DNA of 64,000 nt from Phytophthora sp. 'mugwort'. Taxonomy: Eukaryota > Oomycota > Peronosporomycetes > Peronosporales > Peronosporaceae. Below, one piece after another: positions 1-64,000 of this stretch; position 1 is the stretch's first letter; every line of letters starts with the position of its first letter. The position numbers and the translations under genes were made by a program. The stretch is taken from positions 4,333,001-4,397,000 of the forward strand of contig JAUCEF010000013.1 of the NCBI GenBank assembly GCA_033558025.1, in the 5' to 3' direction. Below the pieces are notes generated by a model that worked only from the letters and a program-made list of their open reading frames with translations, made no database searches and had not been told where the DNA came from.

Positions 1-6
1 ATATCC

Positions 7-79
7 GGGGATGTAGCTCAAATGGTAGAGCGCTCGCTTAGCATGCGAGAGGTACAGGGATCGATACCCTGCTTCTCCA
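7..79 (+). tRNA. tRNA-Ala(AGC), unit 1
   Basis: A 73-base cloverleaf: acceptor 7-13 pairs with 72-78, D arm GCTC/GAGC, anticodon stem CTCGC/GCGAG around loop TTAGCAT (anticodon AGC), T stem CAGGG/CCCTG, discriminator A79. The G3-U70 pair that marks alanine tRNAs is present. Position 6 faces 67 as T-T, an unpaired step in an otherwise good acceptor stem. The B box (GGATCGATACC) departs from consensus at one central base. No intron. The 3' CCA is not encoded beyond the discriminator. Confidence 0.96.
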
Positions 80-80
80 G

Positions 81-152
81 GCGTGTGTAGTATAGTGGTC
101 AGTACCTCACCTTGTGGCGGTGAAATCCCTGGTTCGAATCCGGGCACGCGCA
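81..152 (+). tRNA. tRNA-His(GTG), unit 1
   Basis: A 72-base cloverleaf: acceptor GCGTGTG/CACGCGC (one G-T pair), anticodon stem TCACC/GGTGA around TTGTGGC (anticodon GTG), T stem CCTGG/CCGGG, discriminator A152. The B box GGTTCGAATCC is perfect. It starts one base after tRNA-Ala; that base, G80, sits at the -1 position that tRNA-His needs for charging. Spacer markers A-G-C-A-T. Confidence 0.97.
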
Positions 153-186
153 CTCTTATGCTCATTATGCTGCCAGTATCTCTTCG

Positions 187-190
187 TTTT
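187..190 (+). terminator. Candidate Pol III terminator (T4), unit 1
   Basis: First run of four T after the tRNA pair, 35 bases beyond the tRNA-His 3' end. The bases directly after tRNA-His (CTCTTATG) contain no T4 run, so a transcript would carry a trailer of about 35 bases. The T4 recurs in all units; in units 29, 30, 35, 37 and 40 the base after it is G instead of A. Inferred from the known Pol III signal only. Confidence 0.5.
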
Positions 191-785
191 AGCCGCTGCG
201 CTTTCTCTCAGACCTGCATGCTGCTCCCACCGGGACTCACGATCTACTGCAACCATGTCGCGCCGTTACTTGACTGATGCATTGCCGCCACCAACGATCC
301 CTATTATCGCCATGTTTTTTACTGTCGGCCGGCCACCACACCGATGCTCTATTCATTTCCTGTCATGGCAAACTAGTATCGCTACAAGAGGTCCACTGGC
401 GTCTGATGTCGCTGGGCGAAGGCCAAAGCGTGTTGAACAGCATTCGCCATGATCGCCAGATTAGTCGGTGTAGCGGTTATTGTAGCCGACTCGAATTGGC
501 TGTCTGGCGTATATCGAGGGACGTGGTAGGCTTCCTATTGGGCGCAGCAGCACGTACACGAGTCGTGTATGCGACACTAGACTGTGCACGTAGCTGGAAA
601 GCGTGAAATAGTTGAGTCGTTTCTGGAGCCGTCTGATGGCTCGGATGCGACTTTTGATGCGTGAATTGTACGGAAGGGTCGAGCGACGTATGGATGAAGA
701 GTGTGGCGTGCTTATGGGCTGTGGCGATGCGTGGTGCTCGCATAATTTGTGTTTTATTTTCTGTGTGGGTATGCACATAATATCC

Positions 786-858
786 GGGGATGTAGCTCAA
801 ATGGTAGAGCGCTCGCTTAGCATGCGAGAGGTACAGGGATCGATACCCTGCTTCTCCA
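786..858 (+). tRNA. tRNA-Ala(AGC), unit 2
   Basis: No difference seen from the unit-1 copy. Confidence 0.95.
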
Positions 859-859
859 G

Positions 860-931
860 GCGTGTGTAGTATAGTGGTCAGTACCTCACCTTGTGGCGGT
901 GAAATCCCTGGTTCGAATCCGGGCACGCGCA
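860..931 (+). tRNA. tRNA-His(GTG), unit 2
   Basis: Same as unit 1. Spacer markers G-A-T-A-C with GCTC at site f. Confidence 0.96.
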
Positions 932-1564
932 CTCTTATGCTCATTATGCTGCCAGTATCTCTTCGTTTTAGCCGCTGCGCTTTCTCTCAGACCTGCATGC
1001 TGCTCCCACCGGGACTCACGATCTACTGCAACCATGTCGCGCCGTTACTTGACTGATGCATTGCCGCCACCAACGATCCCTATTATCGCCATGTTTTTTA
1101 CTGTCGGCCGGCCACCACACCGATGCTCTATTCATTTCCTGTCATGGCAAACTGGTATCGCTACAAGAGGTCCACTGGCGTCTGATGTCGCTGGGCGAAG
1201 GCCAAAGCGTGTTAAACAGCATTCGCCATGATCGCCAGATTAGTCGGTGTAGCGGTTATTGTAGCCGACTCGAATTGGCTGTCTGGCGTATATCGAGGGA
1301 CGTGGTAGGCTTCCTATTGGGCGCAGCAGCACGTATACGAGTCGTGTATGCGACACTAGACTGTGCACGTAGCTGGAAAGCGTGAAATAGTTGAGTCGTT
1401 TCTGGAGCCGTCTGATGGCTCGGATGCGACTTTTGATGCGTGAATTGTACGGAAGGGTCGAGCGACGTACGGATGAAGAGTGTGGCGTGCTTATGGGCTG
1501 TGGCGATGCGTGGTGCTCGCATAATTTGTGTTTTATTTTCTGTGTGGGTATGCTCATAATATCC

Positions 1565-1637
1565 GGGGATGTAGCTCAAATGGTAGAGCGCTCGCTTAGC
1601 ATGCGAGAGGTACAGGGATCGATACCCTGCTTCTCCA
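1565..1637 (+). tRNA. tRNA-Ala(AGC), unit 3
   Basis: Same as the unit-1 copy. Confidence 0.95.
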
Positions 1638-1638
1638 G

Positions 1639-1710
1639 GCGTGTGTAGTATAGTGGTCAGTACCTCACCTTGTGGCGGTGAAATCCCTGGTTCGAATCCG
1701 GGCACGCGCA
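1639..1710 (+). tRNA. tRNA-His(GTG), unit 3
   Basis: Same as unit 1. Spacer markers A-G-C-A-C; the spacer ends at a 48-base deletion that reaches into the next tRNA-Ala. Confidence 0.96.
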
Positions 1711-2337
1711 CTCTTATGCTCATTATGCTGCCAGTATCTCTTCGTTTTAGCCGCTGCGCTTTCTCTCAGACCTGCATGCTGCTCCCACCGGGACTCACGA
1801 TCTACTGCAACCATGTCGCGCCGTTACTTGACTGATGCATTGCCGCCACCAACGATCCCTATTATCGCCATGTTTTTTACTGTCGGCCGGCCACCACACC
1901 GATGCTCTATTCATTTCCTGTCATGGCAAACTAGTATCGCTACAAGAGGTCCACTGGCGTCTGATGTCGCTGGGCGAAGGCCAAAGCGTGTTGAACAGCA
2001 TTCGCCATGATCGCCAGATTAGTCGGTGTAGCGGTTATTGTAGCCGACTCGAATTGGCTGTCTGGCGTATATCGAGGGACGTGGTAGGCTTCCTATTGGG
2101 CGCAGCAGCACGTACACGAGTCGTGTATGCGACACTAGACTGTGCACGTAGCTGGAAAGCGTGAAATAGTTGAGTCGTTTCTGGAGCCGTCTGATGGCTC
2201 GGATGCGACTTTTGATGCGTGAATTGTACGGAAGGGTCGAGCGACGTACGGATGAAGAGTGTGGCGTGCTTATGGGCTGTGGCGATGCGTGGTGCTCGCA
2301 TAATTTGTGTTTTATTTTCTGTGTGGGTATGCACATA

Positions 2338-2368
2338 GAGGTACAGGGATCGATACCCTGCTTCTCCA
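2338..2368 (+). pseudogene. Truncated tRNA-Ala, unit 4
   Basis: Only the last 31 bases remain (end of the anticodon stem, variable loop, T arm, 3' acceptor strand). A 48-base deletion removed the 5' acceptor strand, D arm, A box and anticodon. The B box survives. It cannot fold as a tRNA. Confidence 0.93.
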
Positions 2369-2369
2369 G

Positions 2370-2441
2370 GCGTGTGTAGTATAGTGGTCAGTACCTCACC
2401 TTGTGGCGGTGAAATCCCTGGTTCGAATCCGGGCACGCGCA
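2370..2441 (+). tRNA. tRNA-His(GTG), unit 4
   Basis: Intact although its tRNA-Ala partner is truncated. Spacer markers G-A-C-A-C. Confidence 0.96.
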
Positions 2442-3074
2442 CTCTTATGCTCATTATGCTGCCAGTATCTCTTCGTTTTAGCCGCTGCGCTTTCTCTCAG
2501 ACCTGCATGCTGCTCCCACCGGGACTCACGATCTACTGCAACCATGTCGCGCCGTTACTTGACTGATGCATTGCCGCCACCAACGATCCCTATTATCGCC
2601 ATGTTTTTTACTGTCGGCCGGCCACCACACCGATGCTCTATTCATTTCCTGTCATGGCAAACTGGTATCGCTACAAGAGGTCCACTGGCGTCTGATGTCG
2701 CTGGGCGAAGGCCAAAGCGTGTTAAACAGCATTCGCCATGATCGCCAGATTAGTCGGTGTAGCGGTTATTGTAGCCGACTCGAATTGGCTGTCTGGCGTA
2801 TATCGAGGGACGTGGTAGGCTTCCTATTGGGCGCAGCAGCACGTACACGAGTCGTGTATGCGACACTAGACTGTGCACGTAGCTGGAAAGCGTGAAATAG
2901 TTGAGTCGTTTCTGGAGCCGTCTGATGGCTCGGATGCGACTTTTGATGCGTGAATTGTACGGAAGGGTCGAGCGACGTACGGATGAAGAGTGTGGCGTGC
3001 TTATGGGCTGTGGCGATGCGTGGTGCTCGCATAATTTGTGTTTTATTTTCTGTGTGGGTATGCACATAATATCC

Positions 3075-3147
3075 GGGGATGTAGCTCAAATGGTAGAGCG
3101 CTCGCTTAGCATGCGAGAGGTACAGGGATCGATACCCTGCTTCTCCA
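3075..3147 (+). tRNA. tRNA-Ala(AGC), unit 5
   Basis: Same as the unit-1 copy. Confidence 0.95.
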
Positions 3148-3148
3148 G

Positions 3149-3220
3149 GCGTGTGTAGTATAGTGGTCAGTACCTCACCTTGTGGCGGTGAAATCCCTGG
3201 TTCGAATCCGGGCACGCGCA
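3149..3220 (+). tRNA. tRNA-His(GTG), unit 5
   Basis: Same as unit 1. Spacer markers A-G-C-A-C with the G-to-A change at site f, shared only with unit 11. Confidence 0.96.
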
Positions 3221-3853
3221 CTCTTATGCTCATTATGCTGCCAGTATCTCTTCGTTTTAGCCGCTGCGCTTTCTCTCAGACCTGCATGCTGCTCCCACCG
3301 GGACTCACGATCTACTGCAACCATGTCGCGCCGTTACTTGACTGATGCATTGCCGCCACCAACGATCCCTATTATCGCCATGTTTTTTACTGTCGGCCGG
3401 CCACCACACCGATGCTCTATTCATTTCCTGTCATGGCAAACTAGTATCGCTACAAGAGGTCCACTGGCGTCTGATGTCGCTGGGCGAAGGCCAAAGCGTG
3501 TTGAACAGCATTCGCCATGATCGCCAGATTAGTCGGTGTAGCGGTTATTGTAGCCGACTCGAATTGGCTGTCTGGCGTATATCGAGGGACGTGGTAGGCT
3601 TCCTATTGGGCGCAGCAGCACGTACACGAGTCGTGTATGCGACACTAGACTGTGCACGTAGCTGGAAAGCGTGAAATAGTTGAGTCGTTTCTGGAGCCGT
3701 CTGATGGCTCGGATGCGACTTTTGATGCGTGAATTGTACGGAAGGGTCGAGCGACGTACGGATGAAGAGTGTGGCGTGCTTATGGGCTGTGGCGATGCGT
3801 GGTGCTCGCATAATTTGTGTTTTATTTTCTGTGTGGATATGCACATAATATCC

Positions 3854-3926
3854 GGGGATGTAGCTCAAATGGTAGAGCGCTCGCTTAGCATGCGAGAGGT
3901 ACAGGGATCGATACCCTGCTTCTCCA
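3854..3926 (+). tRNA. tRNA-Ala(AGC), unit 6
   Basis: Same as the unit-1 copy. Confidence 0.95.
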
Positions 3927-3927
3927 G

Positions 3928-3999
3928 GCGTGTGTAGTATAGTGGTCAGTACCTCACCTTGTGGCGGTGAAATCCCTGGTTCGAATCCGGGCACGCGCA
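3928..3999 (+). tRNA. tRNA-His(GTG), unit 6
   Basis: Same as unit 1. Spacer markers A-G-C-A-C. Confidence 0.96.
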
Positions 4000-4632
4000 C
4001 TCTTATGCTCATTATGCTGCCAGTATCTCTTCGTTTTAGCCGCTGCGCTTTCTCTCAGACCTGCATGCTGCTCCCACCGGGACTCACGATCTACTGCAAC
4101 CATGTCGCGCCGTTACTTGACTGATGCATTGCCGCCACCAACGATCCCTATTATCGCCATGTTTTTTACTGTCGGCCGGCCACCACACCGATGCTCTATT
4201 CATTTCCTGTCATGGCAAACTAGTATCGCTACAAGAGGTCCACTGGCGTCTGATGTCGCTGGGCGAAGGCCAAAGCGTGTTGAACAGCATTCGCCATGAT
4301 CGCCAGATTAGTCGGTGTAGCGGTTATTGTAGCCGACTCGAATTGGCTGTCTGGCGTATATCGAGGGACGTGGTAGGCTTCCTATTGGGCGCAGCAGCAC
4401 GTACACGAGTCGTGTATGCGACACTAGACTGTGCACGTAGCTGGAAAGCGTGAAATAGTTGAGTCGTTTCTGGAGCCGTCTGATGGCTCGGATGCGACTT
4501 TTGATGCGTGAATTGTACGGAAGGGTCGAGCGACGTACGGATGAAGAGTGTGGCGTGCTTATGGGCTGTGGCGATGCGTGGTGCTCGCATAATTTGTGTT
4601 TTATTTTCTGTGTGGGTATGCACATAATATCC

Positions 4633-4705
4633 GGGGATGTAGCTCAAATGGTAGAGCGCTCGCTTAGCATGCGAGAGGTACAGGGATCGATACCCTGCTT
4701 CTCCA
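4633..4705 (+). tRNA. tRNA-Ala(AGC), unit 7
   Basis: Same as the unit-1 copy. Confidence 0.95.
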
Positions 4706-4706
4706 G

Positions 4707-4778
4707 GCGTGTGTAGTATAGTGGTCAGTACCTCACCTTGTGGCGGTGAAATCCCTGGTTCGAATCCGGGCACGCGCA
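4707..4778 (+). tRNA. tRNA-His(GTG), unit 7
   Basis: Same as unit 1. Spacer markers A-G-C-A-C, identical to unit 6 at all scored sites. Confidence 0.96.
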
Positions 4779-5411
4779 CTCTTATGCTCATTATGCTGCC
4801 AGTATCTCTTCGTTTTAGCCGCTGCGCTTTCTCTCAGACCTGCATGCTGCTCCCACCGGGACTCACGATCTACTGCAACCATGTCGCGCCGTTACTTGAC
4901 TGATGCATTGCCGCCACCAACGATCCCTATTATCGCCATGTTTTTTACTGTCGGCCGGCCACCACACCGATGCTCTATTCATTTCCTGTCATGGCAAACT
5001 AGTATCGCTACAAGAGGTCCACTGGCGTCTGATGTCGCTGGGCGAAGGCCAAAGCGTGTTGAACAGCATTCGCCATGATCGCCAGATTAGTCGGTGTAGC
5101 GGTTATTGTAGCCGACTCGAATTGGCTGTCTGGCGTATATCGAGGGACGTGGTAGGCTTCCTATTGGGCGCAGCAGCACGTACACGAGTCGTGTATGCGA
5201 CACTAGACTGTGCACGTAGCTGGAAAGCGTGAAATAGTTGAGTCGTTTCTGGAGCCGTCTGATGGCTCGGATGCGACTTTTGATGCGTGAATTGTACGGA
5301 AGGGTCGAGCGACGTACGGATGAAGAGTGTGGCGTGCTTATGGGCTGTGGCGATGCGTGGTGCTCGCATAATTTGTGTTTTATTTTCTGTGTGGGTATGC
5401 ACATAATATCC

Positions 5412-5484
5412 GGGGATGTAGCTCAAATGGTAGAGCGCTCGCTTAGCATGCGAGAGGTACAGGGATCGATACCCTGCTTCTCCA
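5412..5484 (+). tRNA. tRNA-Ala(AGC), unit 8
   Basis: Same as the unit-1 copy. Confidence 0.95.
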
Positions 5485-5485
5485 G

Positions 5486-5557
5486 GCGTGTGTAGTATAG
5501 TGGTCAGTACCTCACCTTGTGGCGGTGAAATCCCTGGTTCGAATCCGGGCACGCGCA
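5486..5557 (+). tRNA. tRNA-His(GTG), unit 8
   Basis: Same as unit 1. Spacer markers G-A-C-A-C with GCTC at site f. Confidence 0.96.
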
Positions 5558-6190
5558 CTCTTATGCTCATTATGCTGCCAGTATCTCTTCGTTTTAGCCG
5601 CTGCGCTTTCTCTCAGACCTGCATGCTGCTCCCACCGGGACTCACGATCTACTGCAACCATGTCGCGCCGTTACTTGACTGATGCATTGCCGCCACCAAC
5701 GATCCCTATTATCGCCATGTTTTTTACTGTCGGCCGGCCACCACACCGATGCTCTATTCATTTCCTGTCATGGCAAACTGGTATCGCTACAAGAGGTCCA
5801 CTGGCGTCTGATGTCGCTGGGCGAAGGCCAAAGCGTGTTAAACAGCATTCGCCATGATCGCCAGATTAGTCGGTGTAGCGGTTATTGTAGCCGACTCGAA
5901 TTGGCTGTCTGGCGTATATCGAGGGACGTGGTAGGCTTCCTATTGGGCGCAGCAGCACGTACACGAGTCGTGTATGCGACACTAGACTGTGCACGTAGCT
6001 GGAAAGCGTGAAATAGTTGAGTCGTTTCTGGAGCCGTCTGATGGCTCGGATGCGACTTTTGATGCGTGAATTGTACGGAAGGGTCGAGCGACGTACGGAT
6101 GAAGAGTGTGGCGTGCTTATGGGCTGTGGCGATGCGTGGTGCTCGCATAATTTGTGTTTTATTTTCTGTGTGGGTATGCTCATAATATCC

Positions 6191-6263
6191 GGGGATGTAG
6201 CTCAAATGGTAGAGCGCTCGCTTAGCATGCGAGAGGTACAGGGATCGATACCCTGCTTCTCCA
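6191..6263 (+). tRNA. tRNA-Ala(AGC), unit 9
   Basis: Same as the unit-1 copy. Confidence 0.95.
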
Positions 6264-6264
6264 G

Positions 6265-6336
6265 GCGTGTGTAGTATAGTGGTCAGTACCTCACCTTGTG
6301 GCGGTGAAATCCCTGGTTCGAATCCGGGCACGCGCA
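6265..6336 (+). tRNA. tRNA-His(GTG), unit 9
   Basis: Same as unit 1. Spacer markers A-G-C-A-T, matching unit 1 rather than its neighbours. Confidence 0.96.
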
Positions 6337-6969
6337 CTCTTATGCTCATTATGCTGCCAGTATCTCTTCGTTTTAGCCGCTGCGCTTTCTCTCAGACCTG
6401 CATGCTGCTCCCACCGGGACTCACGATCTACTGCAACCATGTCGCGCCGTTACTTGACTGATGCATTGCCGCCACCAACGATCCCTATTATCGCCATGTT
6501 TTTTACTGTCGGCCGGCCACCACACCGATGCTCTATTCATTTCCTGTCATGGCAAACTAGTATCGCTACAAGAGGTCCACTGGCGTCTGATGTCGCTGGG
6601 CGAAGGCCAAAGCGTGTTGAACAGCATTCGCCATGATCGCCAGATTAGTCGGTGTAGCGGTTATTGTAGCCGACTCGAATTGGCTGTCTGGCGTATATCG
6701 AGGGACGTGGTAGGCTTCCTATTGGGCGCAGCAGCACGTACACGAGTCGTGTATGCGACACTAGACTGTGCACGTAGCTGGAAAGCGTGAAATAGTTGAG
6801 TCGTTTCTGGAGCCGTCTGATGGCTCGGATGCGACTTTTGATGCGTGAATTGTACGGAAGGGTCGAGCGACGTATGGATGAAGAGTGTGGCGTGCTTATG
6901 GGCTGTGGCGATGCGTGGTGCTCGCATAATTTGTGTTTTATTTTCTGTGTGGGTATGCACATAATATCC

Positions 6970-7042
6970 GGGGATGTAGCTCAAATGGTAGAGCGCTCGC
7001 TTAGCATGCGAGAGGTACAGGGATCGATACCCTGCTTCTCCA
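6970..7042 (+). tRNA. tRNA-Ala(AGC), unit 10
   Basis: Same as the unit-1 copy. Confidence 0.95.
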
Positions 7043-7043
7043 G

Positions 7044-7115
7044 GCGTGTGTAGTATAGTGGTCAGTACCTCACCTTGTGGCGGTGAAATCCCTGGTTCGA
7101 ATCCGGGCACGCGCA
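7044..7115 (+). tRNA. tRNA-His(GTG), unit 10
   Basis: Same as unit 1. Spacer markers G-A-T-A-C with GCTC, matching unit 2. Confidence 0.96.
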
Positions 7116-7748
7116 CTCTTATGCTCATTATGCTGCCAGTATCTCTTCGTTTTAGCCGCTGCGCTTTCTCTCAGACCTGCATGCTGCTCCCACCGGGACT
7201 CACGATCTACTGCAACCATGTCGCGCCGTTACTTGACTGATGCATTGCCGCCACCAACGATCCCTATTATCGCCATGTTTTTTACTGTCGGCCGGCCACC
7301 ACACCGATGCTCTATTCATTTCCTGTCATGGCAAACTGGTATCGCTACAAGAGGTCCACTGGCGTCTGATGTCGCTGGGCGAAGGCCAAAGCGTGTTAAA
7401 CAGCATTCGCCATGATCGCCAGATTAGTCGGTGTAGCGGTTATTGTAGCCGACTCGAATTGGCTGTCTGGCGTATATCGAGGGACGTGGTAGGCTTCCTA
7501 TTGGGCGCAGCAGCACGTATACGAGTCGTGTATGCGACACTAGACTGTGCACGTAGCTGGAAAGCGTGAAATAGTTGAGTCGTTTCTGGAGCCGTCTGAT
7601 GGCTCGGATGCGACTTTTGATGCGTGAATTGTACGGAAGGGTCGAGCGACGTACGGATGAAGAGTGTGGCGTGCTTATGGGCTGTGGCGATGCGTGGTGC
7701 TCGCATAATTTGTGTTTTATTTTCTGTGTGGGTATGCTCATAATATCC

Positions 7749-7821
7749 GGGGATGTAGCTCAAATGGTAGAGCGCTCGCTTAGCATGCGAGAGGTACAGG
7801 GATCGATACCCTGCTTCTCCA
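7749..7821 (+). tRNA. tRNA-Ala(AGC), unit 11
   Basis: Same as the unit-1 copy. Confidence 0.95.
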
Positions 7822-7822
7822 G

Positions 7823-7894
7823 GCGTGTGTAGTATAGTGGTCAGTACCTCACCTTGTGGCGGTGAAATCCCTGGTTCGAATCCGGGCACGCGCA
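7823..7894 (+). tRNA. tRNA-His(GTG), unit 11
   Basis: Same as unit 1. Spacer markers A-G-C-A-C with the site-f change of unit 5. Last unit of the left block with A at site d. Confidence 0.96.
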
Positions 7895-8527
7895 CTCTTA
7901 TGCTCATTATGCTGCCAGTATCTCTTCGTTTTAGCCGCTGCGCTTTCTCTCAGACCTGCATGCTGCTCCCACCGGGACTCACGATCTACTGCAACCATGT
8001 CGCGCCGTTACTTGACTGATGCATTGCCGCCACCAACGATCCCTATTATCGCCATGTTTTTTACTGTCGGCCGGCCACCACACCGATGCTCTATTCATTT
8101 CCTGTCATGGCAAACTAGTATCGCTACAAGAGGTCCACTGGCGTCTGATGTCGCTGGGCGAAGGCCAAAGCGTGTTGAACAGCATTCGCCATGATCGCCA
8201 GATTAGTCGGTGTAGCGGTTATTGTAGCCGACTCGAATTGGCTGTCTGGCGTATATCGAGGGACGTGGTAGGCTTCCTATTGGGCGCAGCAGCACGTACA
8301 CGAGTCGTGTATGCGACACTAGACTGTGCACGTAGCTGGAAAGCGTGAAATAGTTGAGTCGTTTCTGGAGCCGTCTGATGGCTCGGATGCGACTTTTGAT
8401 GCGTGAATTGTACGGAAGGGTCGAGCGACGTACGGATGAAGAGTGTGGCGTGCTTATGGGCTGTGGCGATGCGTGGTGCTCGCATAATTTGTGTTTTATT
8501 TTCTGTGTGGATATGCACATAATATCC

Positions 8528-8600
8528 GGGGATGTAGCTCAAATGGTAGAGCGCTCGCTTAGCATGCGAGAGGTACAGGGATCGATACCCTGCTTCTCCA
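8528..8600 (+). tRNA. tRNA-Ala(AGC), unit 12
   Basis: Same as the unit-1 copy. Confidence 0.95.
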
Positions 8601-8601
8601 G

Positions 8602-8673
8602 GCGTGTGTAGTATAGTGGTCAGTACCTCACCTTGTGGCGGTGAAATCCCTGGTTCGAATCCGGGCACGCGCA
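8602..8673 (+). tRNA. tRNA-His(GTG), unit 12
   Basis: Same as unit 1. Spacer markers G-A-C-C-C: first unit of the central block with C at site d. Confidence 0.96.
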
Positions 8674-9306
8674 CTCTTATGCTCATTATGCTGCCAGTAT
8701 CTCTTCGTTTTAGCCGCTGCGCTTTCTCTCAGACCTGCATGCTGCTCCCACCGGGACTCACGATCTACTGCAACCATGTCGCGCCGTTACTTGACTGATG
8801 CATTGCCGCCACCAACGATCCCTATTATCGCCATGTTTTTTACTGTCGGCCGGCCACCACACCGATGCTCTATTCATTTCCTGTCATGGCAAACTGGTAT
8901 CGCTACAAGAGGTCCACTGGCGTCTGATGTCGCTGGGCGAAGGCCAAAGCGTGTTAAACAGCATTCGCCATGATCGCCAGATTAGTCGGTGTAGCGGTTA
9001 TTGTAGCCGACTCGAATTGGCTGTCTGGCGTATATCGAGGGACGTGGTAGGCTTCCTATTGGGCGCAGCAGCACGTACACGAGTCGTGTATGCGACACTA
9101 GACTGTGCACGTAGCTGGAAAGCGTGAAATAGTTGAGTCGTTTCTGGAGCCGTCTGATGGCTCGGATGCGACTTTTGATGCGTGAATTGTACGGAAGGGT
9201 CGCGCGACGTACGGATGAAGAGTGTGGCGTGCTTATGGGCTGTGGCGATGCGTGGTGCTCGCATAATTTGTGTTTTATTTTCTGTGTGGGTATGCACATA
9301 ATATCC

Positions 9307-9379
9307 GGGGATGTAGCTCAAATGGTAGAGCGCTCGCTTAGCATGCGAGAGGTACAGGGATCGATACCCTGCTTCTCCA
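9307..9379 (+). tRNA. tRNA-Ala(AGC), unit 13
   Basis: Same as the unit-1 copy. Confidence 0.95.
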
Positions 9380-9380
9380 G

Positions 9381-9452
9381 GCGTGTGTAGTATAGTGGTC
9401 AGTACCTCACCTTGTGGCGGTGAAATCCCTGGTTCGAATCCGGGCACGCGCA
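9381..9452 (+). tRNA. tRNA-His(GTG), unit 13
   Basis: Same as unit 1. Spacer G-A-C-C-C with a private T-to-C (CCATGCCGCG), shared only with unit 14. Confidence 0.96.
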
Positions 9453-10085
9453 CTCTTATGCTCATTATGCTGCCAGTATCTCTTCGTTTTAGCCGCTGCG
9501 CTTTCTCTCAGACCTGCATGCTGCTCCCACCGGGACTCACGATCTACTGCAACCATGCCGCGCCGTTACTTGACTGATGCATTGCCGCCACCAACGATCC
9601 CTATTATCGCCATGTTTTTTACTGTCGGCCGGCCACCACACCGATGCTCTATTCATTTCCTGTCATGGCAAACTGGTATCGCTACAAGAGGTCCACTGGC
9701 GTCTGATGTCGCTGGGCGAAGGCCAAAGCGTGTTAAACAGCATTCGCCATGATCGCCAGATTAGTCGGTGTAGCGGTTATTGTAGCCGACTCGAATTGGC
9801 TGTCTGGCGTATATCGAGGGACGTGGTAGGCTTCCTATTGGGCGCAGCAGCACGTACACGAGTCGTGTATGCGACACTAGACTGTGCACGTAGCTGGAAA
9901 GCGTGAAATAGTTGAGTCGTTTCTGGAGCCGTCTGATGGCTCGGATGCGACTTTTGATGCGTGAATTGTACGGAAGGGTCGCGCGACGTACGGATGAAGA
10001 GTGTGGCGTGCTTATGGGCTGTGGCGATGCGTGGTGCTCGCATAATTTGTGTTTTATTTTCTGTGTGGGTATGCACATAATATCC

Positions 10086-10158
10086 GGGGATGTAGCTCAA
10101 ATGGTAGAGCGCTCGCTTAGCATGCGAGAGGTACAGGGATCGATACCCTGCTTCTCCA
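10086..10158 (+). tRNA. tRNA-Ala(AGC), unit 14
   Basis: Same as the unit-1 copy. Confidence 0.95.
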
Positions 10159-10159
10159 G

Positions 10160-10231
10160 GCGTGTGTAGTATAGTGGTCAGTACCTCACCTTGTGGCGGT
10201 GAAATCCCTGGTTCGAATCCGGGCACGCGCA
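10160..10231 (+). tRNA. tRNA-His(GTG), unit 14
   Basis: Same as unit 1. Spacer carries the CCATGCCGCG change of unit 13. Confidence 0.96.
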
Positions 10232-10864
10232 CTCTTATGCTCATTATGCTGCCAGTATCTCTTCGTTTTAGCCGCTGCGCTTTCTCTCAGACCTGCATGC
10301 TGCTCCCACCGGGACTCACGATCTACTGCAACCATGCCGCGCCGTTACTTGACTGATGCATTGCCGCCACCAACGATCCCTATTATCGCCATGTTTTTTA
10401 CTGTCGGCCGGCCACCACACCGATGCTCTATTCATTTCCTGTCATGGCAAACTGGTATCGCTACAAGAGGTCCACTGGCGTCTGATGTCGCTGGGCGAAG
10501 GCCAAAGCGTGTTAAACAGCATTCGCCATGATCGCCAGATTAGTCGGTGTAGCGGTTATTGTAGCCGACTCGAATTGGCTGTCTGGCGTATATCGAGGGA
10601 CGTGGTAGGCTTCCTATTGGGCGCAGCAGCACGTACACGAGTCGTGTATGCGACACTAGACTGTGCACGTAGCTGGAAAGCGTGAAATAGTTGAGTCGTT
10701 TCTGGAGCCGTCTGATGGCTCGGATGCGACTTTTGATGCGTGAATTGTACGGAAGGGTCGCGCGACGTACGGATGAAGAGTGTGGCGTGCTTATGGGCTG
10801 TGGCGATGCGTGGTGCTCGCATAATTTGTGTTTTATTTTCTGTGTGGGTATGCACATAATATCC

Positions 10865-10937
10865 GGGGATGTAGCTCAAATGGTAGAGCGCTCGCTTAGC
10901 ATGCGAGAGGTACAGGGATCGATACCCTGCTTCTCCA
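10865..10937 (+). tRNA. tRNA-Ala(AGC), unit 15
   Basis: Same as the unit-1 copy. Confidence 0.95.
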
Positions 10938-10938
10938 G

Positions 10939-11010
10939 GCGTGTGTAGTATAGTGGTCAGTACCTCACCTTGTGGCGGTGAAATCCCTGGTTCGAATCCG
11001 GGCACGCGCA
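10939..11010 (+). tRNA. tRNA-His(GTG), unit 15
   Basis: Same as unit 1. Spacer G-A-C-C-C; the 48-base deletion follows. Confidence 0.96.
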
Positions 11011-11637
11011 CTCTTATGCTCATTATGCTGCCAGTATCTCTTCGTTTTAGCCGCTGCGCTTTCTCTCAGACCTGCATGCTGCTCCCACCGGGACTCACGA
11101 TCTACTGCAACCATGTCGCGCCGTTACTTGACTGATGCATTGCCGCCACCAACGATCCCTATTATCGCCATGTTTTTTACTGTCGGCCGGCCACCACACC
11201 GATGCTCTATTCATTTCCTGTCATGGCAAACTGGTATCGCTACAAGAGGTCCACTGGCGTCTGATGTCGCTGGGCGAAGGCCAAAGCGTGTTAAACAGCA
11301 TTCGCCATGATCGCCAGATTAGTCGGTGTAGCGGTTATTGTAGCCGACTCGAATTGGCTGTCTGGCGTATATCGAGGGACGTGGTAGGCTTCCTATTGGG
11401 CGCAGCAGCACGTACACGAGTCGTGTATGCGACACTAGACTGTGCACGTAGCTGGAAAGCGTGAAATAGTTGAGTCGTTTCTGGAGCCGTCTGATGGCTC
11501 GGATGCGACTTTTGATGCGTGAATTGTACGGAAGGGTCGCGCGACGTACGGATGAAGAGTGTGGCGTGCTTATGGGCTGTGGCGATGCGTGGTGCTCGCA
11601 TAATTTGTGTTTTATTTTCTGTGTGGGTATGCACATA

Positions 11638-11668
11638 GAGGTACAGGGATCGATACCCTGCTTCTCCA
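11638..11668 (+). pseudogene. Truncated tRNA-Ala, unit 16
   Basis: The last 31 bases only, with the same breakpoints as unit 4. Confidence 0.93.
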
Positions 11669-11669
11669 G

Positions 11670-11741
11670 GCGTGTGTAGTATAGTGGTCAGTACCTCACC
11701 TTGTGGCGGTGAAATCCCTGGTTCGAATCCGGGCACGCGCA
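11670..11741 (+). tRNA. tRNA-His(GTG), unit 16
   Basis: Intact. Spacer G-A-C-C-C with an A-to-G change (TCTGGTGTC), also found in units 18, 23 and 25. Confidence 0.96.
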
Positions 11742-12374
11742 CTCTTATGCTCATTATGCTGCCAGTATCTCTTCGTTTTAGCCGCTGCGCTTTCTCTCAG
11801 ACCTGCATGCTGCTCCCACCGGGACTCACGATCTACTGCAACCATGTCGCGCCGTTACTTGACTGATGCATTGCCGCCACCAACGATCCCTATTATCGCC
11901 ATGTTTTTTACTGTCGGCCGGCCACCACACCGATGCTCTATTCATTTCCTGTCATGGCAAACTGGTATCGCTACAAGAGGTCCACTGGCGTCTGGTGTCG
12001 CTGGGCGAAGGCCAAAGCGTGTTAAACAGCATTCGCCATGATCGCCAGATTAGTCGGTGTAGCGGTTATTGTAGCCGACTCGAATTGGCTGTCTGGCGTA
12101 TATCGAGGGACGTGGTAGGCTTCCTATTGGGCGCAGCAGCACGTACACGAGTCGTGTATGCGACACTAGACTGTGCACGTAGCTGGAAAGCGTGAAATAG
12201 TTGAGTCGTTTCTGGAGCCGTCTGATGGCTCGGATGCGACTTTTGATGCGTGAATTGTACGGAAGGGTCGCGCGACGTACGGATGAAGAGTGTGGCGTGC
12301 TTATGGGCTGTGGCGATGCGTGGTGCTCGCATAATTTGTGTTTTATTTTCTGTGTGGGTATGCACATAATATCC

Positions 12375-12447
12375 GGGGATGTAGCTCAAATGGTAGAGCG
12401 CTCGCTTAGCATGCGAGAGGTACAGGGATCGATACCCTGCTTCTCCA
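12375..12447 (+). tRNA. tRNA-Ala(AGC), unit 17
   Basis: Same as the unit-1 copy. Confidence 0.95.
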
Positions 12448-12448
12448 G

Positions 12449-12520
12449 GCGTGTGTAGTATAGTGGTCAGTACCTCACCTTGTGGCGGTGAAATCCCTGG
12501 TTCGAATCCGGGCACGCGCA
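12449..12520 (+). tRNA. tRNA-His(GTG), unit 17
   Basis: Same as unit 1. Spacer G-A-C-C-C. Confidence 0.96.
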
Positions 12521-13153
12521 CTCTTATGCTCATTATGCTGCCAGTATCTCTTCGTTTTAGCCGCTGCGCTTTCTCTCAGACCTGCATGCTGCTCCCACCG
12601 GGACTCACGATCTACTGCAACCATGTCGCGCCGTTACTTGACTGATGCATTGCCGCCACCAACGATCCCTATTATCGCCATGTTTTTTACTGTCGGCCGG
12701 CCACCACACCGATGCTCTATTCATTTCCTGTCATGGCAAACTGGTATCGCTACAAGAGGTCCACTGGCGTCTGATGTCGCTGGGCGAAGGCCAAAGCGTG
12801 TTAAACAGCATTCGCCATGATCGCCAGATTAGTCGGTGTAGCGGTTATTGTAGCCGACTCGAATTGGCTGTCTGGCGTATATCGAGGGACGTGGTAGGCT
12901 TCCTATTGGGCGCAGCAGCACGTACACGAGTCGTGTATGCGACACTAGACTGTGCACGTAGCTGGAAAGCGTGAAATAGTTGAGTCGTTTCTGGAGCCGT
13001 CTGATGGCTCGGATGCGACTTTTGATGCGTGAATTGTACGGAAGGGTCGCGCGACGTACGGATGAAGAGTGTGGCGTGCTTATGGGCTGTGGCGATGCGT
13101 GGTGCTCGCATAATTTGTGTTTTATTTTCTGTGTGGGTATGCACATAATATCC

Positions 13154-13226
13154 GGGGATGTAGCTCAAATGGTAGAGCGCTCGCTTAGCATGCGAGAGGT
13201 ACAGGGATCGATACCCTGCTTCTCCA
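13154..13226 (+). tRNA. tRNA-Ala(AGC), unit 18
   Basis: Same as the unit-1 copy. Confidence 0.95.
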
Positions 13227-13227
13227 G

Positions 13228-13299
13228 GCGTGTGTAGTATAGTGGTCAGTACCTCACCTTGTGGCGGTGAAATCCCTGGTTCGAATCCGGGCACGCGCA
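13228..13299 (+). tRNA. tRNA-His(GTG), unit 18
   Basis: Same as unit 1. Spacer with the TCTGGTGTC change. Confidence 0.96.
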
Positions 13300-13932
13300 C
13301 TCTTATGCTCATTATGCTGCCAGTATCTCTTCGTTTTAGCCGCTGCGCTTTCTCTCAGACCTGCATGCTGCTCCCACCGGGACTCACGATCTACTGCAAC
13401 CATGTCGCGCCGTTACTTGACTGATGCATTGCCGCCACCAACGATCCCTATTATCGCCATGTTTTTTACTGTCGGCCGGCCACCACACCGATGCTCTATT
13501 CATTTCCTGTCATGGCAAACTGGTATCGCTACAAGAGGTCCACTGGCGTCTGGTGTCGCTGGGCGAAGGCCAAAGCGTGTTAAACAGCATTCGCCATGAT
13601 CGCCAGATTAGTCGGTGTAGCGGTTATTGTAGCCGACTCGAATTGGCTGTCTGGCGTATATCGAGGGACGTGGTAGGCTTCCTATTGGGCGCAGCAGCAC
13701 GTACACGAGTCGTGTATGCGACACTAGACTGTGCACGTAGCTGGAAAGCGTGAAATAGTTGAGTCGTTTCTGGAGCCGTCTGATGGCTCGGATGCGACTT
13801 TTGATGCGTGAATTGTACGGAAGGGTCGCGCGACGTACGGATGAAGAGTGTGGCGTGCTTATGGGCTGTGGCGATGCGTGGTGCTCGCATAATTTGTGTT
13901 TTATTTTCTGTGTGGGTATGCACATAATATCC

Positions 13933-14005
13933 GGGGATGTAGCTCAAATGGTAGAGCGCTCGCTTAGCATGCGAGAGGTACAGGGATCGATACCCTGCTT
14001 CTCCA
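13933..14005 (+). tRNA. tRNA-Ala(AGC), unit 19
   Basis: Same as the unit-1 copy. Confidence 0.95.
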
Positions 14006-14006
14006 G

Positions 14007-14078
14007 GCGTGTGTAGTATAGTGGTCAGTACCTCACCTTGTGGCGGTGAAATCCCTGGTTCGAATCCGGGCACGCGCA
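14007..14078 (+). tRNA. tRNA-His(GTG), unit 19
   Basis: Same as unit 1. Spacer G-A-C-C-C. Confidence 0.96.
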
Positions 14079-14711
14079 CTCTTATGCTCATTATGCTGCC
14101 AGTATCTCTTCGTTTTAGCCGCTGCGCTTTCTCTCAGACCTGCATGCTGCTCCCACCGGGACTCACGATCTACTGCAACCATGTCGCGCCGTTACTTGAC
14201 TGATGCATTGCCGCCACCAACGATCCCTATTATCGCCATGTTTTTTACTGTCGGCCGGCCACCACACCGATGCTCTATTCATTTCCTGTCATGGCAAACT
14301 GGTATCGCTACAAGAGGTCCACTGGCGTCTGATGTCGCTGGGCGAAGGCCAAAGCGTGTTAAACAGCATTCGCCATGATCGCCAGATTAGTCGGTGTAGC
14401 GGTTATTGTAGCCGACTCGAATTGGCTGTCTGGCGTATATCGAGGGACGTGGTAGGCTTCCTATTGGGCGCAGCAGCACGTACACGAGTCGTGTATGCGA
14501 CACTAGACTGTGCACGTAGCTGGAAAGCGTGAAATAGTTGAGTCGTTTCTGGAGCCGTCTGATGGCTCGGATGCGACTTTTGATGCGTGAATTGTACGGA
14601 AGGGTCGCGCGACGTACGGATGAAGAGTGTGGCGTGCTTATGGGCTGTGGCGATGCGTGGTGCTCGCATAATTTGTGTTTTATTTTCTGTGTGGGTATGC
14701 ACATAATATCC

Positions 14712-14784
14712 GGGGATGTAGCTCAAATGGTAGAGCGCTCGCTTAGCATGCGAGAGGTACAGGGATCGATACCCTGCTTCTCCA
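14712..14784 (+). tRNA. tRNA-Ala(AGC), unit 20
   Basis: Same as the unit-1 copy. Confidence 0.95.
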
Positions 14785-14785
14785 G

Positions 14786-14857
14786 GCGTGTGTAGTATAG
14801 TGGTCAGTACCTCACCTTGTGGCGGTGAAATCCCTGGTTCGAATCCGGGCACGCGCA
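14786..14857 (+). tRNA. tRNA-His(GTG), unit 20
   Basis: Same as unit 1. Spacer G-A-C-C-C. Confidence 0.96.
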
Positions 14858-15490
14858 CTCTTATGCTCATTATGCTGCCAGTATCTCTTCGTTTTAGCCG
14901 CTGCGCTTTCTCTCAGACCTGCATGCTGCTCCCACCGGGACTCACGATCTACTGCAACCATGTCGCGCCGTTACTTGACTGATGCATTGCCGCCACCAAC
15001 GATCCCTATTATCGCCATGTTTTTTACTGTCGGCCGGCCACCACACCGATGCTCTATTCATTTCCTGTCATGGCAAACTGGTATCGCTACAAGAGGTCCA
15101 CTGGCGTCTGATGTCGCTGGGCGAAGGCCAAAGCGTGTTAAACAGCATTCGCCATGATCGCCAGATTAGTCGGTGTAGCGGTTATTGTAGCCGACTCGAA
15201 TTGGCTGTCTGGCGTATATCGAGGGACGTGGTAGGCTTCCTATTGGGCGCAGCAGCACGTACACGAGTCGTGTATGCGACACTAGACTGTGCACGTAGCT
15301 GGAAAGCGTGAAATAGTTGAGTCGTTTCTGGAGCCGTCTGATGGCTCGGATGCGACTTTTGATGCGTGAATTGTACGGAAGGGTCGCGCGACGTACGGAT
15401 GAAGAGTGTGGCGTGCTTATGGGCTGTGGCGATGCGTGGTGCTCGCATAATTTGTGTTTTATTTTCTGTGTGGGTATGCACATAATATCC

Positions 15491-15563
15491 GGGGATGTAG
15501 CTCAAATGGTAGAGCGCTCGCTTAGCATGCGAGAGGTACAGGGATCGATACCCTGCTTCTCCA
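15491..15563 (+). tRNA. tRNA-Ala(AGC), unit 21
   Basis: Same as the unit-1 copy. Confidence 0.95.
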
Positions 15564-15564
15564 G

Positions 15565-15636
15565 GCGTGTGTAGTATAGTGGTCAGTACCTCACCTTGTG
15601 GCGGTGAAATCCCTGGTTCGAATCCGGGCACGCGCA
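15565..15636 (+). tRNA. tRNA-His(GTG), unit 21
   Basis: Same as unit 1. Spacer G-A-C-C-C. Confidence 0.96.
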
Positions 15637-16269
15637 CTCTTATGCTCATTATGCTGCCAGTATCTCTTCGTTTTAGCCGCTGCGCTTTCTCTCAGACCTG
15701 CATGCTGCTCCCACCGGGACTCACGATCTACTGCAACCATGTCGCGCCGTTACTTGACTGATGCATTGCCGCCACCAACGATCCCTATTATCGCCATGTT
15801 TTTTACTGTCGGCCGGCCACCACACCGATGCTCTATTCATTTCCTGTCATGGCAAACTGGTATCGCTACAAGAGGTCCACTGGCGTCTGATGTCGCTGGG
15901 CGAAGGCCAAAGCGTGTTAAACAGCATTCGCCATGATCGCCAGATTAGTCGGTGTAGCGGTTATTGTAGCCGACTCGAATTGGCTGTCTGGCGTATATCG
16001 AGGGACGTGGTAGGCTTCCTATTGGGCGCAGCAGCACGTACACGAGTCGTGTATGCGACACTAGACTGTGCACGTAGCTGGAAAGCGTGAAATAGTTGAG
16101 TCGTTTCTGGAGCCGTCTGATGGCTCGGATGCGACTTTTGATGCGTGAATTGTACGGAAGGGTCGCGCGACGTACGGATGAAGAGTGTGGCGTGCTTATG
16201 GGCTGTGGCGATGCGTGGTGCTCGCATAATTTGTGTTTTATTTTCTGTGTGGGTATGCACATAATATCC

Positions 16270-16342
16270 GGGGATGTAGCTCAAATGGTAGAGCGCTCGC
16301 TTAGCATGCGAGAGGTACAGGGATCGATACCCTGCTTCTCCA
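16270..16342 (+). tRNA. tRNA-Ala(AGC), unit 22
   Basis: Same as the unit-1 copy. Confidence 0.95.
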
Positions 16343-16343
16343 G

Positions 16344-16415
16344 GCGTGTGTAGTATAGTGGTCAGTACCTCACCTTGTGGCGGTGAAATCCCTGGTTCGA
16401 ATCCGGGCACGCGCA
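16344..16415 (+). tRNA. tRNA-His(GTG), unit 22
   Basis: Same as unit 1. Spacer G-A-C-C-C; the 48-base deletion follows. Confidence 0.96.
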
Positions 16416-17042
16416 CTCTTATGCTCATTATGCTGCCAGTATCTCTTCGTTTTAGCCGCTGCGCTTTCTCTCAGACCTGCATGCTGCTCCCACCGGGACT
16501 CACGATCTACTGCAACCATGTCGCGCCGTTACTTGACTGATGCATTGCCGCCACCAACGATCCCTATTATCGCCATGTTTTTTACTGTCGGCCGGCCACC
16601 ACACCGATGCTCTATTCATTTCCTGTCATGGCAAACTGGTATCGCTACAAGAGGTCCACTGGCGTCTGATGTCGCTGGGCGAAGGCCAAAGCGTGTTAAA
16701 CAGCATTCGCCATGATCGCCAGATTAGTCGGTGTAGCGGTTATTGTAGCCGACTCGAATTGGCTGTCTGGCGTATATCGAGGGACGTGGTAGGCTTCCTA
16801 TTGGGCGCAGCAGCACGTACACGAGTCGTGTATGCGACACTAGACTGTGCACGTAGCTGGAAAGCGTGAAATAGTTGAGTCGTTTCTGGAGCCGTCTGAT
16901 GGCTCGGATGCGACTTTTGATGCGTGAATTGTACGGAAGGGTCGCGCGACGTACGGATGAAGAGTGTGGCGTGCTTATGGGCTGTGGCGATGCGTGGTGC
17001 TCGCATAATTTGTGTTTTATTTTCTGTGTGGGTATGCACATA

Positions 17043-17073
17043 GAGGTACAGGGATCGATACCCTGCTTCTCCA
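17043..17073 (+). pseudogene. Truncated tRNA-Ala, unit 23
   Basis: The last 31 bases only, with the same breakpoints as units 4, 16 and 39. Confidence 0.93.
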
Positions 17074-17074
17074 G

Positions 17075-17146
17075 GCGTGTGTAGTATAGTGGTCAGTACC
17101 TCACCTTGTGGCGGTGAAATCCCTGGTTCGAATCCGGGCACGCGCA
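17075..17146 (+). tRNA. tRNA-His(GTG), unit 23
   Basis: Intact. Spacer with the TCTGGTGTC change, as in unit 16. Confidence 0.96.
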
Positions 17147-17779
17147 CTCTTATGCTCATTATGCTGCCAGTATCTCTTCGTTTTAGCCGCTGCGCTTTCT
17201 CTCAGACCTGCATGCTGCTCCCACCGGGACTCACGATCTACTGCAACCATGTCGCGCCGTTACTTGACTGATGCATTGCCGCCACCAACGATCCCTATTA
17301 TCGCCATGTTTTTTACTGTCGGCCGGCCACCACACCGATGCTCTATTCATTTCCTGTCATGGCAAACTGGTATCGCTACAAGAGGTCCACTGGCGTCTGG
17401 TGTCGCTGGGCGAAGGCCAAAGCGTGTTAAACAGCATTCGCCATGATCGCCAGATTAGTCGGTGTAGCGGTTATTGTAGCCGACTCGAATTGGCTGTCTG
17501 GCGTATATCGAGGGACGTGGTAGGCTTCCTATTGGGCGCAGCAGCACGTACACGAGTCGTGTATGCGACACTAGACTGTGCACGTAGCTGGAAAGCGTGA
17601 AATAGTTGAGTCGTTTCTGGAGCCGTCTGATGGCTCGGATGCGACTTTTGATGCGTGAATTGTACGGAAGGGTCGCGCGACGTACGGATGAAGAGTGTGG
17701 CGTGCTTATGGGCTGTGGCGATGCGTGGTGCTCGCATAATTTGTGTTTTATTTTCTGTGTGGGTATGCACATAATATCC

Positions 17780-17852
17780 GGGGATGTAGCTCAAATGGTA
17801 GAGCGCTCGCTTAGCATGCGAGAGGTACAGGGATCGATACCCTGCTTCTCCA
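17780..17852 (+). tRNA. tRNA-Ala(AGC), unit 24
   Basis: Same as the unit-1 copy. Confidence 0.95.
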
Positions 17853-17853
17853 G

Positions 17854-17925
17854 GCGTGTGTAGTATAGTGGTCAGTACCTCACCTTGTGGCGGTGAAATC
17901 CCTGGTTCGAATCCGGGCACGCGCA
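17854..17925 (+). tRNA. tRNA-His(GTG), unit 24
   Basis: Same as unit 1. Spacer G-A-C-C-C. Confidence 0.96.
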
Positions 17926-18558
17926 CTCTTATGCTCATTATGCTGCCAGTATCTCTTCGTTTTAGCCGCTGCGCTTTCTCTCAGACCTGCATGCTGCTCC
18001 CACCGGGACTCACGATCTACTGCAACCATGTCGCGCCGTTACTTGACTGATGCATTGCCGCCACCAACGATCCCTATTATCGCCATGTTTTTTACTGTCG
18101 GCCGGCCACCACACCGATGCTCTATTCATTTCCTGTCATGGCAAACTGGTATCGCTACAAGAGGTCCACTGGCGTCTGATGTCGCTGGGCGAAGGCCAAA
18201 GCGTGTTAAACAGCATTCGCCATGATCGCCAGATTAGTCGGTGTAGCGGTTATTGTAGCCGACTCGAATTGGCTGTCTGGCGTATATCGAGGGACGTGGT
18301 AGGCTTCCTATTGGGCGCAGCAGCACGTACACGAGTCGTGTATGCGACACTAGACTGTGCACGTAGCTGGAAAGCGTGAAATAGTTGAGTCGTTTCTGGA
18401 GCCGTCTGATGGCTCGGATGCGACTTTTGATGCGTGAATTGTACGGAAGGGTCGCGCGACGTACGGATGAAGAGTGTGGCGTGCTTATGGGCTGTGGCGA
18501 TGCGTGGTGCTCGCATAATTTGTGTTTTATTTTCTGTGTGGGTATGCACATAATATCC

Positions 18559-18631
18559 GGGGATGTAGCTCAAATGGTAGAGCGCTCGCTTAGCATGCGA
18601 GAGGTACAGGGATCGATACCCTGCTTCTCCA
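18559..18631 (+). tRNA. tRNA-Ala(AGC), unit 25
   Basis: Same as the unit-1 copy. Confidence 0.95.
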
Positions 18632-18632
18632 G

Positions 18633-18704
18633 GCGTGTGTAGTATAGTGGTCAGTACCTCACCTTGTGGCGGTGAAATCCCTGGTTCGAATCCGGGCACG
18701 CGCA
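18633..18704 (+). tRNA. tRNA-His(GTG), unit 25
   Basis: Same as unit 1. Spacer with the TCTGGTGTC change, as in unit 18. Confidence 0.96.
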
Positions 18705-19337
18705 CTCTTATGCTCATTATGCTGCCAGTATCTCTTCGTTTTAGCCGCTGCGCTTTCTCTCAGACCTGCATGCTGCTCCCACCGGGACTCACGATCTACT
18801 GCAACCATGTCGCGCCGTTACTTGACTGATGCATTGCCGCCACCAACGATCCCTATTATCGCCATGTTTTTTACTGTCGGCCGGCCACCACACCGATGCT
18901 CTATTCATTTCCTGTCATGGCAAACTGGTATCGCTACAAGAGGTCCACTGGCGTCTGGTGTCGCTGGGCGAAGGCCAAAGCGTGTTAAACAGCATTCGCC
19001 ATGATCGCCAGATTAGTCGGTGTAGCGGTTATTGTAGCCGACTCGAATTGGCTGTCTGGCGTATATCGAGGGACGTGGTAGGCTTCCTATTGGGCGCAGC
19101 AGCACGTACACGAGTCGTGTATGCGACACTAGACTGTGCACGTAGCTGGAAAGCGTGAAATAGTTGAGTCGTTTCTGGAGCCGTCTGATGGCTCGGATGC
19201 GACTTTTGATGCGTGAATTGTACGGAAGGGTCGCGCGACGTACGGATGAAGAGTGTGGCGTGCTTATGGGCTGTGGCGATGCGTGGTGCTCGCATAATTT
19301 GTGTTTTATTTTCTGTGTGGGTATGCACATAATATCC

Positions 19338-19410
19338 GGGGATGTAGCTCAAATGGTAGAGCGCTCGCTTAGCATGCGAGAGGTACAGGGATCGATACCC
19401 TGCTTCTCCA
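19338..19410 (+). tRNA. tRNA-Ala(AGC), unit 26
   Basis: Same as the unit-1 copy. Confidence 0.95.
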
Positions 19411-19411
19411 G

Positions 19412-19483
19412 GCGTGTGTAGTATAGTGGTCAGTACCTCACCTTGTGGCGGTGAAATCCCTGGTTCGAATCCGGGCACGCGCA
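19412..19483 (+). tRNA. tRNA-His(GTG), unit 26
   Basis: Same as unit 1. Spacer G-A-C-C-C. Confidence 0.96.
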
Positions 19484-20116
19484 CTCTTATGCTCATTATG
19501 CTGCCAGTATCTCTTCGTTTTAGCCGCTGCGCTTTCTCTCAGACCTGCATGCTGCTCCCACCGGGACTCACGATCTACTGCAACCATGTCGCGCCGTTAC
19601 TTGACTGATGCATTGCCGCCACCAACGATCCCTATTATCGCCATGTTTTTTACTGTCGGCCGGCCACCACACCGATGCTCTATTCATTTCCTGTCATGGC
19701 AAACTGGTATCGCTACAAGAGGTCCACTGGCGTCTGATGTCGCTGGGCGAAGGCCAAAGCGTGTTAAACAGCATTCGCCATGATCGCCAGATTAGTCGGT
19801 GTAGCGGTTATTGTAGCCGACTCGAATTGGCTGTCTGGCGTATATCGAGGGACGTGGTAGGCTTCCTATTGGGCGCAGCAGCACGTACACGAGTCGTGTA
19901 TGCGACACTAGACTGTGCACGTAGCTGGAAAGCGTGAAATAGTTGAGTCGTTTCTGGAGCCGTCTGATGGCTCGGATGCGACTTTTGATGCGTGAATTGT
20001 ACGGAAGGGTCGCGCGACGTACGGATGAAGAGTGTGGCGTGCTTATGGGCTGTGGCGATGCGTGGTGCTCGCATAATTTGTGTTTTATTTTCTGTGTGGG
20101 TATGCACATAATATCC

Positions 20117-20189
20117 GGGGATGTAGCTCAAATGGTAGAGCGCTCGCTTAGCATGCGAGAGGTACAGGGATCGATACCCTGCTTCTCCA
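20117..20189 (+). tRNA. tRNA-Ala(AGC), unit 27
   Basis: Same as the unit-1 copy. Confidence 0.95.
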
Positions 20190-20190
20190 G

Positions 20191-20262
20191 GCGTGTGTAG
20201 TATAGTGGTCAGTACCTCACCTTGTGGCGGTGAAATCCCTGGTTCGAATCCGGGCACGCGCA
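20191..20262 (+). tRNA. tRNA-His(GTG), unit 27
   Basis: Same as unit 1. Spacer G-A-C-C-C. Confidence 0.96.
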
Positions 20263-20895
20263 CTCTTATGCTCATTATGCTGCCAGTATCTCTTCGTTTT
20301 AGCCGCTGCGCTTTCTCTCAGACCTGCATGCTGCTCCCACCGGGACTCACGATCTACTGCAACCATGTCGCGCCGTTACTTGACTGATGCATTGCCGCCA
20401 CCAACGATCCCTATTATCGCCATGTTTTTTACTGTCGGCCGGCCACCACACCGATGCTCTATTCATTTCCTGTCATGGCAAACTGGTATCGCTACAAGAG
20501 GTCCACTGGCGTCTGATGTCGCTGGGCGAAGGCCAAAGCGTGTTAAACAGCATTCGCCATGATCGCCAGATTAGTCGGTGTAGCGGTTATTGTAGCCGAC
20601 TCGAATTGGCTGTCTGGCGTATATCGAGGGACGTGGTAGGCTTCCTATTGGGCGCAGCAGCACGTACACGAGTCGTGTATGCGACACTAGACTGTGCACG
20701 TAGCTGGAAAGCGTGAAATAGTTGAGTCGTTTCTGGAGCCGTCTGATGGCTCGGATGCGACTTTTGATGCGTGAATTGTACGGAAGGGTCGCGCGACGTA
20801 CGGATGAAGAGTGTGGCGTGCTTATGGGCTGTGGCGATGCGTGGTGCTCGCATAATTTGTGTTTTATTTTCTGTGTGGGTATGCACATAATATCC

Positions 20896-20968
20896 GGGGA
20901 TGTAGCTCAAATGGTAGAGCGCTCGCTTAGCATGCGAGAGGTACAGGGATCGATACCCTGCTTCTCCA
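20896..20968 (+). tRNA. tRNA-Ala(AGC), unit 28
   Basis: Same as the unit-1 copy. Confidence 0.95.
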
Positions 20969-20969
20969 G

Positions 20970-21041
20970 GCGTGTGTAGTATAGTGGTCAGTACCTCACC
21001 TTGTGGCGGTGAAATCCCTGGTTCGAATCCGGGCACGCGCA
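20970..21041 (+). tRNA. tRNA-His(GTG), unit 28
   Basis: Same as unit 1. Spacer G-A-C-C-C. Confidence 0.96.
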
Positions 21042-21674
21042 CTCTTATGCTCATTATGCTGCCAGTATCTCTTCGTTTTAGCCGCTGCGCTTTCTCTCAG
21101 ACCTGCATGCTGCTCCCACCGGGACTCACGATCTACTGCAACCATGTCGCGCCGTTACTTGACTGATGCATTGCCGCCACCAACGATCCCTATTATCGCC
21201 ATGTTTTTTACTGTCGGCCGGCCACCACACCGATGCTCTATTCATTTCCTGTCATGGCAAACTGGTATCGCTACAAGAGGTCCACTGGCGTCTGATGTCG
21301 CTGGGCGAAGGCCAAAGCGTGTTAAACAGCATTCGCCATGATCGCCAGATTAGTCGGTGTAGCGGTTATTGTAGCCGACTCGAATTGGCTGTCTGGCGTA
21401 TATCGAGGGACGTGGTAGGCTTCCTATTGGGCGCAGCAGCACGTACACGAGTCGTGTATGCGACACTAGACTGTGCACGTAGCTGGAAAGCGTGAAATAG
21501 TTGAGTCGTTTCTGGAGCCGTCTGATGGCTCGGATGCGACTTTTGATGCGTGAATTGTACGGAAGGGTCGCGCGACGTACGGATGAAGAGTGTGGCGTGC
21601 TTATGGGCTGTGGCGATGCGTGGTGCTCGCATAATTTGTGTTTTATTTTCTGTGTGGGTATGCACATAATATCC

Positions 21675-21747
21675 GGGGATGTAGCTCAAATGGTAGAGCG
21701 CTCGCTTAGCATGCGAGAGGTACAGGGATCGATACCCTGCTTCTCCA
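21675..21747 (+). tRNA. tRNA-Ala(AGC), unit 29
   Basis: Same as the unit-1 copy. Confidence 0.95.
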
Positions 21748-21748
21748 G

Positions 21749-21820
21749 GCGTGTGTAGTATAGTGGTCAGTACCTCACCTTGTGGCGGTGAAATCCCTGG
21801 TTCGAATCCGGGCACGCGCA
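21749..21820 (+). tRNA. tRNA-His(GTG), unit 29
   Basis: Same as unit 1. Spacer markers G-G-C-C-C plus TTTTGG, CACCAATG and CATGTACACG changes shared with unit 30. Confidence 0.96.
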
Positions 21821-22453
21821 CTCTTATGCTCATTATGCTGCCAGTATCTCTTCGTTTTGGCCGCTGCGCTTTCTCTCAGACCTGCATGCTGCTCCCACCG
21901 GGACTCACGATCTACTGCAACCATGTCGCGCCGTTACTTGACTGATGCATTGCCGCCACCAACGATCCCTATTATCGCCATGTTTTTTACTGTCGGCCGG
22001 CCACCACACCAATGCTCTATTCATTTCCTGTCATGGCAAACTGGTATCGCTACAAGAGGTCCACTGGCGTCTGATGTCGCTGGGCGAAGGCCAAAGCGTG
22101 TTGAACAGCATTCGCCATGATCGCCAGATTAGTCGGTGTAGCGGTTATTGTAGCCGACTCGAATTGGCTGTCTGGCGTATATCGAGGGACGTGGTAGGCT
22201 TCCTATTGGGCGCAGCAGCATGTACACGAGTCGTGTATGCGACACTAGACTGTGCACGTAGCTGGAAAGCGTGAAATAGTTGAGTCGTTTCTGGAGCCGT
22301 CTGATGGCTCGGATGCGACTTTTGATGCGTGAATTGTACGGAAGGGTCGCGCGACGTACGGATGAAGAGTGTGGCGTGCTTATGGGCTGTGGCGATGCGT
22401 GGTGCTCGCATAATTTGTGTTTTATTTTCTGTGTGGGTATGCACATAATATCC

Positions 22454-22526
22454 GGGGATGTAGCTCAAATGGTAGAGCGCTCGCTTAGCATGCGAGAGGT
22501 ACAGGGATCGATACCCTGCTTCTCCA
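22454..22526 (+). tRNA. tRNA-Ala(AGC), unit 30
   Basis: Same as the unit-1 copy. Confidence 0.95.
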
Positions 22527-22527
22527 G

Positions 22528-22599
22528 GCGTGTGTAGTATAGTGGTCAGTACCTCACCTTGTGGCGGTGAAATCCCTGGTTCGAATCCGGGCACGCGCA
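22528..22599 (+). tRNA. tRNA-His(GTG), unit 30
   Basis: Same as unit 1. Spacer as unit 29, plus a private T-to-C (CGAACTGG). Confidence 0.96.
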
Positions 22600-23232
22600 C
22601 TCTTATGCTCATTATGCTGCCAGTATCTCTTCGTTTTGGCCGCTGCGCTTTCTCTCAGACCTGCATGCTGCTCCCACCGGGACTCACGATCTACTGCAAC
22701 CATGTCGCGCCGTTACTTGACTGATGCATTGCCGCCACCAACGATCCCTATTATCGCCATGTTTTTTACTGTCGGCCGGCCACCACACCAATGCTCTATT
22801 CATTTCCTGTCATGGCAAACTGGTATCGCTACAAGAGGTCCACTGGCGTCTGATGTCGCTGGGCGAAGGCCAAAGCGTGTTGAACAGCATTCGCCATGAT
22901 CGCCAGATTAGTCGGTGTAGCGGTTATTGTAGCCGACTCGAACTGGCTGTCTGGCGTATATCGAGGGACGTGGTAGGCTTCCTATTGGGCGCAGCAGCAT
23001 GTACACGAGTCGTGTATGCGACACTAGACTGTGCACGTAGCTGGAAAGCGTGAAATAGTTGAGTCGTTTCTGGAGCCGTCTGATGGCTCGGATGCGACTT
23101 TTGATGCGTGAATTGTACGGAAGGGTCGCGCGACGTACGGATGAAGAGTGTGGCGTGCTTATGGGCTGTGGCGATGCGTGGTGCTCGCATAATTTGTGTT
23201 TTATTTTCTGTGTGGGTATGCACATAATATCC

Positions 23233-23305
23233 GGGGATGTAGCTCAAATGGTAGAGCGCTCGCTTAGCATGCGAGAGGTACAGGGATCGATACCCTGCTT
23301 CTCCA
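23233..23305 (+). tRNA. tRNA-Ala(AGC), unit 31
   Basis: Same as the unit-1 copy. Confidence 0.95.
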
Positions 23306-23306
23306 G

Positions 23307-23378
23307 GCGTGTGTAGTATAGTGGTCAGTACCTCACCTTGTGGCGGTGAAATCCCTGGTTCGAATCCGGGCACGCGCA
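23307..23378 (+). tRNA. tRNA-His(GTG), unit 31
   Basis: Same as unit 1. Spacer G-A-C-C-C. Confidence 0.96.
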
Positions 23379-24011
23379 CTCTTATGCTCATTATGCTGCC
23401 AGTATCTCTTCGTTTTAGCCGCTGCGCTTTCTCTCAGACCTGCATGCTGCTCCCACCGGGACTCACGATCTACTGCAACCATGTCGCGCCGTTACTTGAC
23501 TGATGCATTGCCGCCACCAACGATCCCTATTATCGCCATGTTTTTTACTGTCGGCCGGCCACCACACCGATGCTCTATTCATTTCCTGTCATGGCAAACT
23601 GGTATCGCTACAAGAGGTCCACTGGCGTCTGATGTCGCTGGGCGAAGGCCAAAGCGTGTTAAACAGCATTCGCCATGATCGCCAGATTAGTCGGTGTAGC
23701 GGTTATTGTAGCCGACTCGAATTGGCTGTCTGGCGTATATCGAGGGACGTGGTAGGCTTCCTATTGGGCGCAGCAGCACGTACACGAGTCGTGTATGCGA
23801 CACTAGACTGTGCACGTAGCTGGAAAGCGTGAAATAGTTGAGTCGTTTCTGGAGCCGTCTGATGGCTCGGATGCGACTTTTGATGCGTGAATTGTACGGA
23901 AGGGTCGCGCGACGTACGGATGAAGAGTGTGGCGTGCTTATGGGCTGTGGCGATGCGTGGTGCTCGCATAATTTGTGTTTTATTTTCTGTGTGGGTATGC
24001 ACATAATATCC

Positions 24012-24084
24012 GGGGATGTAGCTCAAATGGTAGAGCGCTCACTTAGCATGCGAGAGGTACAGGGATCGATACCCTGCTTCTCCA
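24012..24084 (+). tRNA. tRNA-Ala(AGC) variant, unit 32
   Basis: G-to-A in the anticodon stem (CTCAC instead of CTCGC) leaves an A-C mismatch one pair from the loop. Anticodon AGC is unchanged. Confidence 0.88.
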
Positions 24085-24085
24085 G

Positions 24086-24157
24086 GCGTGTGTAGTATAG
24101 TGGTCAGTACCTCACCTTGTGGCGGTGAAATCCCTGGTTCGAATCCGGGCACGCGCA
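24086..24157 (+). tRNA. tRNA-His(GTG), unit 32
   Basis: Same as unit 1. Its spacer lost one GGCC and gained 8 bases (net +4, a 783-base unit); C-to-T at CATGATC; G at site b. Confidence 0.96.
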
Positions 24158-24794
24158 CTCTTATGCTCATTATGCTGCCAGTATCTCTTCGTTTTAGCCG
24201 CTGCGCTTTCTCTCAGACCTGCATGCTGCTCCCACCGGGACTCATGATCTACTGCAACCATGTCGCGCCGTTACTTGACTGATGCATTGCCGCCACCAAC
24301 GATCCCTATTATCGCCATGTTTTTTACTGTCGGCCACCACACCGATGCTCTATTCATTTTCCGGATGCCTGTCGTGGCAAACTGGTATCGCTACAAGAGG
24401 TCCACTGGCGTCTGATGTCGCTGGGCGAAGGCCAAAGCGTGTTGAACAGCATTCGCCATGATCGCCAGATTAGTCGGTGTAGCGGTTATTGTAGCCGACT
24501 CGAATTGGCTGTCTGGCGTATATCGAGGGACGTGGTAGGCTTCCTATTGGGCGCAGCAGCACGTACACGAGTCGTGTATGCGACACTAGACTGTGCACGT
24601 AGCTGGAAAGCGTGAAATAGTTGAGTCGTTTCTGGAGCCGTCTGATGGCTCGGATGCGACTTTTGATGCGTGAATTGTACGGAAGGGTCGCGCGACGTAC
24701 GGATGAAGAGTGTGGCGTGCTTATGGGCTGTGGCGATGCGTGGTGCTCGCATAATTTGTGTTTTATTTTCTGTGTGGGTATGCACATAATATCC

Positions 24795-24867
24795 GGGGAT
24801 GTAGCTCAAATGGTAGAGCGCTCACTTAGCATGCGAGAGGTACAGGGATCGATACCCTGCTTCTCCA
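24795..24867 (+). tRNA. tRNA-Ala(AGC) variant, unit 33
   Basis: Carries the same anticodon-stem G-to-A change as unit 32. Confidence 0.88.
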
Positions 24868-24868
24868 G

Positions 24869-24940
24869 GCGTGTGTAGTATAGTGGTCAGTACCTCACCT
24901 TGTGGCGGTGAAATCCCTGGTTCGAATCCGGGCACGCGCA
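24869..24940 (+). tRNA. tRNA-His(GTG), unit 33
   Basis: Same as unit 1. Spacer G-A-C-A-C with CATGATC and AGATTG changes; nearly matches unit 37. Confidence 0.96.
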
Positions 24941-25573
24941 CTCTTATGCTCATTATGCTGCCAGTATCTCTTCGTTTTAGCCGCTGCGCTTTCTCTCAGA
25001 CCTGCATGCTGCTCCCACCGGGACTCATGATCTACTGCAACCATGTCGCGCCGTTACTTGACTGATGCATTGCCGCCACCAACGATCCCTATTATCGCCA
25101 TGTTTTTTACTGTCGGCCGGCCACCACACCGATGCTCTATTCATTTCCTGTCATGGCAAACTGGTATCGCTACAAGAGGTCCACTGGCGTCTGATGTCGC
25201 TGGGCGAAGGCCAAAGCGTGTTAAACAGCATTCGCCATGATCGCCAGATTAGTCGGTGTAGCGGTTATTGTAGCCGACTCGAATTGGCTGTCTGGCGTAT
25301 ATCGAGGGACGTGGTAGGCTTCCTATTGGGCGCAGCAGCACGTACACGAGTCGTGTATGCGACACTAGATTGTGCACGTAGCTGGAAAGCGTGAAATAGT
25401 TGAGTCGTTTCTGGAGCCGTCTGATGGCTCGGATGCGACTTTTGATGCGTGAATTGTACGGAAGGGTCGAGCGACGTACGGATGAAGAGTGTGGCGTGCT
25501 TATGGGCTGTGGCGATGCGTGGTGCTCGCATAATTTGTGTTTTATTTTCTGTGTGGGTATGCACATAATATCC

Positions 25574-25646
25574 GGGGATGTAGCTCAAATGGTAGAGCGC
25601 TCGCTTAGCATGCGAGAGGTACAGGGATCGATACCCTGCTTCTCCA
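25574..25646 (+). tRNA. tRNA-Ala(AGC), unit 34
   Basis: Same as the unit-1 copy; the stem change of units 32-33 is absent. Confidence 0.95.
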
Positions 25647-25647
25647 G

Positions 25648-25719
25648 GCGTGTGTAGTATAGTGGTCAGTACCTCACCTTGTGGCGGTGAAATCCCTGGT
25701 TCGAATCCGGGCACGCGCA
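25648..25719 (+). tRNA. tRNA-His(GTG), unit 34
   Basis: Same as unit 1. Spacer A-G-C-A-T, matching units 1, 9 and 36. Confidence 0.96.
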
Positions 25720-26352
25720 CTCTTATGCTCATTATGCTGCCAGTATCTCTTCGTTTTAGCCGCTGCGCTTTCTCTCAGACCTGCATGCTGCTCCCACCGG
25801 GACTCACGATCTACTGCAACCATGTCGCGCCGTTACTTGACTGATGCATTGCCGCCACCAACGATCCCTATTATCGCCATGTTTTTTACTGTCGGCCGGC
25901 CACCACACCGATGCTCTATTCATTTCCTGTCATGGCAAACTAGTATCGCTACAAGAGGTCCACTGGCGTCTGATGTCGCTGGGCGAAGGCCAAAGCGTGT
26001 TGAACAGCATTCGCCATGATCGCCAGATTAGTCGGTGTAGCGGTTATTGTAGCCGACTCGAATTGGCTGTCTGGCGTATATCGAGGGACGTGGTAGGCTT
26101 CCTATTGGGCGCAGCAGCACGTACACGAGTCGTGTATGCGACACTAGACTGTGCACGTAGCTGGAAAGCGTGAAATAGTTGAGTCGTTTCTGGAGCCGTC
26201 TGATGGCTCGGATGCGACTTTTGATGCGTGAATTGTACGGAAGGGTCGAGCGACGTATGGATGAAGAGTGTGGCGTGCTTATGGGCTGTGGCGATGCGTG
26301 GTGCTCGCATAATTTGTGTTTTATTTTCTGTGTGGGTATGCACATAATATCC

Positions 26353-26425
26353 GGGGATGTAGCTCAAATGGTAGAGCGCTCGCTTAGCATGCGAGAGGTA
26401 CAGGGATCGATACCCTGCTTCTCCA
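26353..26425 (+). tRNA. tRNA-Ala(AGC), unit 35
   Basis: Same as the unit-1 copy. Confidence 0.95.
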
Positions 26426-26426
26426 G

Positions 26427-26498
26427 GCGTGTGTAGTATAGTGGTCAGTACCTCACCTTGTGGCGGTGAAATCCCTGGTTCGAATCCGGGCACGCGCA
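26427..26498 (+). tRNA. tRNA-His(GTG), unit 35
   Basis: Same as unit 1. Spacer has the 8-base insertion of unit 32 without its GGCC loss (a 787-base unit), plus TTTTGG and CATGATC changes. Confidence 0.96.
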
Positions 26499-27139
26499 CT
26501 CTTATGCTCATTATGCTGCCAGTATCTCTTCGTTTTGGCCGCTGCGCTTTCTCTCAGACCTGCATGCTGCTCCCACCGGGACTCATGATCTACTGCAACC
26601 ATGTCGCGCCGTTACTTGACTGATGCATTGCCGCCACCAACGATCCCTATTATCGCCATGTTTTTTACTGTCGGCCGGCCACCACACCGATGCTCTATTC
26701 ATTTTCCGGATGCCTGTCGTGGCAAACTGGTATCGCTACAAGAGGTCCACTGGCGTCTGATGTCGCTGGGCGAAGGCCAAAGCGTGTTGAACAGCATTCG
26801 CCATGATCGCCAGATTAGTCGGTGTAGCGGTTATTGTAGCCGACTCGAATTGGCTGTCTGGCGTATATCGAGGGACGTGGTAGGCTTCCTATTGGGCGCA
26901 GCAGCACGTACACGAGTCGTGTATGCGACACTAGACTGTGCACGTAGCTGGAAAGCGTGAAATAGTTGAGTCGTTTCTGGAGCCGTCTGATGGCTCGGAT
27001 GCGACTTTTGATGCGTGAATTGTACGGAAGGGTCGCGCGACGTACGGATGAAGAGTGTGGCGTGCTTATGGGCTGTGGCGATGCGTGGTGCTCGCATAAT
27101 TTGTGTTTTATTTTCTGTGTGGGTATGCACATAATATCC

Positions 27140-27212
27140 GGGGATGTAGCTCAAATGGTAGAGCGCTCGCTTAGCATGCGAGAGGTACAGGGATCGATAC
27201 CCTGCTTCTCCA
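27140..27212 (+). tRNA. tRNA-Ala(AGC), unit 36
   Basis: Same as the unit-1 copy. Confidence 0.95.
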
Positions 27213-27213
27213 G

Positions 27214-27285
27214 GCGTGTGTAGTATAGTGGTCAGTACCTCACCTTGTGGCGGTGAAATCCCTGGTTCGAATCCGGGCACGCGCA
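27214..27285 (+). tRNA. tRNA-His(GTG), unit 36
   Basis: Same as unit 1. Spacer A-G-C-A-T, matching unit 34. Confidence 0.96.
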
Positions 27286-27918
27286 CTCTTATGCTCATTA
27301 TGCTGCCAGTATCTCTTCGTTTTAGCCGCTGCGCTTTCTCTCAGACCTGCATGCTGCTCCCACCGGGACTCACGATCTACTGCAACCATGTCGCGCCGTT
27401 ACTTGACTGATGCATTGCCGCCACCAACGATCCCTATTATCGCCATGTTTTTTACTGTCGGCCGGCCACCACACCGATGCTCTATTCATTTCCTGTCATG
27501 GCAAACTAGTATCGCTACAAGAGGTCCACTGGCGTCTGATGTCGCTGGGCGAAGGCCAAAGCGTGTTGAACAGCATTCGCCATGATCGCCAGATTAGTCG
27601 GTGTAGCGGTTATTGTAGCCGACTCGAATTGGCTGTCTGGCGTATATCGAGGGACGTGGTAGGCTTCCTATTGGGCGCAGCAGCACGTACACGAGTCGTG
27701 TATGCGACACTAGACTGTGCACGTAGCTGGAAAGCGTGAAATAGTTGAGTCGTTTCTGGAGCCGTCTGATGGCTCGGATGCGACTTTTGATGCGTGAATT
27801 GTACGGAAGGGTCGAGCGACGTATGGATGAAGAGTGTGGCGTGCTTATGGGCTGTGGCGATGCGTGGTGCTCGCATAATTTGTGTTTTATTTTCTGTGTG
27901 GGTATGCACATAATATCC

Positions 27919-27991
27919 GGGGATGTAGCTCAAATGGTAGAGCGCTCGCTTAGCATGCGAGAGGTACAGGGATCGATACCCTGCTTCTCCA
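27919..27991 (+). tRNA. tRNA-Ala(AGC), unit 37
   Basis: Same as the unit-1 copy. Confidence 0.95.
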
Positions 27992-27992
27992 G

Positions 27993-28064
27993 GCGTGTGT
28001 AGTATAGTGGTCAGTACCTCACCTTGTGGCGGTGAAATCCCTGGTTCGAATCCGGGCACGCGCA
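27993..28064 (+). tRNA. tRNA-His(GTG), unit 37
   Basis: Same as unit 1. Spacer G-A-C-A-C with TTTTGG, CATGATC and AGATTG. Confidence 0.96.
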
Positions 28065-28697
28065 CTCTTATGCTCATTATGCTGCCAGTATCTCTTCGTT
28101 TTGGCCGCTGCGCTTTCTCTCAGACCTGCATGCTGCTCCCACCGGGACTCATGATCTACTGCAACCATGTCGCGCCGTTACTTGACTGATGCATTGCCGC
28201 CACCAACGATCCCTATTATCGCCATGTTTTTTACTGTCGGCCGGCCACCACACCGATGCTCTATTCATTTCCTGTCATGGCAAACTGGTATCGCTACAAG
28301 AGGTCCACTGGCGTCTGATGTCGCTGGGCGAAGGCCAAAGCGTGTTAAACAGCATTCGCCATGATCGCCAGATTAGTCGGTGTAGCGGTTATTGTAGCCG
28401 ACTCGAATTGGCTGTCTGGCGTATATCGAGGGACGTGGTAGGCTTCCTATTGGGCGCAGCAGCACGTACACGAGTCGTGTATGCGACACTAGATTGTGCA
28501 CGTAGCTGGAAAGCGTGAAATAGTTGAGTCGTTTCTGGAGCCGTCTGATGGCTCGGATGCGACTTTTGATGCGTGAATTGTACGGAAGGGTCGAGCGACG
28601 TACGGATGAAGAGTGTGGCGTGCTTATGGGCTGTGGCGATGCGTGGTGCTCGCATAATTTGTGTTTTATTTTCTGTGTGGGTATGCACATAATATCC

Positions 28698-28770
28698 GGG
28701 GATGTAGCTCAAATGGTAGAGCGCTCGCTTAGCATGCGAGAGGTACAGGGATCGATACCCTGCTTCTCCA
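28698..28770 (+). tRNA. tRNA-Ala(AGC), unit 38
   Basis: Same as the unit-1 copy. Confidence 0.95.
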
Positions 28771-28771
28771 G

Positions 28772-28843
28772 GCGTGTGTAGTATAGTGGTCAGTACCTCA
28801 CCTTGTGGCGGTGAAATCCCTGGTTCGAATCCGGGCACGCGCA
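28772..28843 (+). tRNA. tRNA-His(GTG), unit 38
   Basis: Same as unit 1. Spacer G-A-C-C-C with CATGATC; the 48-base deletion follows. Confidence 0.96.
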
Positions 28844-29470
28844 CTCTTATGCTCATTATGCTGCCAGTATCTCTTCGTTTTAGCCGCTGCGCTTTCTCTC
28901 AGACCTGCATGCTGCTCCCACCGGGACTCATGATCTACTGCAACCATGTCGCGCCGTTACTTGACTGATGCATTGCCGCCACCAACGATCCCTATTATCG
29001 CCATGTTTTTTACTGTCGGCCGGCCACCACACCGATGCTCTATTCATTTCCTGTCATGGCAAACTGGTATCGCTACAAGAGGTCCACTGGCGTCTGATGT
29101 CGCTGGGCGAAGGCCAAAGCGTGTTAAACAGCATTCGCCATGATCGCCAGATTAGTCGGTGTAGCGGTTATTGTAGCCGACTCGAATTGGCTGTCTGGCG
29201 TATATCGAGGGACGTGGTAGGCTTCCTATTGGGCGCAGCAGCACGTACACGAGTCGTGTATGCGACACTAGACTGTGCACGTAGCTGGAAAGCGTGAAAT
29301 AGTTGAGTCGTTTCTGGAGCCGTCTGATGGCTCGGATGCGACTTTTGATGCGTGAATTGTACGGAAGGGTCGCGCGACGTACGGATGAAGAGTGTGGCGT
29401 GCTTATGGGCTGTGGCGATGCGTGGTGCTCGCATAATTTGTGTTTTATTTTCTGTGTGGGTATGCACATA

Positions 29471-29501
29471 GAGGTACAGGGATCGATACCCTGCTTCTCC
29501 A
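29471..29501 (+). pseudogene. Truncated tRNA-Ala, unit 39
   Basis: The last 31 bases only, with the same breakpoints as the other three truncated copies. Confidence 0.93.
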
Positions 29502-29502
29502 G

Positions 29503-29574
29503 GCGTGTGTAGTATAGTGGTCAGTACCTCACCTTGTGGCGGTGAAATCCCTGGTTCGAATCCGGGCACGCGCA
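29503..29574 (+). tRNA. tRNA-His(GTG), unit 39
   Basis: Intact. Spacer G-A-C-A-C. Confidence 0.96.
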
Positions 29575-30207
29575 CTCTTATGCTCATTATGCTGCCAGTA
29601 TCTCTTCGTTTTAGCCGCTGCGCTTTCTCTCAGACCTGCATGCTGCTCCCACCGGGACTCACGATCTACTGCAACCATGTCGCGCCGTTACTTGACTGAT
29701 GCATTGCCGCCACCAACGATCCCTATTATCGCCATGTTTTTTACTGTCGGCCGGCCACCACACCGATGCTCTATTCATTTCCTGTCATGGCAAACTGGTA
29801 TCGCTACAAGAGGTCCACTGGCGTCTGATGTCGCTGGGCGAAGGCCAAAGCGTGTTAAACAGCATTCGCCATGATCGCCAGATTAGTCGGTGTAGCGGTT
29901 ATTGTAGCCGACTCGAATTGGCTGTCTGGCGTATATCGAGGGACGTGGTAGGCTTCCTATTGGGCGCAGCAGCACGTACACGAGTCGTGTATGCGACACT
30001 AGACTGTGCACGTAGCTGGAAAGCGTGAAATAGTTGAGTCGTTTCTGGAGCCGTCTGATGGCTCGGATGCGACTTTTGATGCGTGAATTGTACGGAAGGG
30101 TCGAGCGACGTACGGATGAAGAGTGTGGCGTGCTTATGGGCTGTGGCGATGCGTGGTGCTCGCATAATTTGTGTTTTATTTTCTGTGTGGGTATGCACAT
30201 AATATCC

Positions 30208-30280
30208 GGGGATGTAGCTCAAATGGTAGAGCGCTCGCTTAGCATGCGAGAGGTACAGGGATCGATACCCTGCTTCTCCA
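30208..30280 (+). tRNA. tRNA-Ala(AGC), unit 40
   Basis: Same as the unit-1 copy; last tRNA-Ala of the array. Confidence 0.95.
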
Positions 30281-30281
30281 G

Positions 30282-30353
30282 GCGTGTGTAGTATAGTGGT
30301 CAGTACCTCACCTTGTGGCGGTGAAATCCCTGGTTCGAATCCGGGCACGCGCA
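30282..30353 (+). tRNA. tRNA-His(GTG), unit 40
   Basis: Last gene of the array. Its spacer carries TTTTGG, has one T fewer in the ATGTTTTT run, lacks one GGCC and stops at 30547, about 195 bases past the tRNA. Confidence 0.96.
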
Positions 30354-30547
30354 CTCTTATGCTCATTATGCTGCCAGTATCTCTTCGTTTTGGCCGCTGC
30401 GCTTTCTCTCAGACCTGCATGCTGCTCCCACCGGGACTCACGATCTACTGCAACCATGTCGCGCCGTTACTTGACTGATGCATTGCCGCCACCAACGATC
30501 CCTATTATCGCCATGTTTTTACTGTCGGCCACCACACCGATGCTCTA

Positions 30548-31545
30548 AAGATGGTTTTGTACGAGTTCGGAATGGTCAAAACTATTTAAGAAACGTCCAA
30601 AATCCACACGAAATCCAAAAATGTCTCAATCTACCGGAGAGAATACATTCGCAGCTAGATGATCAGGCTTGGACCTGAGCAGCAACAGCTCCAGACGCCG
30701 CCTGCCGCTGAGGACAGGACATGACGGTGCTCTGGTTCGAGAGCTGCGAATTCTTGTGCTGCGTGGGTGCCGTAACGTGTTAGCCTCAAGCCCAACACCA
30801 TCTTTCTGAACCATGCGCATGCTATGGCTCCCTAGCTTGTTTTTTTTTTTTTAAGAAGATTGAGTTAAGCCCGGGCCTCTATACGAAGCCGTGACGCTGC
30901 GCCAGGCGGCGCCACACTTCGTGCGCGTTATCCACACAGATGCAGGGACCTCGTACTCGTGGCTAGCGACACGACGGAGGTGACCGCCTCAACGCCGAGC
31001 CAGAGGTGACCGAAAGGCGCTTGTTCCGGGGCATGAAGAGCGTGGGGCAGCTGGTGAAGTTGCTATTGGCAGACCAGCAGGCAATGGCGGGCTGTTAATA
31101 GCACGGTCTGATGTCATGGTGGTCTGATGTCATGGTGATGACCTCGATTCGTCGAATGCGACCCGGTGGCAGCGGTCGGGGTCAGACGTTTACTCGACAC
31201 GAAGATCTTGCCGTTTTCGAGGTGATGTACGGAGTTTTAGACAGTTTTAGACACTTCGAAACCGTTTAAAACTTTTAGAACGTTTACGATGTTCTTTACT
31301 CGTCCAATGCAAAACCATCCCTACATACCCCCTCAATTTACTAAAAATGTTTGCTCGCGCTTTTTTTATGACACCGCCTTAAGTTGCAAATTAGGAGATG
31401 TAGTTGCCGAAAAGGGGATCTCCATACAAAGTCCGAATCATCCTTTTAGACTTGGACCTTGTATGACCTTTAAACTCGCCGAGAGCCTTCCAAAAAAGAA
31501 GGCGCAAACCAGCAGGAAGGCGGCAGCGACCAAGGAGGAGCGGTC
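30548..31545. other. Array edge and CK2 upstream region
   Basis: About 1 kb without a gene I can support. It holds a T13 run at 30840-30852. A short open stretch near 31010-31095 reads like a coding fragment (VTERRLFRGMKSVGQLVKLL) that ends in two stops and is unassigned. The last 300 bases are AT-richer and probably include the promoter and 5' leader of the kinase gene. I see no clear TATA box. Confidence 0.5.
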
Positions 31546-32855
31546 ATGAGTCGCGCCCGCGTGTACTGCGACGTAAACGAAACGCGCCCGCGCGAGTACT
31601 GGGACTACGAGACGCTCAATGTGGCCTGGGGGTACGTTGCATCTCCCCTTCTCCTCCCATCAACCCCCCCTTCCTCCGAAATCTTTCGCTTGCATAGGGA
31701 AAAGGCGCTTGACCCTAGCGATTCCAGCGTTTTTTAGTCGCGGAAGGGGTCGCTCTGATTTATTCGTAGTGGAGACTTAAAGATCCTCCTACTCTGGCGT
31801 TGACATTATAGGGACCAGGACAACTACGAGGTGATCCGGAAGATCGGCCGCGGCAAGTACAGCGAGGTGTTCGAGGGCTATAATGTGGCCAACAACTCGC
31901 GCTGCGTCATTAAGATTCTGAAGCCTGTCAAGAAGAAAAAAATCAAGCGGTAAGCTCGTAGCTAGGAACTGGACGATCAGTGATCGAAAACTCACCGAGT
32001 CTTGTTCTTTTAATTCTATTTACTATCTATAGTGAGATCAAGATCCTGCAGAACTTGTCGGGTGGTGTAAACATTGTCCAGCTGCTAGATGTGGTGCGGG
32101 ACCCGCAGTCGAAGACGCCCAGTCTCGTAACTGAGTACGTGAACAACACGGACTTCAAGACGCTGTACCCGACGCTGAGTGACTTCGACATCCGCTATTA
32201 TCTGTTCGAGCTTCTGAAGGCCCTGGACTACTGCCACTCGAACGGTATCATGCATCGCGATGTCAAGCCGCACAACGTTATGATTGACCACGAGAAGCGC
32301 CAGCTGCGTCTGATCGATTGGGGGCTCGCCGAGTTCTACCACCCGGGCCGCGAGTACAATGTGCGCGTAGCTAGTCGCTACTTCAAGGGACCTGAGCTGC
32401 TGGTGGACATGCAGGAGTACGATTACTCGCTGGACATGTGGAGTCTGGGCTGCATGTTCGCAGCCATGATCTTCCGCAAGGAGCCGTTTTTCCACGGTCA
32501 CGACAATTGCGACCAGCTCGTAAAGATCGCCAAGGTGAAGGGTACGGACGAGCTGTTCGACTACCTGACGACGTACGACCTGGAATTGGACCCGCAATAC
32601 GACGGAATCCTGGGCACGCACACGAAGAAGCCGTGGGAGAAGTTTATCACACAAGAGAACAAGCACTTGGTATCCCCCGAGGCAATTGACTTCCTGGACG
32701 GTCTGCTGCGTTACGACCACCAGGAGCGGCTAACAGCGAAGGAGGCCATGCAGCATGCGTACTTCCAGCCTGTGCGCGATGCAGCCGAGCAGAAGCTGCG
32801 TGGTGGCGCGCATCACACCGACGAGATCACCAGCGTATCCGACTCGAGTGCGTAG
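31546..32855 (+). CDS. CK2A: Casein kinase 2 catalytic subunit alpha
   Basis: Three exons: 31546-31631, 31812-31949 and 32033-32855. The introns (180 and 83 bases) start GTACGT and GTAAGC and end TATAG; joined frame 348 residues. CK2 alpha is a constitutively active, acidophilic Ser/Thr kinase that forms a holoenzyme with the beta subunit in nucleus and cytoplasm. Seen in the translation: the SRARVY and RPREYWDYE start of the family, glycine loop GRGKYSEVF (about 41-49), catalytic Lys63, the basic [10 protein letters not shown] cluster (66-75), HRDVKPHN (149-156), the DWG variant of the DFG motif (170-172) and [12 protein letters not shown]. The ATG at 31546 fits the family start; the upstream frame has no better Met. 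The C-terminal tail is short. It lies 1 kb from the tRNA array and converges on the RIIAD1-like gene. Confidence 0.96.
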
Positions 32856-33283
32856 GTGGGTGGCGAAGGCCACATACCCTCGTCTCGAGAATTGGAGGAA
32901 CTTGAGCTAGAACAGACGCCAGCGCTGCTATGGAGGAGGCAATGAATGCATTTCGAACAATTGGTGATAGTACCGAGCCATTGATCTACTTTGCAAAATG
33001 CTGCCGCCAACAAAGCAGCGTGATGGGAGGCGGGGCGAGCGGGGCCTAGATAACAGAGCGAGAACACAATACAAGGACATGCCACGCCCAGTATCAAAAG
33101 CCCGAAGGGAAACCTGCGCGGACGACGACAATTGGTGAGGCAGGATGGATACGTTCGCCTTCTTTGAATTTTGATGGCGTGATAGGAGGCGTTATCTGAG
33201 TGCGGTGTAACGTGTAAACGAAACTTTAACATCTCCATGCATGACTTGTTCATAGTGGCGTTTGTGCCAAACCTGTTCATTCA
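32856..33283. other. Convergent intergenic region
   Basis: 428 bases between the kinase stop and the stop of the opposing RIIAD1-like gene. Presumably the two 3' UTRs. I see no gene or repeat. Confidence 0.4.
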
Positions 33284-33608
33284 TTATTCCTTGGCGTCTA
33301 GATCTTGACGAATGGCCGAGCTGTCCCTCGAGAAGAACTGACATGCGTACGTGCTGGGGTTGGCAGGTCGATTGCGAAGAATGCCGCGCACCAGAGCGCG
33401 TATGAGCTTGGCTACGTCTGGGTGGTCTCGCAGATACTGCTCGTTGTCCATGCGGATCATGACCTGCACCGCCAGACACAAGAGGAACTGAGCTCCAAGG
33501 GACACTAATTCTGTGGAGATATTAGCGTTCAACCTTCGCCTCATTGAGCGCAGACAGTTGCTGCGGCGTCAACACCTGCATTTTCCCCACGGGTGCCACA
33601 GCCTCCAT
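33284..33608 (-). CDS. RIIAD1: RIIAD1-like RIIa dimerisation/docking protein
   Basis: Two exons on the minus strand: 33608-33534 (25 codons) and 33463-33284, with a 70-base intron (GTTGAA...GTGCAG). The 84-residue product starts MEAVAPVGKMQVLTPQQLSA and continues NEAK/VMIRMDNEQYLRDHPDV, then LIRALVRGILRNRP and ACQFFSRDS. The order and spacing match the small RIIAD1 family: an NEKYLRTH-type entry, a helix, RPDN, then YF. RIIa domains form dimeric docking surfaces for amphipathic helices, and the family is linked to cilia and flagella; a role in the zoospore flagellum is inference. The donor is not a strong consensus, but splicing restores frame and family similarity exactly. Only 190 bases separate its start from the divergent PPR gene, so a shared promoter is likely. 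Confidence 0.78.
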
Positions 33609-33798
33609 GCGCGTAGCTCTTGCGTCGTTTCGATGCAAGTTAGAGTATGTGGCGCACACCAAGTGACCCTTACTCAGTTTAAGTGAAAAATCGGACTACT
33701 GCCCACCGCTCACTCGCTTCGACGGGAGGGCAGCAAAGCGCAAAGAGCATCGCCCGCCAGACCCACTGCGTCTTCGTATCCGTCCCTCTAGTTGAATC
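33609..33798. promoter_or_regulatory. Putative bidirectional promoter
   Basis: 190 bases between divergent start codons (RIIAD1-like gene on minus, PPR gene on plus). Inferred from geometry only; I recognise no specific core element. Confidence 0.4.
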
Positions 33799-36504
33799 AT
33801 GTGGCGTGCGTGTCGTGTTGCTGCTCTCCGTCAGCTTCGGAGTGAAGTCGCTCGTGTACCGTGCGCCCGTGCGCCGCTGGCGCTGCAGCAGCTGGGCGGC
33901 GTCAACTGCTACTTTACCAGCATCGCCGGCGTGAGCCGCGACGTGCTGCTCACTCGCTCGGCGCGCGAGCTGAACGAGGAGCTGGGAAAGTCACAACTTG
34001 GAATGGTGGCCAAGGCACTCAAGGGCGAGCTGGCCGACGCCACAGCACGCGAGGACGTGACCAGCGACGAGATCATCGATCTGTTCACGGCAGCACAGAA
34101 GACACACGCTGTCTCCGTGATGATGGAAGCCTTCAGCTTCTTGGAGGCCAAGTTCCCGTCGCACATCAACTTTGCAGTGTACGGCGAGGTTTTCCGCATT
34201 CTGCAGCGCAAGAACGATGCCAATCGCCTCATCGAAATCTACGAGACGGCCAAGCCGCGCTTCAAGGCGGTGCCCGAGATGATTTATCGCTTCGGTATTG
34301 TCGGATATTTGCAGTGTGACGACATGGATTTGGCCTTAAAAATCTGGCAGGAAATGACTGATGCTGGTCACGAGACGACCAACGAAATCACTTCGCAACT
34401 CATGGTGGCGTATGCGTACAGGGGCGAGGTAGAGAAGGTGCAGGAGCTGTACGAGTCGGTGGACCCTCAAATTGGCTACTGGCACGAGTCATGCATTGAC
34501 CGTGTTATTCTCAGTATGGGCATCATCGAGCAGCCTGCCAAGGCTTTTGAATTTTATAGCAACTCGAGCATGAAGTTAAACGGTGGCACGCTGATCACTT
34601 TGCTGAGCGTCTGCCACAGCAACAACTGCAAACAACAGGCTTCGGACATCTTGGCAAACCGCCAGAAGTTCGACCTGCGCCTTGATGCTCGTGGCTACAA
34701 TCGGATCATGATGACGCTGGAATTCCTCGAGCGCAACGATGAGATTAAGGACGTGCTTGAGGAGATGGTCGAAAATAGGGTGAAGATGGATACCAGAACG
34801 CGCCATATTATCGAGCGCAACGCAGAGTTTTTAAAAGGTACGGACTTTGTTGCTCAGTATAGCAAGAGCAAGGCAGCAGGCTTCTCTTTAGGCCCGCGCA
34901 TTCGCGAGATGCTTGCTCAAGGAAATGAAAGTGAAGCGGCCGCATTGGTAGACTCTTTTGCGAAGCCCGTGGAGGAGTCGCAACTGCCGGAAGATTTTCA
35001 AGGCGAAATCCCTGAAGGTGCAGTGTTTGTGAGCCCTTCTCTGGCAAAAGACGCCGTGCGAGCATTTATCCAGACGAACCAGCACGACAAGGTGGCCGCT
35101 CTGGTTAAGGGCTTCTCTGTGGTGCGTGGTAAGTACGCGTTTGCTCTTGGTGAAGTGATCAGTCATTACCTGCAGCTGAGAAACAAGACGGGAGACCAGC
35201 TCAGCTACGCTGCCAGCAAGGCCTTGCTTTTTCAAGGCGTTCGAATTTACCGCGTGCATGACGCGCTGGTGCTTTTCCGTCGCTTCCATGACCCAGCTGC
35301 TACTATCGAGCTGTTCGACCAGATACTAGCCTGGTATGGGGGAAGGGATGGCAATAATGCTGCTGAAGGGGACTATGACAACGATGAGGACGAGAACAAG
35401 CAGAAGCCGTATTATACGAGTTTCAACATTGGCAAGGTCATCAATTTGGTCTTGCAGACGCTGGTAGAGAATGGCAGGGTGACGGAAGCTTTGGATATCT
35501 TAAACAAGATAGAGAACCGGGGTCTACAGGTAGCGCAAAGTAACTACGTCGCCATATTCAGTTCGATGCGCAAGCACTTGCGGAGCTCTAACAAGGACAA
35601 CAAGAATCAAGGGGTGATGTACGATATCTGCAGTGTGCAGACAGTACTGAAGGACCTTAGGGGCCGTGGATTGAAGGTGAACAGAGCTGTTGTGGGCTAT
35701 TTGTGCCCTGCTTACGTGGGAGCTAACAAGCAGCAGCGTCTGGAGTTACTGGAAGCTTTTGCCGAAGCCCAAGATGACCCCAACGATAACTACGTCTTCC
35801 CTCACTTGTGCTATGAAACACTGCTGAATTATATGGCACAAGAGGGCGATATCTCGGAGGTGAAACAGCTTTATGACGAAGCCGTGTCGACGCTAAATAA
35901 TAAGGAGCAGCTTGGCGTCCCGCGTGGCTGGGTGACTATAGTTATCTCGAAGCTTGTCCAGGATGGCAACGTCGAAGAAGCCGAGCAGCTCATGAAGCAG
36001 ATGCCCGAGCTGTGCGGAGGATACACGTACCGAGCTGCAGTATCGGTACTGCGCGGTGCCTTGGAAACCCAGAAGCCAGACATCGTCGAGAGCATAGTAG
36101 CGCTGATGGAAGACCGTGAGTTCATTGTCGGACTCTCCGATGCCTACGAACTGGTGCACTTGGCCCGAAAGATGGATCTCTCGACGAAGGTGTTGGACAT
36201 CATTCGTGTTTTCGAAAAGGGCAACCTGAAGGAGGTGGCTCCTGCTGAGGATGGCAAGGGAAATCTGGAAGCCGCCTACTTTCGGCGTCAACACGGCGAC
36301 ATCCACGCGCTCCGAAAGGTTAAGACCATGTATAGCGTGGCTTTGAAGACGTGCGAGAAGGGCGGTCTCTGGAAGCAGGCGCTCGTACTGCGTGACCAGA
36401 TGACTACGCTACTGGGCAAGGAGGCCGTGGACGAGATCCTTTCGAGTGCCGGTGCGTCGCCGACGAACCACCGCAAGGAGGAACAGACCGACTACAAGGA
36501 GTAG
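33799..36504 (+). CDS. Mitochondrial PPR-type protein (copy 1)
   Basis: An intronless 901-residue frame. The start, MWRACRVAALRQLRSEV, is Arg-rich and lacks acidic residues, as expected for a mitochondrial presequence. The body is a run of helix pairs with PPR-like spacing, for example VYGEVFRILQRKNDANRLIEI, FGIVGYLQCDDMDLALKIWQ, RGYNRIMMTLEFLERNDEI and CYETLLNYMAQEGDISEVKQ, each followed by a second helix. PPR proteins bind organellar RNA and help its processing, stability or translation; this assignment rests on repeat pattern and targeting signal, since repeats here are degenerate. An acidic insert (about 522-535, DNDEDENK) interrupts the array. The next gene is a paralogue. The target RNA cannot be told. 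Confidence 0.82.
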   Translation: MWRACRVAALRQLRSEVARVPCARAPLALQQLGGVNCYFTSIAGVSRDVLLTRSARELNEELGKSQLGMVAKALKGELADATAREDVTSDEIIDLFTAAQKTHAVSVMMEAFSFLEAKFPSHINFAVYGEVFRILQRKNDANRLIEIYETAKPRFKAVPEMIYRFGIVGYLQCDDMDLALKIWQEMTDAGHETTNEITSQLMVAYAYRGEVEKVQELYESVDPQIGYWHESCIDRVILSMGIIEQPAKAFEFYSNSSMKLNGGTLITLLSVCHSNNCKQQASDILANRQKFDLRLDARGYNRIMMTLEFLERNDEIKDVLEEMVENRVKMDTRTRHIIERNAEFLKGTDFVAQYSKSKAAGFSLGPRIREMLAQGNESEAAALVDSFAKPVEESQLPEDFQGEIPEGAVFVSPSLAKDAVRAFIQTNQHDKVAALVKGFSVVRGKYAFALGEVISHYLQLRNKTGDQLSYAASKALLFQGVRIYRVHDALVLFRRFHDPAATIELFDQILAWYGGRDGNNAAEGDYDNDEDENKQKPYYTSFNIGKVINLVLQTLVENGRVTEALDILNKIENRGLQVAQSNYVAIFSSMRKHLRSSNKDNKNQGVMYDICSVQTVLKDLRGRGLKVNRAVVGYLCPAYVGANKQQRLELLEAFAEAQDDPNDNYVFPHLCYETLLNYMAQEGDISEVKQLYDEAVSTLNNKEQLGVPRGWVTIVISKLVQDGNVEEAEQLMKQMPELCGGYTYRAAVSVLRGALETQKPDIVESIVALMEDREFIVGLSDAYELVHLARKMDLSTKVLDIIRVFEKGNLKEVAPAEDGKGNLEAAYFRRQHGDIHALRKVKTMYSVALKTCEKGGLWKQALVLRDQMTTLLGKEAVDEILSSAGASPTNHRKEEQTDYKE

Positions 36505-36763
36505 ATTGCCGTCAATGAACCAGGGAGACAATCCCTCGCACTGGCATTGACACTGCCTCAATTATTGCGTAGGATTGCGTAGGTGTCTGACGCAGCTAGA
36601 CCACAACAACAATAAAGAAAATCATAAACAGAAAAAAACACGCCGCTGCCCATAAAGGGGATCATAATGTTTATGGTATTATGGGCTCCATGATCGTGAG
36701 GTTCCAATTGCTCACTTTTTTTGATTGGCTGGTTTTGATTGAGCACAATATCAATAAACTCCG

Positions 36764-39169
36764 ATGTGGCGGCGACCGGCGTGGAGGTCCGCGGTGGTGG
36801 CTCGCCGCGCGTCAATAACGCGTCGCGGTGACGTCTCGAGACTTCACACACGTCTGTTACAACCTCTGCCATGTGCGCATCATCTAGGTGTCTTAGGCCG
36901 AGCGTTCGGTGCCTCGTCCAACACTCGCTTCGAATCCCGCGCCTTAGACGTCAAAGTACGCGGTGTAGCGCTGCATGAACTGGTGCGGCGACCGTGGATT
37001 GAGCTGCAAGAGTACTACGGCCCTGTGGAACTGTCTAAAATACGACAGACCCTCCCTCTAACGTGGAAGGAGTTGAGCAACGAAGCAAAAGGAAACGCGG
37101 GGATGGCTGCAGAGATCGTCATGGATTTCTACGAGACTGCGAGACGTTGCAGACTGCCCAAGCTGCAGCGAGACGTCTTCAGTTACATGGAGACTCAGTA
37201 CTTGTACAACGTAAGCTTCGAGATGTATGGCCAAATGTTCGATAACCTCATGGCCGTGAAGGACCATGAACGGATGCGCGCCATTTTCGAGCGTGCTATG
37301 ACCCGATACGACCCAGAACAGGGCCAGATCCCGCCCGAAATCGTCTACCGCCTTGGAATCAGCGCTTCGATTGGTCTTGGAGACTACGGGGGCATGAAAA
37401 CGTTGATGCGCGAGATGGAAGCGAACGGTGTCAAGCCCTCCATTGAAATTGTGACCCGAGTGATGGTTGCCCAAGCGATGAAAGGAGACGTGACGATTGT
37501 GCTGGAAGCGGCAAAAAAGCTGGAACCGCACGATGAGAGGAAATGGCATGAAGCCGACGTGAATCGCGTAATTACTAGTTTAGGGATCGCGGGAGAACCG
37601 GATGCGGCCTTTGACTTCTACCGAAGATCTCAACTGCGTTTGTCCCCGAATACATTCATGAAACTCATGCGTGTGTGCCGTGGCAACTCACGGCCTAAAC
37701 ATGCACTTGCCATTCTGGCAAACCGTCGCCGTTTTGGACTGAAGATGCTGCCGGCGCAGTATCCGGCATTGCTTGAGACAATTGAGGAACTAAATGTTGG
37801 TGGAGAACTTACGAATGAAATGGCGCTCATTCTCAAAGAAATGCGCGACAGCAGCGTGTCATTTAACGATCGTGTACATGCGCTGATCGCTCGCAACCAG
37901 GAGCATTTGCACGGGACACCGTTCATGTTGACACCACCAGTCTTAGGGGACAGCGATACACAAGTGCAGGCCGATATCGAGTCTCAGTCGCGGACAAAAG
38001 AGTCGGATATGCCGTTGCTGCGTGAGCTGCTGGACACACGCAAATTCGCCCAGGCTGCGGTTATCGTTGATTCTTACGCCTTCTCCGTGAGCGATGATAT
38101 GAAGCCAAACGATGCAAAGCAACAGGTAAACTTTTCAGACGACGAAGAGGCGATTATCGTTCCGCCCTGGTTGGCAGATATGGCGGTCGAGACATATTCG
38201 CAGAATCAAGAGATCGACAAAGTGCGTTCCCTTTTGCGGGGGTTTCTGTGCGTGCGTGGAGATTTCAGATATGCACTCTCACGTATTGTCGGCCTATTCA
38301 GCGGCAAAGGCAAGCTGCGCAACAGCCGCATAGCGTACGAGGCCTTTTCGGCGATGCACTTCCAGGGCCTTCCGATTTTTCGCGTCCGAGATGCGCTTGC
38401 GCGCTTCAAGCAAAACAAAGATACCAAGGCCACTCTTTTGTTGCTAAGACAGGTATCGAAGCAGATTGCTGAAGCCCTGGAAGACACAAACTGCATCGAA
38501 AATGCTGCACGACATCAAGAAGACTTCATGCGAGTACTGAATAGATCAGGTGCGCTCAATTTTGACCCAGTACGCACAGTGCGCGACGCGTTGCGAATCT
38601 TTTTAGAGTCGAAAAGGCTCGACATGGTTGTCGCTGCGCTGGATCAGCTCGAGTCGGATGGAATACCTATGCGCTCAGTCGATTACGAAGATATTTTCAA
38701 TACCATGACCAAGACCACCGGCAAAGATGTCGAGCTATACACAGCGGCAGATTTCATGACGATCTGGGAAGACATGACGCGGCGCAATGTAGCACCCAAC
38801 AAGGCTGCGTTACGCTTGGCGATACCACAGCTGTGTGGACAGAGGAATGTGGGCGACGATCAGTGGAAACGCAGGGTGCTGGCCGTGATAGAGGGCTATC
38901 GCCAGGCTGCAAAGGATCGTTTTGATAGTTACGTGCTGCCAATTGATTGCTTTTCAAAGCTGCTTGAAGCTGCTGCGGAGACGGGATCCATTGAGGACGT
39001 TGATGTTATCCATGCTGGTGCGGTGAAGACGTTGGGAGCGACAATGAACAAGAAGCATCTTAGTCCTGCCGACCACAGCAAGGTACTGGAGACGTGGAAT
39101 GCGATCAAATCGGAAAAGATGACAGCTGAGACCAGCATTCGTCAGGGACATACTGACGACGCTAAGTAA
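36764..39169 (+). CDS. Mitochondrial PPR-type protein (copy 2)
   Basis: An intronless 801-residue frame 259 bases after copy 1 on the same strand. It starts MWRRPAWRSAVVARRASITR, again a basic presequence opening MWR. Segments line up with copy 1 in order: YGQMFDNLMAVKDHERMRAI against VYGEVFRILQRKNDANRLIE; ASIGLGDYGGMKTLMREME against YLQCDDMDLALKIWQEMTD; HALAILANRRRFGLKML against QASDILANRQKFDLRLD; and a VRSLLRGFLCVRGDFRYAL stretch against ALVKGFSVVRGKYAFAL. The two are old tandem duplicates that diverged strongly. An RNA-related role in mitochondria is inferred from the fold pattern. The 3' end converges on the histidine-triad gene. Confidence 0.8.
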   Translation: MWRRPAWRSAVVARRASITRRGDVSRLHTRLLQPLPCAHHLGVLGRAFGASSNTRFESRALDVKVRGVALHELVRRPWIELQEYYGPVELSKIRQTLPLTWKELSNEAKGNAGMAAEIVMDFYETARRCRLPKLQRDVFSYMETQYLYNVSFEMYGQMFDNLMAVKDHERMRAIFERAMTRYDPEQGQIPPEIVYRLGISASIGLGDYGGMKTLMREMEANGVKPSIEIVTRVMVAQAMKGDVTIVLEAAKKLEPHDERKWHEADVNRVITSLGIAGEPDAAFDFYRRSQLRLSPNTFMKLMRVCRGNSRPKHALAILANRRRFGLKMLPAQYPALLETIEELNVGGELTNEMALILKEMRDSSVSFNDRVHALIARNQEHLHGTPFMLTPPVLGDSDTQVQADIESQSRTKESDMPLLRELLDTRKFAQAAVIVDSYAFSVSDDMKPNDAKQQVNFSDDEEAIIVPPWLADMAVETYSQNQEIDKVRSLLRGFLCVRGDFRYALSRIVGLFSGKGKLRNSRIAYEAFSAMHFQGLPIFRVRDALARFKQNKDTKATLLLLRQVSKQIAEALEDTNCIENAARHQEDFMRVLNRSGALNFDPVRTVRDALRIFLESKRLDMVVAALDQLESDGIPMRSVDYEDIFNTMTKTTGKDVELYTAADFMTIWEDMTRRNVAPNKAALRLAIPQLCGQRNVGDDQWKRRVLAVIEGYRQAAKDRFDSYVLPIDCFSKLLEAAAETGSIEDVDVIHAGAVKTLGATMNKKHLSPADHSKVLETWNAIKSEKMTAETSIRQGHTDDAK

Positions 39170-39403
39170 GAGCCACGGCCATCGTGCCATAGTGCAAACA
39201 TGCTCATTATGAGCAAGTTGTCGAATGATAATAAATGCTCGTGTGGGTCAGAAAAGTAACTGCCTGTATAGACATACTACTACTACAGTAGTAGTACGAT
39301 CCAAGTACTGCATTTCTCGAAGTTTGAGCAAGGATGTTGACAGTTGATGGTGCACTCCCATTTTAAATACTAGCGAGAAACCTCGCTCATTTTCTACAAT
39401 TAG

Positions 39404-40465
39404 TTAACCCAGGCTGTCGACTGACGTCACGAGGGAAAATGATCTGTTGGAGTGGACTTCGTTACCACAGGGCGGATGACTCGCGGATCGGTGCCTCATT
39501 CTGTGCTCTATCGTCTTCGAGTCCGACTCGACAGTCGTGGCATCACTTCCACGCTGCTTGCGGCTGCGGAGACCCAGACGGGTCATAACCTCGTCGAACG
39601 AGCGGCACCACCAGGTCTCCGTGCGGTACTTAATGGATCCAACGCAGCCAAAGCGGCCGTCGCGCCTGCGGAAGGCGTGCATATGTACGTGGTCGATGCT
39701 GTTGAATGGGGGCGAGTGGAACGCAAATTTGAAATCCGACTCGGAGTCGTCCTCGTCGGTGCATTCTTCTGCGACGTCATGAGCACGCTCTGCCTTTGAA
39801 GGTGCTAACACCACTGGAGGACGCGGCATTTCACGAAGTACGCTAGCGGCGACTTCACGCATACGGCGCAGCAGCGTCGAGTCGTCAGGAATGAGCTTGT
39901 TCACGTTGCGGATGTGGCGGCGTGGCACCACCAGGATGTGGCTGACGACCACGGGAGCCAGTGGGCGGAACACCACCACGTCTTCGTCCTCGTAGAGGAA
40001 GGGTTCGTCGCCTGACTGCAGGATTTCACAGAAGCGGCAGTGTACCAGCTCGCCGTCATGGCTGTACGTGACGCCCTTGCGAGACACCGAGATCGTCGAC
40101 GACGTCGAGGAGGACGCCGATGAGGATGAAACCGACGACGGGGACGAGCACGCGGACGAGCAGTGCTGGCGGCGCTTCCGGAGAGATTGACCGGGCTTGA
40201 AAGACTCGGGGGACATTTCCTCCGTGTCGGACCACGAGTGGTCAGTGGCAGCGAGCTCAGTTTTGCGGCCAGGCGCGGGCGCCTTGACCGTGGCTGACTC
40301 GCTGCCGCATAGCTCCTCGGCCACTTCCATTTCGGGCTTTGTCGCGTGGAAGTGCGGGAGACACGCGCGCAGGCGCTTGCGTAGCCGCCGGCTCTCCTGC
40401 TCGGGCTTGTTGTCGCTGCTGCTGGCCGCGCCGCACACGGACATGGCCCTGGGCATCGGGCGCAT
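39404..40465 (-). CDS. HINT3: HINT3-like histidine-triad protein with Ser-rich N-terminus
   Basis: A minus-strand single exon of 353 residues from the ATG at 40465. The open frame extends 28 codons further upstream but without an ATG, so I start here. The first 130 or so residues are low-complexity, with a long Ser-rich tract and basic RRLRKRL and LRKRRQH patches. Then comes the HIT domain: HCRFCEIL, EDVVVFRPLAP, SHILVVPRRHIRNV, a helix, FAFHSPPFNSIDHVHMHAF (the His-x-His-x-His triad) and the WWCRSFDEVMTRL end. The FH-PPF-S-H-H-H order and terminal Trp region resemble HINT3 and aprataxin-type HIT proteins, which hydrolyse nucleoside phosphoramidates or related AMP adducts. An acidic insert of about 20 residues (AEECTDEDDSESD) sits before the triad. 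The substrate here is unknown. Confidence 0.82.
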   Translation of the reverse strand: MRPMPRAMSVCGAASSSDNKPEQESRRLRKRLRACLPHFHATKPEMEVAEELCGSESATVKAPAPGRKTELAATDHSWSDTEEMSPESFKPGQSLRKRRQHCSSACSSPSSVSSSSASSSTSSTISVSRKGVTYSHDGELVHCRFCEILQSGDEPFLYEDEDVVVFRPLAPVVVSHILVVPRRHIRNVNKLIPDDSTLLRRMREVAASVLREMPRPPVVLAPSKAERAHDVAEECTDEDDSESDFKFAFHSPPFNSIDHVHMHAFRRRDGRFGCVGSIKYRTETWWCRSFDEVMTRLGLRSRKQRGSDATTVESDSKTIEHRMRHRSASHPPCGNEVHSNRSFSLVTSVDSLG

Positions 40466-40862
40466 GATCAAGCTGCGTTGTTCGCTGTAAAACGGAAAGT
40501 GAGGGGAAGAGGCGAACGCCGAGCTCTTGTCTCTTAAGGCGCAAAACAAGAATGAGCGCCTGCCTCAGCCGCGCCACTCCCTTCTTTCCTCGGCGGTTAC
40601 TGTACTCACTTGGCCGTTCAGAATGAAAGCGCCCTGCTCAGAGCGGGGAAGGGTGTGCCAATCCTAATTATCATCCCTGCCCCATTTTTTTTCTCGATAC
40701 AAGTGCCCCAAATTCTGTACTACAGACAATCCTCTCGAGTGTGATAGCTTCGGGAGACACAACATTATCACTCACTGGCGTCATCACAAACTGGAGTGTG
40801 GCACTGCGCCGCTCAACGCGGCACGCAACACGACGCGTCGTCAAACGACGACGCTGGCATCA

Positions 40863-41330
40863 TTGCCGCCTTCAATCGTCACTGTCGGCGGCGTCAGGTT
40901 CAACACGCTCTCGACAAGCTGGAAGCTGACGGTGCTGTTGGGCATTAAGAGCTGGAACGATGTGCCTACTAACAGTTTTGCTAACTGCTGGATGGCGACA
41001 GGTGTTCTTGTTACTATACTTTCGGGTGTGCGAAACCGGACGTCGGGGACGGAACTACGGACGAGATAACGGCGATGTTTTCGCGCCTTCATACCTCCAG
41101 CCCGATGTCAGTAGATAAGCTGTTGAACCCACTAAAGGAGAATGCCCCAGTGGCCGAGCCCACGGACGAGGACTTCTGCCGCGTCGAGCGCGAGGTGGGC
41201 GATGAGCTGGAAGATGGCGATGCAAGCGAGGGAGACGAGAAAGATGAGGTTGCTGTCCCCTCACACCGGAACGCCTGGCTACGGAAGAACTGAAGGAACG
41301 ACTTCATTGGATGGTGCAACCTTTTGTTAA
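40863..41330 (+). mobile_element. pogo-like transposase relic 1 (3' part)
   Basis: Two broken frames. The first holds WKLTVLLGIKSWNDVPTNSF followed by ANCW, which resembles the C-terminal helix (AWN.V...TI.NC) of pogo/Tigger DDE transposases. After a frameshift, 41075-41293 reads LHTSSPMSVDKLL...EDFCRVERE. The second frame is clearly homologous to relic 2 at 50924 (LHTSNLMSVDD...EDFCRVECE). The 3' non-coding DNA is also alike (TTTTGTATCACAA near 41510 and 51655). The N-terminal DNA-binding region and catalytic acids are missing. A non-functional fragment. Confidence 0.55.
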
Positions 41331-41913
41331 TGCCGATGTGATGTGGGTGTGATCAAGCGAAGTGCAGGGGCTTCGAATAATGCAGCGAGCATTTAGAGAG
41401 GAGCTAGGACTTAAAAATAGGGTCGTAAAGAACAAAACTTAATGCTGGCCGTCCTGTTGGAATGGACCATTGCCATAGTTAAGAGTCTCTGTCTAGTAAT
41501 AATGTTGCGTTTTGTATCACAAGCCGCTACATGTAACCGGAGGATAGAGGAACATCTTGTGTCTAGTACATGTATCTCCACCTGGAATGAATCGCTATTC
41601 AGGATACCACCGACGAGAAAATTGTCTGTACGGGTTGGAATGACCATTGTTGGTTACCGATCCGATATAAGCCATTCCAATCGAATACTTAGTACAGCAC
41701 ACTATTGACGGTATAGACAACTTAACTACATGTATAGGAAAAAAAATTAAAATCAAATAGAAGGCCACTTCACCACGATAGGCAACTCACGTGCTTGCTA
41801 TGATTTTCCACAGCTCGACGTGCGAAAGCCGCAACATCCCAGACGCTCCAACACCTGAATAAAATTGAACTGAAGTTGTGATGCAACGTAGTCCCTTCAT
41901 AAGATACGAGGTT

Positions 41914-41992
<79 letters not shown>

Positions 41993-42213
41993 TCTCAGCG
42001 CATTTATGATCTTGCGGTGGCGAGTATCCATACGCCACTGCTGGGTCGCTAAATGCACCACGTGATTTTGTTAATATAGGGATGCAAAGGCGTTGACGGG
42101 CAGATTCGGTGGTTTCCCAGCAGTGACTACATTAATACTATCCTCAGAGCATGTGAAATGCGTGGACGGAGTCTACATGTACTCGGCAAAAAGTTAACTC
42201 CACGACGCGATGG
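41331..42213. other. Non-coding tail of relic 1 and microsatellite
   Basis: No gene. The first 400 bases or so include DNA shared with the tail of relic 2; then the microsatellite at 41918-41989; then unique sequence. Confidence 0.4.
41918..41989 (+). repeat. (GA)36 microsatellite
   Basis: A perfect run of 36 GA dinucleotides, 72 bases. Confidence 0.98.
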
Positions 42214-42304
42214 AAACTCCTACGTAATAAGTGCGACCCACTCCAACTCCAATGAAGTGGGTCGCACTTATTTACGTAGAGTTGCATTTATTACGTAGGA
42301 GTTT
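42214..42304. repeat. Fold-back inverted repeat (MITE-like)
   Basis: The 17-base arm 42214-42230 is perfectly complementary to 42288-42304. Inside it, ATAAGTGCGACCCACT pairs with AGTGGGTCGCACTTAT around a loop of about 12 bases. The 3' side thus holds two partial copies of the reverse-complemented 5' arm. Could be fused terminal inverted repeats of a small DNA element. Confidence 0.8.
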
Positions 42305-42642
42305 TAAAATGAAGGAGGTTTTCGCCGACTGTTTGGAGATTATCAACGAGGCTTTATCTCGGCTGCCTACAGTAGTTCAAGTGGATCTCAATTGAGACAG
42401 GCAGCGCGATTACGATAACCTAACCCAGTTGCGGTAAGACTGAACTTTTGCTGCGCTTCTGATTCTGCGCCGTCCGAAAGTCATTCACCCGGATACGGTA
42501 ATAGTGTGGGGTGATTGGCAGTAGATCACAAAGTAGTAGCGACTGCACTTCTAATAGCACTACTATTACTACTACTAAAGCGTCGTAGAATCGTTCAGTA
42601 TATACAGATAGTAGTGCTAGTTGATTAGTATATCAACTAGCA

Positions 42643-42669
42643 ATAAGGGGACGATCAATTCGAGGCCGG
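42643..42669 (+). repeat. Dispersed motif, copy A
   Basis: TAAGGGGACGATCAATTCGA continuing GGCCGG; about 22 of 26 bases match copy B at 48472. Both lie just after CTA/TAG-rich DNA. Confidence 0.6.
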
Positions 42670-42682
42670 TTTTTCTATACCT

Positions 42683-42754
42683 AAAAGTATAGCCAAGTGG
42701 TAAGGCCTCCGTTTTAGGTACGGAAAATCAAAGGTTCGAATCCTTTTACTTCAA
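42683..42754 (+). pseudogene. Mitochondrial-type tRNA-Gln-like gene, altered
   Basis: A 72-base cloverleaf of organellar type: D arm AGCC...GGC, anticodon stem TCCGT/ACGGA, T arm AAAGG/CCTTT with loop TTCGAAT. It looks like bacterial/mitochondrial tRNA-Gln, but the loop TTTAGGT gives anticodon TAG rather than TTG, and the first two acceptor pairs are broken (AA against CA). The short variable loop argues against a true Leu(TAG) tRNA. Read as a decayed mitochondrial insertion. Confidence 0.6.
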
Positions 42755-42756
42755 AA

Positions 42757-42830
42757 GGGCCTATAACTCAGTTGGTTAGAGTATACGCCTGATAAGTGTA
42801 AAGTCAGTAGTTCAAATCTACTTAGGCCCA
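42757..42830 (+). tRNA. tRNA-Ile(GAT), mitochondrial type
   Basis: A 74-base cloverleaf: acceptor GGGCCTA/TAGGCCC, anticodon stem TACGC/GTGTA (one G-T pair) around CTGATAA (anticodon GAT), T stem AGTAG/CTACT, discriminator A. AT-rich and unlike nuclear tRNA-Ile. Two bases after the Gln-like gene. Intact in shape but probably silent in a nuclear setting. Confidence 0.7.
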
Positions 42831-42832
42831 AT

Positions 42833-42900
42833 GAATAATTAACTCAATTGGTAGAGTATTTCGTTTACACCGAAAATGTTAGCGGTTCGAGACTTCCCAT
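42833..42900 (+). pseudogene. Mitochondrial-type tRNA-Val(TAC), 3' end decayed
   Basis: Acceptor strand GAATAAT, D arm ACTC/GAGT, anticodon stem TTTCG/CGAAA around TTTACAC (anticodon TAC) and AGCGG of the T stem are readable. After TTCGAGA the complementary T-stem and acceptor strands are missing. Confidence 0.6.
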
Positions 42901-43100
42901 CCAACAAACATTTGCATAAACTATCACCTGTAACTATTAAAAATAATTATTTTAGTTTAGTATTTGTTGGTATTATTATAAGTGTTTAAGTTCTTTTTAT
43001 TATTTAAAATAATTTAAATTATTTATTTTGAAAAAATATTTAGCAAAATGTATATTTCACAAATAAATAAAAGTCAAAGTAAATCTCTCGTGACATAACT
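42901..43100. other. AT-rich mitochondrial-like segment
   Basis: Strongly AT-rich block (TTTAAAATAATTTAAATTAT and similar) directly after the tRNA cluster, unlike the surrounding DNA. Probably the rest of the inserted mitochondrial fragment. No gene recognised. Confidence 0.5.
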
Positions 43101-43550
43101 TGAGACCTATTTCACAGCGAAGATATGTTGTGACAGTTTTGAAAAGCGCGCTGTCTCAACTTTTTTATTAAGTTTTGCTTCTCCATCAACCAATGAAAAA
43201 AAATGTGTTGTGGATCAAAGAGACCTGAGTTTTGCCTAATGCCAGTTAGAGGCCGGAAATAAACTTTGAATTCGGGAGTGTAGCTGTATCGACATAGCCA
43301 GGTAATATCAGGACTAGGCTTATTGTCAAAAATCATATTGGTGTATTTGAATCACATACGATAGGTTACTAATTTATGCAGAACAGTGCTCGTGTTGTAC
43401 GTCAGCTTCGTCACCAAAGCATGAGCCCGTCGGCCGCGTGTCCGTCCTCGCATGTACTGACGGCGCTCCAGCCATTCCAATTCTGCCCTGTAAGATGCTC
43501 CATGCGCCGAAACTCCTGACGGTTGTGGGCAGTGCTAACTGCTGTTGTGC
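43101..43550. other. Intergenic DNA
   Basis: Only a short minus-strand frame (43112-43336) without recognisable features. Nothing I can support. Confidence 0.3.
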
Positions 43551-45631
43551 TCACTCATTGTCGTTCTTGGTCCACAGTGGATTCGTGAAGTAGCCTGTAG
43601 CCTGTATAGAACACGCGCTTCTGGAACGCCGTCGAACAACCCGGTCACACCAGACGCGTGCAAGTTTTATAATAGACGGAAACTTATCTTTCGCGACCTC
43701 GGCAACATAACGACGCACATTAACTTTTCTGCACAGCTCTTCGACATTCCACACACAGCGTGTTGCTTCTCATGGCGCACGGTCAGCTTGGCTAGCATCT
43801 TTTCTCACTCCTCTTTCGTTGGATACTGTCGTTCCACCACTTCAACCAGTCGACGCGGAGACTCAACCGAGCTTCCAATACTTCATCAGACATTGCGCTA
43901 AGTGATGCATCTGCAGTAGTCTCCTCGGCCTGTTAAGACCTTCCTTCACCGCAAAGTAAATCGGCTTCAGTGTCCGAATTGCTATTGCAATATCTTCGTG
44001 GTAAACCGAAGAAGAAGCGGTTTCACCTACTTCTTGGTCCACGCCGGCACGATAGGTCTTGTAGAATACTCGGTGCTCAACGCTTTAGCTTCCTTCATAA
44101 TCGTGTTGGTGACTGCTTCTACAAAATCCGGAATTTGCAGGAAATTTTTAGCTGACCGTTTGTTTGGGGATCTACAAGCAGCACCATAGCCATTCGTACA
44201 GAGGCTTCTGTATCCGATCTGCAATCTGATGCATCGTCCTTTTAATACAGCGTTGAGCCAAAAGGGACAAATCCGTCAACTGCAGTTGAATCCGGCAGAA
44301 ATTATTTTCATTCGTCTCCGAATCTTGAACGTCGTCCAAGTGGTAGGCTGAGAACTTGTAAGAAGTCACTCGGGCGGAAGCGACACGCAAGAGCACGGAC
44401 AGTATCAATTGATCGGCCAGGGCTAGTTCCGCCACGCGATGCATTACTGTCTCCAGCTGAACAACTAGTCCCAGTCGGATTGGGTGGATGCACGTAGGTA
44501 CGACCCATTCGGGGCATTCTGGAAGAACGACTCGAGTGTCGTATAAATGACGATCAACGCCGGAACAACGTGATGAAAGATGCCATCCGATCGTCGACGT
44601 CAATCAGAGCGGCCATCTTGAGTAGCTTGTGAAACTTTTGAAATACCACCCTCTCCTATCCTATCATCTAATCGATGCGAAAAAGTTGCTAAGAGCGTAA
44701 CTTTCGAGCAATCACACCACCCGCGAAAAAGCACCGCCTTGTGTCACTACAATTATCTTCTTGGTGAACGCATTGTAATCGGGTCGTTCAGCGTTGAGGC
44801 CTATGCCGTAGCCGATGCAGAGCTTGAGCGAGTGCATTGCGCAGTTCGTTTGTAGCAGCGAGTCAAACTGTCTTGGAACTTTTCGGGATGCTTTTGTTGC
44901 GTCCGCGATAGTGAGCGGGACTATCTGTCCACATCCAAGTCATATCGGTCCTTAATTGCTCGTCCAGCGACGCCGCCTGTTCTGAACCGTGCCCATCATT
45001 TTTACTTGTACCGTAAGGACTAGACATCTCGGTTGCCACTTGTGGTCAATGAAGTACAGGAAACACCAACAATACAGTTGTTGGAGGAGTGAGCCCACAA
45101 CTCGTACTCCACAGTCATGTGTGGGGTTTCAAATAGCTTCTTAAACTTCGGCGAATAACTTAAAGGCGTCCTTCTTGAACTTGACGTAGTAGTTCCCCCA
45201 ATAGTCGTTATAAGTTCTCGTTAACGCCTGGGTGCCATGTATCACCGTCGAGAAAGTCACGAAACGCTAGGGTTGTTGTCATGTTTCGAGGAAGGGGCAT
45301 GAGACTACAGACCGCGCTAAAGTAAAAGCAACACAAACCCACACCGTCACGAACCAGCCACTGTGCGAGAGATGTGATCTTTGCTAACTGGAGCCTCCCA
45401 CCACGTCTTCTGGCGTTTTCAGAGGCTGCTCATCTATCCTCTCGGTTCCGCATGGTCTCCCACTTTGCCCTCCTTTACACCTCCATGTTCGCGGTGAAAC
45501 GATCTACCCGTTTCAACCTGGACTGGTGCCCCTTCGCAGTCTTTGTGAGCAGAGACTACTACTACTACTAAATGGACCTTGGCGTTTGACGTGTTTTTGG
45601 TATGGTGCAGCGACTCCTTATCGCATAACAA
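43551..45631 (-). pseudogene. Broken minus-strand frames, unassigned
   Basis: On the minus strand, several short frames follow one another with stops and shifts: near 45300 a stretch reading AFRDFLDGDTWHPGVNE, near 45100 ELLRQVQEGRL, 44603-44172 with RIQLQLTDLSLLAQRCIK, 44224-44027, and 43900-43551. The order on one strand and protein-like composition suggest one decayed gene, perhaps from a mobile element or an expanded family. I do not recognise the family. No intact copy here. Confidence 0.35.
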
Positions 45632-45860
45632 CTCATGATTCGCAATATCTCATAGTTCGCACCTTCGACTAGCGAATCACGAGCTAGTACACTAATAAGT
45701 AAAACGTAACTTTTTACCTTTAATTAAAGTTTATAGTTCACTACTCTCCAAAGCCAGTCGTCTAGGCTGTAGACTTAAGCAGAGCCCGCGCCAGATTCGC
45801 ACAAGAATCCAATTTCGAGCCAAGACCCCATCTGCAACCTAGTTATCCACGCCCTGCACC

Positions 45861-47239
45861 ATGCCTCGCACCGGGAGAAAGAGAACTACGGGAAATGGAT
45901 CCAATGCCAAAATATACAAACGAGTGGCGGTATCCTACCGCATAAAGCTGCGTGTACTAAGGTTTATCGAGTACCATAGCATGGAGGAGACTATTCAGCG
46001 ATTCTACCCAGGTCTAGTTAGCTCACATGTGCGATCTAAAGAGCGTCTTTGCTACTCGTGGAAGGCCAATCGCAGACGTCCCGAGGAATGGGTGCCACCC
46101 TACCCGAAGCAGCGGAGGGGCAGCTCGCGAGGTGGGTAAACGACCTCCGAGCAGATGGTTTTCCCTGACGGGGCTGATGTTGAAGCTGCAAGCGGGCGAC
46201 CTCTACGCTGCTACAGGGCTTTTTCGCGGCGCTTTCACAGCATCCTGGTCATGGCGGAAGCACTTCCTGCGCCAGTCGCAAAGTTTGTGCCAAAATGAAG
46301 GAGCTCAAAATTACCAAGGTTTACAATGCCGACCAGACAGGCGCGACACACTATGCTTTGAATATGTTTATTTGTTTTAGCATTCGTTGTATAAGTGTGA
46401 ACTACGAATATGTTCTGACAGCAACGGTCAACATCAGGGGGCGAAGACGCTGTGGGTAAAATGTGTCGGGAAATCTAAGGAGCGAGTGACTGTGATGATG
46501 CTGCTGATAGTGATGGAAACAAGGCGTCCCCCTTCCTCATTTTTAAGACCCGGCCATCAAAGATTGCCGAGATAGCGCGAGAAAGCGCTGTTCTTCGCCA
46601 TGGATTTGGTCGACAGCTCTGGAACAAGCTTCAAGAAGAGCAGATAAGTGTCCGAATCTATGTCAATGGAGCTGAATGGTGGAACAGCGAGCTGCCATCG
46701 AATTTCTCTCTGTTACCATTTTGGTCGTGGAGAAAACATGCATGTGCCCGTGTTGCTTTTATGGGATGACTTTTCGGGGCATTGGCGCTATGTTGTGTTG
46801 GTCTGTGCTAGGCTTCTGAACGTCGAGCTAATGACGGTCCGTCCAGGCTACACATAGGTGTGTCAGCCGGCCAATGTGGCCTGGAATCATCCACTCAAAG
46901 ATCACCTATGCAAGGATAGAGTTTCTTCTAGCTCAAGTTTGCTTGTCAAGTCACGGGTCTCCGTTCAAGATGACGGCGCCCTCAAGGCCCGACGTCATTG
47001 GGTGGATCAAGCATTCATGGCTATCACTAACTACTGCTACGATTGTTAATGGGTTCAAGAAGGCACGACTGCTTCAAGTAACACCACCGGATCATGAGGA
47101 AGAATCAGGCTCCGAGCCAAATTGGGGAGAGCTAATTCGCCTTCTTCATCAACTATGCGTGCCACAACAGCAAATAGACCCGCGGAAGGACATTGCAGCG
47201 CAGGAAGAAGAAGAAGTAACAGCGGAATGGCAACTTTGA
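45861..47239 (+). pseudogene. pogo/Tigger-type DDE transposase pseudogene
   Basis: A decayed transposase read across at least four frame changes. In order: a helix-turn-helix-like start (RIKLRVLRFIEYHSMEETIQ...WKANRR), TGLMLKLQAGDLYAATGLF and SWSWRKHFLRQS typical of the CENP-B-like region, the first catalytic block KVYNADQTG (Asp at 46331), GAKTLWVKCVGKSKERVTVM, the second block LLWDDFSGHWRYV (Asp at 46765-46770), PANVAWNHPLKD (Asn at 46873 where relatives usually have the third Asp) and a C-terminal TTATIVNGFKKARLL helix. The family cuts and pastes at TA sites. Stops and shifts rule out function. An acidic tail (EEEEV) ends the last frame. Confidence 0.8.
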
Positions 47240-47704
47240 ACAGCGTTACCCTTATAATAGACGACCCTTCAAACTGACAGGCTGTAGACGACATTGACAC
47301 GACCCTTGGTGTCACACCCGTCCGTACCGTGCCCCTTGACTGAAACTGTCGCACCGCGCCTCTTGACGAAAGTTGCACGTCGTCGAGCTGGCCAGCGCCG
47401 CGCTTGGTTCAGGTTATTGGAGATATCGAATCATCGTCTATCCGCGGATGCTTTCCCATGAGGCTACAGTGGTAGGCCGTCAAAATTACCTGCATGACAC
47501 AAACAGCGCAAGACAGAGTAGTAAATAGCACCAGTAGGGTAGTAGTAGCAACGCAGCGCCCACCTTCTCGTATTGGATGGGGCATTAACCTTTGGCAAGC
47601 GACAACCCTGCTAGGACACCCAGTCCCCCCTCAGTTCGCCGCGCGGACAATCCAACACTGAGCTCAAGGAATCCACCGCCGCAAGCCACTCGCAGGAACG
47701 CCAG
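47240..47704. other. Intergenic DNA
   Basis: Holds a TAG-rich stretch (47515-47550). No gene recognised. Confidence 0.3.
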
Positions 47705-48268
47705 TCATTTAACCTTAGCCCGATATTCAGTTATCAGATGCAAGCTAATTTTGGTGTTCTTTTTCTTGGGCCTCGAACAGATGATTTCGATGCAGGTTGG
47801 GTGGGAACTATGAGTTCTGTTATGCGGTATACTTCTTTTTTTGTCTCTAAGGAAACGGGGCATATGTACGTGAACGCTTTCCCCTTGCTTGTACGTGACT
47901 AGCTCCCCTAGTCGATGCACAAACTTCCAAATCCAGTTGGATGAGTTTTTAGGATGGACGTGAGATATGTGTTTCGGAATACTGTTAGGGGACTCGTCTT
48001 CGCCATTTTCCTCCCCTTGAGCAATATTTATAAACGAGGCTTGCCTTGACCACGCCACCCGGCATAATTGGTCAGCATGGGCACCTGAGAATCGCTGTCC
48101 GCAGTGAATTACCTCCTGACGTGTTCGACTGCATAACCTACACCTCGATCCTGTCATTACGAGCAGGATACATATAAGCACTAGAGCCCTCCCCTCACCT
48201 TTTCGAGAGCTCAGCTTCCCGATAGAGCTCATTGCTTCACCAATGACGGGCCAGACGATCACATACAA
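47705..48268 (-). CDS. Hypothetical 187-residue frame
   Basis: Open on the minus strand. The C-terminal half (WIWKFVHRLGELVTYKQG...HVHMPRFLRDKKRSIPHN, then HPTCIEIICSRPKKK) looks like a decayed zinc-finger or BED-type module of a transposon, but the paired cysteines are missing. I cannot assign a function. It lies among transposon relics, so a coding role is doubtful. Confidence 0.25.
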   Translation of the reverse strand: MYVIVWPVIGEAMSSIGKLSSRKGEGRALVLICILLVMTGSRCRLCSRTRQEVIHCGQRFSGAHADQLCRVAWSRQASFINIAQGEENGEDESPNSIPKHISHVHPKNSSNWIWKFVHRLGELVTYKQGESVHVHMPRFLRDKKRSIPHNRTHSSHPTCIEIICSRPKKKNTKISLHLITEYRAKVK

Positions 48269-48773
48269 GGTGCAGTCTCAAGCACGTCCACCCAACAGTA
48301 GTCAGATTTTTCCCACAATATCGGCCTCTGCTCGAAAGTAAAGTTTCGAGAACTGAGCGAACTGGATCGAAGTGCATAAAGAGGGGCAGGTCGGAGAGCT
48401 ACTGGTGGCGTACCCTTTCAAGATTCTTGGAAGGTTGTAGTTCGGTCAACTACTAATGCTATTAGCACTACTAAGGGGAACAGTCAATTCGAGGCCGAGG
48501 TGATTTGGCCAGTGGGAAGGCTTTCTTCCGCTTTCTTGTCTATAATTAGTTAGGATAGTTTAAATACGAAAACTCGCAAATTATGGATCAGATGTGCATG
48601 GATCTACATATCACGCCTTACAAGCAAACAGTTGCAGATTTGGACGGATTGATATGACAGCCGAGGTTTTTCTTCTCTAGCAGACACAAAGATATGACAC
48701 TAGAATATTTGACCCAATCAACAGCTAGAGAACTTTAAATCAATGCACGATTAACAAAGAGGGGGGGGGTTAC
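48269..48773. other. Intergenic DNA with dispersed motif
   Basis: Holds motif copy B and CTA-rich DNA (48448-48475). A G9 run lies near 48762. No gene seen. Confidence 0.35.
48472..48500 (+). repeat. Dispersed motif, copy B
   Basis: TAAGGGGAACAGTCAATTCG continuing AGGCCGAG; matches copy A at 42643. The bases that follow (GGCCAGTGGGAAGGC) resemble the start of the Gln-like tRNA after copy A (GCCAAGTGGTAAGGC). Confidence 0.55.
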
Positions 48774-49190
48774 CTAACACTCGAGATGTACGCCACCATG
48801 AGCATTAATGCGCATCAAGATGCCGGGCTTCACAAGCGCTTCCAGAGGACGGATCGACGGGTTTATAAGGTTCAGATGGGAAACGCTTAGCAGCTGGGAG
48901 GCTCGGCATCGTCGACAAACCACACTCTGACAGACTGAGCAGCTCTCGTCCACAGTGAAGTACAACGCCTGCAAATGCTGCAGCAACTCGAGTCGGGCTC
49001 GCTGTCCACGCTTCGGCTCTTTTGAGTCAATCACGCGAGCTATTTGCTGCAGACACAGCAAGAAGCACGCTAGCCCGGGTCGCCCAGCTGCGACCTCGAA
49101 CCTTAGCGCTCTTTCTCGATCCCTTCTCAGCGATGATAGTCCCTGGATCGTCAGTAAAGTAAACGGACGTTTCATTCGTATGGAACACAC
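48774..49190 (-). pseudogene. Possible zinc-finger (FYVE-like) fragment
   Basis: A 138-residue minus frame. Near the C-terminal third, YFTVDESCSVCQSVVCRRCRA shows a C-x2-C-x4-C-x2-C pattern as in FYVE-type fingers, which are very common in oomycetes. No basic RR-KHHC core is visible, so the match is weak. An overlapping frame upstream (49266-49027) suggests a frameshift. Treated as a fragment. Confidence 0.3.
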
Positions 49191-50923
49191 ACTCTCGGGC
49201 GTACGCGGTGCGGATTGTTACCCCCGTTGTTCTTGCCAATAACGCTTGTTTAAACTCCAGCTCCATCGTAGACAGAACCGTCGGGGACGGTCGTCAGAAA
49301 CGAAATTCCGTGGCTGTGAATTAGACGGCGGATAAGTGTCGAAGACTCTTCTTTTCGTTTTTTAGTCAGATAGTTAGATACCCATTCAGTATATTCTTCC
49401 TTGATAAAATAGCTATATGGGCTATTTTCAAAGGAAAATCATATCGCTTCATTTATTTTACCCATTGTATCAGTTGATCAGCATGAGTAAATGAGCTTGG
49501 ATGGCCTTGACCACCTAAGTATATACCTTAGATTTTTTGCTGTCACATGCATCATCAATTCTGCCGTGCAACTTTTTCCACCCATAAATAGCAGTCCTGG
49601 AATTTAGTCCATGATTTTTTGGTGCCTGGACGCCACTTACGCCACGCTCGCCTGTGACTTCGTCCACACACTCCTGCGCCTCGCCCACCTCGTCCTCCAC
49701 CCCCCATGATCTTCTTCGCCGGGTTCTTCTGGGATTACCCCCACAAGCGAAGACGATGATATCCGCCTCGTCGATCCCATCCATAGCTTTTGCTGGAAAA
49801 AGCCAGAATGAAAGCTGGTGCCAGAGGGACACCATGAAGTTAGTCTTGATTAGCCAGATCATGTGTATGCCGCTTGTTATATAACCTCGTGTGTCGCAAC
49901 TTGTGTCTGTCATAACAATACGTCCAAATCTGTATACGGTCGGCACGGCACGATCAGGGGGTAGCAGCGCAAGAAAACGAATAAAAGCATGCCTAACGCA
50001 AGCTATAGTGTTGAATCGACGCTAGTATAGCTAAGCTGCACGCAAGAATAATAACATCAGCGGGGTTAGAATTAAGACATACAAATAGATTTGACTTTTC
50101 TTACCAGATTAATTATAGCTCGAGGGGCATTGCGCCCGCTCTGCCAGGTTGTAAAACTCACAGGACGCCGACTTGACCGAAAGCAAGGGATTGTGACGCG
50201 AGCGACAGACCTTGGGAAGCTGTCCGGCGTGATTTGGTCCACAGTGGTGGTCTAAGACCATGAGGGCCAGCGCACGCGCGCTGCTGTGGCGTCGGCGCGC
50301 ACGCCTTTGAGATGCTGTATTTTCGGTGTGTGAAACGCTCCTCGACGCAATATAATCGGTCACATATTTCGTACGAGATCTGTGACGTGTCAGATATAGA
50401 TAATATCATATTGGCCATAGACATCCCTTGAAGTGGCGAGTCAACCAAATAGTAATAATAATATTAATACTAAAGTAGTATCTTTACTACCGTCGTGTCT
50501 AAGTACTACGTTTGATAATTGCCTACTGTAGTACTGCAGAGTATGGCTAGTAATAGTAGTATGACTACTAGCTGAAAACTCCACTACAGTACTATCGAAC
50601 TTTGTCGCTTTGACCGGATGAGACGATCCACCACCAGATACCGCGTGAGTGACCGACCCACTGAGTCGCGACCGCGAATATTGCTTGCAACAAATGACAC
50701 GGCGCGTCCATGGGTAATCCTAACGGGAATCTGCGATGGCACGACTGTTGACGCCACAAATGAGGGACGATCACTTGCCACAGCTGCGGACAATTATTTT
50801 GGCCAGCGAGCCGCTCGCGTGATACGGACTCGGGAAAGCGGTCAATCATATCCACGCTACCTTGCTCGGGGTGCCGAAAATAGCGGGTACCAAAGTAGTA
50901 GTGAGAAGCGGAGATGACAAGGA
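49191..50923. other. Intergenic, transposon-rich DNA
   Basis: About 1.7 kb without a gene I can support. It includes an unassigned 143-residue minus frame (49946-49515), overlapping unassigned frames at 50592-50945, and a CTA/TAG-rich block (50445-50600). Confidence 0.35.
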
Positions 50924-51512
50924 TTGCGCGTGGCGACCCGAGCAAAAAAGACTACGTTGCTGTCTGTCTTGTTGCAGCCCCTAAAGTACTCACGATCGCG
51001 ACAATTACAAACTGTCGTGTGCCAGAATAATGGTACATTCGGCTCAGCAGTGCAACACGATCTCTATGAGCTGGGGCAGAGTACCGTCGCTAAAGTTTCC
51101 TGTCTGCATACCTCCAACCTAATGTCGGTGGACGATCGTACAAACGAGGATTTCTGCCGCGTCGAGTGCGAGGCGGTAGAAGCCCAGCGTGAGCCAAAAT
51201 CTGACGACGTAAACAAAGGAGAAGAGAAAGATTTGACTGCTGTCGACCAGACGCCGGATAACCTGTCCACGGGAAAACGGAAGGAACGACTTCCATTGAG
51301 CGCAGCTTTCTGTTAGCGGAAATACGATGGGGTTGTCTGCAAGAGCGTTTCAGTGGCATAAAACGATGCAAAATGTCATTCAGAAAGGAGTTAGGACACA
51401 AGGACACAAGCAGAAGTCAATTCTAGACTTTTTCGGCCACCTGATAGGAACGGATCTCGCCTTCGTCGGAGCGCCCGTCTCACCGTCCTCGCCTCTCCCA
51501 GTGCATGATTAG
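50924..51512 (+). mobile_element. pogo-like transposase relic 2 with PIP-box-like end
   Basis: Frame 50924-51316 contains LHTSNLMSVDD and EDFCRVECE, homologous to relic 1. After a frame break, 51327-51512 reads WHKTMQNVIQKGVR...KQKSILDFFGH. QKSILDFF fits the PCNA-binding pattern Q-x-x-I/L-x-x-F-F; such a motif near the C-terminus is described for pogo transposase. The catalytic core is absent. Homology with relic 1 extends into the 3' non-coding DNA. Confidence 0.55.
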
Positions 51513-52240
51513 ATGCTTCTCAGATGGCGTCGCCACTTTCGCGCCGTGCCATGGGCGGTGGCGCGACGATGACGGCCAAATCTTTGGTCCCGTTGGCTTC
51601 TTGAGCTTTACGACTTGTTTGTACTAATCACCTCTATTTTGTAATATATCATGCTTTTGTATCACAAACCACTAACCAGAGAATATTGGCATATTTGACT
51701 TGCTCTTGTAAATCGCGGGGTCAGCGAGTGTGCTACATGTAGTATAATAGCTTTTGGCCTTATGAAAGCATAAATAAAAATAAGGCGACTATGTTTTCTA
51801 AAAGGGTTAGCTAACGGAAATCATGGGAAATGTCCGTGTTAGCCAGGTTTTTCTCCATGGTTTCACATAATAAATTACCAATATCTTACGAAAGACGTAA
51901 TGTATGTTTATTATGTTTGCGCTATGTCGAAACATAGTCAAATCATGTTGACGCCACGACATGAACATTGAAGACTGATTGAAAGGCTGTGCTGTCGGAC
52001 TGGTATTATCTTTTATTTGGCATACTTTGAACCTGCCACATATAATGCATCCACTTGGTTAACTCATAGGAGCCATGGATGGCCAATTGAAACACGGATG
52101 AAACACGCAAACATGTATTAACGGTCTTAGCTGTTGTGCTTACTGAGTGTCTGCGTCTTCGGCTTTGGTGGTATCGCTAAATTTCACCACTCTGCAGAAC
52201 GTCCCACCGGAGGCGTTGCAAACCTTTTGTCGAGTAGTCA
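51513..52240. other. Non-coding DNA between transposon relics
   Basis: AT-rich; the first part is the tail of relic 2. No gene seen. Confidence 0.35.
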
Positions 52241-52705
52241 CTACCGGTCTCCTTGAAGAAATGACACCAGACAAACAGGCAAATGAAAAGTCCAAATTGT
52301 TGCCGTCTTTCTGAATGGGGCTGTGTGCGGCGCGTATTTGATAAGACGGGCGGAAAGACTCAATATCTTGAGTTCAGCAGCCAAAATGACCGGCAGGTTC
52401 TGGGCTGCCCGTTTGTTAAGGCTATCGTAGCAGTAGATAGTACGTCTTGGTCGATCCACCAAAATGCACGTCCAGTGCGTGTCATTGACATTCAGGGGCA
52501 TAAAAATCAGGTCCTCGGTCATAGCGGACAGTAGGCTCACCATCGACGGCGGAACGTGCTTGGATTTCTTCGCTGAAGATGTGCGCAACGCCGGCAGGTA
52601 AATTGTCGGCACGCTTGGGTACTTGTCCGCCAGAGCAATCATAGAAGCATGGATGAAATTGTCGTGGTACCAAGCGCCCTCTCGAGGGCAAACAGATGAG
52701 TCCAA
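52241..52705 (-). pseudogene. Ulp1/C48 SUMO-protease-like domain, broken
   Basis: Reads WYHDNFIHASMIALADKYP, FMPLNVNDTHWTCILVD (catalytic His) and IYCYDSLN (catalytic Asp). After a frameshift near 52320 the frame would continue KDGNNLDFSFACLSG, where relatives have Gln and then Asp-Cys-Gly: the catalytic Cys position is Phe. Inactive. Cleaves SUMO-like modifiers in active relatives. Confidence 0.7.
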
Positions 52706-53256
52706 TCGAGGTCAATGCCGTCACCAAACCCTGGGATACGCTCAAAGGGCCACGCCTCATTAAATATTTGTCAGCATTCCTGCATCTTCATACTGAGACT
52801 GCCCATTCACACCGCTCCTTAACCATGAGGAGCACAGGTTTCCTTTTTTGCATATATTATCCTACTCCACATATACTGCATCGCCATGTTGCCTTTGCGT
52901 AACATCCCCTATTACATCTATCTTAACGACCTAACACTCATCGGTAGCACATAGTGGCGTTGCAAGATCTATTGCGTCTCCGAAAGGGCGTTTTTGCTCG
53001 ATAAGAGCGAGTGCTTCAATCACTACTGACTCTGGGAGACGATAAGCCAGGACGACTATCTCTAGGTGTTCGTTTCTACACACACGACCTATTCAGCTTC
53101 CACTTGTCACGGCGGACCTCAAATGTGTTCACGAAAGAGGATATATCTTTCAGAGGGGGCTCACACGCCTTGATAAATTCCTCCACTGACGTCACGTCAT
53201 CTCCGCGTAATGCTTTGCGCAATTTTACACAGTTTTGTAAGCTTTCCGAGGTTCAT

Positions 53257-55630
53257 CTATCTTCGATGCTTCTGCAACCCTGTCTTTTCGCTGTCTCTCA
53301 TTACGTTTTCTTGGGTGAATGGCTTCACTTTTTTCAGCGGAGTGTTATGGCTTGACTTTGTATGCGTATTCTCCACTATCCCAGCGTGCACGTGGTTGTC
53401 TTTCTTCTCGTCGTCGTTCTCGCTATCTGCGGTGGTGATTTGGGTCGGTGGGGAGTCATCTTCAGCTTGGCTTGTTTGGCTGTCAGAGAGTGTCGATCTA
53501 GTCGTATCCCCAATCTCCGGTATGGCCATGTCTCTTTGCCGTAATCCGGACCACCAACTTTCCAGGTTATCAATTGCTATTTGAAACTAGAGTCAGGAAG
53601 ATCGGTGAGTTCTGTGATGATCCCGTTGAACACGTTTTGGGCGCTTTTAACTTTTCGCGCTCGGCCATCTGTTTCTTACGCTGAACTTCATCGCTTCCAC
53701 TACTAATGCGAAGCGGGACATCGATAGCTCGAAGTTCTTCATCAAGAGCGCCTACACGCAGCCATCTTCAGATTCGAAAATATGGAGAAAACATGGAAAA
53801 CATGTGCATGACATTGACCATAATTAGCAACCGTGGAAAAAACATGGACCAAACATGACTCGAAACATAGATATGAAAATAACGCACCTGACGGGGATTG
53901 ACGAATACAGAATGGGGAGCAGACCACAGCGTTACGGCATCGCGTGTCTGCAGGGTAGACGCATGTCATCGAGAACTCGCATGTGCACATCCGCGCAATT
54001 TTATCAACTCGGTTCATCCGTCCGTCACGCGCCAAGGCAACGTATGCGTCTTCGTTTTCCATCGTGTTTTTGCCAGCGGCGACATGATCCAGAACTAGCT
54101 TGTATCCTGATACGAACACTTCTGCAAGCCACTCGCTCGTCATTCCAAGAAGCTGATTGATCTCTTTATCGTAGTGGAGATGTCGCTGAACCCCAGGCAT
54201 AATCACCCGTGTGACGTATTCGCCTTCTCTGCGGCGCTGATATCGGATTGTTGCTTCAAGGCATTGTCTCACCGACATAGAGCTGTTGAGATCTGCTTTC
54301 AGCTTGCCAAAAAGGTTTTCGAGCTGACTGTTAGTGTTGTTTCAAAAGTGTCGAAGGTCTATCCGATAGAAGGCCACCCACATCTCCTTACATTTCACCC
54401 AGTTATTATCGAAATACGTCCACAATTTCTCTTTGTCTTTCCTGCATGCCAGCATTTTGAACTCGGCAGGGTGGTGTAAGAAATCATCATCAGATTTGGA
54501 GTACACCATGTTCGAGACGCAGAAATCCATCTGCTGCAGATCCCCGCTTGGGTATGAGCCGTACTTCTTGTCGTCTCTAATCGCGCCGCGAAGCCACTTC
54601 AGCACGTGAAAATGGCACAGAAAGGATCCGTAATCCAGAAAATATGCTACGCAACACTTTAATTTCATTGAGATCCTTGTCGATCATAATCACATTGGTC
54701 TGATCCCAGTCATTAACCGACTGAAATTGCTCCACAACCTTAATCAAATGCCAGACTGCGTTCCGTTCTATGTGAACAGCCTGGCCGTTCACAAATTGGT
54801 CCATTACCATGAGAGTGCATAGCTGGTAGTTGCACCTGTCACAAGGTCCAAAACATGCCCATCACATGGCCTCCCATGGATATAAAATGGTGAGTACTAT
54901 GAAAGCATGCAGGAAACATAGACATAACATGGCACAAATACAGCCACTAACCGGTTCGTCTTGTGGGTGCAGTCGATAAGCAAGATCTCGGGGAAGCGCT
55001 TGTACAGCTTCTTCATGTGCTCCGAGCTAACTGTGACGACAGCGCTATGACCTCTCAAGTTTTCATCAACAGCCGCAAAGTTACCCGAAGCTTCGAGTTC
55101 GAAGCTAACCAACAGTTCTGCAACCAACCTTCGTCCAATAATTTACCACCTACATTTTTAATCAGATGAATCCGGAGGGGCTAGCCCTTCCAGGTTTCAT
55201 TTGGCTAGACGCTCGCGCGTTTTAACTAACCGAAGTTCTTTATCTTCGCCATCAGGTTGTGCACGTCCTTCAATTGCACGTAGTGGGGAGAGCGTTCGCG
55301 AATGTAGTGTTAGATACGGCTGGCCTTACTTTCACTCGCTACTATCAGCTCCACGTCACTTATAATTGGAGCGGCATTCGGTAGTTTCCGCAAGGTCGGA
55401 TACCTTTGGTAGATCTGCTCGTTTACGGGGTGGCTGTGGCCATGAAACGCTTGCTTGATCTCAATACGCCACTGTTCGCTGGAACGTTGCACAAACTGCG
55501 CTCTGACATATCAAGAGAACGCGAAAGCTGGGCGGTCTTCTTTGTGCGCGCCATATTGATGTCTGCAGAAGATGCATGGCGAAAACATATCCAAAACATG
55601 GCATTCCATATTAGCATACTGAACTAGCGT
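53257..55630 (-). pseudogene. MULE transposase pseudogene
   Basis: In order on the minus strand: KQAFHGHSHPVNEQIYQRYP (55450-55380), KRFPEILLIDCTHKTNR up to the splice donor at 54952, then CNYQLCTLMVMDQF, HIERNAVWHLIKVVEQF, WDQTNVIMIDKDLNEIKVLR with the catalytic-type Asp, LCHFHVLKWLR, a helical region (LLGMTSEWLAEVFVSGYKLV) and NGIITELTDLPDSS in the tail. The intron 54951-54835 (GTTAGT...GACAG) splices CG/G so that THKTNR runs straight into CNYQLCTLM, as in intact relatives. Multiple frame breaks elsewhere. Confidence 0.72.
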
Positions 55631-55715
55631 ATACAGCATGAACACTTCGATAGCATGGCGTACGCAACATGCACGCGCGCTCATAGTGCCCTCATCTCAT
55701 ACCTATGTTTCGCGT

Positions 55716-56740
55716 CAGCCTCCTCCAGTTCTTTCGAAGTCTCGATCAAACCCGCAGTCGTGCTCCACGAGTCTGCACTCGGATTAGAAAGCCAAACAAA
55801 CTCAGCGGTTAGCAATACAGCACGATGTAGCACTTACGCAAACGAAACCTCGCACCTCAATGCGAGGGGGGAGCAGTAAGGACACAGGTGGCGCTTTTGG
55901 ACACTAAGTGAGGTAACGAGCGTTTCTTACTGCAGGACCTGGCATAGCACGAAGTCACGGGGTGAATATGCGCCAATACTATCACTGTAGGGGGCATCTT
56001 CTTCTTGACGGAGACGGGGAACGTACCACTCCAGTCGGCAGGCAGGGAGGACTCCAGAGCTTCGTCAGCAGTGCGGTTGCTTGGGGGGGGGGGAGGGGGG
56101 GGGGGCAGCTTCCGCTTCTCGCGACGCGTGGCGGGGAGGCCTGAAATTAAAAACGCATGGAATTTTATCTATTTATAATAAATTAGTAACTAAAAAAAAT
56201 TACAGACATGGTAAAAATCATGTATAAAAAGAGGCATGCTACTGGGCTGGAGATTTCCCGAACAAATAACGACGAAAATTAATTCCCGTCGTATGTTACG
56301 CGAAGATGGGCCCGTCGCCGACAGGGTCAACATCAACATGGGTGATTCAAAAACACTTTGGGTATAGATGATTAGAGGAAGGTAGCTATGCAATGTTTCA
56401 GATACTTGTTTATTGTGAACAGTATAGTTTAGAGCAATCAGGCCCCAAAAATTACCAAGAGCTGTGTTTTGTAAAAGGTGTCCAGAAAGCCTATCCATTA
56501 AAGAGAGTGTCGTTATAATATATGATCATATCTGAAATGCGTGGAAGCGGTTAGACAGAAAATAAATTCCAGATAATTAATGCCATTACAAAAATGAAAT
56601 CCTGCTGACATATCAACCATAGTGGACTTCACATGTAACTAACTGTACAACTGGATTTCAGAGTTTTCATAACATCCGGCCACCGCATGAACAGGCAAAC
56701 TTCAGACCGATCGAGCGGCTACCATCGATAGACCGCCGCG
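55716..56740. other. Intergenic DNA with G tract
   Basis: About 1 kb. Holds G11-A-G11 at 56083-56105 and an unassigned 102-residue minus frame (56498-56190) in AT-rich DNA. No gene supported. Confidence 0.35.
56083..56105 (+). repeat. G11-A-G11 homopurine tract
   Basis: Twenty-two G interrupted by one A. A potential quadruplex and a likely sequencing trouble spot. Confidence 0.9.
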
Positions 56741-58783
56741 CTACCAAAGTTCCGTGACGATGAAGTGTCCCGCCAGCTTCTGTGTCACAACGCGCTCGGC
56801 TTCTTCCTGTCTGGTGATTGCACCGCCCGAAAACTCCGGGTGCCGGAGTATAGCTGCGGCGATGGCCTTCTTCACGGCCCGACCCATGGCCAGACTGCCG
56901 CACACGTATATGTAGCCTTCGTCTGCCAGCAAATGTCGCACCACGAGCTCGCTCTGGTCTAGCAACGCGTCCTGGACGTACTGTCGAAACAAGTACGGAA
57001 TGAAAGCGCATTAGTTTTCCGCTGAATAGTATCCAACGACTAGACGCGCAACGCTACACACACCCGCTTCGGTCGGCCGCTCTCGCCTGAAAACTCCACG
57101 TGCAATTGGTCTAACACCCCCGAGTCCCGTGCATGCTGCAGTTCCTCACCGTACAGGAAGTCTACGCCTGCTTCACGGCAGCCGTAGAACAGATATGCTG
57201 GCCGGTGGTGGTGTGGTGACGTGTCGTTTTCATGCTCAAGATCCTGCAGGAACGCGCGGAACGGCGCAATTCCTGTGCCTGCACTAATGAGCATGATAGG
57301 GCGGTGATCGTGGAACGGAAATACAAACGATGACTGGTAGAAAGACGCGCGAATAGCGTCACCCGGCTTCACCATCGCCAGGTAGCTGGAACACCGCGGC
57401 AGCGGCAGCGCATCTGTCTTGCGAAGGCCCAGTGTGATGGAGATGGTATCGGGGACAAACCGTCGTGAAGATGAAACTGTGTAGTATCGCGGGGCATTAG
57501 GCGGCGCGATCTGGAAAAACTCGGCAAAGCTCAGGCGAACCGAAGGAAAACGGTCAAAAATGTATGGTACGGTCGCGTGCTGGTGTGGCCTACGAGGAGG
57601 AAGCCAATGCAACACGTTAACAAACAGGTGTTAACTAAATACAAATTTGATTGCTGCAGTAAATCGCTCACCTTTCGGCCTGGATAGCTTCTGCAGTTTG
57701 AGGCGCCATGAGCGCAGCAACATCATTCTCATCCGAAGCATACGCGGCGAGTTTGCGTAGAAAACTGGGGCGGGGGGTCGAGTCCAGATCGAATGTCCAT
57801 GTGAGCGCATCACGCACAGTTCCAGCGTGAGCAAACGGACGCTGGTGAAGCCCTTGATACTGGATCGAGGATTGCTCTCGGTCATTGTCTATGGAGTCGG
57901 CAAGAGGCTCGGCACCAAAGACAATATTAGGGTCCTCTATGTGCAAGTGCACAAGCATTCGCTCCACCACCGATGGGTCGTTTGGTACGTATACACCAAT
58001 ATTTGATGCTTGCTCGCTGACGAGTTCCTGTTGGTCGTCACGAATGCGGAGGTCAATGTGGCGAACCGACCGCCACGCTCCATCCGTTGTTTGATGTGGC
58101 GCGCTGATCACATCGTTTGCTGTGACATCGAACACTGCGCGATCGGCCTCAGTCAGCAGCTTTTGCCGTGCATCTGATAATTCCTCGCCATCCTTGCTCG
58201 AGTAGAACGATATGTCGTACTTTGGTGCCGGAGCCTCCGGCTTCTTTTTCCGATTCTGGCTTTGTAGACTAAGCTCGTACTCCAGTAGCTTCTCCTACGG
58301 AACACAAATCACACCAGTTAGTTGATTACGCCCGATTCGCACCTACTAGCAGCACCGACAAACCTGGTAGACTAGGAGCACACAGTTAGGGCAATCTAAG
58401 TGGCAACACTCGTCGTCCTTCGGCTTGACTGGAGGAGATAATGGACCTACCGGCACGAATCTCTCAGGCTGAATACCATCGCAGCGCCCCACAACCACAA
58501 CCACCACAAAACGTTAGTCTAATGCATGTCCTTATTCATACAAGCAACGGAATTGACCAACTGTACTTACCTTTTCCTTTCTTCGCTTGAGTGCCATCTC
58601 TCGCTCGAACTCCATGAAAGCATCCATACCATCGCTCAAGAACCTCCTCTGCTGCTGGGAGCCGCACCCAGTAGATGTACGCACACGACCGCCATTGTCG
58701 CACAACGCTGTAGTAAAGCACGCGTAGAGGCGTCTGCGGCGGAGCATTCGCGTCGCTAACATCATACCGCTTCTTGCTGTCAT
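56741..58783 (-). CDS. OXLD1-like / FAD-NADPH reductase fusion
   Basis: Five exons on minus: 58783-58571, 58468-58364, 58294-57672, 57589-57064 and 56980-56741; all introns GT-AG; 568 residues. Residues 1-50 form a basic mitochondrial-type presequence (RMLRRRRLYACF). KPKDDECCHLDCPNCVLLVY (Cys 92, 93, 97, 100) matches the oxidoreductase-like (OXLD1) motif CC-x3-C-x2-C. A cytochrome-P450-reductase-type FAD module follows: SNIGVYVPND, TWTFDL, RYYTVSSS (348-355), then the NADPH site SAGTGIAPFR (416-425), YLFYGC, YIYVCGS and a terminal ELW. There is no flavodoxin/FMN domain, unlike P450 reductase or methionine synthase reductase. It probably passes electrons from NADPH to an unknown mitochondrial partner. 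The ATG at 58783 is the first in frame. Head-to-tail with the phosphatase gene upstream, 134 bases away. Confidence 0.82.
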
Positions 58784-58917
58784 CCACCACCTCACGATTT
58801 ACTTCGGAGTGATGTACCAATTATTCGGTACAAGTACGTCAGATAGTATTTTTCCACACATCAAACCTTAATGGTTTTTTTATTGATGGTGTGGGTGATT
58901 GTTTTTTAATCCACACT

Positions 58918-60869
58918 TTATTGGAGGAGAGAGATGGTTTCATCGCCGCCGCGCACTTCACGCTGCCGGTTGCGTCGAGCCTTTGCACGCAGGGCGAGCA
59001 GTCCAGCAACACCAACAAGTCCCAGCAGCAAGTAACTTCCGATGTAGTCAGATGCATCGAAACCGGCGTGGCCGTCAGCTGTCGTGGTCATCAGGCTTGA
59101 CGAGTGGCTTTTGCTTTTTTTCTTCTTCTTCTTGGGCAGCTTGCAGTCGTGCTCGGTGCGTGGGTTGCGCGCGAATGCGAAGGCCTCCGAAAACTCTTCG
59201 ATATCGCACAAAGCTGCAGCAGCAATAGTTGAAAATAGTGAGCAAAACGCCTAAAGGAAGCTCCAACTCACCAGCCGACAATGCAATACGTACTGTCGTG
59301 GCATTCAGGAATGTGTTGAGGTTCACCGTGGAAGATCATCCGAACTGCGTGCGAGCCACTCTTGGTCTTGTACACTTCAATCACCAGCATACCAGCGTAC
59401 GGAGTCCATCGGCGGTCCCAATTTTGCTTGACTGAGGCAGCTAGGAATGGCATGATGGTTGAATCGTGAGCTGTTGTTGACAAAACAAGTGATTTCTTAG
59501 GACATAAGTCAACCAGATAGTGAAGGAGGAACAGGGTGGAAAAGATACGCACCCATTGTGACGGACAGCTTGTACGCATCAGACTCATCATTCAACACAG
59601 CATCGAGTCGAGTGAGCATGTCATGGGCTAGCGGCTGCATGGCAACCTTTGCGTACCACGAGTCGTTGTACGACAGAAATATACTCTGACGCACTTCCAC
59701 CTCGTGATACGTCTTGGTGAATGTTTCCTCGTCAATTCCAGGCGGTAACTCCAGATCATTGCAGCGGGCCGTGCTTAGGCACTCCAACGCGGAACCCCAG
59801 GAGAAATTGCCAACGAGGTCATTAAAGTGGCGCTCGATCGCGACAGTGGCTGGGTCTCGGAGATGATCCCAAAACTCCGGCGATAAGTTTGAGAGCTGAC
59901 CAATGTGTCCCATGAACGGGCAAATGTTCTCGTTTGCGTTAATGTAGTCGACAGAGATATCTGCCACATCCCACGACAGCATGCGATGAAGCTCCACGGA
60001 CAGCGTGTCATCGACCGGGAAAAGCCCGTCGATCAGTGCTTGGCCCGACCCCAGCGTCCGCTCTTGGTCATCGCTACGGAGATAAATCTCGCTCAGCTCA
60101 AGGTGCTGATGATGGACATGACGAGCATTGCAGATATTTTAGTACGTGGCGCTTGTATCCATGTCAATCATGCAGCAAGAGCTTGCGTTATTAAGAGCGA
60201 CATACCGACAAGTTTGCAGTGGGGAAAAGCTTGAATGGGCCGCCACCTACATAAGAATCACGCAGAAACCTGCCATGTTGAAGAGATAGACACTCGTTAG
60301 CAATTGGGCACCGACAGGTTCAGTGGCGGTGTTAACTGTCTACGCACTGTCCGTTGGTCTTGTGCTGCTGACGTCCTAGCGGGAGCAGTCCGCCAATGAC
60401 GCAGTCGCCCTTAAGGATATTGTGACCGTCCATGTAGGATTTGCGGTACAAGCGCCCGAAGCCTTTCGAGTGGTCGTTTGGGTTAATGTCCTGCGACTGT
60501 TAGATGCACCACCACATACTGTCAGTGCGTCAATCGCTCGACTTAAAGATTAACAAAGCGCAATTCCATACGAACCGAGACAGAGGCGGTCGTGCAGTCC
60601 CACTCGGCATTCATGGGGTTGTGTTTGTTCGATTCCCAGCAGAAGAGCTTGGCGTAAGGCGCGCGGGCGCCGTGACGGGCGATGATCTGCACCTGCTCCA
60701 ACGACTCGACACGGTCGACCTGCTCGGGGGTGAGCGGCGGGATGCGCGTGGCCTCGATGCCGTCCAGATCATTGCAGTAGCGGTGCGGCGCCCAGCTGTC
60801 ATACGGGCCGGCGCTCACCGCCGCGGGGACGCTCACAAGCGCAGCAATAAGCACAGCGAAGGGCATCAT
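58918..60869 (-). CDS. Membrane-anchored histidine acid phosphatase
   Basis: Six exons on minus: 60869-60576, 60490-60348, 60269-60206, 60096-59553, 59470-59294 and 59213-58918; 505 residues. Introns are GT-AG; the last donor is A/GTACGT, which joins HD to TLCDIEEF. Signal peptide at 1-20 (MMPFAVLIAALVSVPAAVSA). The phosphate-binding motif ARHGARAP (64-71) supplies the nucleophile His66; the HD proton-donor motif (MAHDST, 348-353) is restored by splicing exons 4 and 5. A Lys-rich stretch and one hydrophobic helix (about 464-483) with a basic tail (RAKARRNRQR) indicate a type I membrane protein, as in lysosomal acid phosphatases. The exon 3/4 junction (LS/LSEIYLRS) is the least certain. Divergent from the kinesin gene, 324 bases apart. 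Confidence 0.85.
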
Positions 60870-61193
60870 TCGTCAACTTGCCCGTTGCAGTGCTAGACTC
60901 GTTGTGCTTGCACCTTCGACGAGGCGTCGCTTTGAATCTTCGAGCGAAAATCGCCAATCAAATCGCTTCGCTGACGTACCCATCTTTCGTACTGGTTTAC
61001 ATATTCGCACCTAAACGAATGTCGCACTGTCCGTTACGCTGCGCCGCAAAGCATTACTGCAGAGAAGAAGCTTCTCCTTTACCCCCCCCCCCACACCCTC
61101 CCTTGCTCTCTGCCATACGGCTGCCAGGGAAGGTGGCGCTCGTCTCACAAGACTTCGCTGTTTCCGAAGCCGTCAACACACACCGCCACGACA
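60870..61193. promoter_or_regulatory. Divergent promoter region
   Basis: 324 bases between the phosphatase and kinesin start codons. Contains a C11 run (61082-61092) in a pyrimidine-rich stretch. No certain core element. Confidence 0.45.
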
Positions 61194-64000
61194 ATGGAGA
61201 GCGGCTCCGAAGATGAAGACAGCGTCATGTCCCTGCGCGAAGAGCTACACAAGAAGACGCAGGAGCTTAAGCAGATGCAGAACGAGTTCGACGAGTATAC
61301 GCAGTCAAGTCACGAGCTGGAGCAGGAGCTGGAACAGGAGCTGTCGCGTGTGGAGAGGCGTAACGCCCACCTCCTTAACAAGAACCAGTACTTTGAGCGC
61401 GATCTGCAGCTTGCGCGCAACAAGCTGGAGGAGATGCTGGATCAGTCGCGCAAGTTCGAGGACGAGCTTCAGGCCACGCGCGCCGAGCTGCGCACGGCTG
61501 TTCAGGCGCGCCGCCGACTTGAGCAGCAGCAGGACGAGCTGGAGACGCAAGTGCGCGTGCTGCAGGCCACGGAGTCCGACCTGAGACACAAAATGGAGCG
61601 CGAGATGGAAGAGAAGGTCTTCTTGCTGAGCGACCAGGAGGAACTGCAGCACGAGCACGAGCTGGCCACGGAGCGCTTCCGCACCGAGATCATGGACCTT
61701 AAGTCCGAGTTGTATGCGCTTCAGCAGAAATACGAAGACACCATGACGGCTTCGGAGACGTTCTCTGGAAACGACAGCATGGCGACGACCCGTAGCCAGT
61801 CGGAGGACGATGATGACGGCTACGACTCAAGTTACAACGAGAACTCGCTGCGTCACTCAACGGTACACGAGCGTGATGAGATTAGTCGCGAAGTGCTGAT
61901 TGAGTCGTTGCGAGAGGAGATCGAGGCTCTTTCTTCGAGTGTGCAAGATGAGACTGGGGCCCGCGCAGCAGCTGAAGCAGAAGTGCAGCATCTTCGCGAG
62001 AGTCTTGCCCACATGGAGGCCATGGAGGCGGAAATGACTGAAATGACTGACGAATTGATTGCCAAGTCGCAAGAAATTCGTAGTCGTGACGAACAAATCG
62101 AAGAGCTACGGGAATCTTTAGTGAAGCTTCAGTCCGAGATAGCGACAGCCAACGACGGCGGTATCGAATTTACAAATGAGCGTGAGAACATGCAAAGCCA
62201 ACTCAAGGAGAAGGACAATACAGTTAGCATCCTCAAGGAAGAGCTGGACACCCTCAAGTCGCAGTATGATGACCTGGTCGAGAATGAGCGTCGACTCAAG
62301 GTCAATCTAGAACAGGAGAACGAAGCTGCAGATGAATTGAAGGAACAAATCGAGACTTTGACAAGGAATTTAGACGAAAGCAAGCAGGAACGAAGTGAAC
62401 TGGAACGAAAACTGCAATTTGACAAGGGTGAGATGACGCAGAATCGCAAGGTGATGGAAGAGCTGAATACTTTGAATTCGGACCTTCAGAAGCAGCTGAA
62501 TGAAGCAACCAAGAGGGTCACTGAGCTGGAGCGTGCATCTGCATTGTCTAGTGCTTCAAAGGTGCCGTTAATCTCCGAAAAGGAAGTGGCTGAATCCAAG
62601 CGGCTAATGTTAGAGATTCAGACTATGCGAACGTCTTTGAACTCCCTGTCGGCAGAGAACGCGCGGCTGAGGAACCAGGAGGGCATGTCGTCGAGTGTTG
62701 TACCTGCGAAGCGGGTGTCGGCTGACGTACTGCAGGTGAACTTCACGCCGGAGCAGCTTGCGCGTAAATACCTCGCTGAACGAACGCGGAATGCCTCGTT
62801 GCTGTCGCGTTTGCAGACTGTCTGCGGTAACATTCAAGTATTCTGTCGTGTACGACCGATTATCAATGAAGAACTGGAAAAGTCGTGGGGCTCGAAGCTG
62901 GCAGTTAATGTGGTGAATCAGTCAGATTTGGCGGCGATGGATATCCGACCGGATCGTTCCTTTTCCAAGGAATCTGGTGATAAAAACATCAGCAATGGAC
63001 ATATGGAGGCTTTGGCAAGCAATAGCTCATGGAAAGTATTCACATTTGATCGAATTCTGGGACCGGAAGAGACGCAAAATGATGTTTTCCGTGAAGTGGA
63101 GCCGATTGCGCAGTCCGTTGTGGATGGATTTAAGGCGTGCATTTTTGCGTATGGACAAACTGGGTCTGGTAAAACGTACACTATGGAGGGTACCTCTAGC
63201 GATCCCGGTCTGAATTACAGGATCATCAGCCACCTTTTTCAGTCAGTTCAGCTGCGTGGCGCTATCTACACTCCAGAACCTGAAAACAACGAAGATCAAG
63301 ACGATGGGATGAATGGGCTGCATGGTTCCTCGGAATCTTCTGTCTTCCACGTTCAAGTGGGCGTGCTTGAGATTTATAACGACTCGTTACGTGACTTAAT
63401 CAACACAACCAACCCGAAGGCCCTGGAAATTCGTCACGATTCGGCAACCGGAGATATTTGTGTTCCTGATCTGACAATGGCGACCGTGTCTTCTCCTCAG
63501 CAAACGATTGACGTACTGCGACATGCACAAACCAACCGTGTTACTGGAAAAACAGACTCGAATATGCACAGTAGTCGATCGCACAGCGTTGTGATCGTGC
63601 AAATCTCGAAACGCAGGCCGGAAAGTGATGATGTTGATAAGGATCCGACTGATTTTGATGCTGAAGAAGAAGGATGTGGCAAGTTGTATCTCGTGGACTT
63701 GGCAGGTTCGGAGAGGGTCAAGAAGAGTAACGTGAGCGGAGATATGCTTAAGGAGGCCGCCCATATTAACAAGTCTCTCTCGGCTCTAGCTGATGTGATG
63801 GAGGCTCTGGACAAAAAGATGGCTCATATTCCATACCGTAACTCAAAACTCACGTATTTACTGCAGGATGTACTAAACTCATCCTGCAAAACAGTGATGA
63901 TTGTGAACGTCGGTCCGACTATTGAGAACGCGAACGAGACATTCAGGTCGCTTCAGTTGGCAGAGCGAGTGCGCAACATTGTGGTGGGAAGGAATCAGAT
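61194..64000 (+). CDS. Kinesin-14-type motor with NudE-like coiled coil (partial)
   Basis: Open from ATG 61194 to the window end with no intron seen (935 residues, 3' end missing). Residues 1-150 are coiled coil whose sequence resembles NudE/NDEL1: EFDEYTQSSHELEQELEQEL, then SRVERRNAHLLNKNQYFERD, like the NudE stretch that binds LIS1. More coiled coil follows to about 530. The motor starts at 545 (GNIQVFCRVRPI) with P-loop AYGQTGSGKT (652-661), NMHSSRSH, LYLVDLAGSER and HIPYRNSKLT. A motor at the C-terminal side, preceded by a coiled coil and a GNIQVFCRVRP neck-type entry, is the kinesin-14 layout; these motors move to microtubule minus ends. The direction is inferred from layout. The domain combination suggests a role in spindle or dynein-related transport. 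Confidence 0.88.
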   Translation, partial: MESGSEDEDSVMSLREELHKKTQELKQMQNEFDEYTQSSHELEQELEQELSRVERRNAHLLNKNQYFERDLQLARNKLEEMLDQSRKFEDELQATRAELRTAVQARRRLEQQQDELETQVRVLQATESDLRHKMEREMEEKVFLLSDQEELQHEHELATERFRTEIMDLKSELYALQQKYEDTMTASETFSGNDSMATTRSQSEDDDDGYDSSYNENSLRHSTVHERDEISREVLIESLREEIEALSSSVQDETGARAAAEAEVQHLRESLAHMEAMEAEMTEMTDELIAKSQEIRSRDEQIEELRESLVKLQSEIATANDGGIEFTNERENMQSQLKEKDNTVSILKEELDTLKSQYDDLVENERRLKVNLEQENEAADELKEQIETLTRNLDESKQERSELERKLQFDKGEMTQNRKVMEELNTLNSDLQKQLNEATKRVTELERASALSSASKVPLISEKEVAESKRLMLEIQTMRTSLNSLSAENARLRNQEGMSSSVVPAKRVSADVLQVNFTPEQLARKYLAERTRNASLLSRLQTVCGNIQVFCRVRPIINEELEKSWGSKLAVNVVNQSDLAAMDIRPDRSFSKESGDKNISNGHMEALASNSSWKVFTFDRILGPEETQNDVFREVEPIAQSVVDGFKACIFAYGQTGSGKTYTMEGTSSDPGLNYRIISHLFQSVQLRGAIYTPEPENNEDQDDGMNGLHGSSESSVFHVQVGVLEIYNDSLRDLINTTNPKALEIRHDSATGDICVPDLTMATVSSPQQTIDVLRHAQTNRVTGKTDSNMHSSRSHSVVIVQISKRRPESDDVDKDPTDFDAEEEGCGKLYLVDLAGSERVKKSNVSGDMLKEAAHINKSLSALADVMEALDKKMAHIPYRNSKLTYLLQDVLNSSCKTVMIVNVGPTIENANETFRSLQLAERVRNIVVGRNQ

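What the first reader, a model, noticed from the sequence alone, without database searches (positions are those of the whole stretch)
1..30547. Giant dicistronic tRNA-Ala/tRNA-His tandem array
Forty units in 30.5 kb, and the array continues upstream. Sequence shows 40 tRNA-His and 36 full tRNA-Ala genes in near-identical 779-base units. Large tandem tRNA arrays are well known in Entamoeba; such an array pairing Ala and His in an oomycete-like genome would be notable. It resembles rDNA in organisation and may serve as a structural or copy-number-variable locus.
Basis: partly seen in the sequence, partly recalled or inferred. Interest (0 to 1): 0.88.

Follow-up and report, generated by a model that had tools for sequence, protein, structure and literature searches.

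The report
Tandem alanine–histidine tRNA gene array
A plant-pathogen water mould of the genus Phytophthora carries about 59 near-identical head-to-tail copies of a paired alanine/histidine transfer-RNA gene, an arrangement already reported for its relatives; it seems to be the genome's only nuclear source of histidine tRNA, and a built-in extra G at the junction suggests an unusual way of finishing that tRNA.

Summary
The window holds 40 tRNA-His(GUG) and 36 complete tRNA-Ala(AGC) genes in 779-base head-to-tail units, and the array continues upstream: 59 units over about 45.7 kb of contig C13. The genome is a Phytophthora. Such arrays are not new in oomycetes: Matson et al. 2022 described many in P. 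infestans, including two- and three-gene units. I therefore file it as a new member of a known kind.

Added here: (1) every canonical nuclear tRNA-His found in the 86 Mb genome lies in this array, and a spacer probe matches nowhere else (58 of 58). This argues against the 'SINE-like' label given to such arrays in Peronospora. (2) Four units carry one identical 48-nt deletion removing the 5' half of tRNA-Ala, and a 7-unit block is duplicated exactly (6,116-bp match), as expected from unequal exchange. (3) The single base between the genes is a G at position -1 of tRNA-His in 59 of 59 units. Three searches found no Thg1, the enzyme that normally adds this G. A precursor with encoded G-1, where one cut makes both ends, is an attractive but unproven idea.

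Copy number rests on the assembly; no reads were available.

The parts
1..30547 (+). Window part of the tRNA-Ala/tRNA-His tandem array (units 20-59 of 59; the whole array begins 15,143 bases before window position 1)
7..785 (+). One complete 779-base unit (unit 20)
7..79 (+). tRNA-Ala (anticodon AGC), 73 nt, with G3:U70 acceptor pair and a U6:U67 mismatch
   Evidence: pairs read by eye from the sequence
80..80 (+). Single spacer base G = position -1 of tRNA-His; G in 59 of 59 units, the four deletion units included
81..152 (+). tRNA-His (anticodon GUG), 72 nt, discriminator A73; ARAGORN gives 81-153, Rfam gives 72 nt for the complete copies it was given
187..190 (+). First TTTT of the unit after the Ala start, beginning 35 nt past tRNA-His: probable Pol III terminator (inferred); there is no T4 between the two genes
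2338..2368 (+). Ala remnant (nt 43-73 of 73) in deletion unit 23; 48 nt lost (6 leader nt + Ala 1-42; placement ambiguous by one base)
11638..11668 (+). Ala remnant in deletion unit 35, same junction
17043..17073 (+). Ala remnant in deletion unit 42, same junction (inside the duplicated block)
29471..29501 (+). Ala remnant in deletion unit 58, same junction
10338..16453 (+). First copy of an exactly repeated 6,116-bp stretch; the second is 5,405 bp downstream (15743-21858)
24012..24867 (+). Units 51 and 52, whose Ala genes carry the only point variant seen in the tRNA genes of the array (G30 to A, anticodon stem)
30548..32855 (+). Right flank, unrelated to the unit, leading into a protein kinase gene

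Best explanation
A genuine tandem array of a two-gene RNA polymerase III unit. Each unit is read as one precursor holding tRNA-Ala(AGC) and tRNA-His(GUG) and cut into two tRNAs (inferred; no RNA data). The array expanded and is kept uniform by unequal exchange between units (inferred from the repeat pattern). It is the only nuclear source of canonical tRNA-His found in this genome, so it is most likely a working gene array and not a dispersed selfish repeat. It belongs to the already described oomycete tRNA arrays.
For: 40 His and 36 Ala genes in the window; 59 and 55 in the whole array. All 59 exact matches to a 31-nt 5' tRNA-His pattern genome-wide are here, + strand only. A degenerate D-arm/anticodon pattern with up to 3 mismatches gives 212 places, 100 listed in order of mismatches: 59 at zero, then 41 at 3, so none at 1 or 2 (that the order is by mismatches is read from this list and). 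An independent anticodon-loop/T-arm pattern gives 162 matches, 100 listed: 59 in the array, 37 one identical string on small contigs of mitochondrial type, and 4 other single sites, none of which ARAGORN or Rfam at E up to 1 calls a tRNA. No T4 between the genes and the first T4 35 nt after His favour one transcript. Neighbouring units are more alike than units in shuffled order (1.88 against 2.92 differences; 0 of 10000 permutations as low). Exact 7-unit block duplication. One identical deletion in four units. Rare variants pile up in units 48-58 (20 against 15 in the other 47; allowing for the block being chosen after seeing the data, 20 of 10000 permutations hold such a block). Precedent in P. 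infestans.
Against: No reads: the assembly could mis-state the copy number, and the exact 6.1-kb duplication is also what an assembly duplication would look like. Transcription and processing are not shown. The tRNA genes are not significantly poorer in variants than the spacer (1 variable site in 146 against 16 in 633, p = 0.22), so selection on them is not demonstrated from the array itself. Sixty-two of the 162 matches were not listed; from the listing order they should lie on contig C70 or later, and I did not see them. A strongly diverged or intron-bearing tRNA-His would escape all three patterns.
Confidence: 0.85

Rival explanations
1. SINE-like repetitive element: the array is a selfish tRNA-derived repeat, as proposed for tRNA clusters of Peronospora effusa.
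For: Same general shape (tRNA plus several hundred bases of spacer, near-identical copies) and the published proposal (PMC11540230 section 9). That paper too finds its repeats confined to one place each and thinks them unable to move (discussion passage).
Against: A 32-nt spacer probe with up to 3 mismatches matches 58 places, all in this array on one strand. The array holds every canonical nuclear tRNA-His found, so the cell should need it. Two different intact tRNAs per unit (36 of 40 units in the window). No R-x-L-R motif in the six frames of the one unit tested.
Confidence: 0.06
2. Assembly artefact: a short array inflated by repeated or misplaced long reads.
For: No reads were available; a 6,116-bp exact repeat exists.
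Against: Units differ by ordered point variants and indels that form a position-dependent pattern; both ends run into DNA unrelated to the unit and to each other; a second array with an unrelated spacer and a third exist in the same genome; in P. infestans, copy numbers of representative families agreed with read depth (and figure legend).
Confidence: 0.05
3. Structural or chromatin locus in which the tRNA genes matter as boundary or nuclear-organisation elements more than as tRNA sources.
For: Only a suggestion made for large oomycete tRNA arrays in the discussion of PMC9584435 (passage seen).
Against: Nothing tested here supports it; as the only tRNA-His source found, the array should at least supply tRNA.
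Confidence: 0.04

Closest known systems
Tandem tRNA arrays of Phytophthora infestans with dimeric/trimeric units (Matson et al. 2022, PMC9584435; outline, passages and section 9 read)
   Same: Oomycete; head-to-tail repeat units (513 and 850 nt in the examples given) with one to three tRNA genes; about two thirds of tRNA families on a single chromosome; growth by unequal crossing-over proposed
   Different: The Ala-His pair is not among the examples in the section read; that paper reports higher diversity in dimeric arrays, while this one is 99.6% uniform on average
SINE-like tRNA clusters of Peronospora effusa (PMC11540230; passages and section 9 read)
   Same: Tens to hundreds of near-identical tRNA-bearing repeats per cluster, each kind confined to one place
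   Different: Here two intact tRNAs per unit, no RXLR-type motif in the unit tested, and the array is the only tRNA-His source found
Entamoeba tRNA gene arrays (Tawari et al., PMC2652664; outline and abstract read)
   Same: Tandem units with several tRNA genes each
   Different: E. histolytica/E. dispar units carry short tandem repeats between genes; none found here (the abstract says other Entamoeba species lack the complex ones too)
Dimeric tRNA genes of S. pombe and S. cerevisiae (recalled; the S. pombe paper is in the reference list of PMC9584435)
   Same: Two tRNAs in one Pol III precursor
   Different: Those are few, with spacers of several bases (recalled); here one base, in an array of 59
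Caenorhabditis elegans tRNA-His with encoded, retained G-1 (PMC6471195, figure legend seen)
   Same: G at -1 encoded in the gene
   Different: Retention of G-1 is not shown here; the upstream neighbour is another tRNA with no other spacer

Membership tests
Oomycete multi-gene tRNA tandem arrays | Head-to-tail units with two or three tRNA genes | tested here: met
Oomycete multi-gene tRNA tandem arrays | tRNA family confined to one chromosome (reported for about two thirds of families) | tested here: met
   59 of 59 exact tRNA-His on C13; tRNA-Ala does not meet it (second array on C3)
Oomycete multi-gene tRNA tandem arrays | Higher sequence diversity in dimeric arrays, as reported for P. infestans | tested here: not met
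   mean pairwise identity 0.996, minimum 0.988, 58 units; a reported tendency, not a defining rule
Oomycete multi-gene tRNA tandem arrays | Copy number supported by read depth | not testable with these tools
   no reads held
Entamoeba-type arrays | Short tandem repeats between genes | tested here: not met
   no TRF row inside 1-30547 at score 50 or more, periods up to 500
Entamoeba-type arrays | Almost all tRNA genes of the genome in arrays | not tested
   genome-wide tRNA listing scored only 63 of 9329 candidates, on small mitochondrial-type contigs
SINE or SINE-like element | Dispersed copies of the body outside one locus | tested here: not met
   58 of 58 spacer-probe matches in the array; the P. 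effusa 'SINE-like' clusters lack dispersal as well
SINE or SINE-like element | Retrotransposition marks (target-site duplication, 3' tail) | not tested
   no dispersed copy to examine
Dimeric tRNA precursor | No Pol III terminator between the two genes | tested here: met
   first T4 begins 35 nt after tRNA-His
Dimeric tRNA precursor | Single co-transcript observed | not testable with these tools
   no RNA data
Encoded-G-1, Thg1-independent tRNA-His (C. elegans type) | G at -1 in every tRNA-His gene | tested here: met
   59 of 59; one homogenised lineage, so one evolutionary observation
Encoded-G-1, Thg1-independent tRNA-His (C. elegans type) | No Thg1 in the genome | tested here: inconclusive
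   no hit for PF04446, PF14413 or a Candida Thg1 at E up to 10. Controls: both families ring in 1 of 14 control genomes, all prokaryotes; in this genome the tool does find HisRS and PRORP. The tool says an empty answer to the protein query shows nothing without a positive genome; a gene split by introns or lying in a gap could be missed
Encoded-G-1, Thg1-independent tRNA-His (C. elegans type) | G-1 present on mature tRNA-His | not testable with these tools
   needs 5'-end sequencing

The most novel reading that the evidence does not exclude
This Phytophthora has dispensed with Thg1 and encodes the histidine-identity G-1 as the sole base between tRNA-Ala and tRNA-His. One cut directly after the discriminator base of tRNA-Ala (by tRNase Z, or by RNase P at the -2/-1 bond) then gives both a tRNA-Ala 3' end ready for CCA addition and a tRNA-His that starts with 5'-phosphate G-1. 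The dimer would itself be the device that sets tRNA-His identity.
Probability: 0.25. Interest if true: 0.7.

Novelty: new member of a known kind. Interest (0 to 1): 0.4.

Why it matters
It bears on an open disagreement over whether the very large oomycete tRNA clusters are working tRNA genes or SINE-like repeats: at least this one cannot be spared if it is the sole tRNA-His source. Its ordered unit variants make it a clean record of multi-unit unequal exchange. If the Thg1-free reading holds, it would be another way for a eukaryote to make histidine tRNA, testable by sequencing one RNA end.

Tried and rejected
Entamoeba-type array: rejected as membership because no short tandem repeats were found between the genes.

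SINE-like element: rejected because the spacer probe has no match outside the array and the array is the only tRNA-His source found. Lack of dispersal alone does not separate it from the P. effusa clusters, which are also confined to one place each.

Coding role for the 169-aa minus-strand frame repeated in most units: it runs through both tRNA genes, and no R-x-L-R motif occurs in the six frames of the one unit tested. Not pursued; protein-family searches were not run on it.

Selection on the tRNA genes from variant density: not significant (p = 0.22). An earlier run counted six misaligned columns (positions 774-779, in the four units that precede a deletion) as variants, giving p = 0.10 and neighbour differences of 2.72 against 3.71 (1 of 5000); one search gave identities of 0.995 and 0.985 with the same columns in. 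I dropped those columns and recomputed; the figures in this report are the recomputed ones.

Folding the 200-nt precursor as one RNA gave no useful structure (z = 0.73).

RNase P RNA (RF00009) was not found at E up to 1 (14 of 3629 candidates scored; 1 of 14 control genomes rang, below cut-off), while a PRORP domain was (E 8.5e-35). The RNA result is weak evidence. On the novel reading: Arabidopsis PRORP1 cut a model substrate with G-1 and G73 mainly between -1 and +1 (PMC4975455 passages), which would remove G-1; with G-1:C73, as in plant organelle and E. coli tRNA-His, PRORPs mostly keep it. G-1:A73, as here, was not in the passages seen.

Related Ala-G-His junctions elsewhere: exact pattern scans of genome contigs and viral contigs found none, as expected for collections without eukaryote genomes. 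Two papers by Rao and co-workers on eukaryotes without G-1 addition are not held. The one search naming Thg1, tRNAHis and oomycete together (54 papers with at least two of the terms, 25 listed) listed no paper with all three. Passages of PMC4272539 and PMC5177647 on Phytophthora tRNA fragments and of PMC9667082 had nothing on the Ala-His pair.
Full report
OBSERVATION. ARAGORN reports 78 tRNA genes in the window: 40 tRNA-His(gtg) and 36 tRNA-Ala(agc) between 7 and 30354, all on the + strand, and two more (Leu, Ile) at 42682-42830. Unit length is 779; in the whole array four units are 731, one 783, one 787. The window is C13:4,333,001-4,397,000 of an 86.26-Mb assembly of 154 contigs. Reading upstream, the array starts inside a unit at C13:4,317,858 and ends at 4,363,547: 59 His and 55 complete Ala genes. 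The two 8-kb flanks share no sequence at E up to 1e-3.

ORGANISM. The flanking 902-aa PPR protein is closest to Phytophthora proteins among 51 hits: 78% to P. pseudosyringae, 76% to P. sojae. So it is a Phytophthora and, at that distance, not P. sojae; the species was not determined.

ANATOMY. All 59 His genes are identical over 72 nt. Ala is identical in 53 of 55, with G30 to A in two (units 51 and 52). The Ala acceptor has G3:U70, the usual alanine signal (table of PMC9976931 seen), and a U6:U67 mismatch (read by eye). Between the Ala discriminator (79) and His G1 (81) lies one base, G (80), in 59 of 59 units. There is no run of four T until 35 nt after tRNA-His, so one Pol III transcript of roughly 190 nt is likely (inferred).

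EVOLUTION IN THE ARRAY. The 58 full units are 99.6% identical on average, with 17 variable sites. Adjacent units differ at 1.88 of these against 2.92 in shuffled order (0 of 10000 permutations as low). Units 34-40 and 41-47 are exact copies; the exact match is 6,116 bp at an offset of 5,405. Four units (23, 35, 42, 58) share one 48-nt deletion with the same junction, two of them through that duplication. Rare variants concentrate in units 48-58 (20 against 15 in the other 47); since I chose that block after seeing it, the fair figure is that 20 of 10000 permutations hold any such 11-unit block, and linked variants make even this generous. These are the marks expected of unequal exchange, with an edge less well homogenised. 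Matson et al. report variants grouped near an array edge too, for single-gene arrays. The deletion removes the start of tRNA-Ala, and with it that gene's internal A box (inferred from position), but leaves tRNA-His whole.

ONLY SOURCE OF tRNA-His FOUND. Exact 31-nt tRNA-His 5' pattern: 59, all here. A looser pattern with up to 3 mismatches: 159 + 53 matches, 100 listed; 59 perfect ones here and 41 at 3 mismatches in what reads as a tRNA-Asp array at C13:885,740-912,662. Anticodon-loop/T-arm pattern: 110 + 52 matches, 100 listed; 59 here, 37 an identical string on small contigs, 4 single sites on C1, C11, C12 and C18. None of the four is called a tRNA by ARAGORN or Rfam at E up to 1, though the C18 one looks by eye like a decayed tRNA. 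The small contigs are taken as mitochondrial from their tRNA content and a GC of 0.277 in the six pieces measured. The 62 matches not listed should lie on C70 or later. A strongly diverged or intron-bearing tRNA-His could still be missed. The spacer probe matches 58 places, all in the array (54 exact, 4 with one mismatch).

tRNA-Ala, by contrast, has a second array at C3:3,352,748 to at least 3,409,899, with 67 pattern copies (ARAGORN counts 74), spaced about 783 bases apart. Its 73-nt gene equals the window's in 61 of the 67, while one unit of each array compared shows no other match better than E 0.26.

HOW IT WORKS. Best supported: a dicistronic precursor cut into two tRNAs, in an array kept uniform by unequal exchange. 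Shown: sequence, order, uniformity, lack of a terminator between the genes. Inferred: co-transcription, processing, copy-number dynamics.

THE G AT -1. In most eukaryotes Thg1 adds G-1 after RNase P cutting; C. elegans encodes and keeps it; T. brucei and Acanthamoeba do without (PMC6471195 passages and figure legend). Here G is encoded at -1, and no Thg1 was found with PF04446, PF14413 or a Candida Thg1 at E up to 10. The two families ring in 1 of 14 control genomes, an archaeon. In this genome the same tool found HisRS (E 5e-40, one locus) and PRORP (E 8.5e-35, with a second domain at 5.8e-8 and a third below cut-off). A cut exactly after the Ala discriminator would finish both tRNAs at once. 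Limits: a G at one position in one homogenised array has a prior chance of about one in four; the searches can miss split genes, and the tool itself warns that an empty answer to the protein query shows nothing without a positive genome; no eukaryote with Thg1 was available as a control; plant PRORP1 cut a G-1:G73 substrate mainly after G-1, though G-1:C73 substrates mostly keep G-1. The alternative without Thg1 is a HisRS that needs no G-1; its sequence could not be fetched.

COMPARISON. Matson et al. 2022 (PMC9584435; outline, passages and section 9 read) report about 64% of P. [quoted passage not shown] The P. effusa pangenome paper (PMC11540230; passages and section 9 read) calls such clusters SINE-like. 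The present array favours the first view. Entamoeba arrays (PMC2652664, outline and abstract) are an analogy.

VERDICT. Real, well explained, new member of a known kind; the G-1 and Thg1 point is the part worth following.

Noticed in passing
window 42657-42890: tRNA-Leu(UAG), tRNA-Ile(GAU) and, by eye, a third tRNA-like stretch in AT-rich DNA; looks like mitochondrial DNA inserted in the nuclear genome. Only a 61-nt, 80% match to the fetched mitochondrial-type pieces was found.
   Followed up: partly
G000 C3:3352748-3409899 (loci L018-L023): Second tRNA-Ala(AGC) array, single gene per unit, about 783 bp, at least 67 copies; tRNA gene identical to the window's in 61 of 67, spacer unrelated. It may continue past the fetched end.
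   Followed up: partly
G000 C13:885740-912662: Another array with a 558-bp unit whose gene reads like tRNA-Asp(GUC); it may continue past the listed places.
   Followed up: no
G000, many small contigs from C15 on: Many small contigs share mitochondrial-type tRNA clusters; of 30 fetched pieces six were measured, all GC 0.277, so the contig count overstates nuclear fragmentation.
   Followed up: partly
window 33796-39166: Two adjacent long frames beside the array, one a PPR protein (902 aa) and one of 803 aa without a Pfam hit; the first has relatives across Phytophthora and downy mildews.
   Followed up: partly
G000 C6:3456699-3457169 and C12:681566-681766: Protein-only RNase P (PRORP) domains (E 8.5e-35 and 5.8e-8), while RNase P RNA (RF00009) was not found.
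   Followed up: no
window 477-986 and the same place in most other units, minus strand: A 169-aa frame runs antisense through both tRNA genes (153 aa in the deletion units); no sign that it codes.
   Followed up: partly
G000 C18:572076-572171 (L065): A tRNA-like stretch with a His-type anticodon loop that neither ARAGORN nor Rfam accepts; perhaps a decayed tRNA.
   Followed up: partly
window 41918-41989: A perfect 36-copy GA repeat.
   Followed up: no
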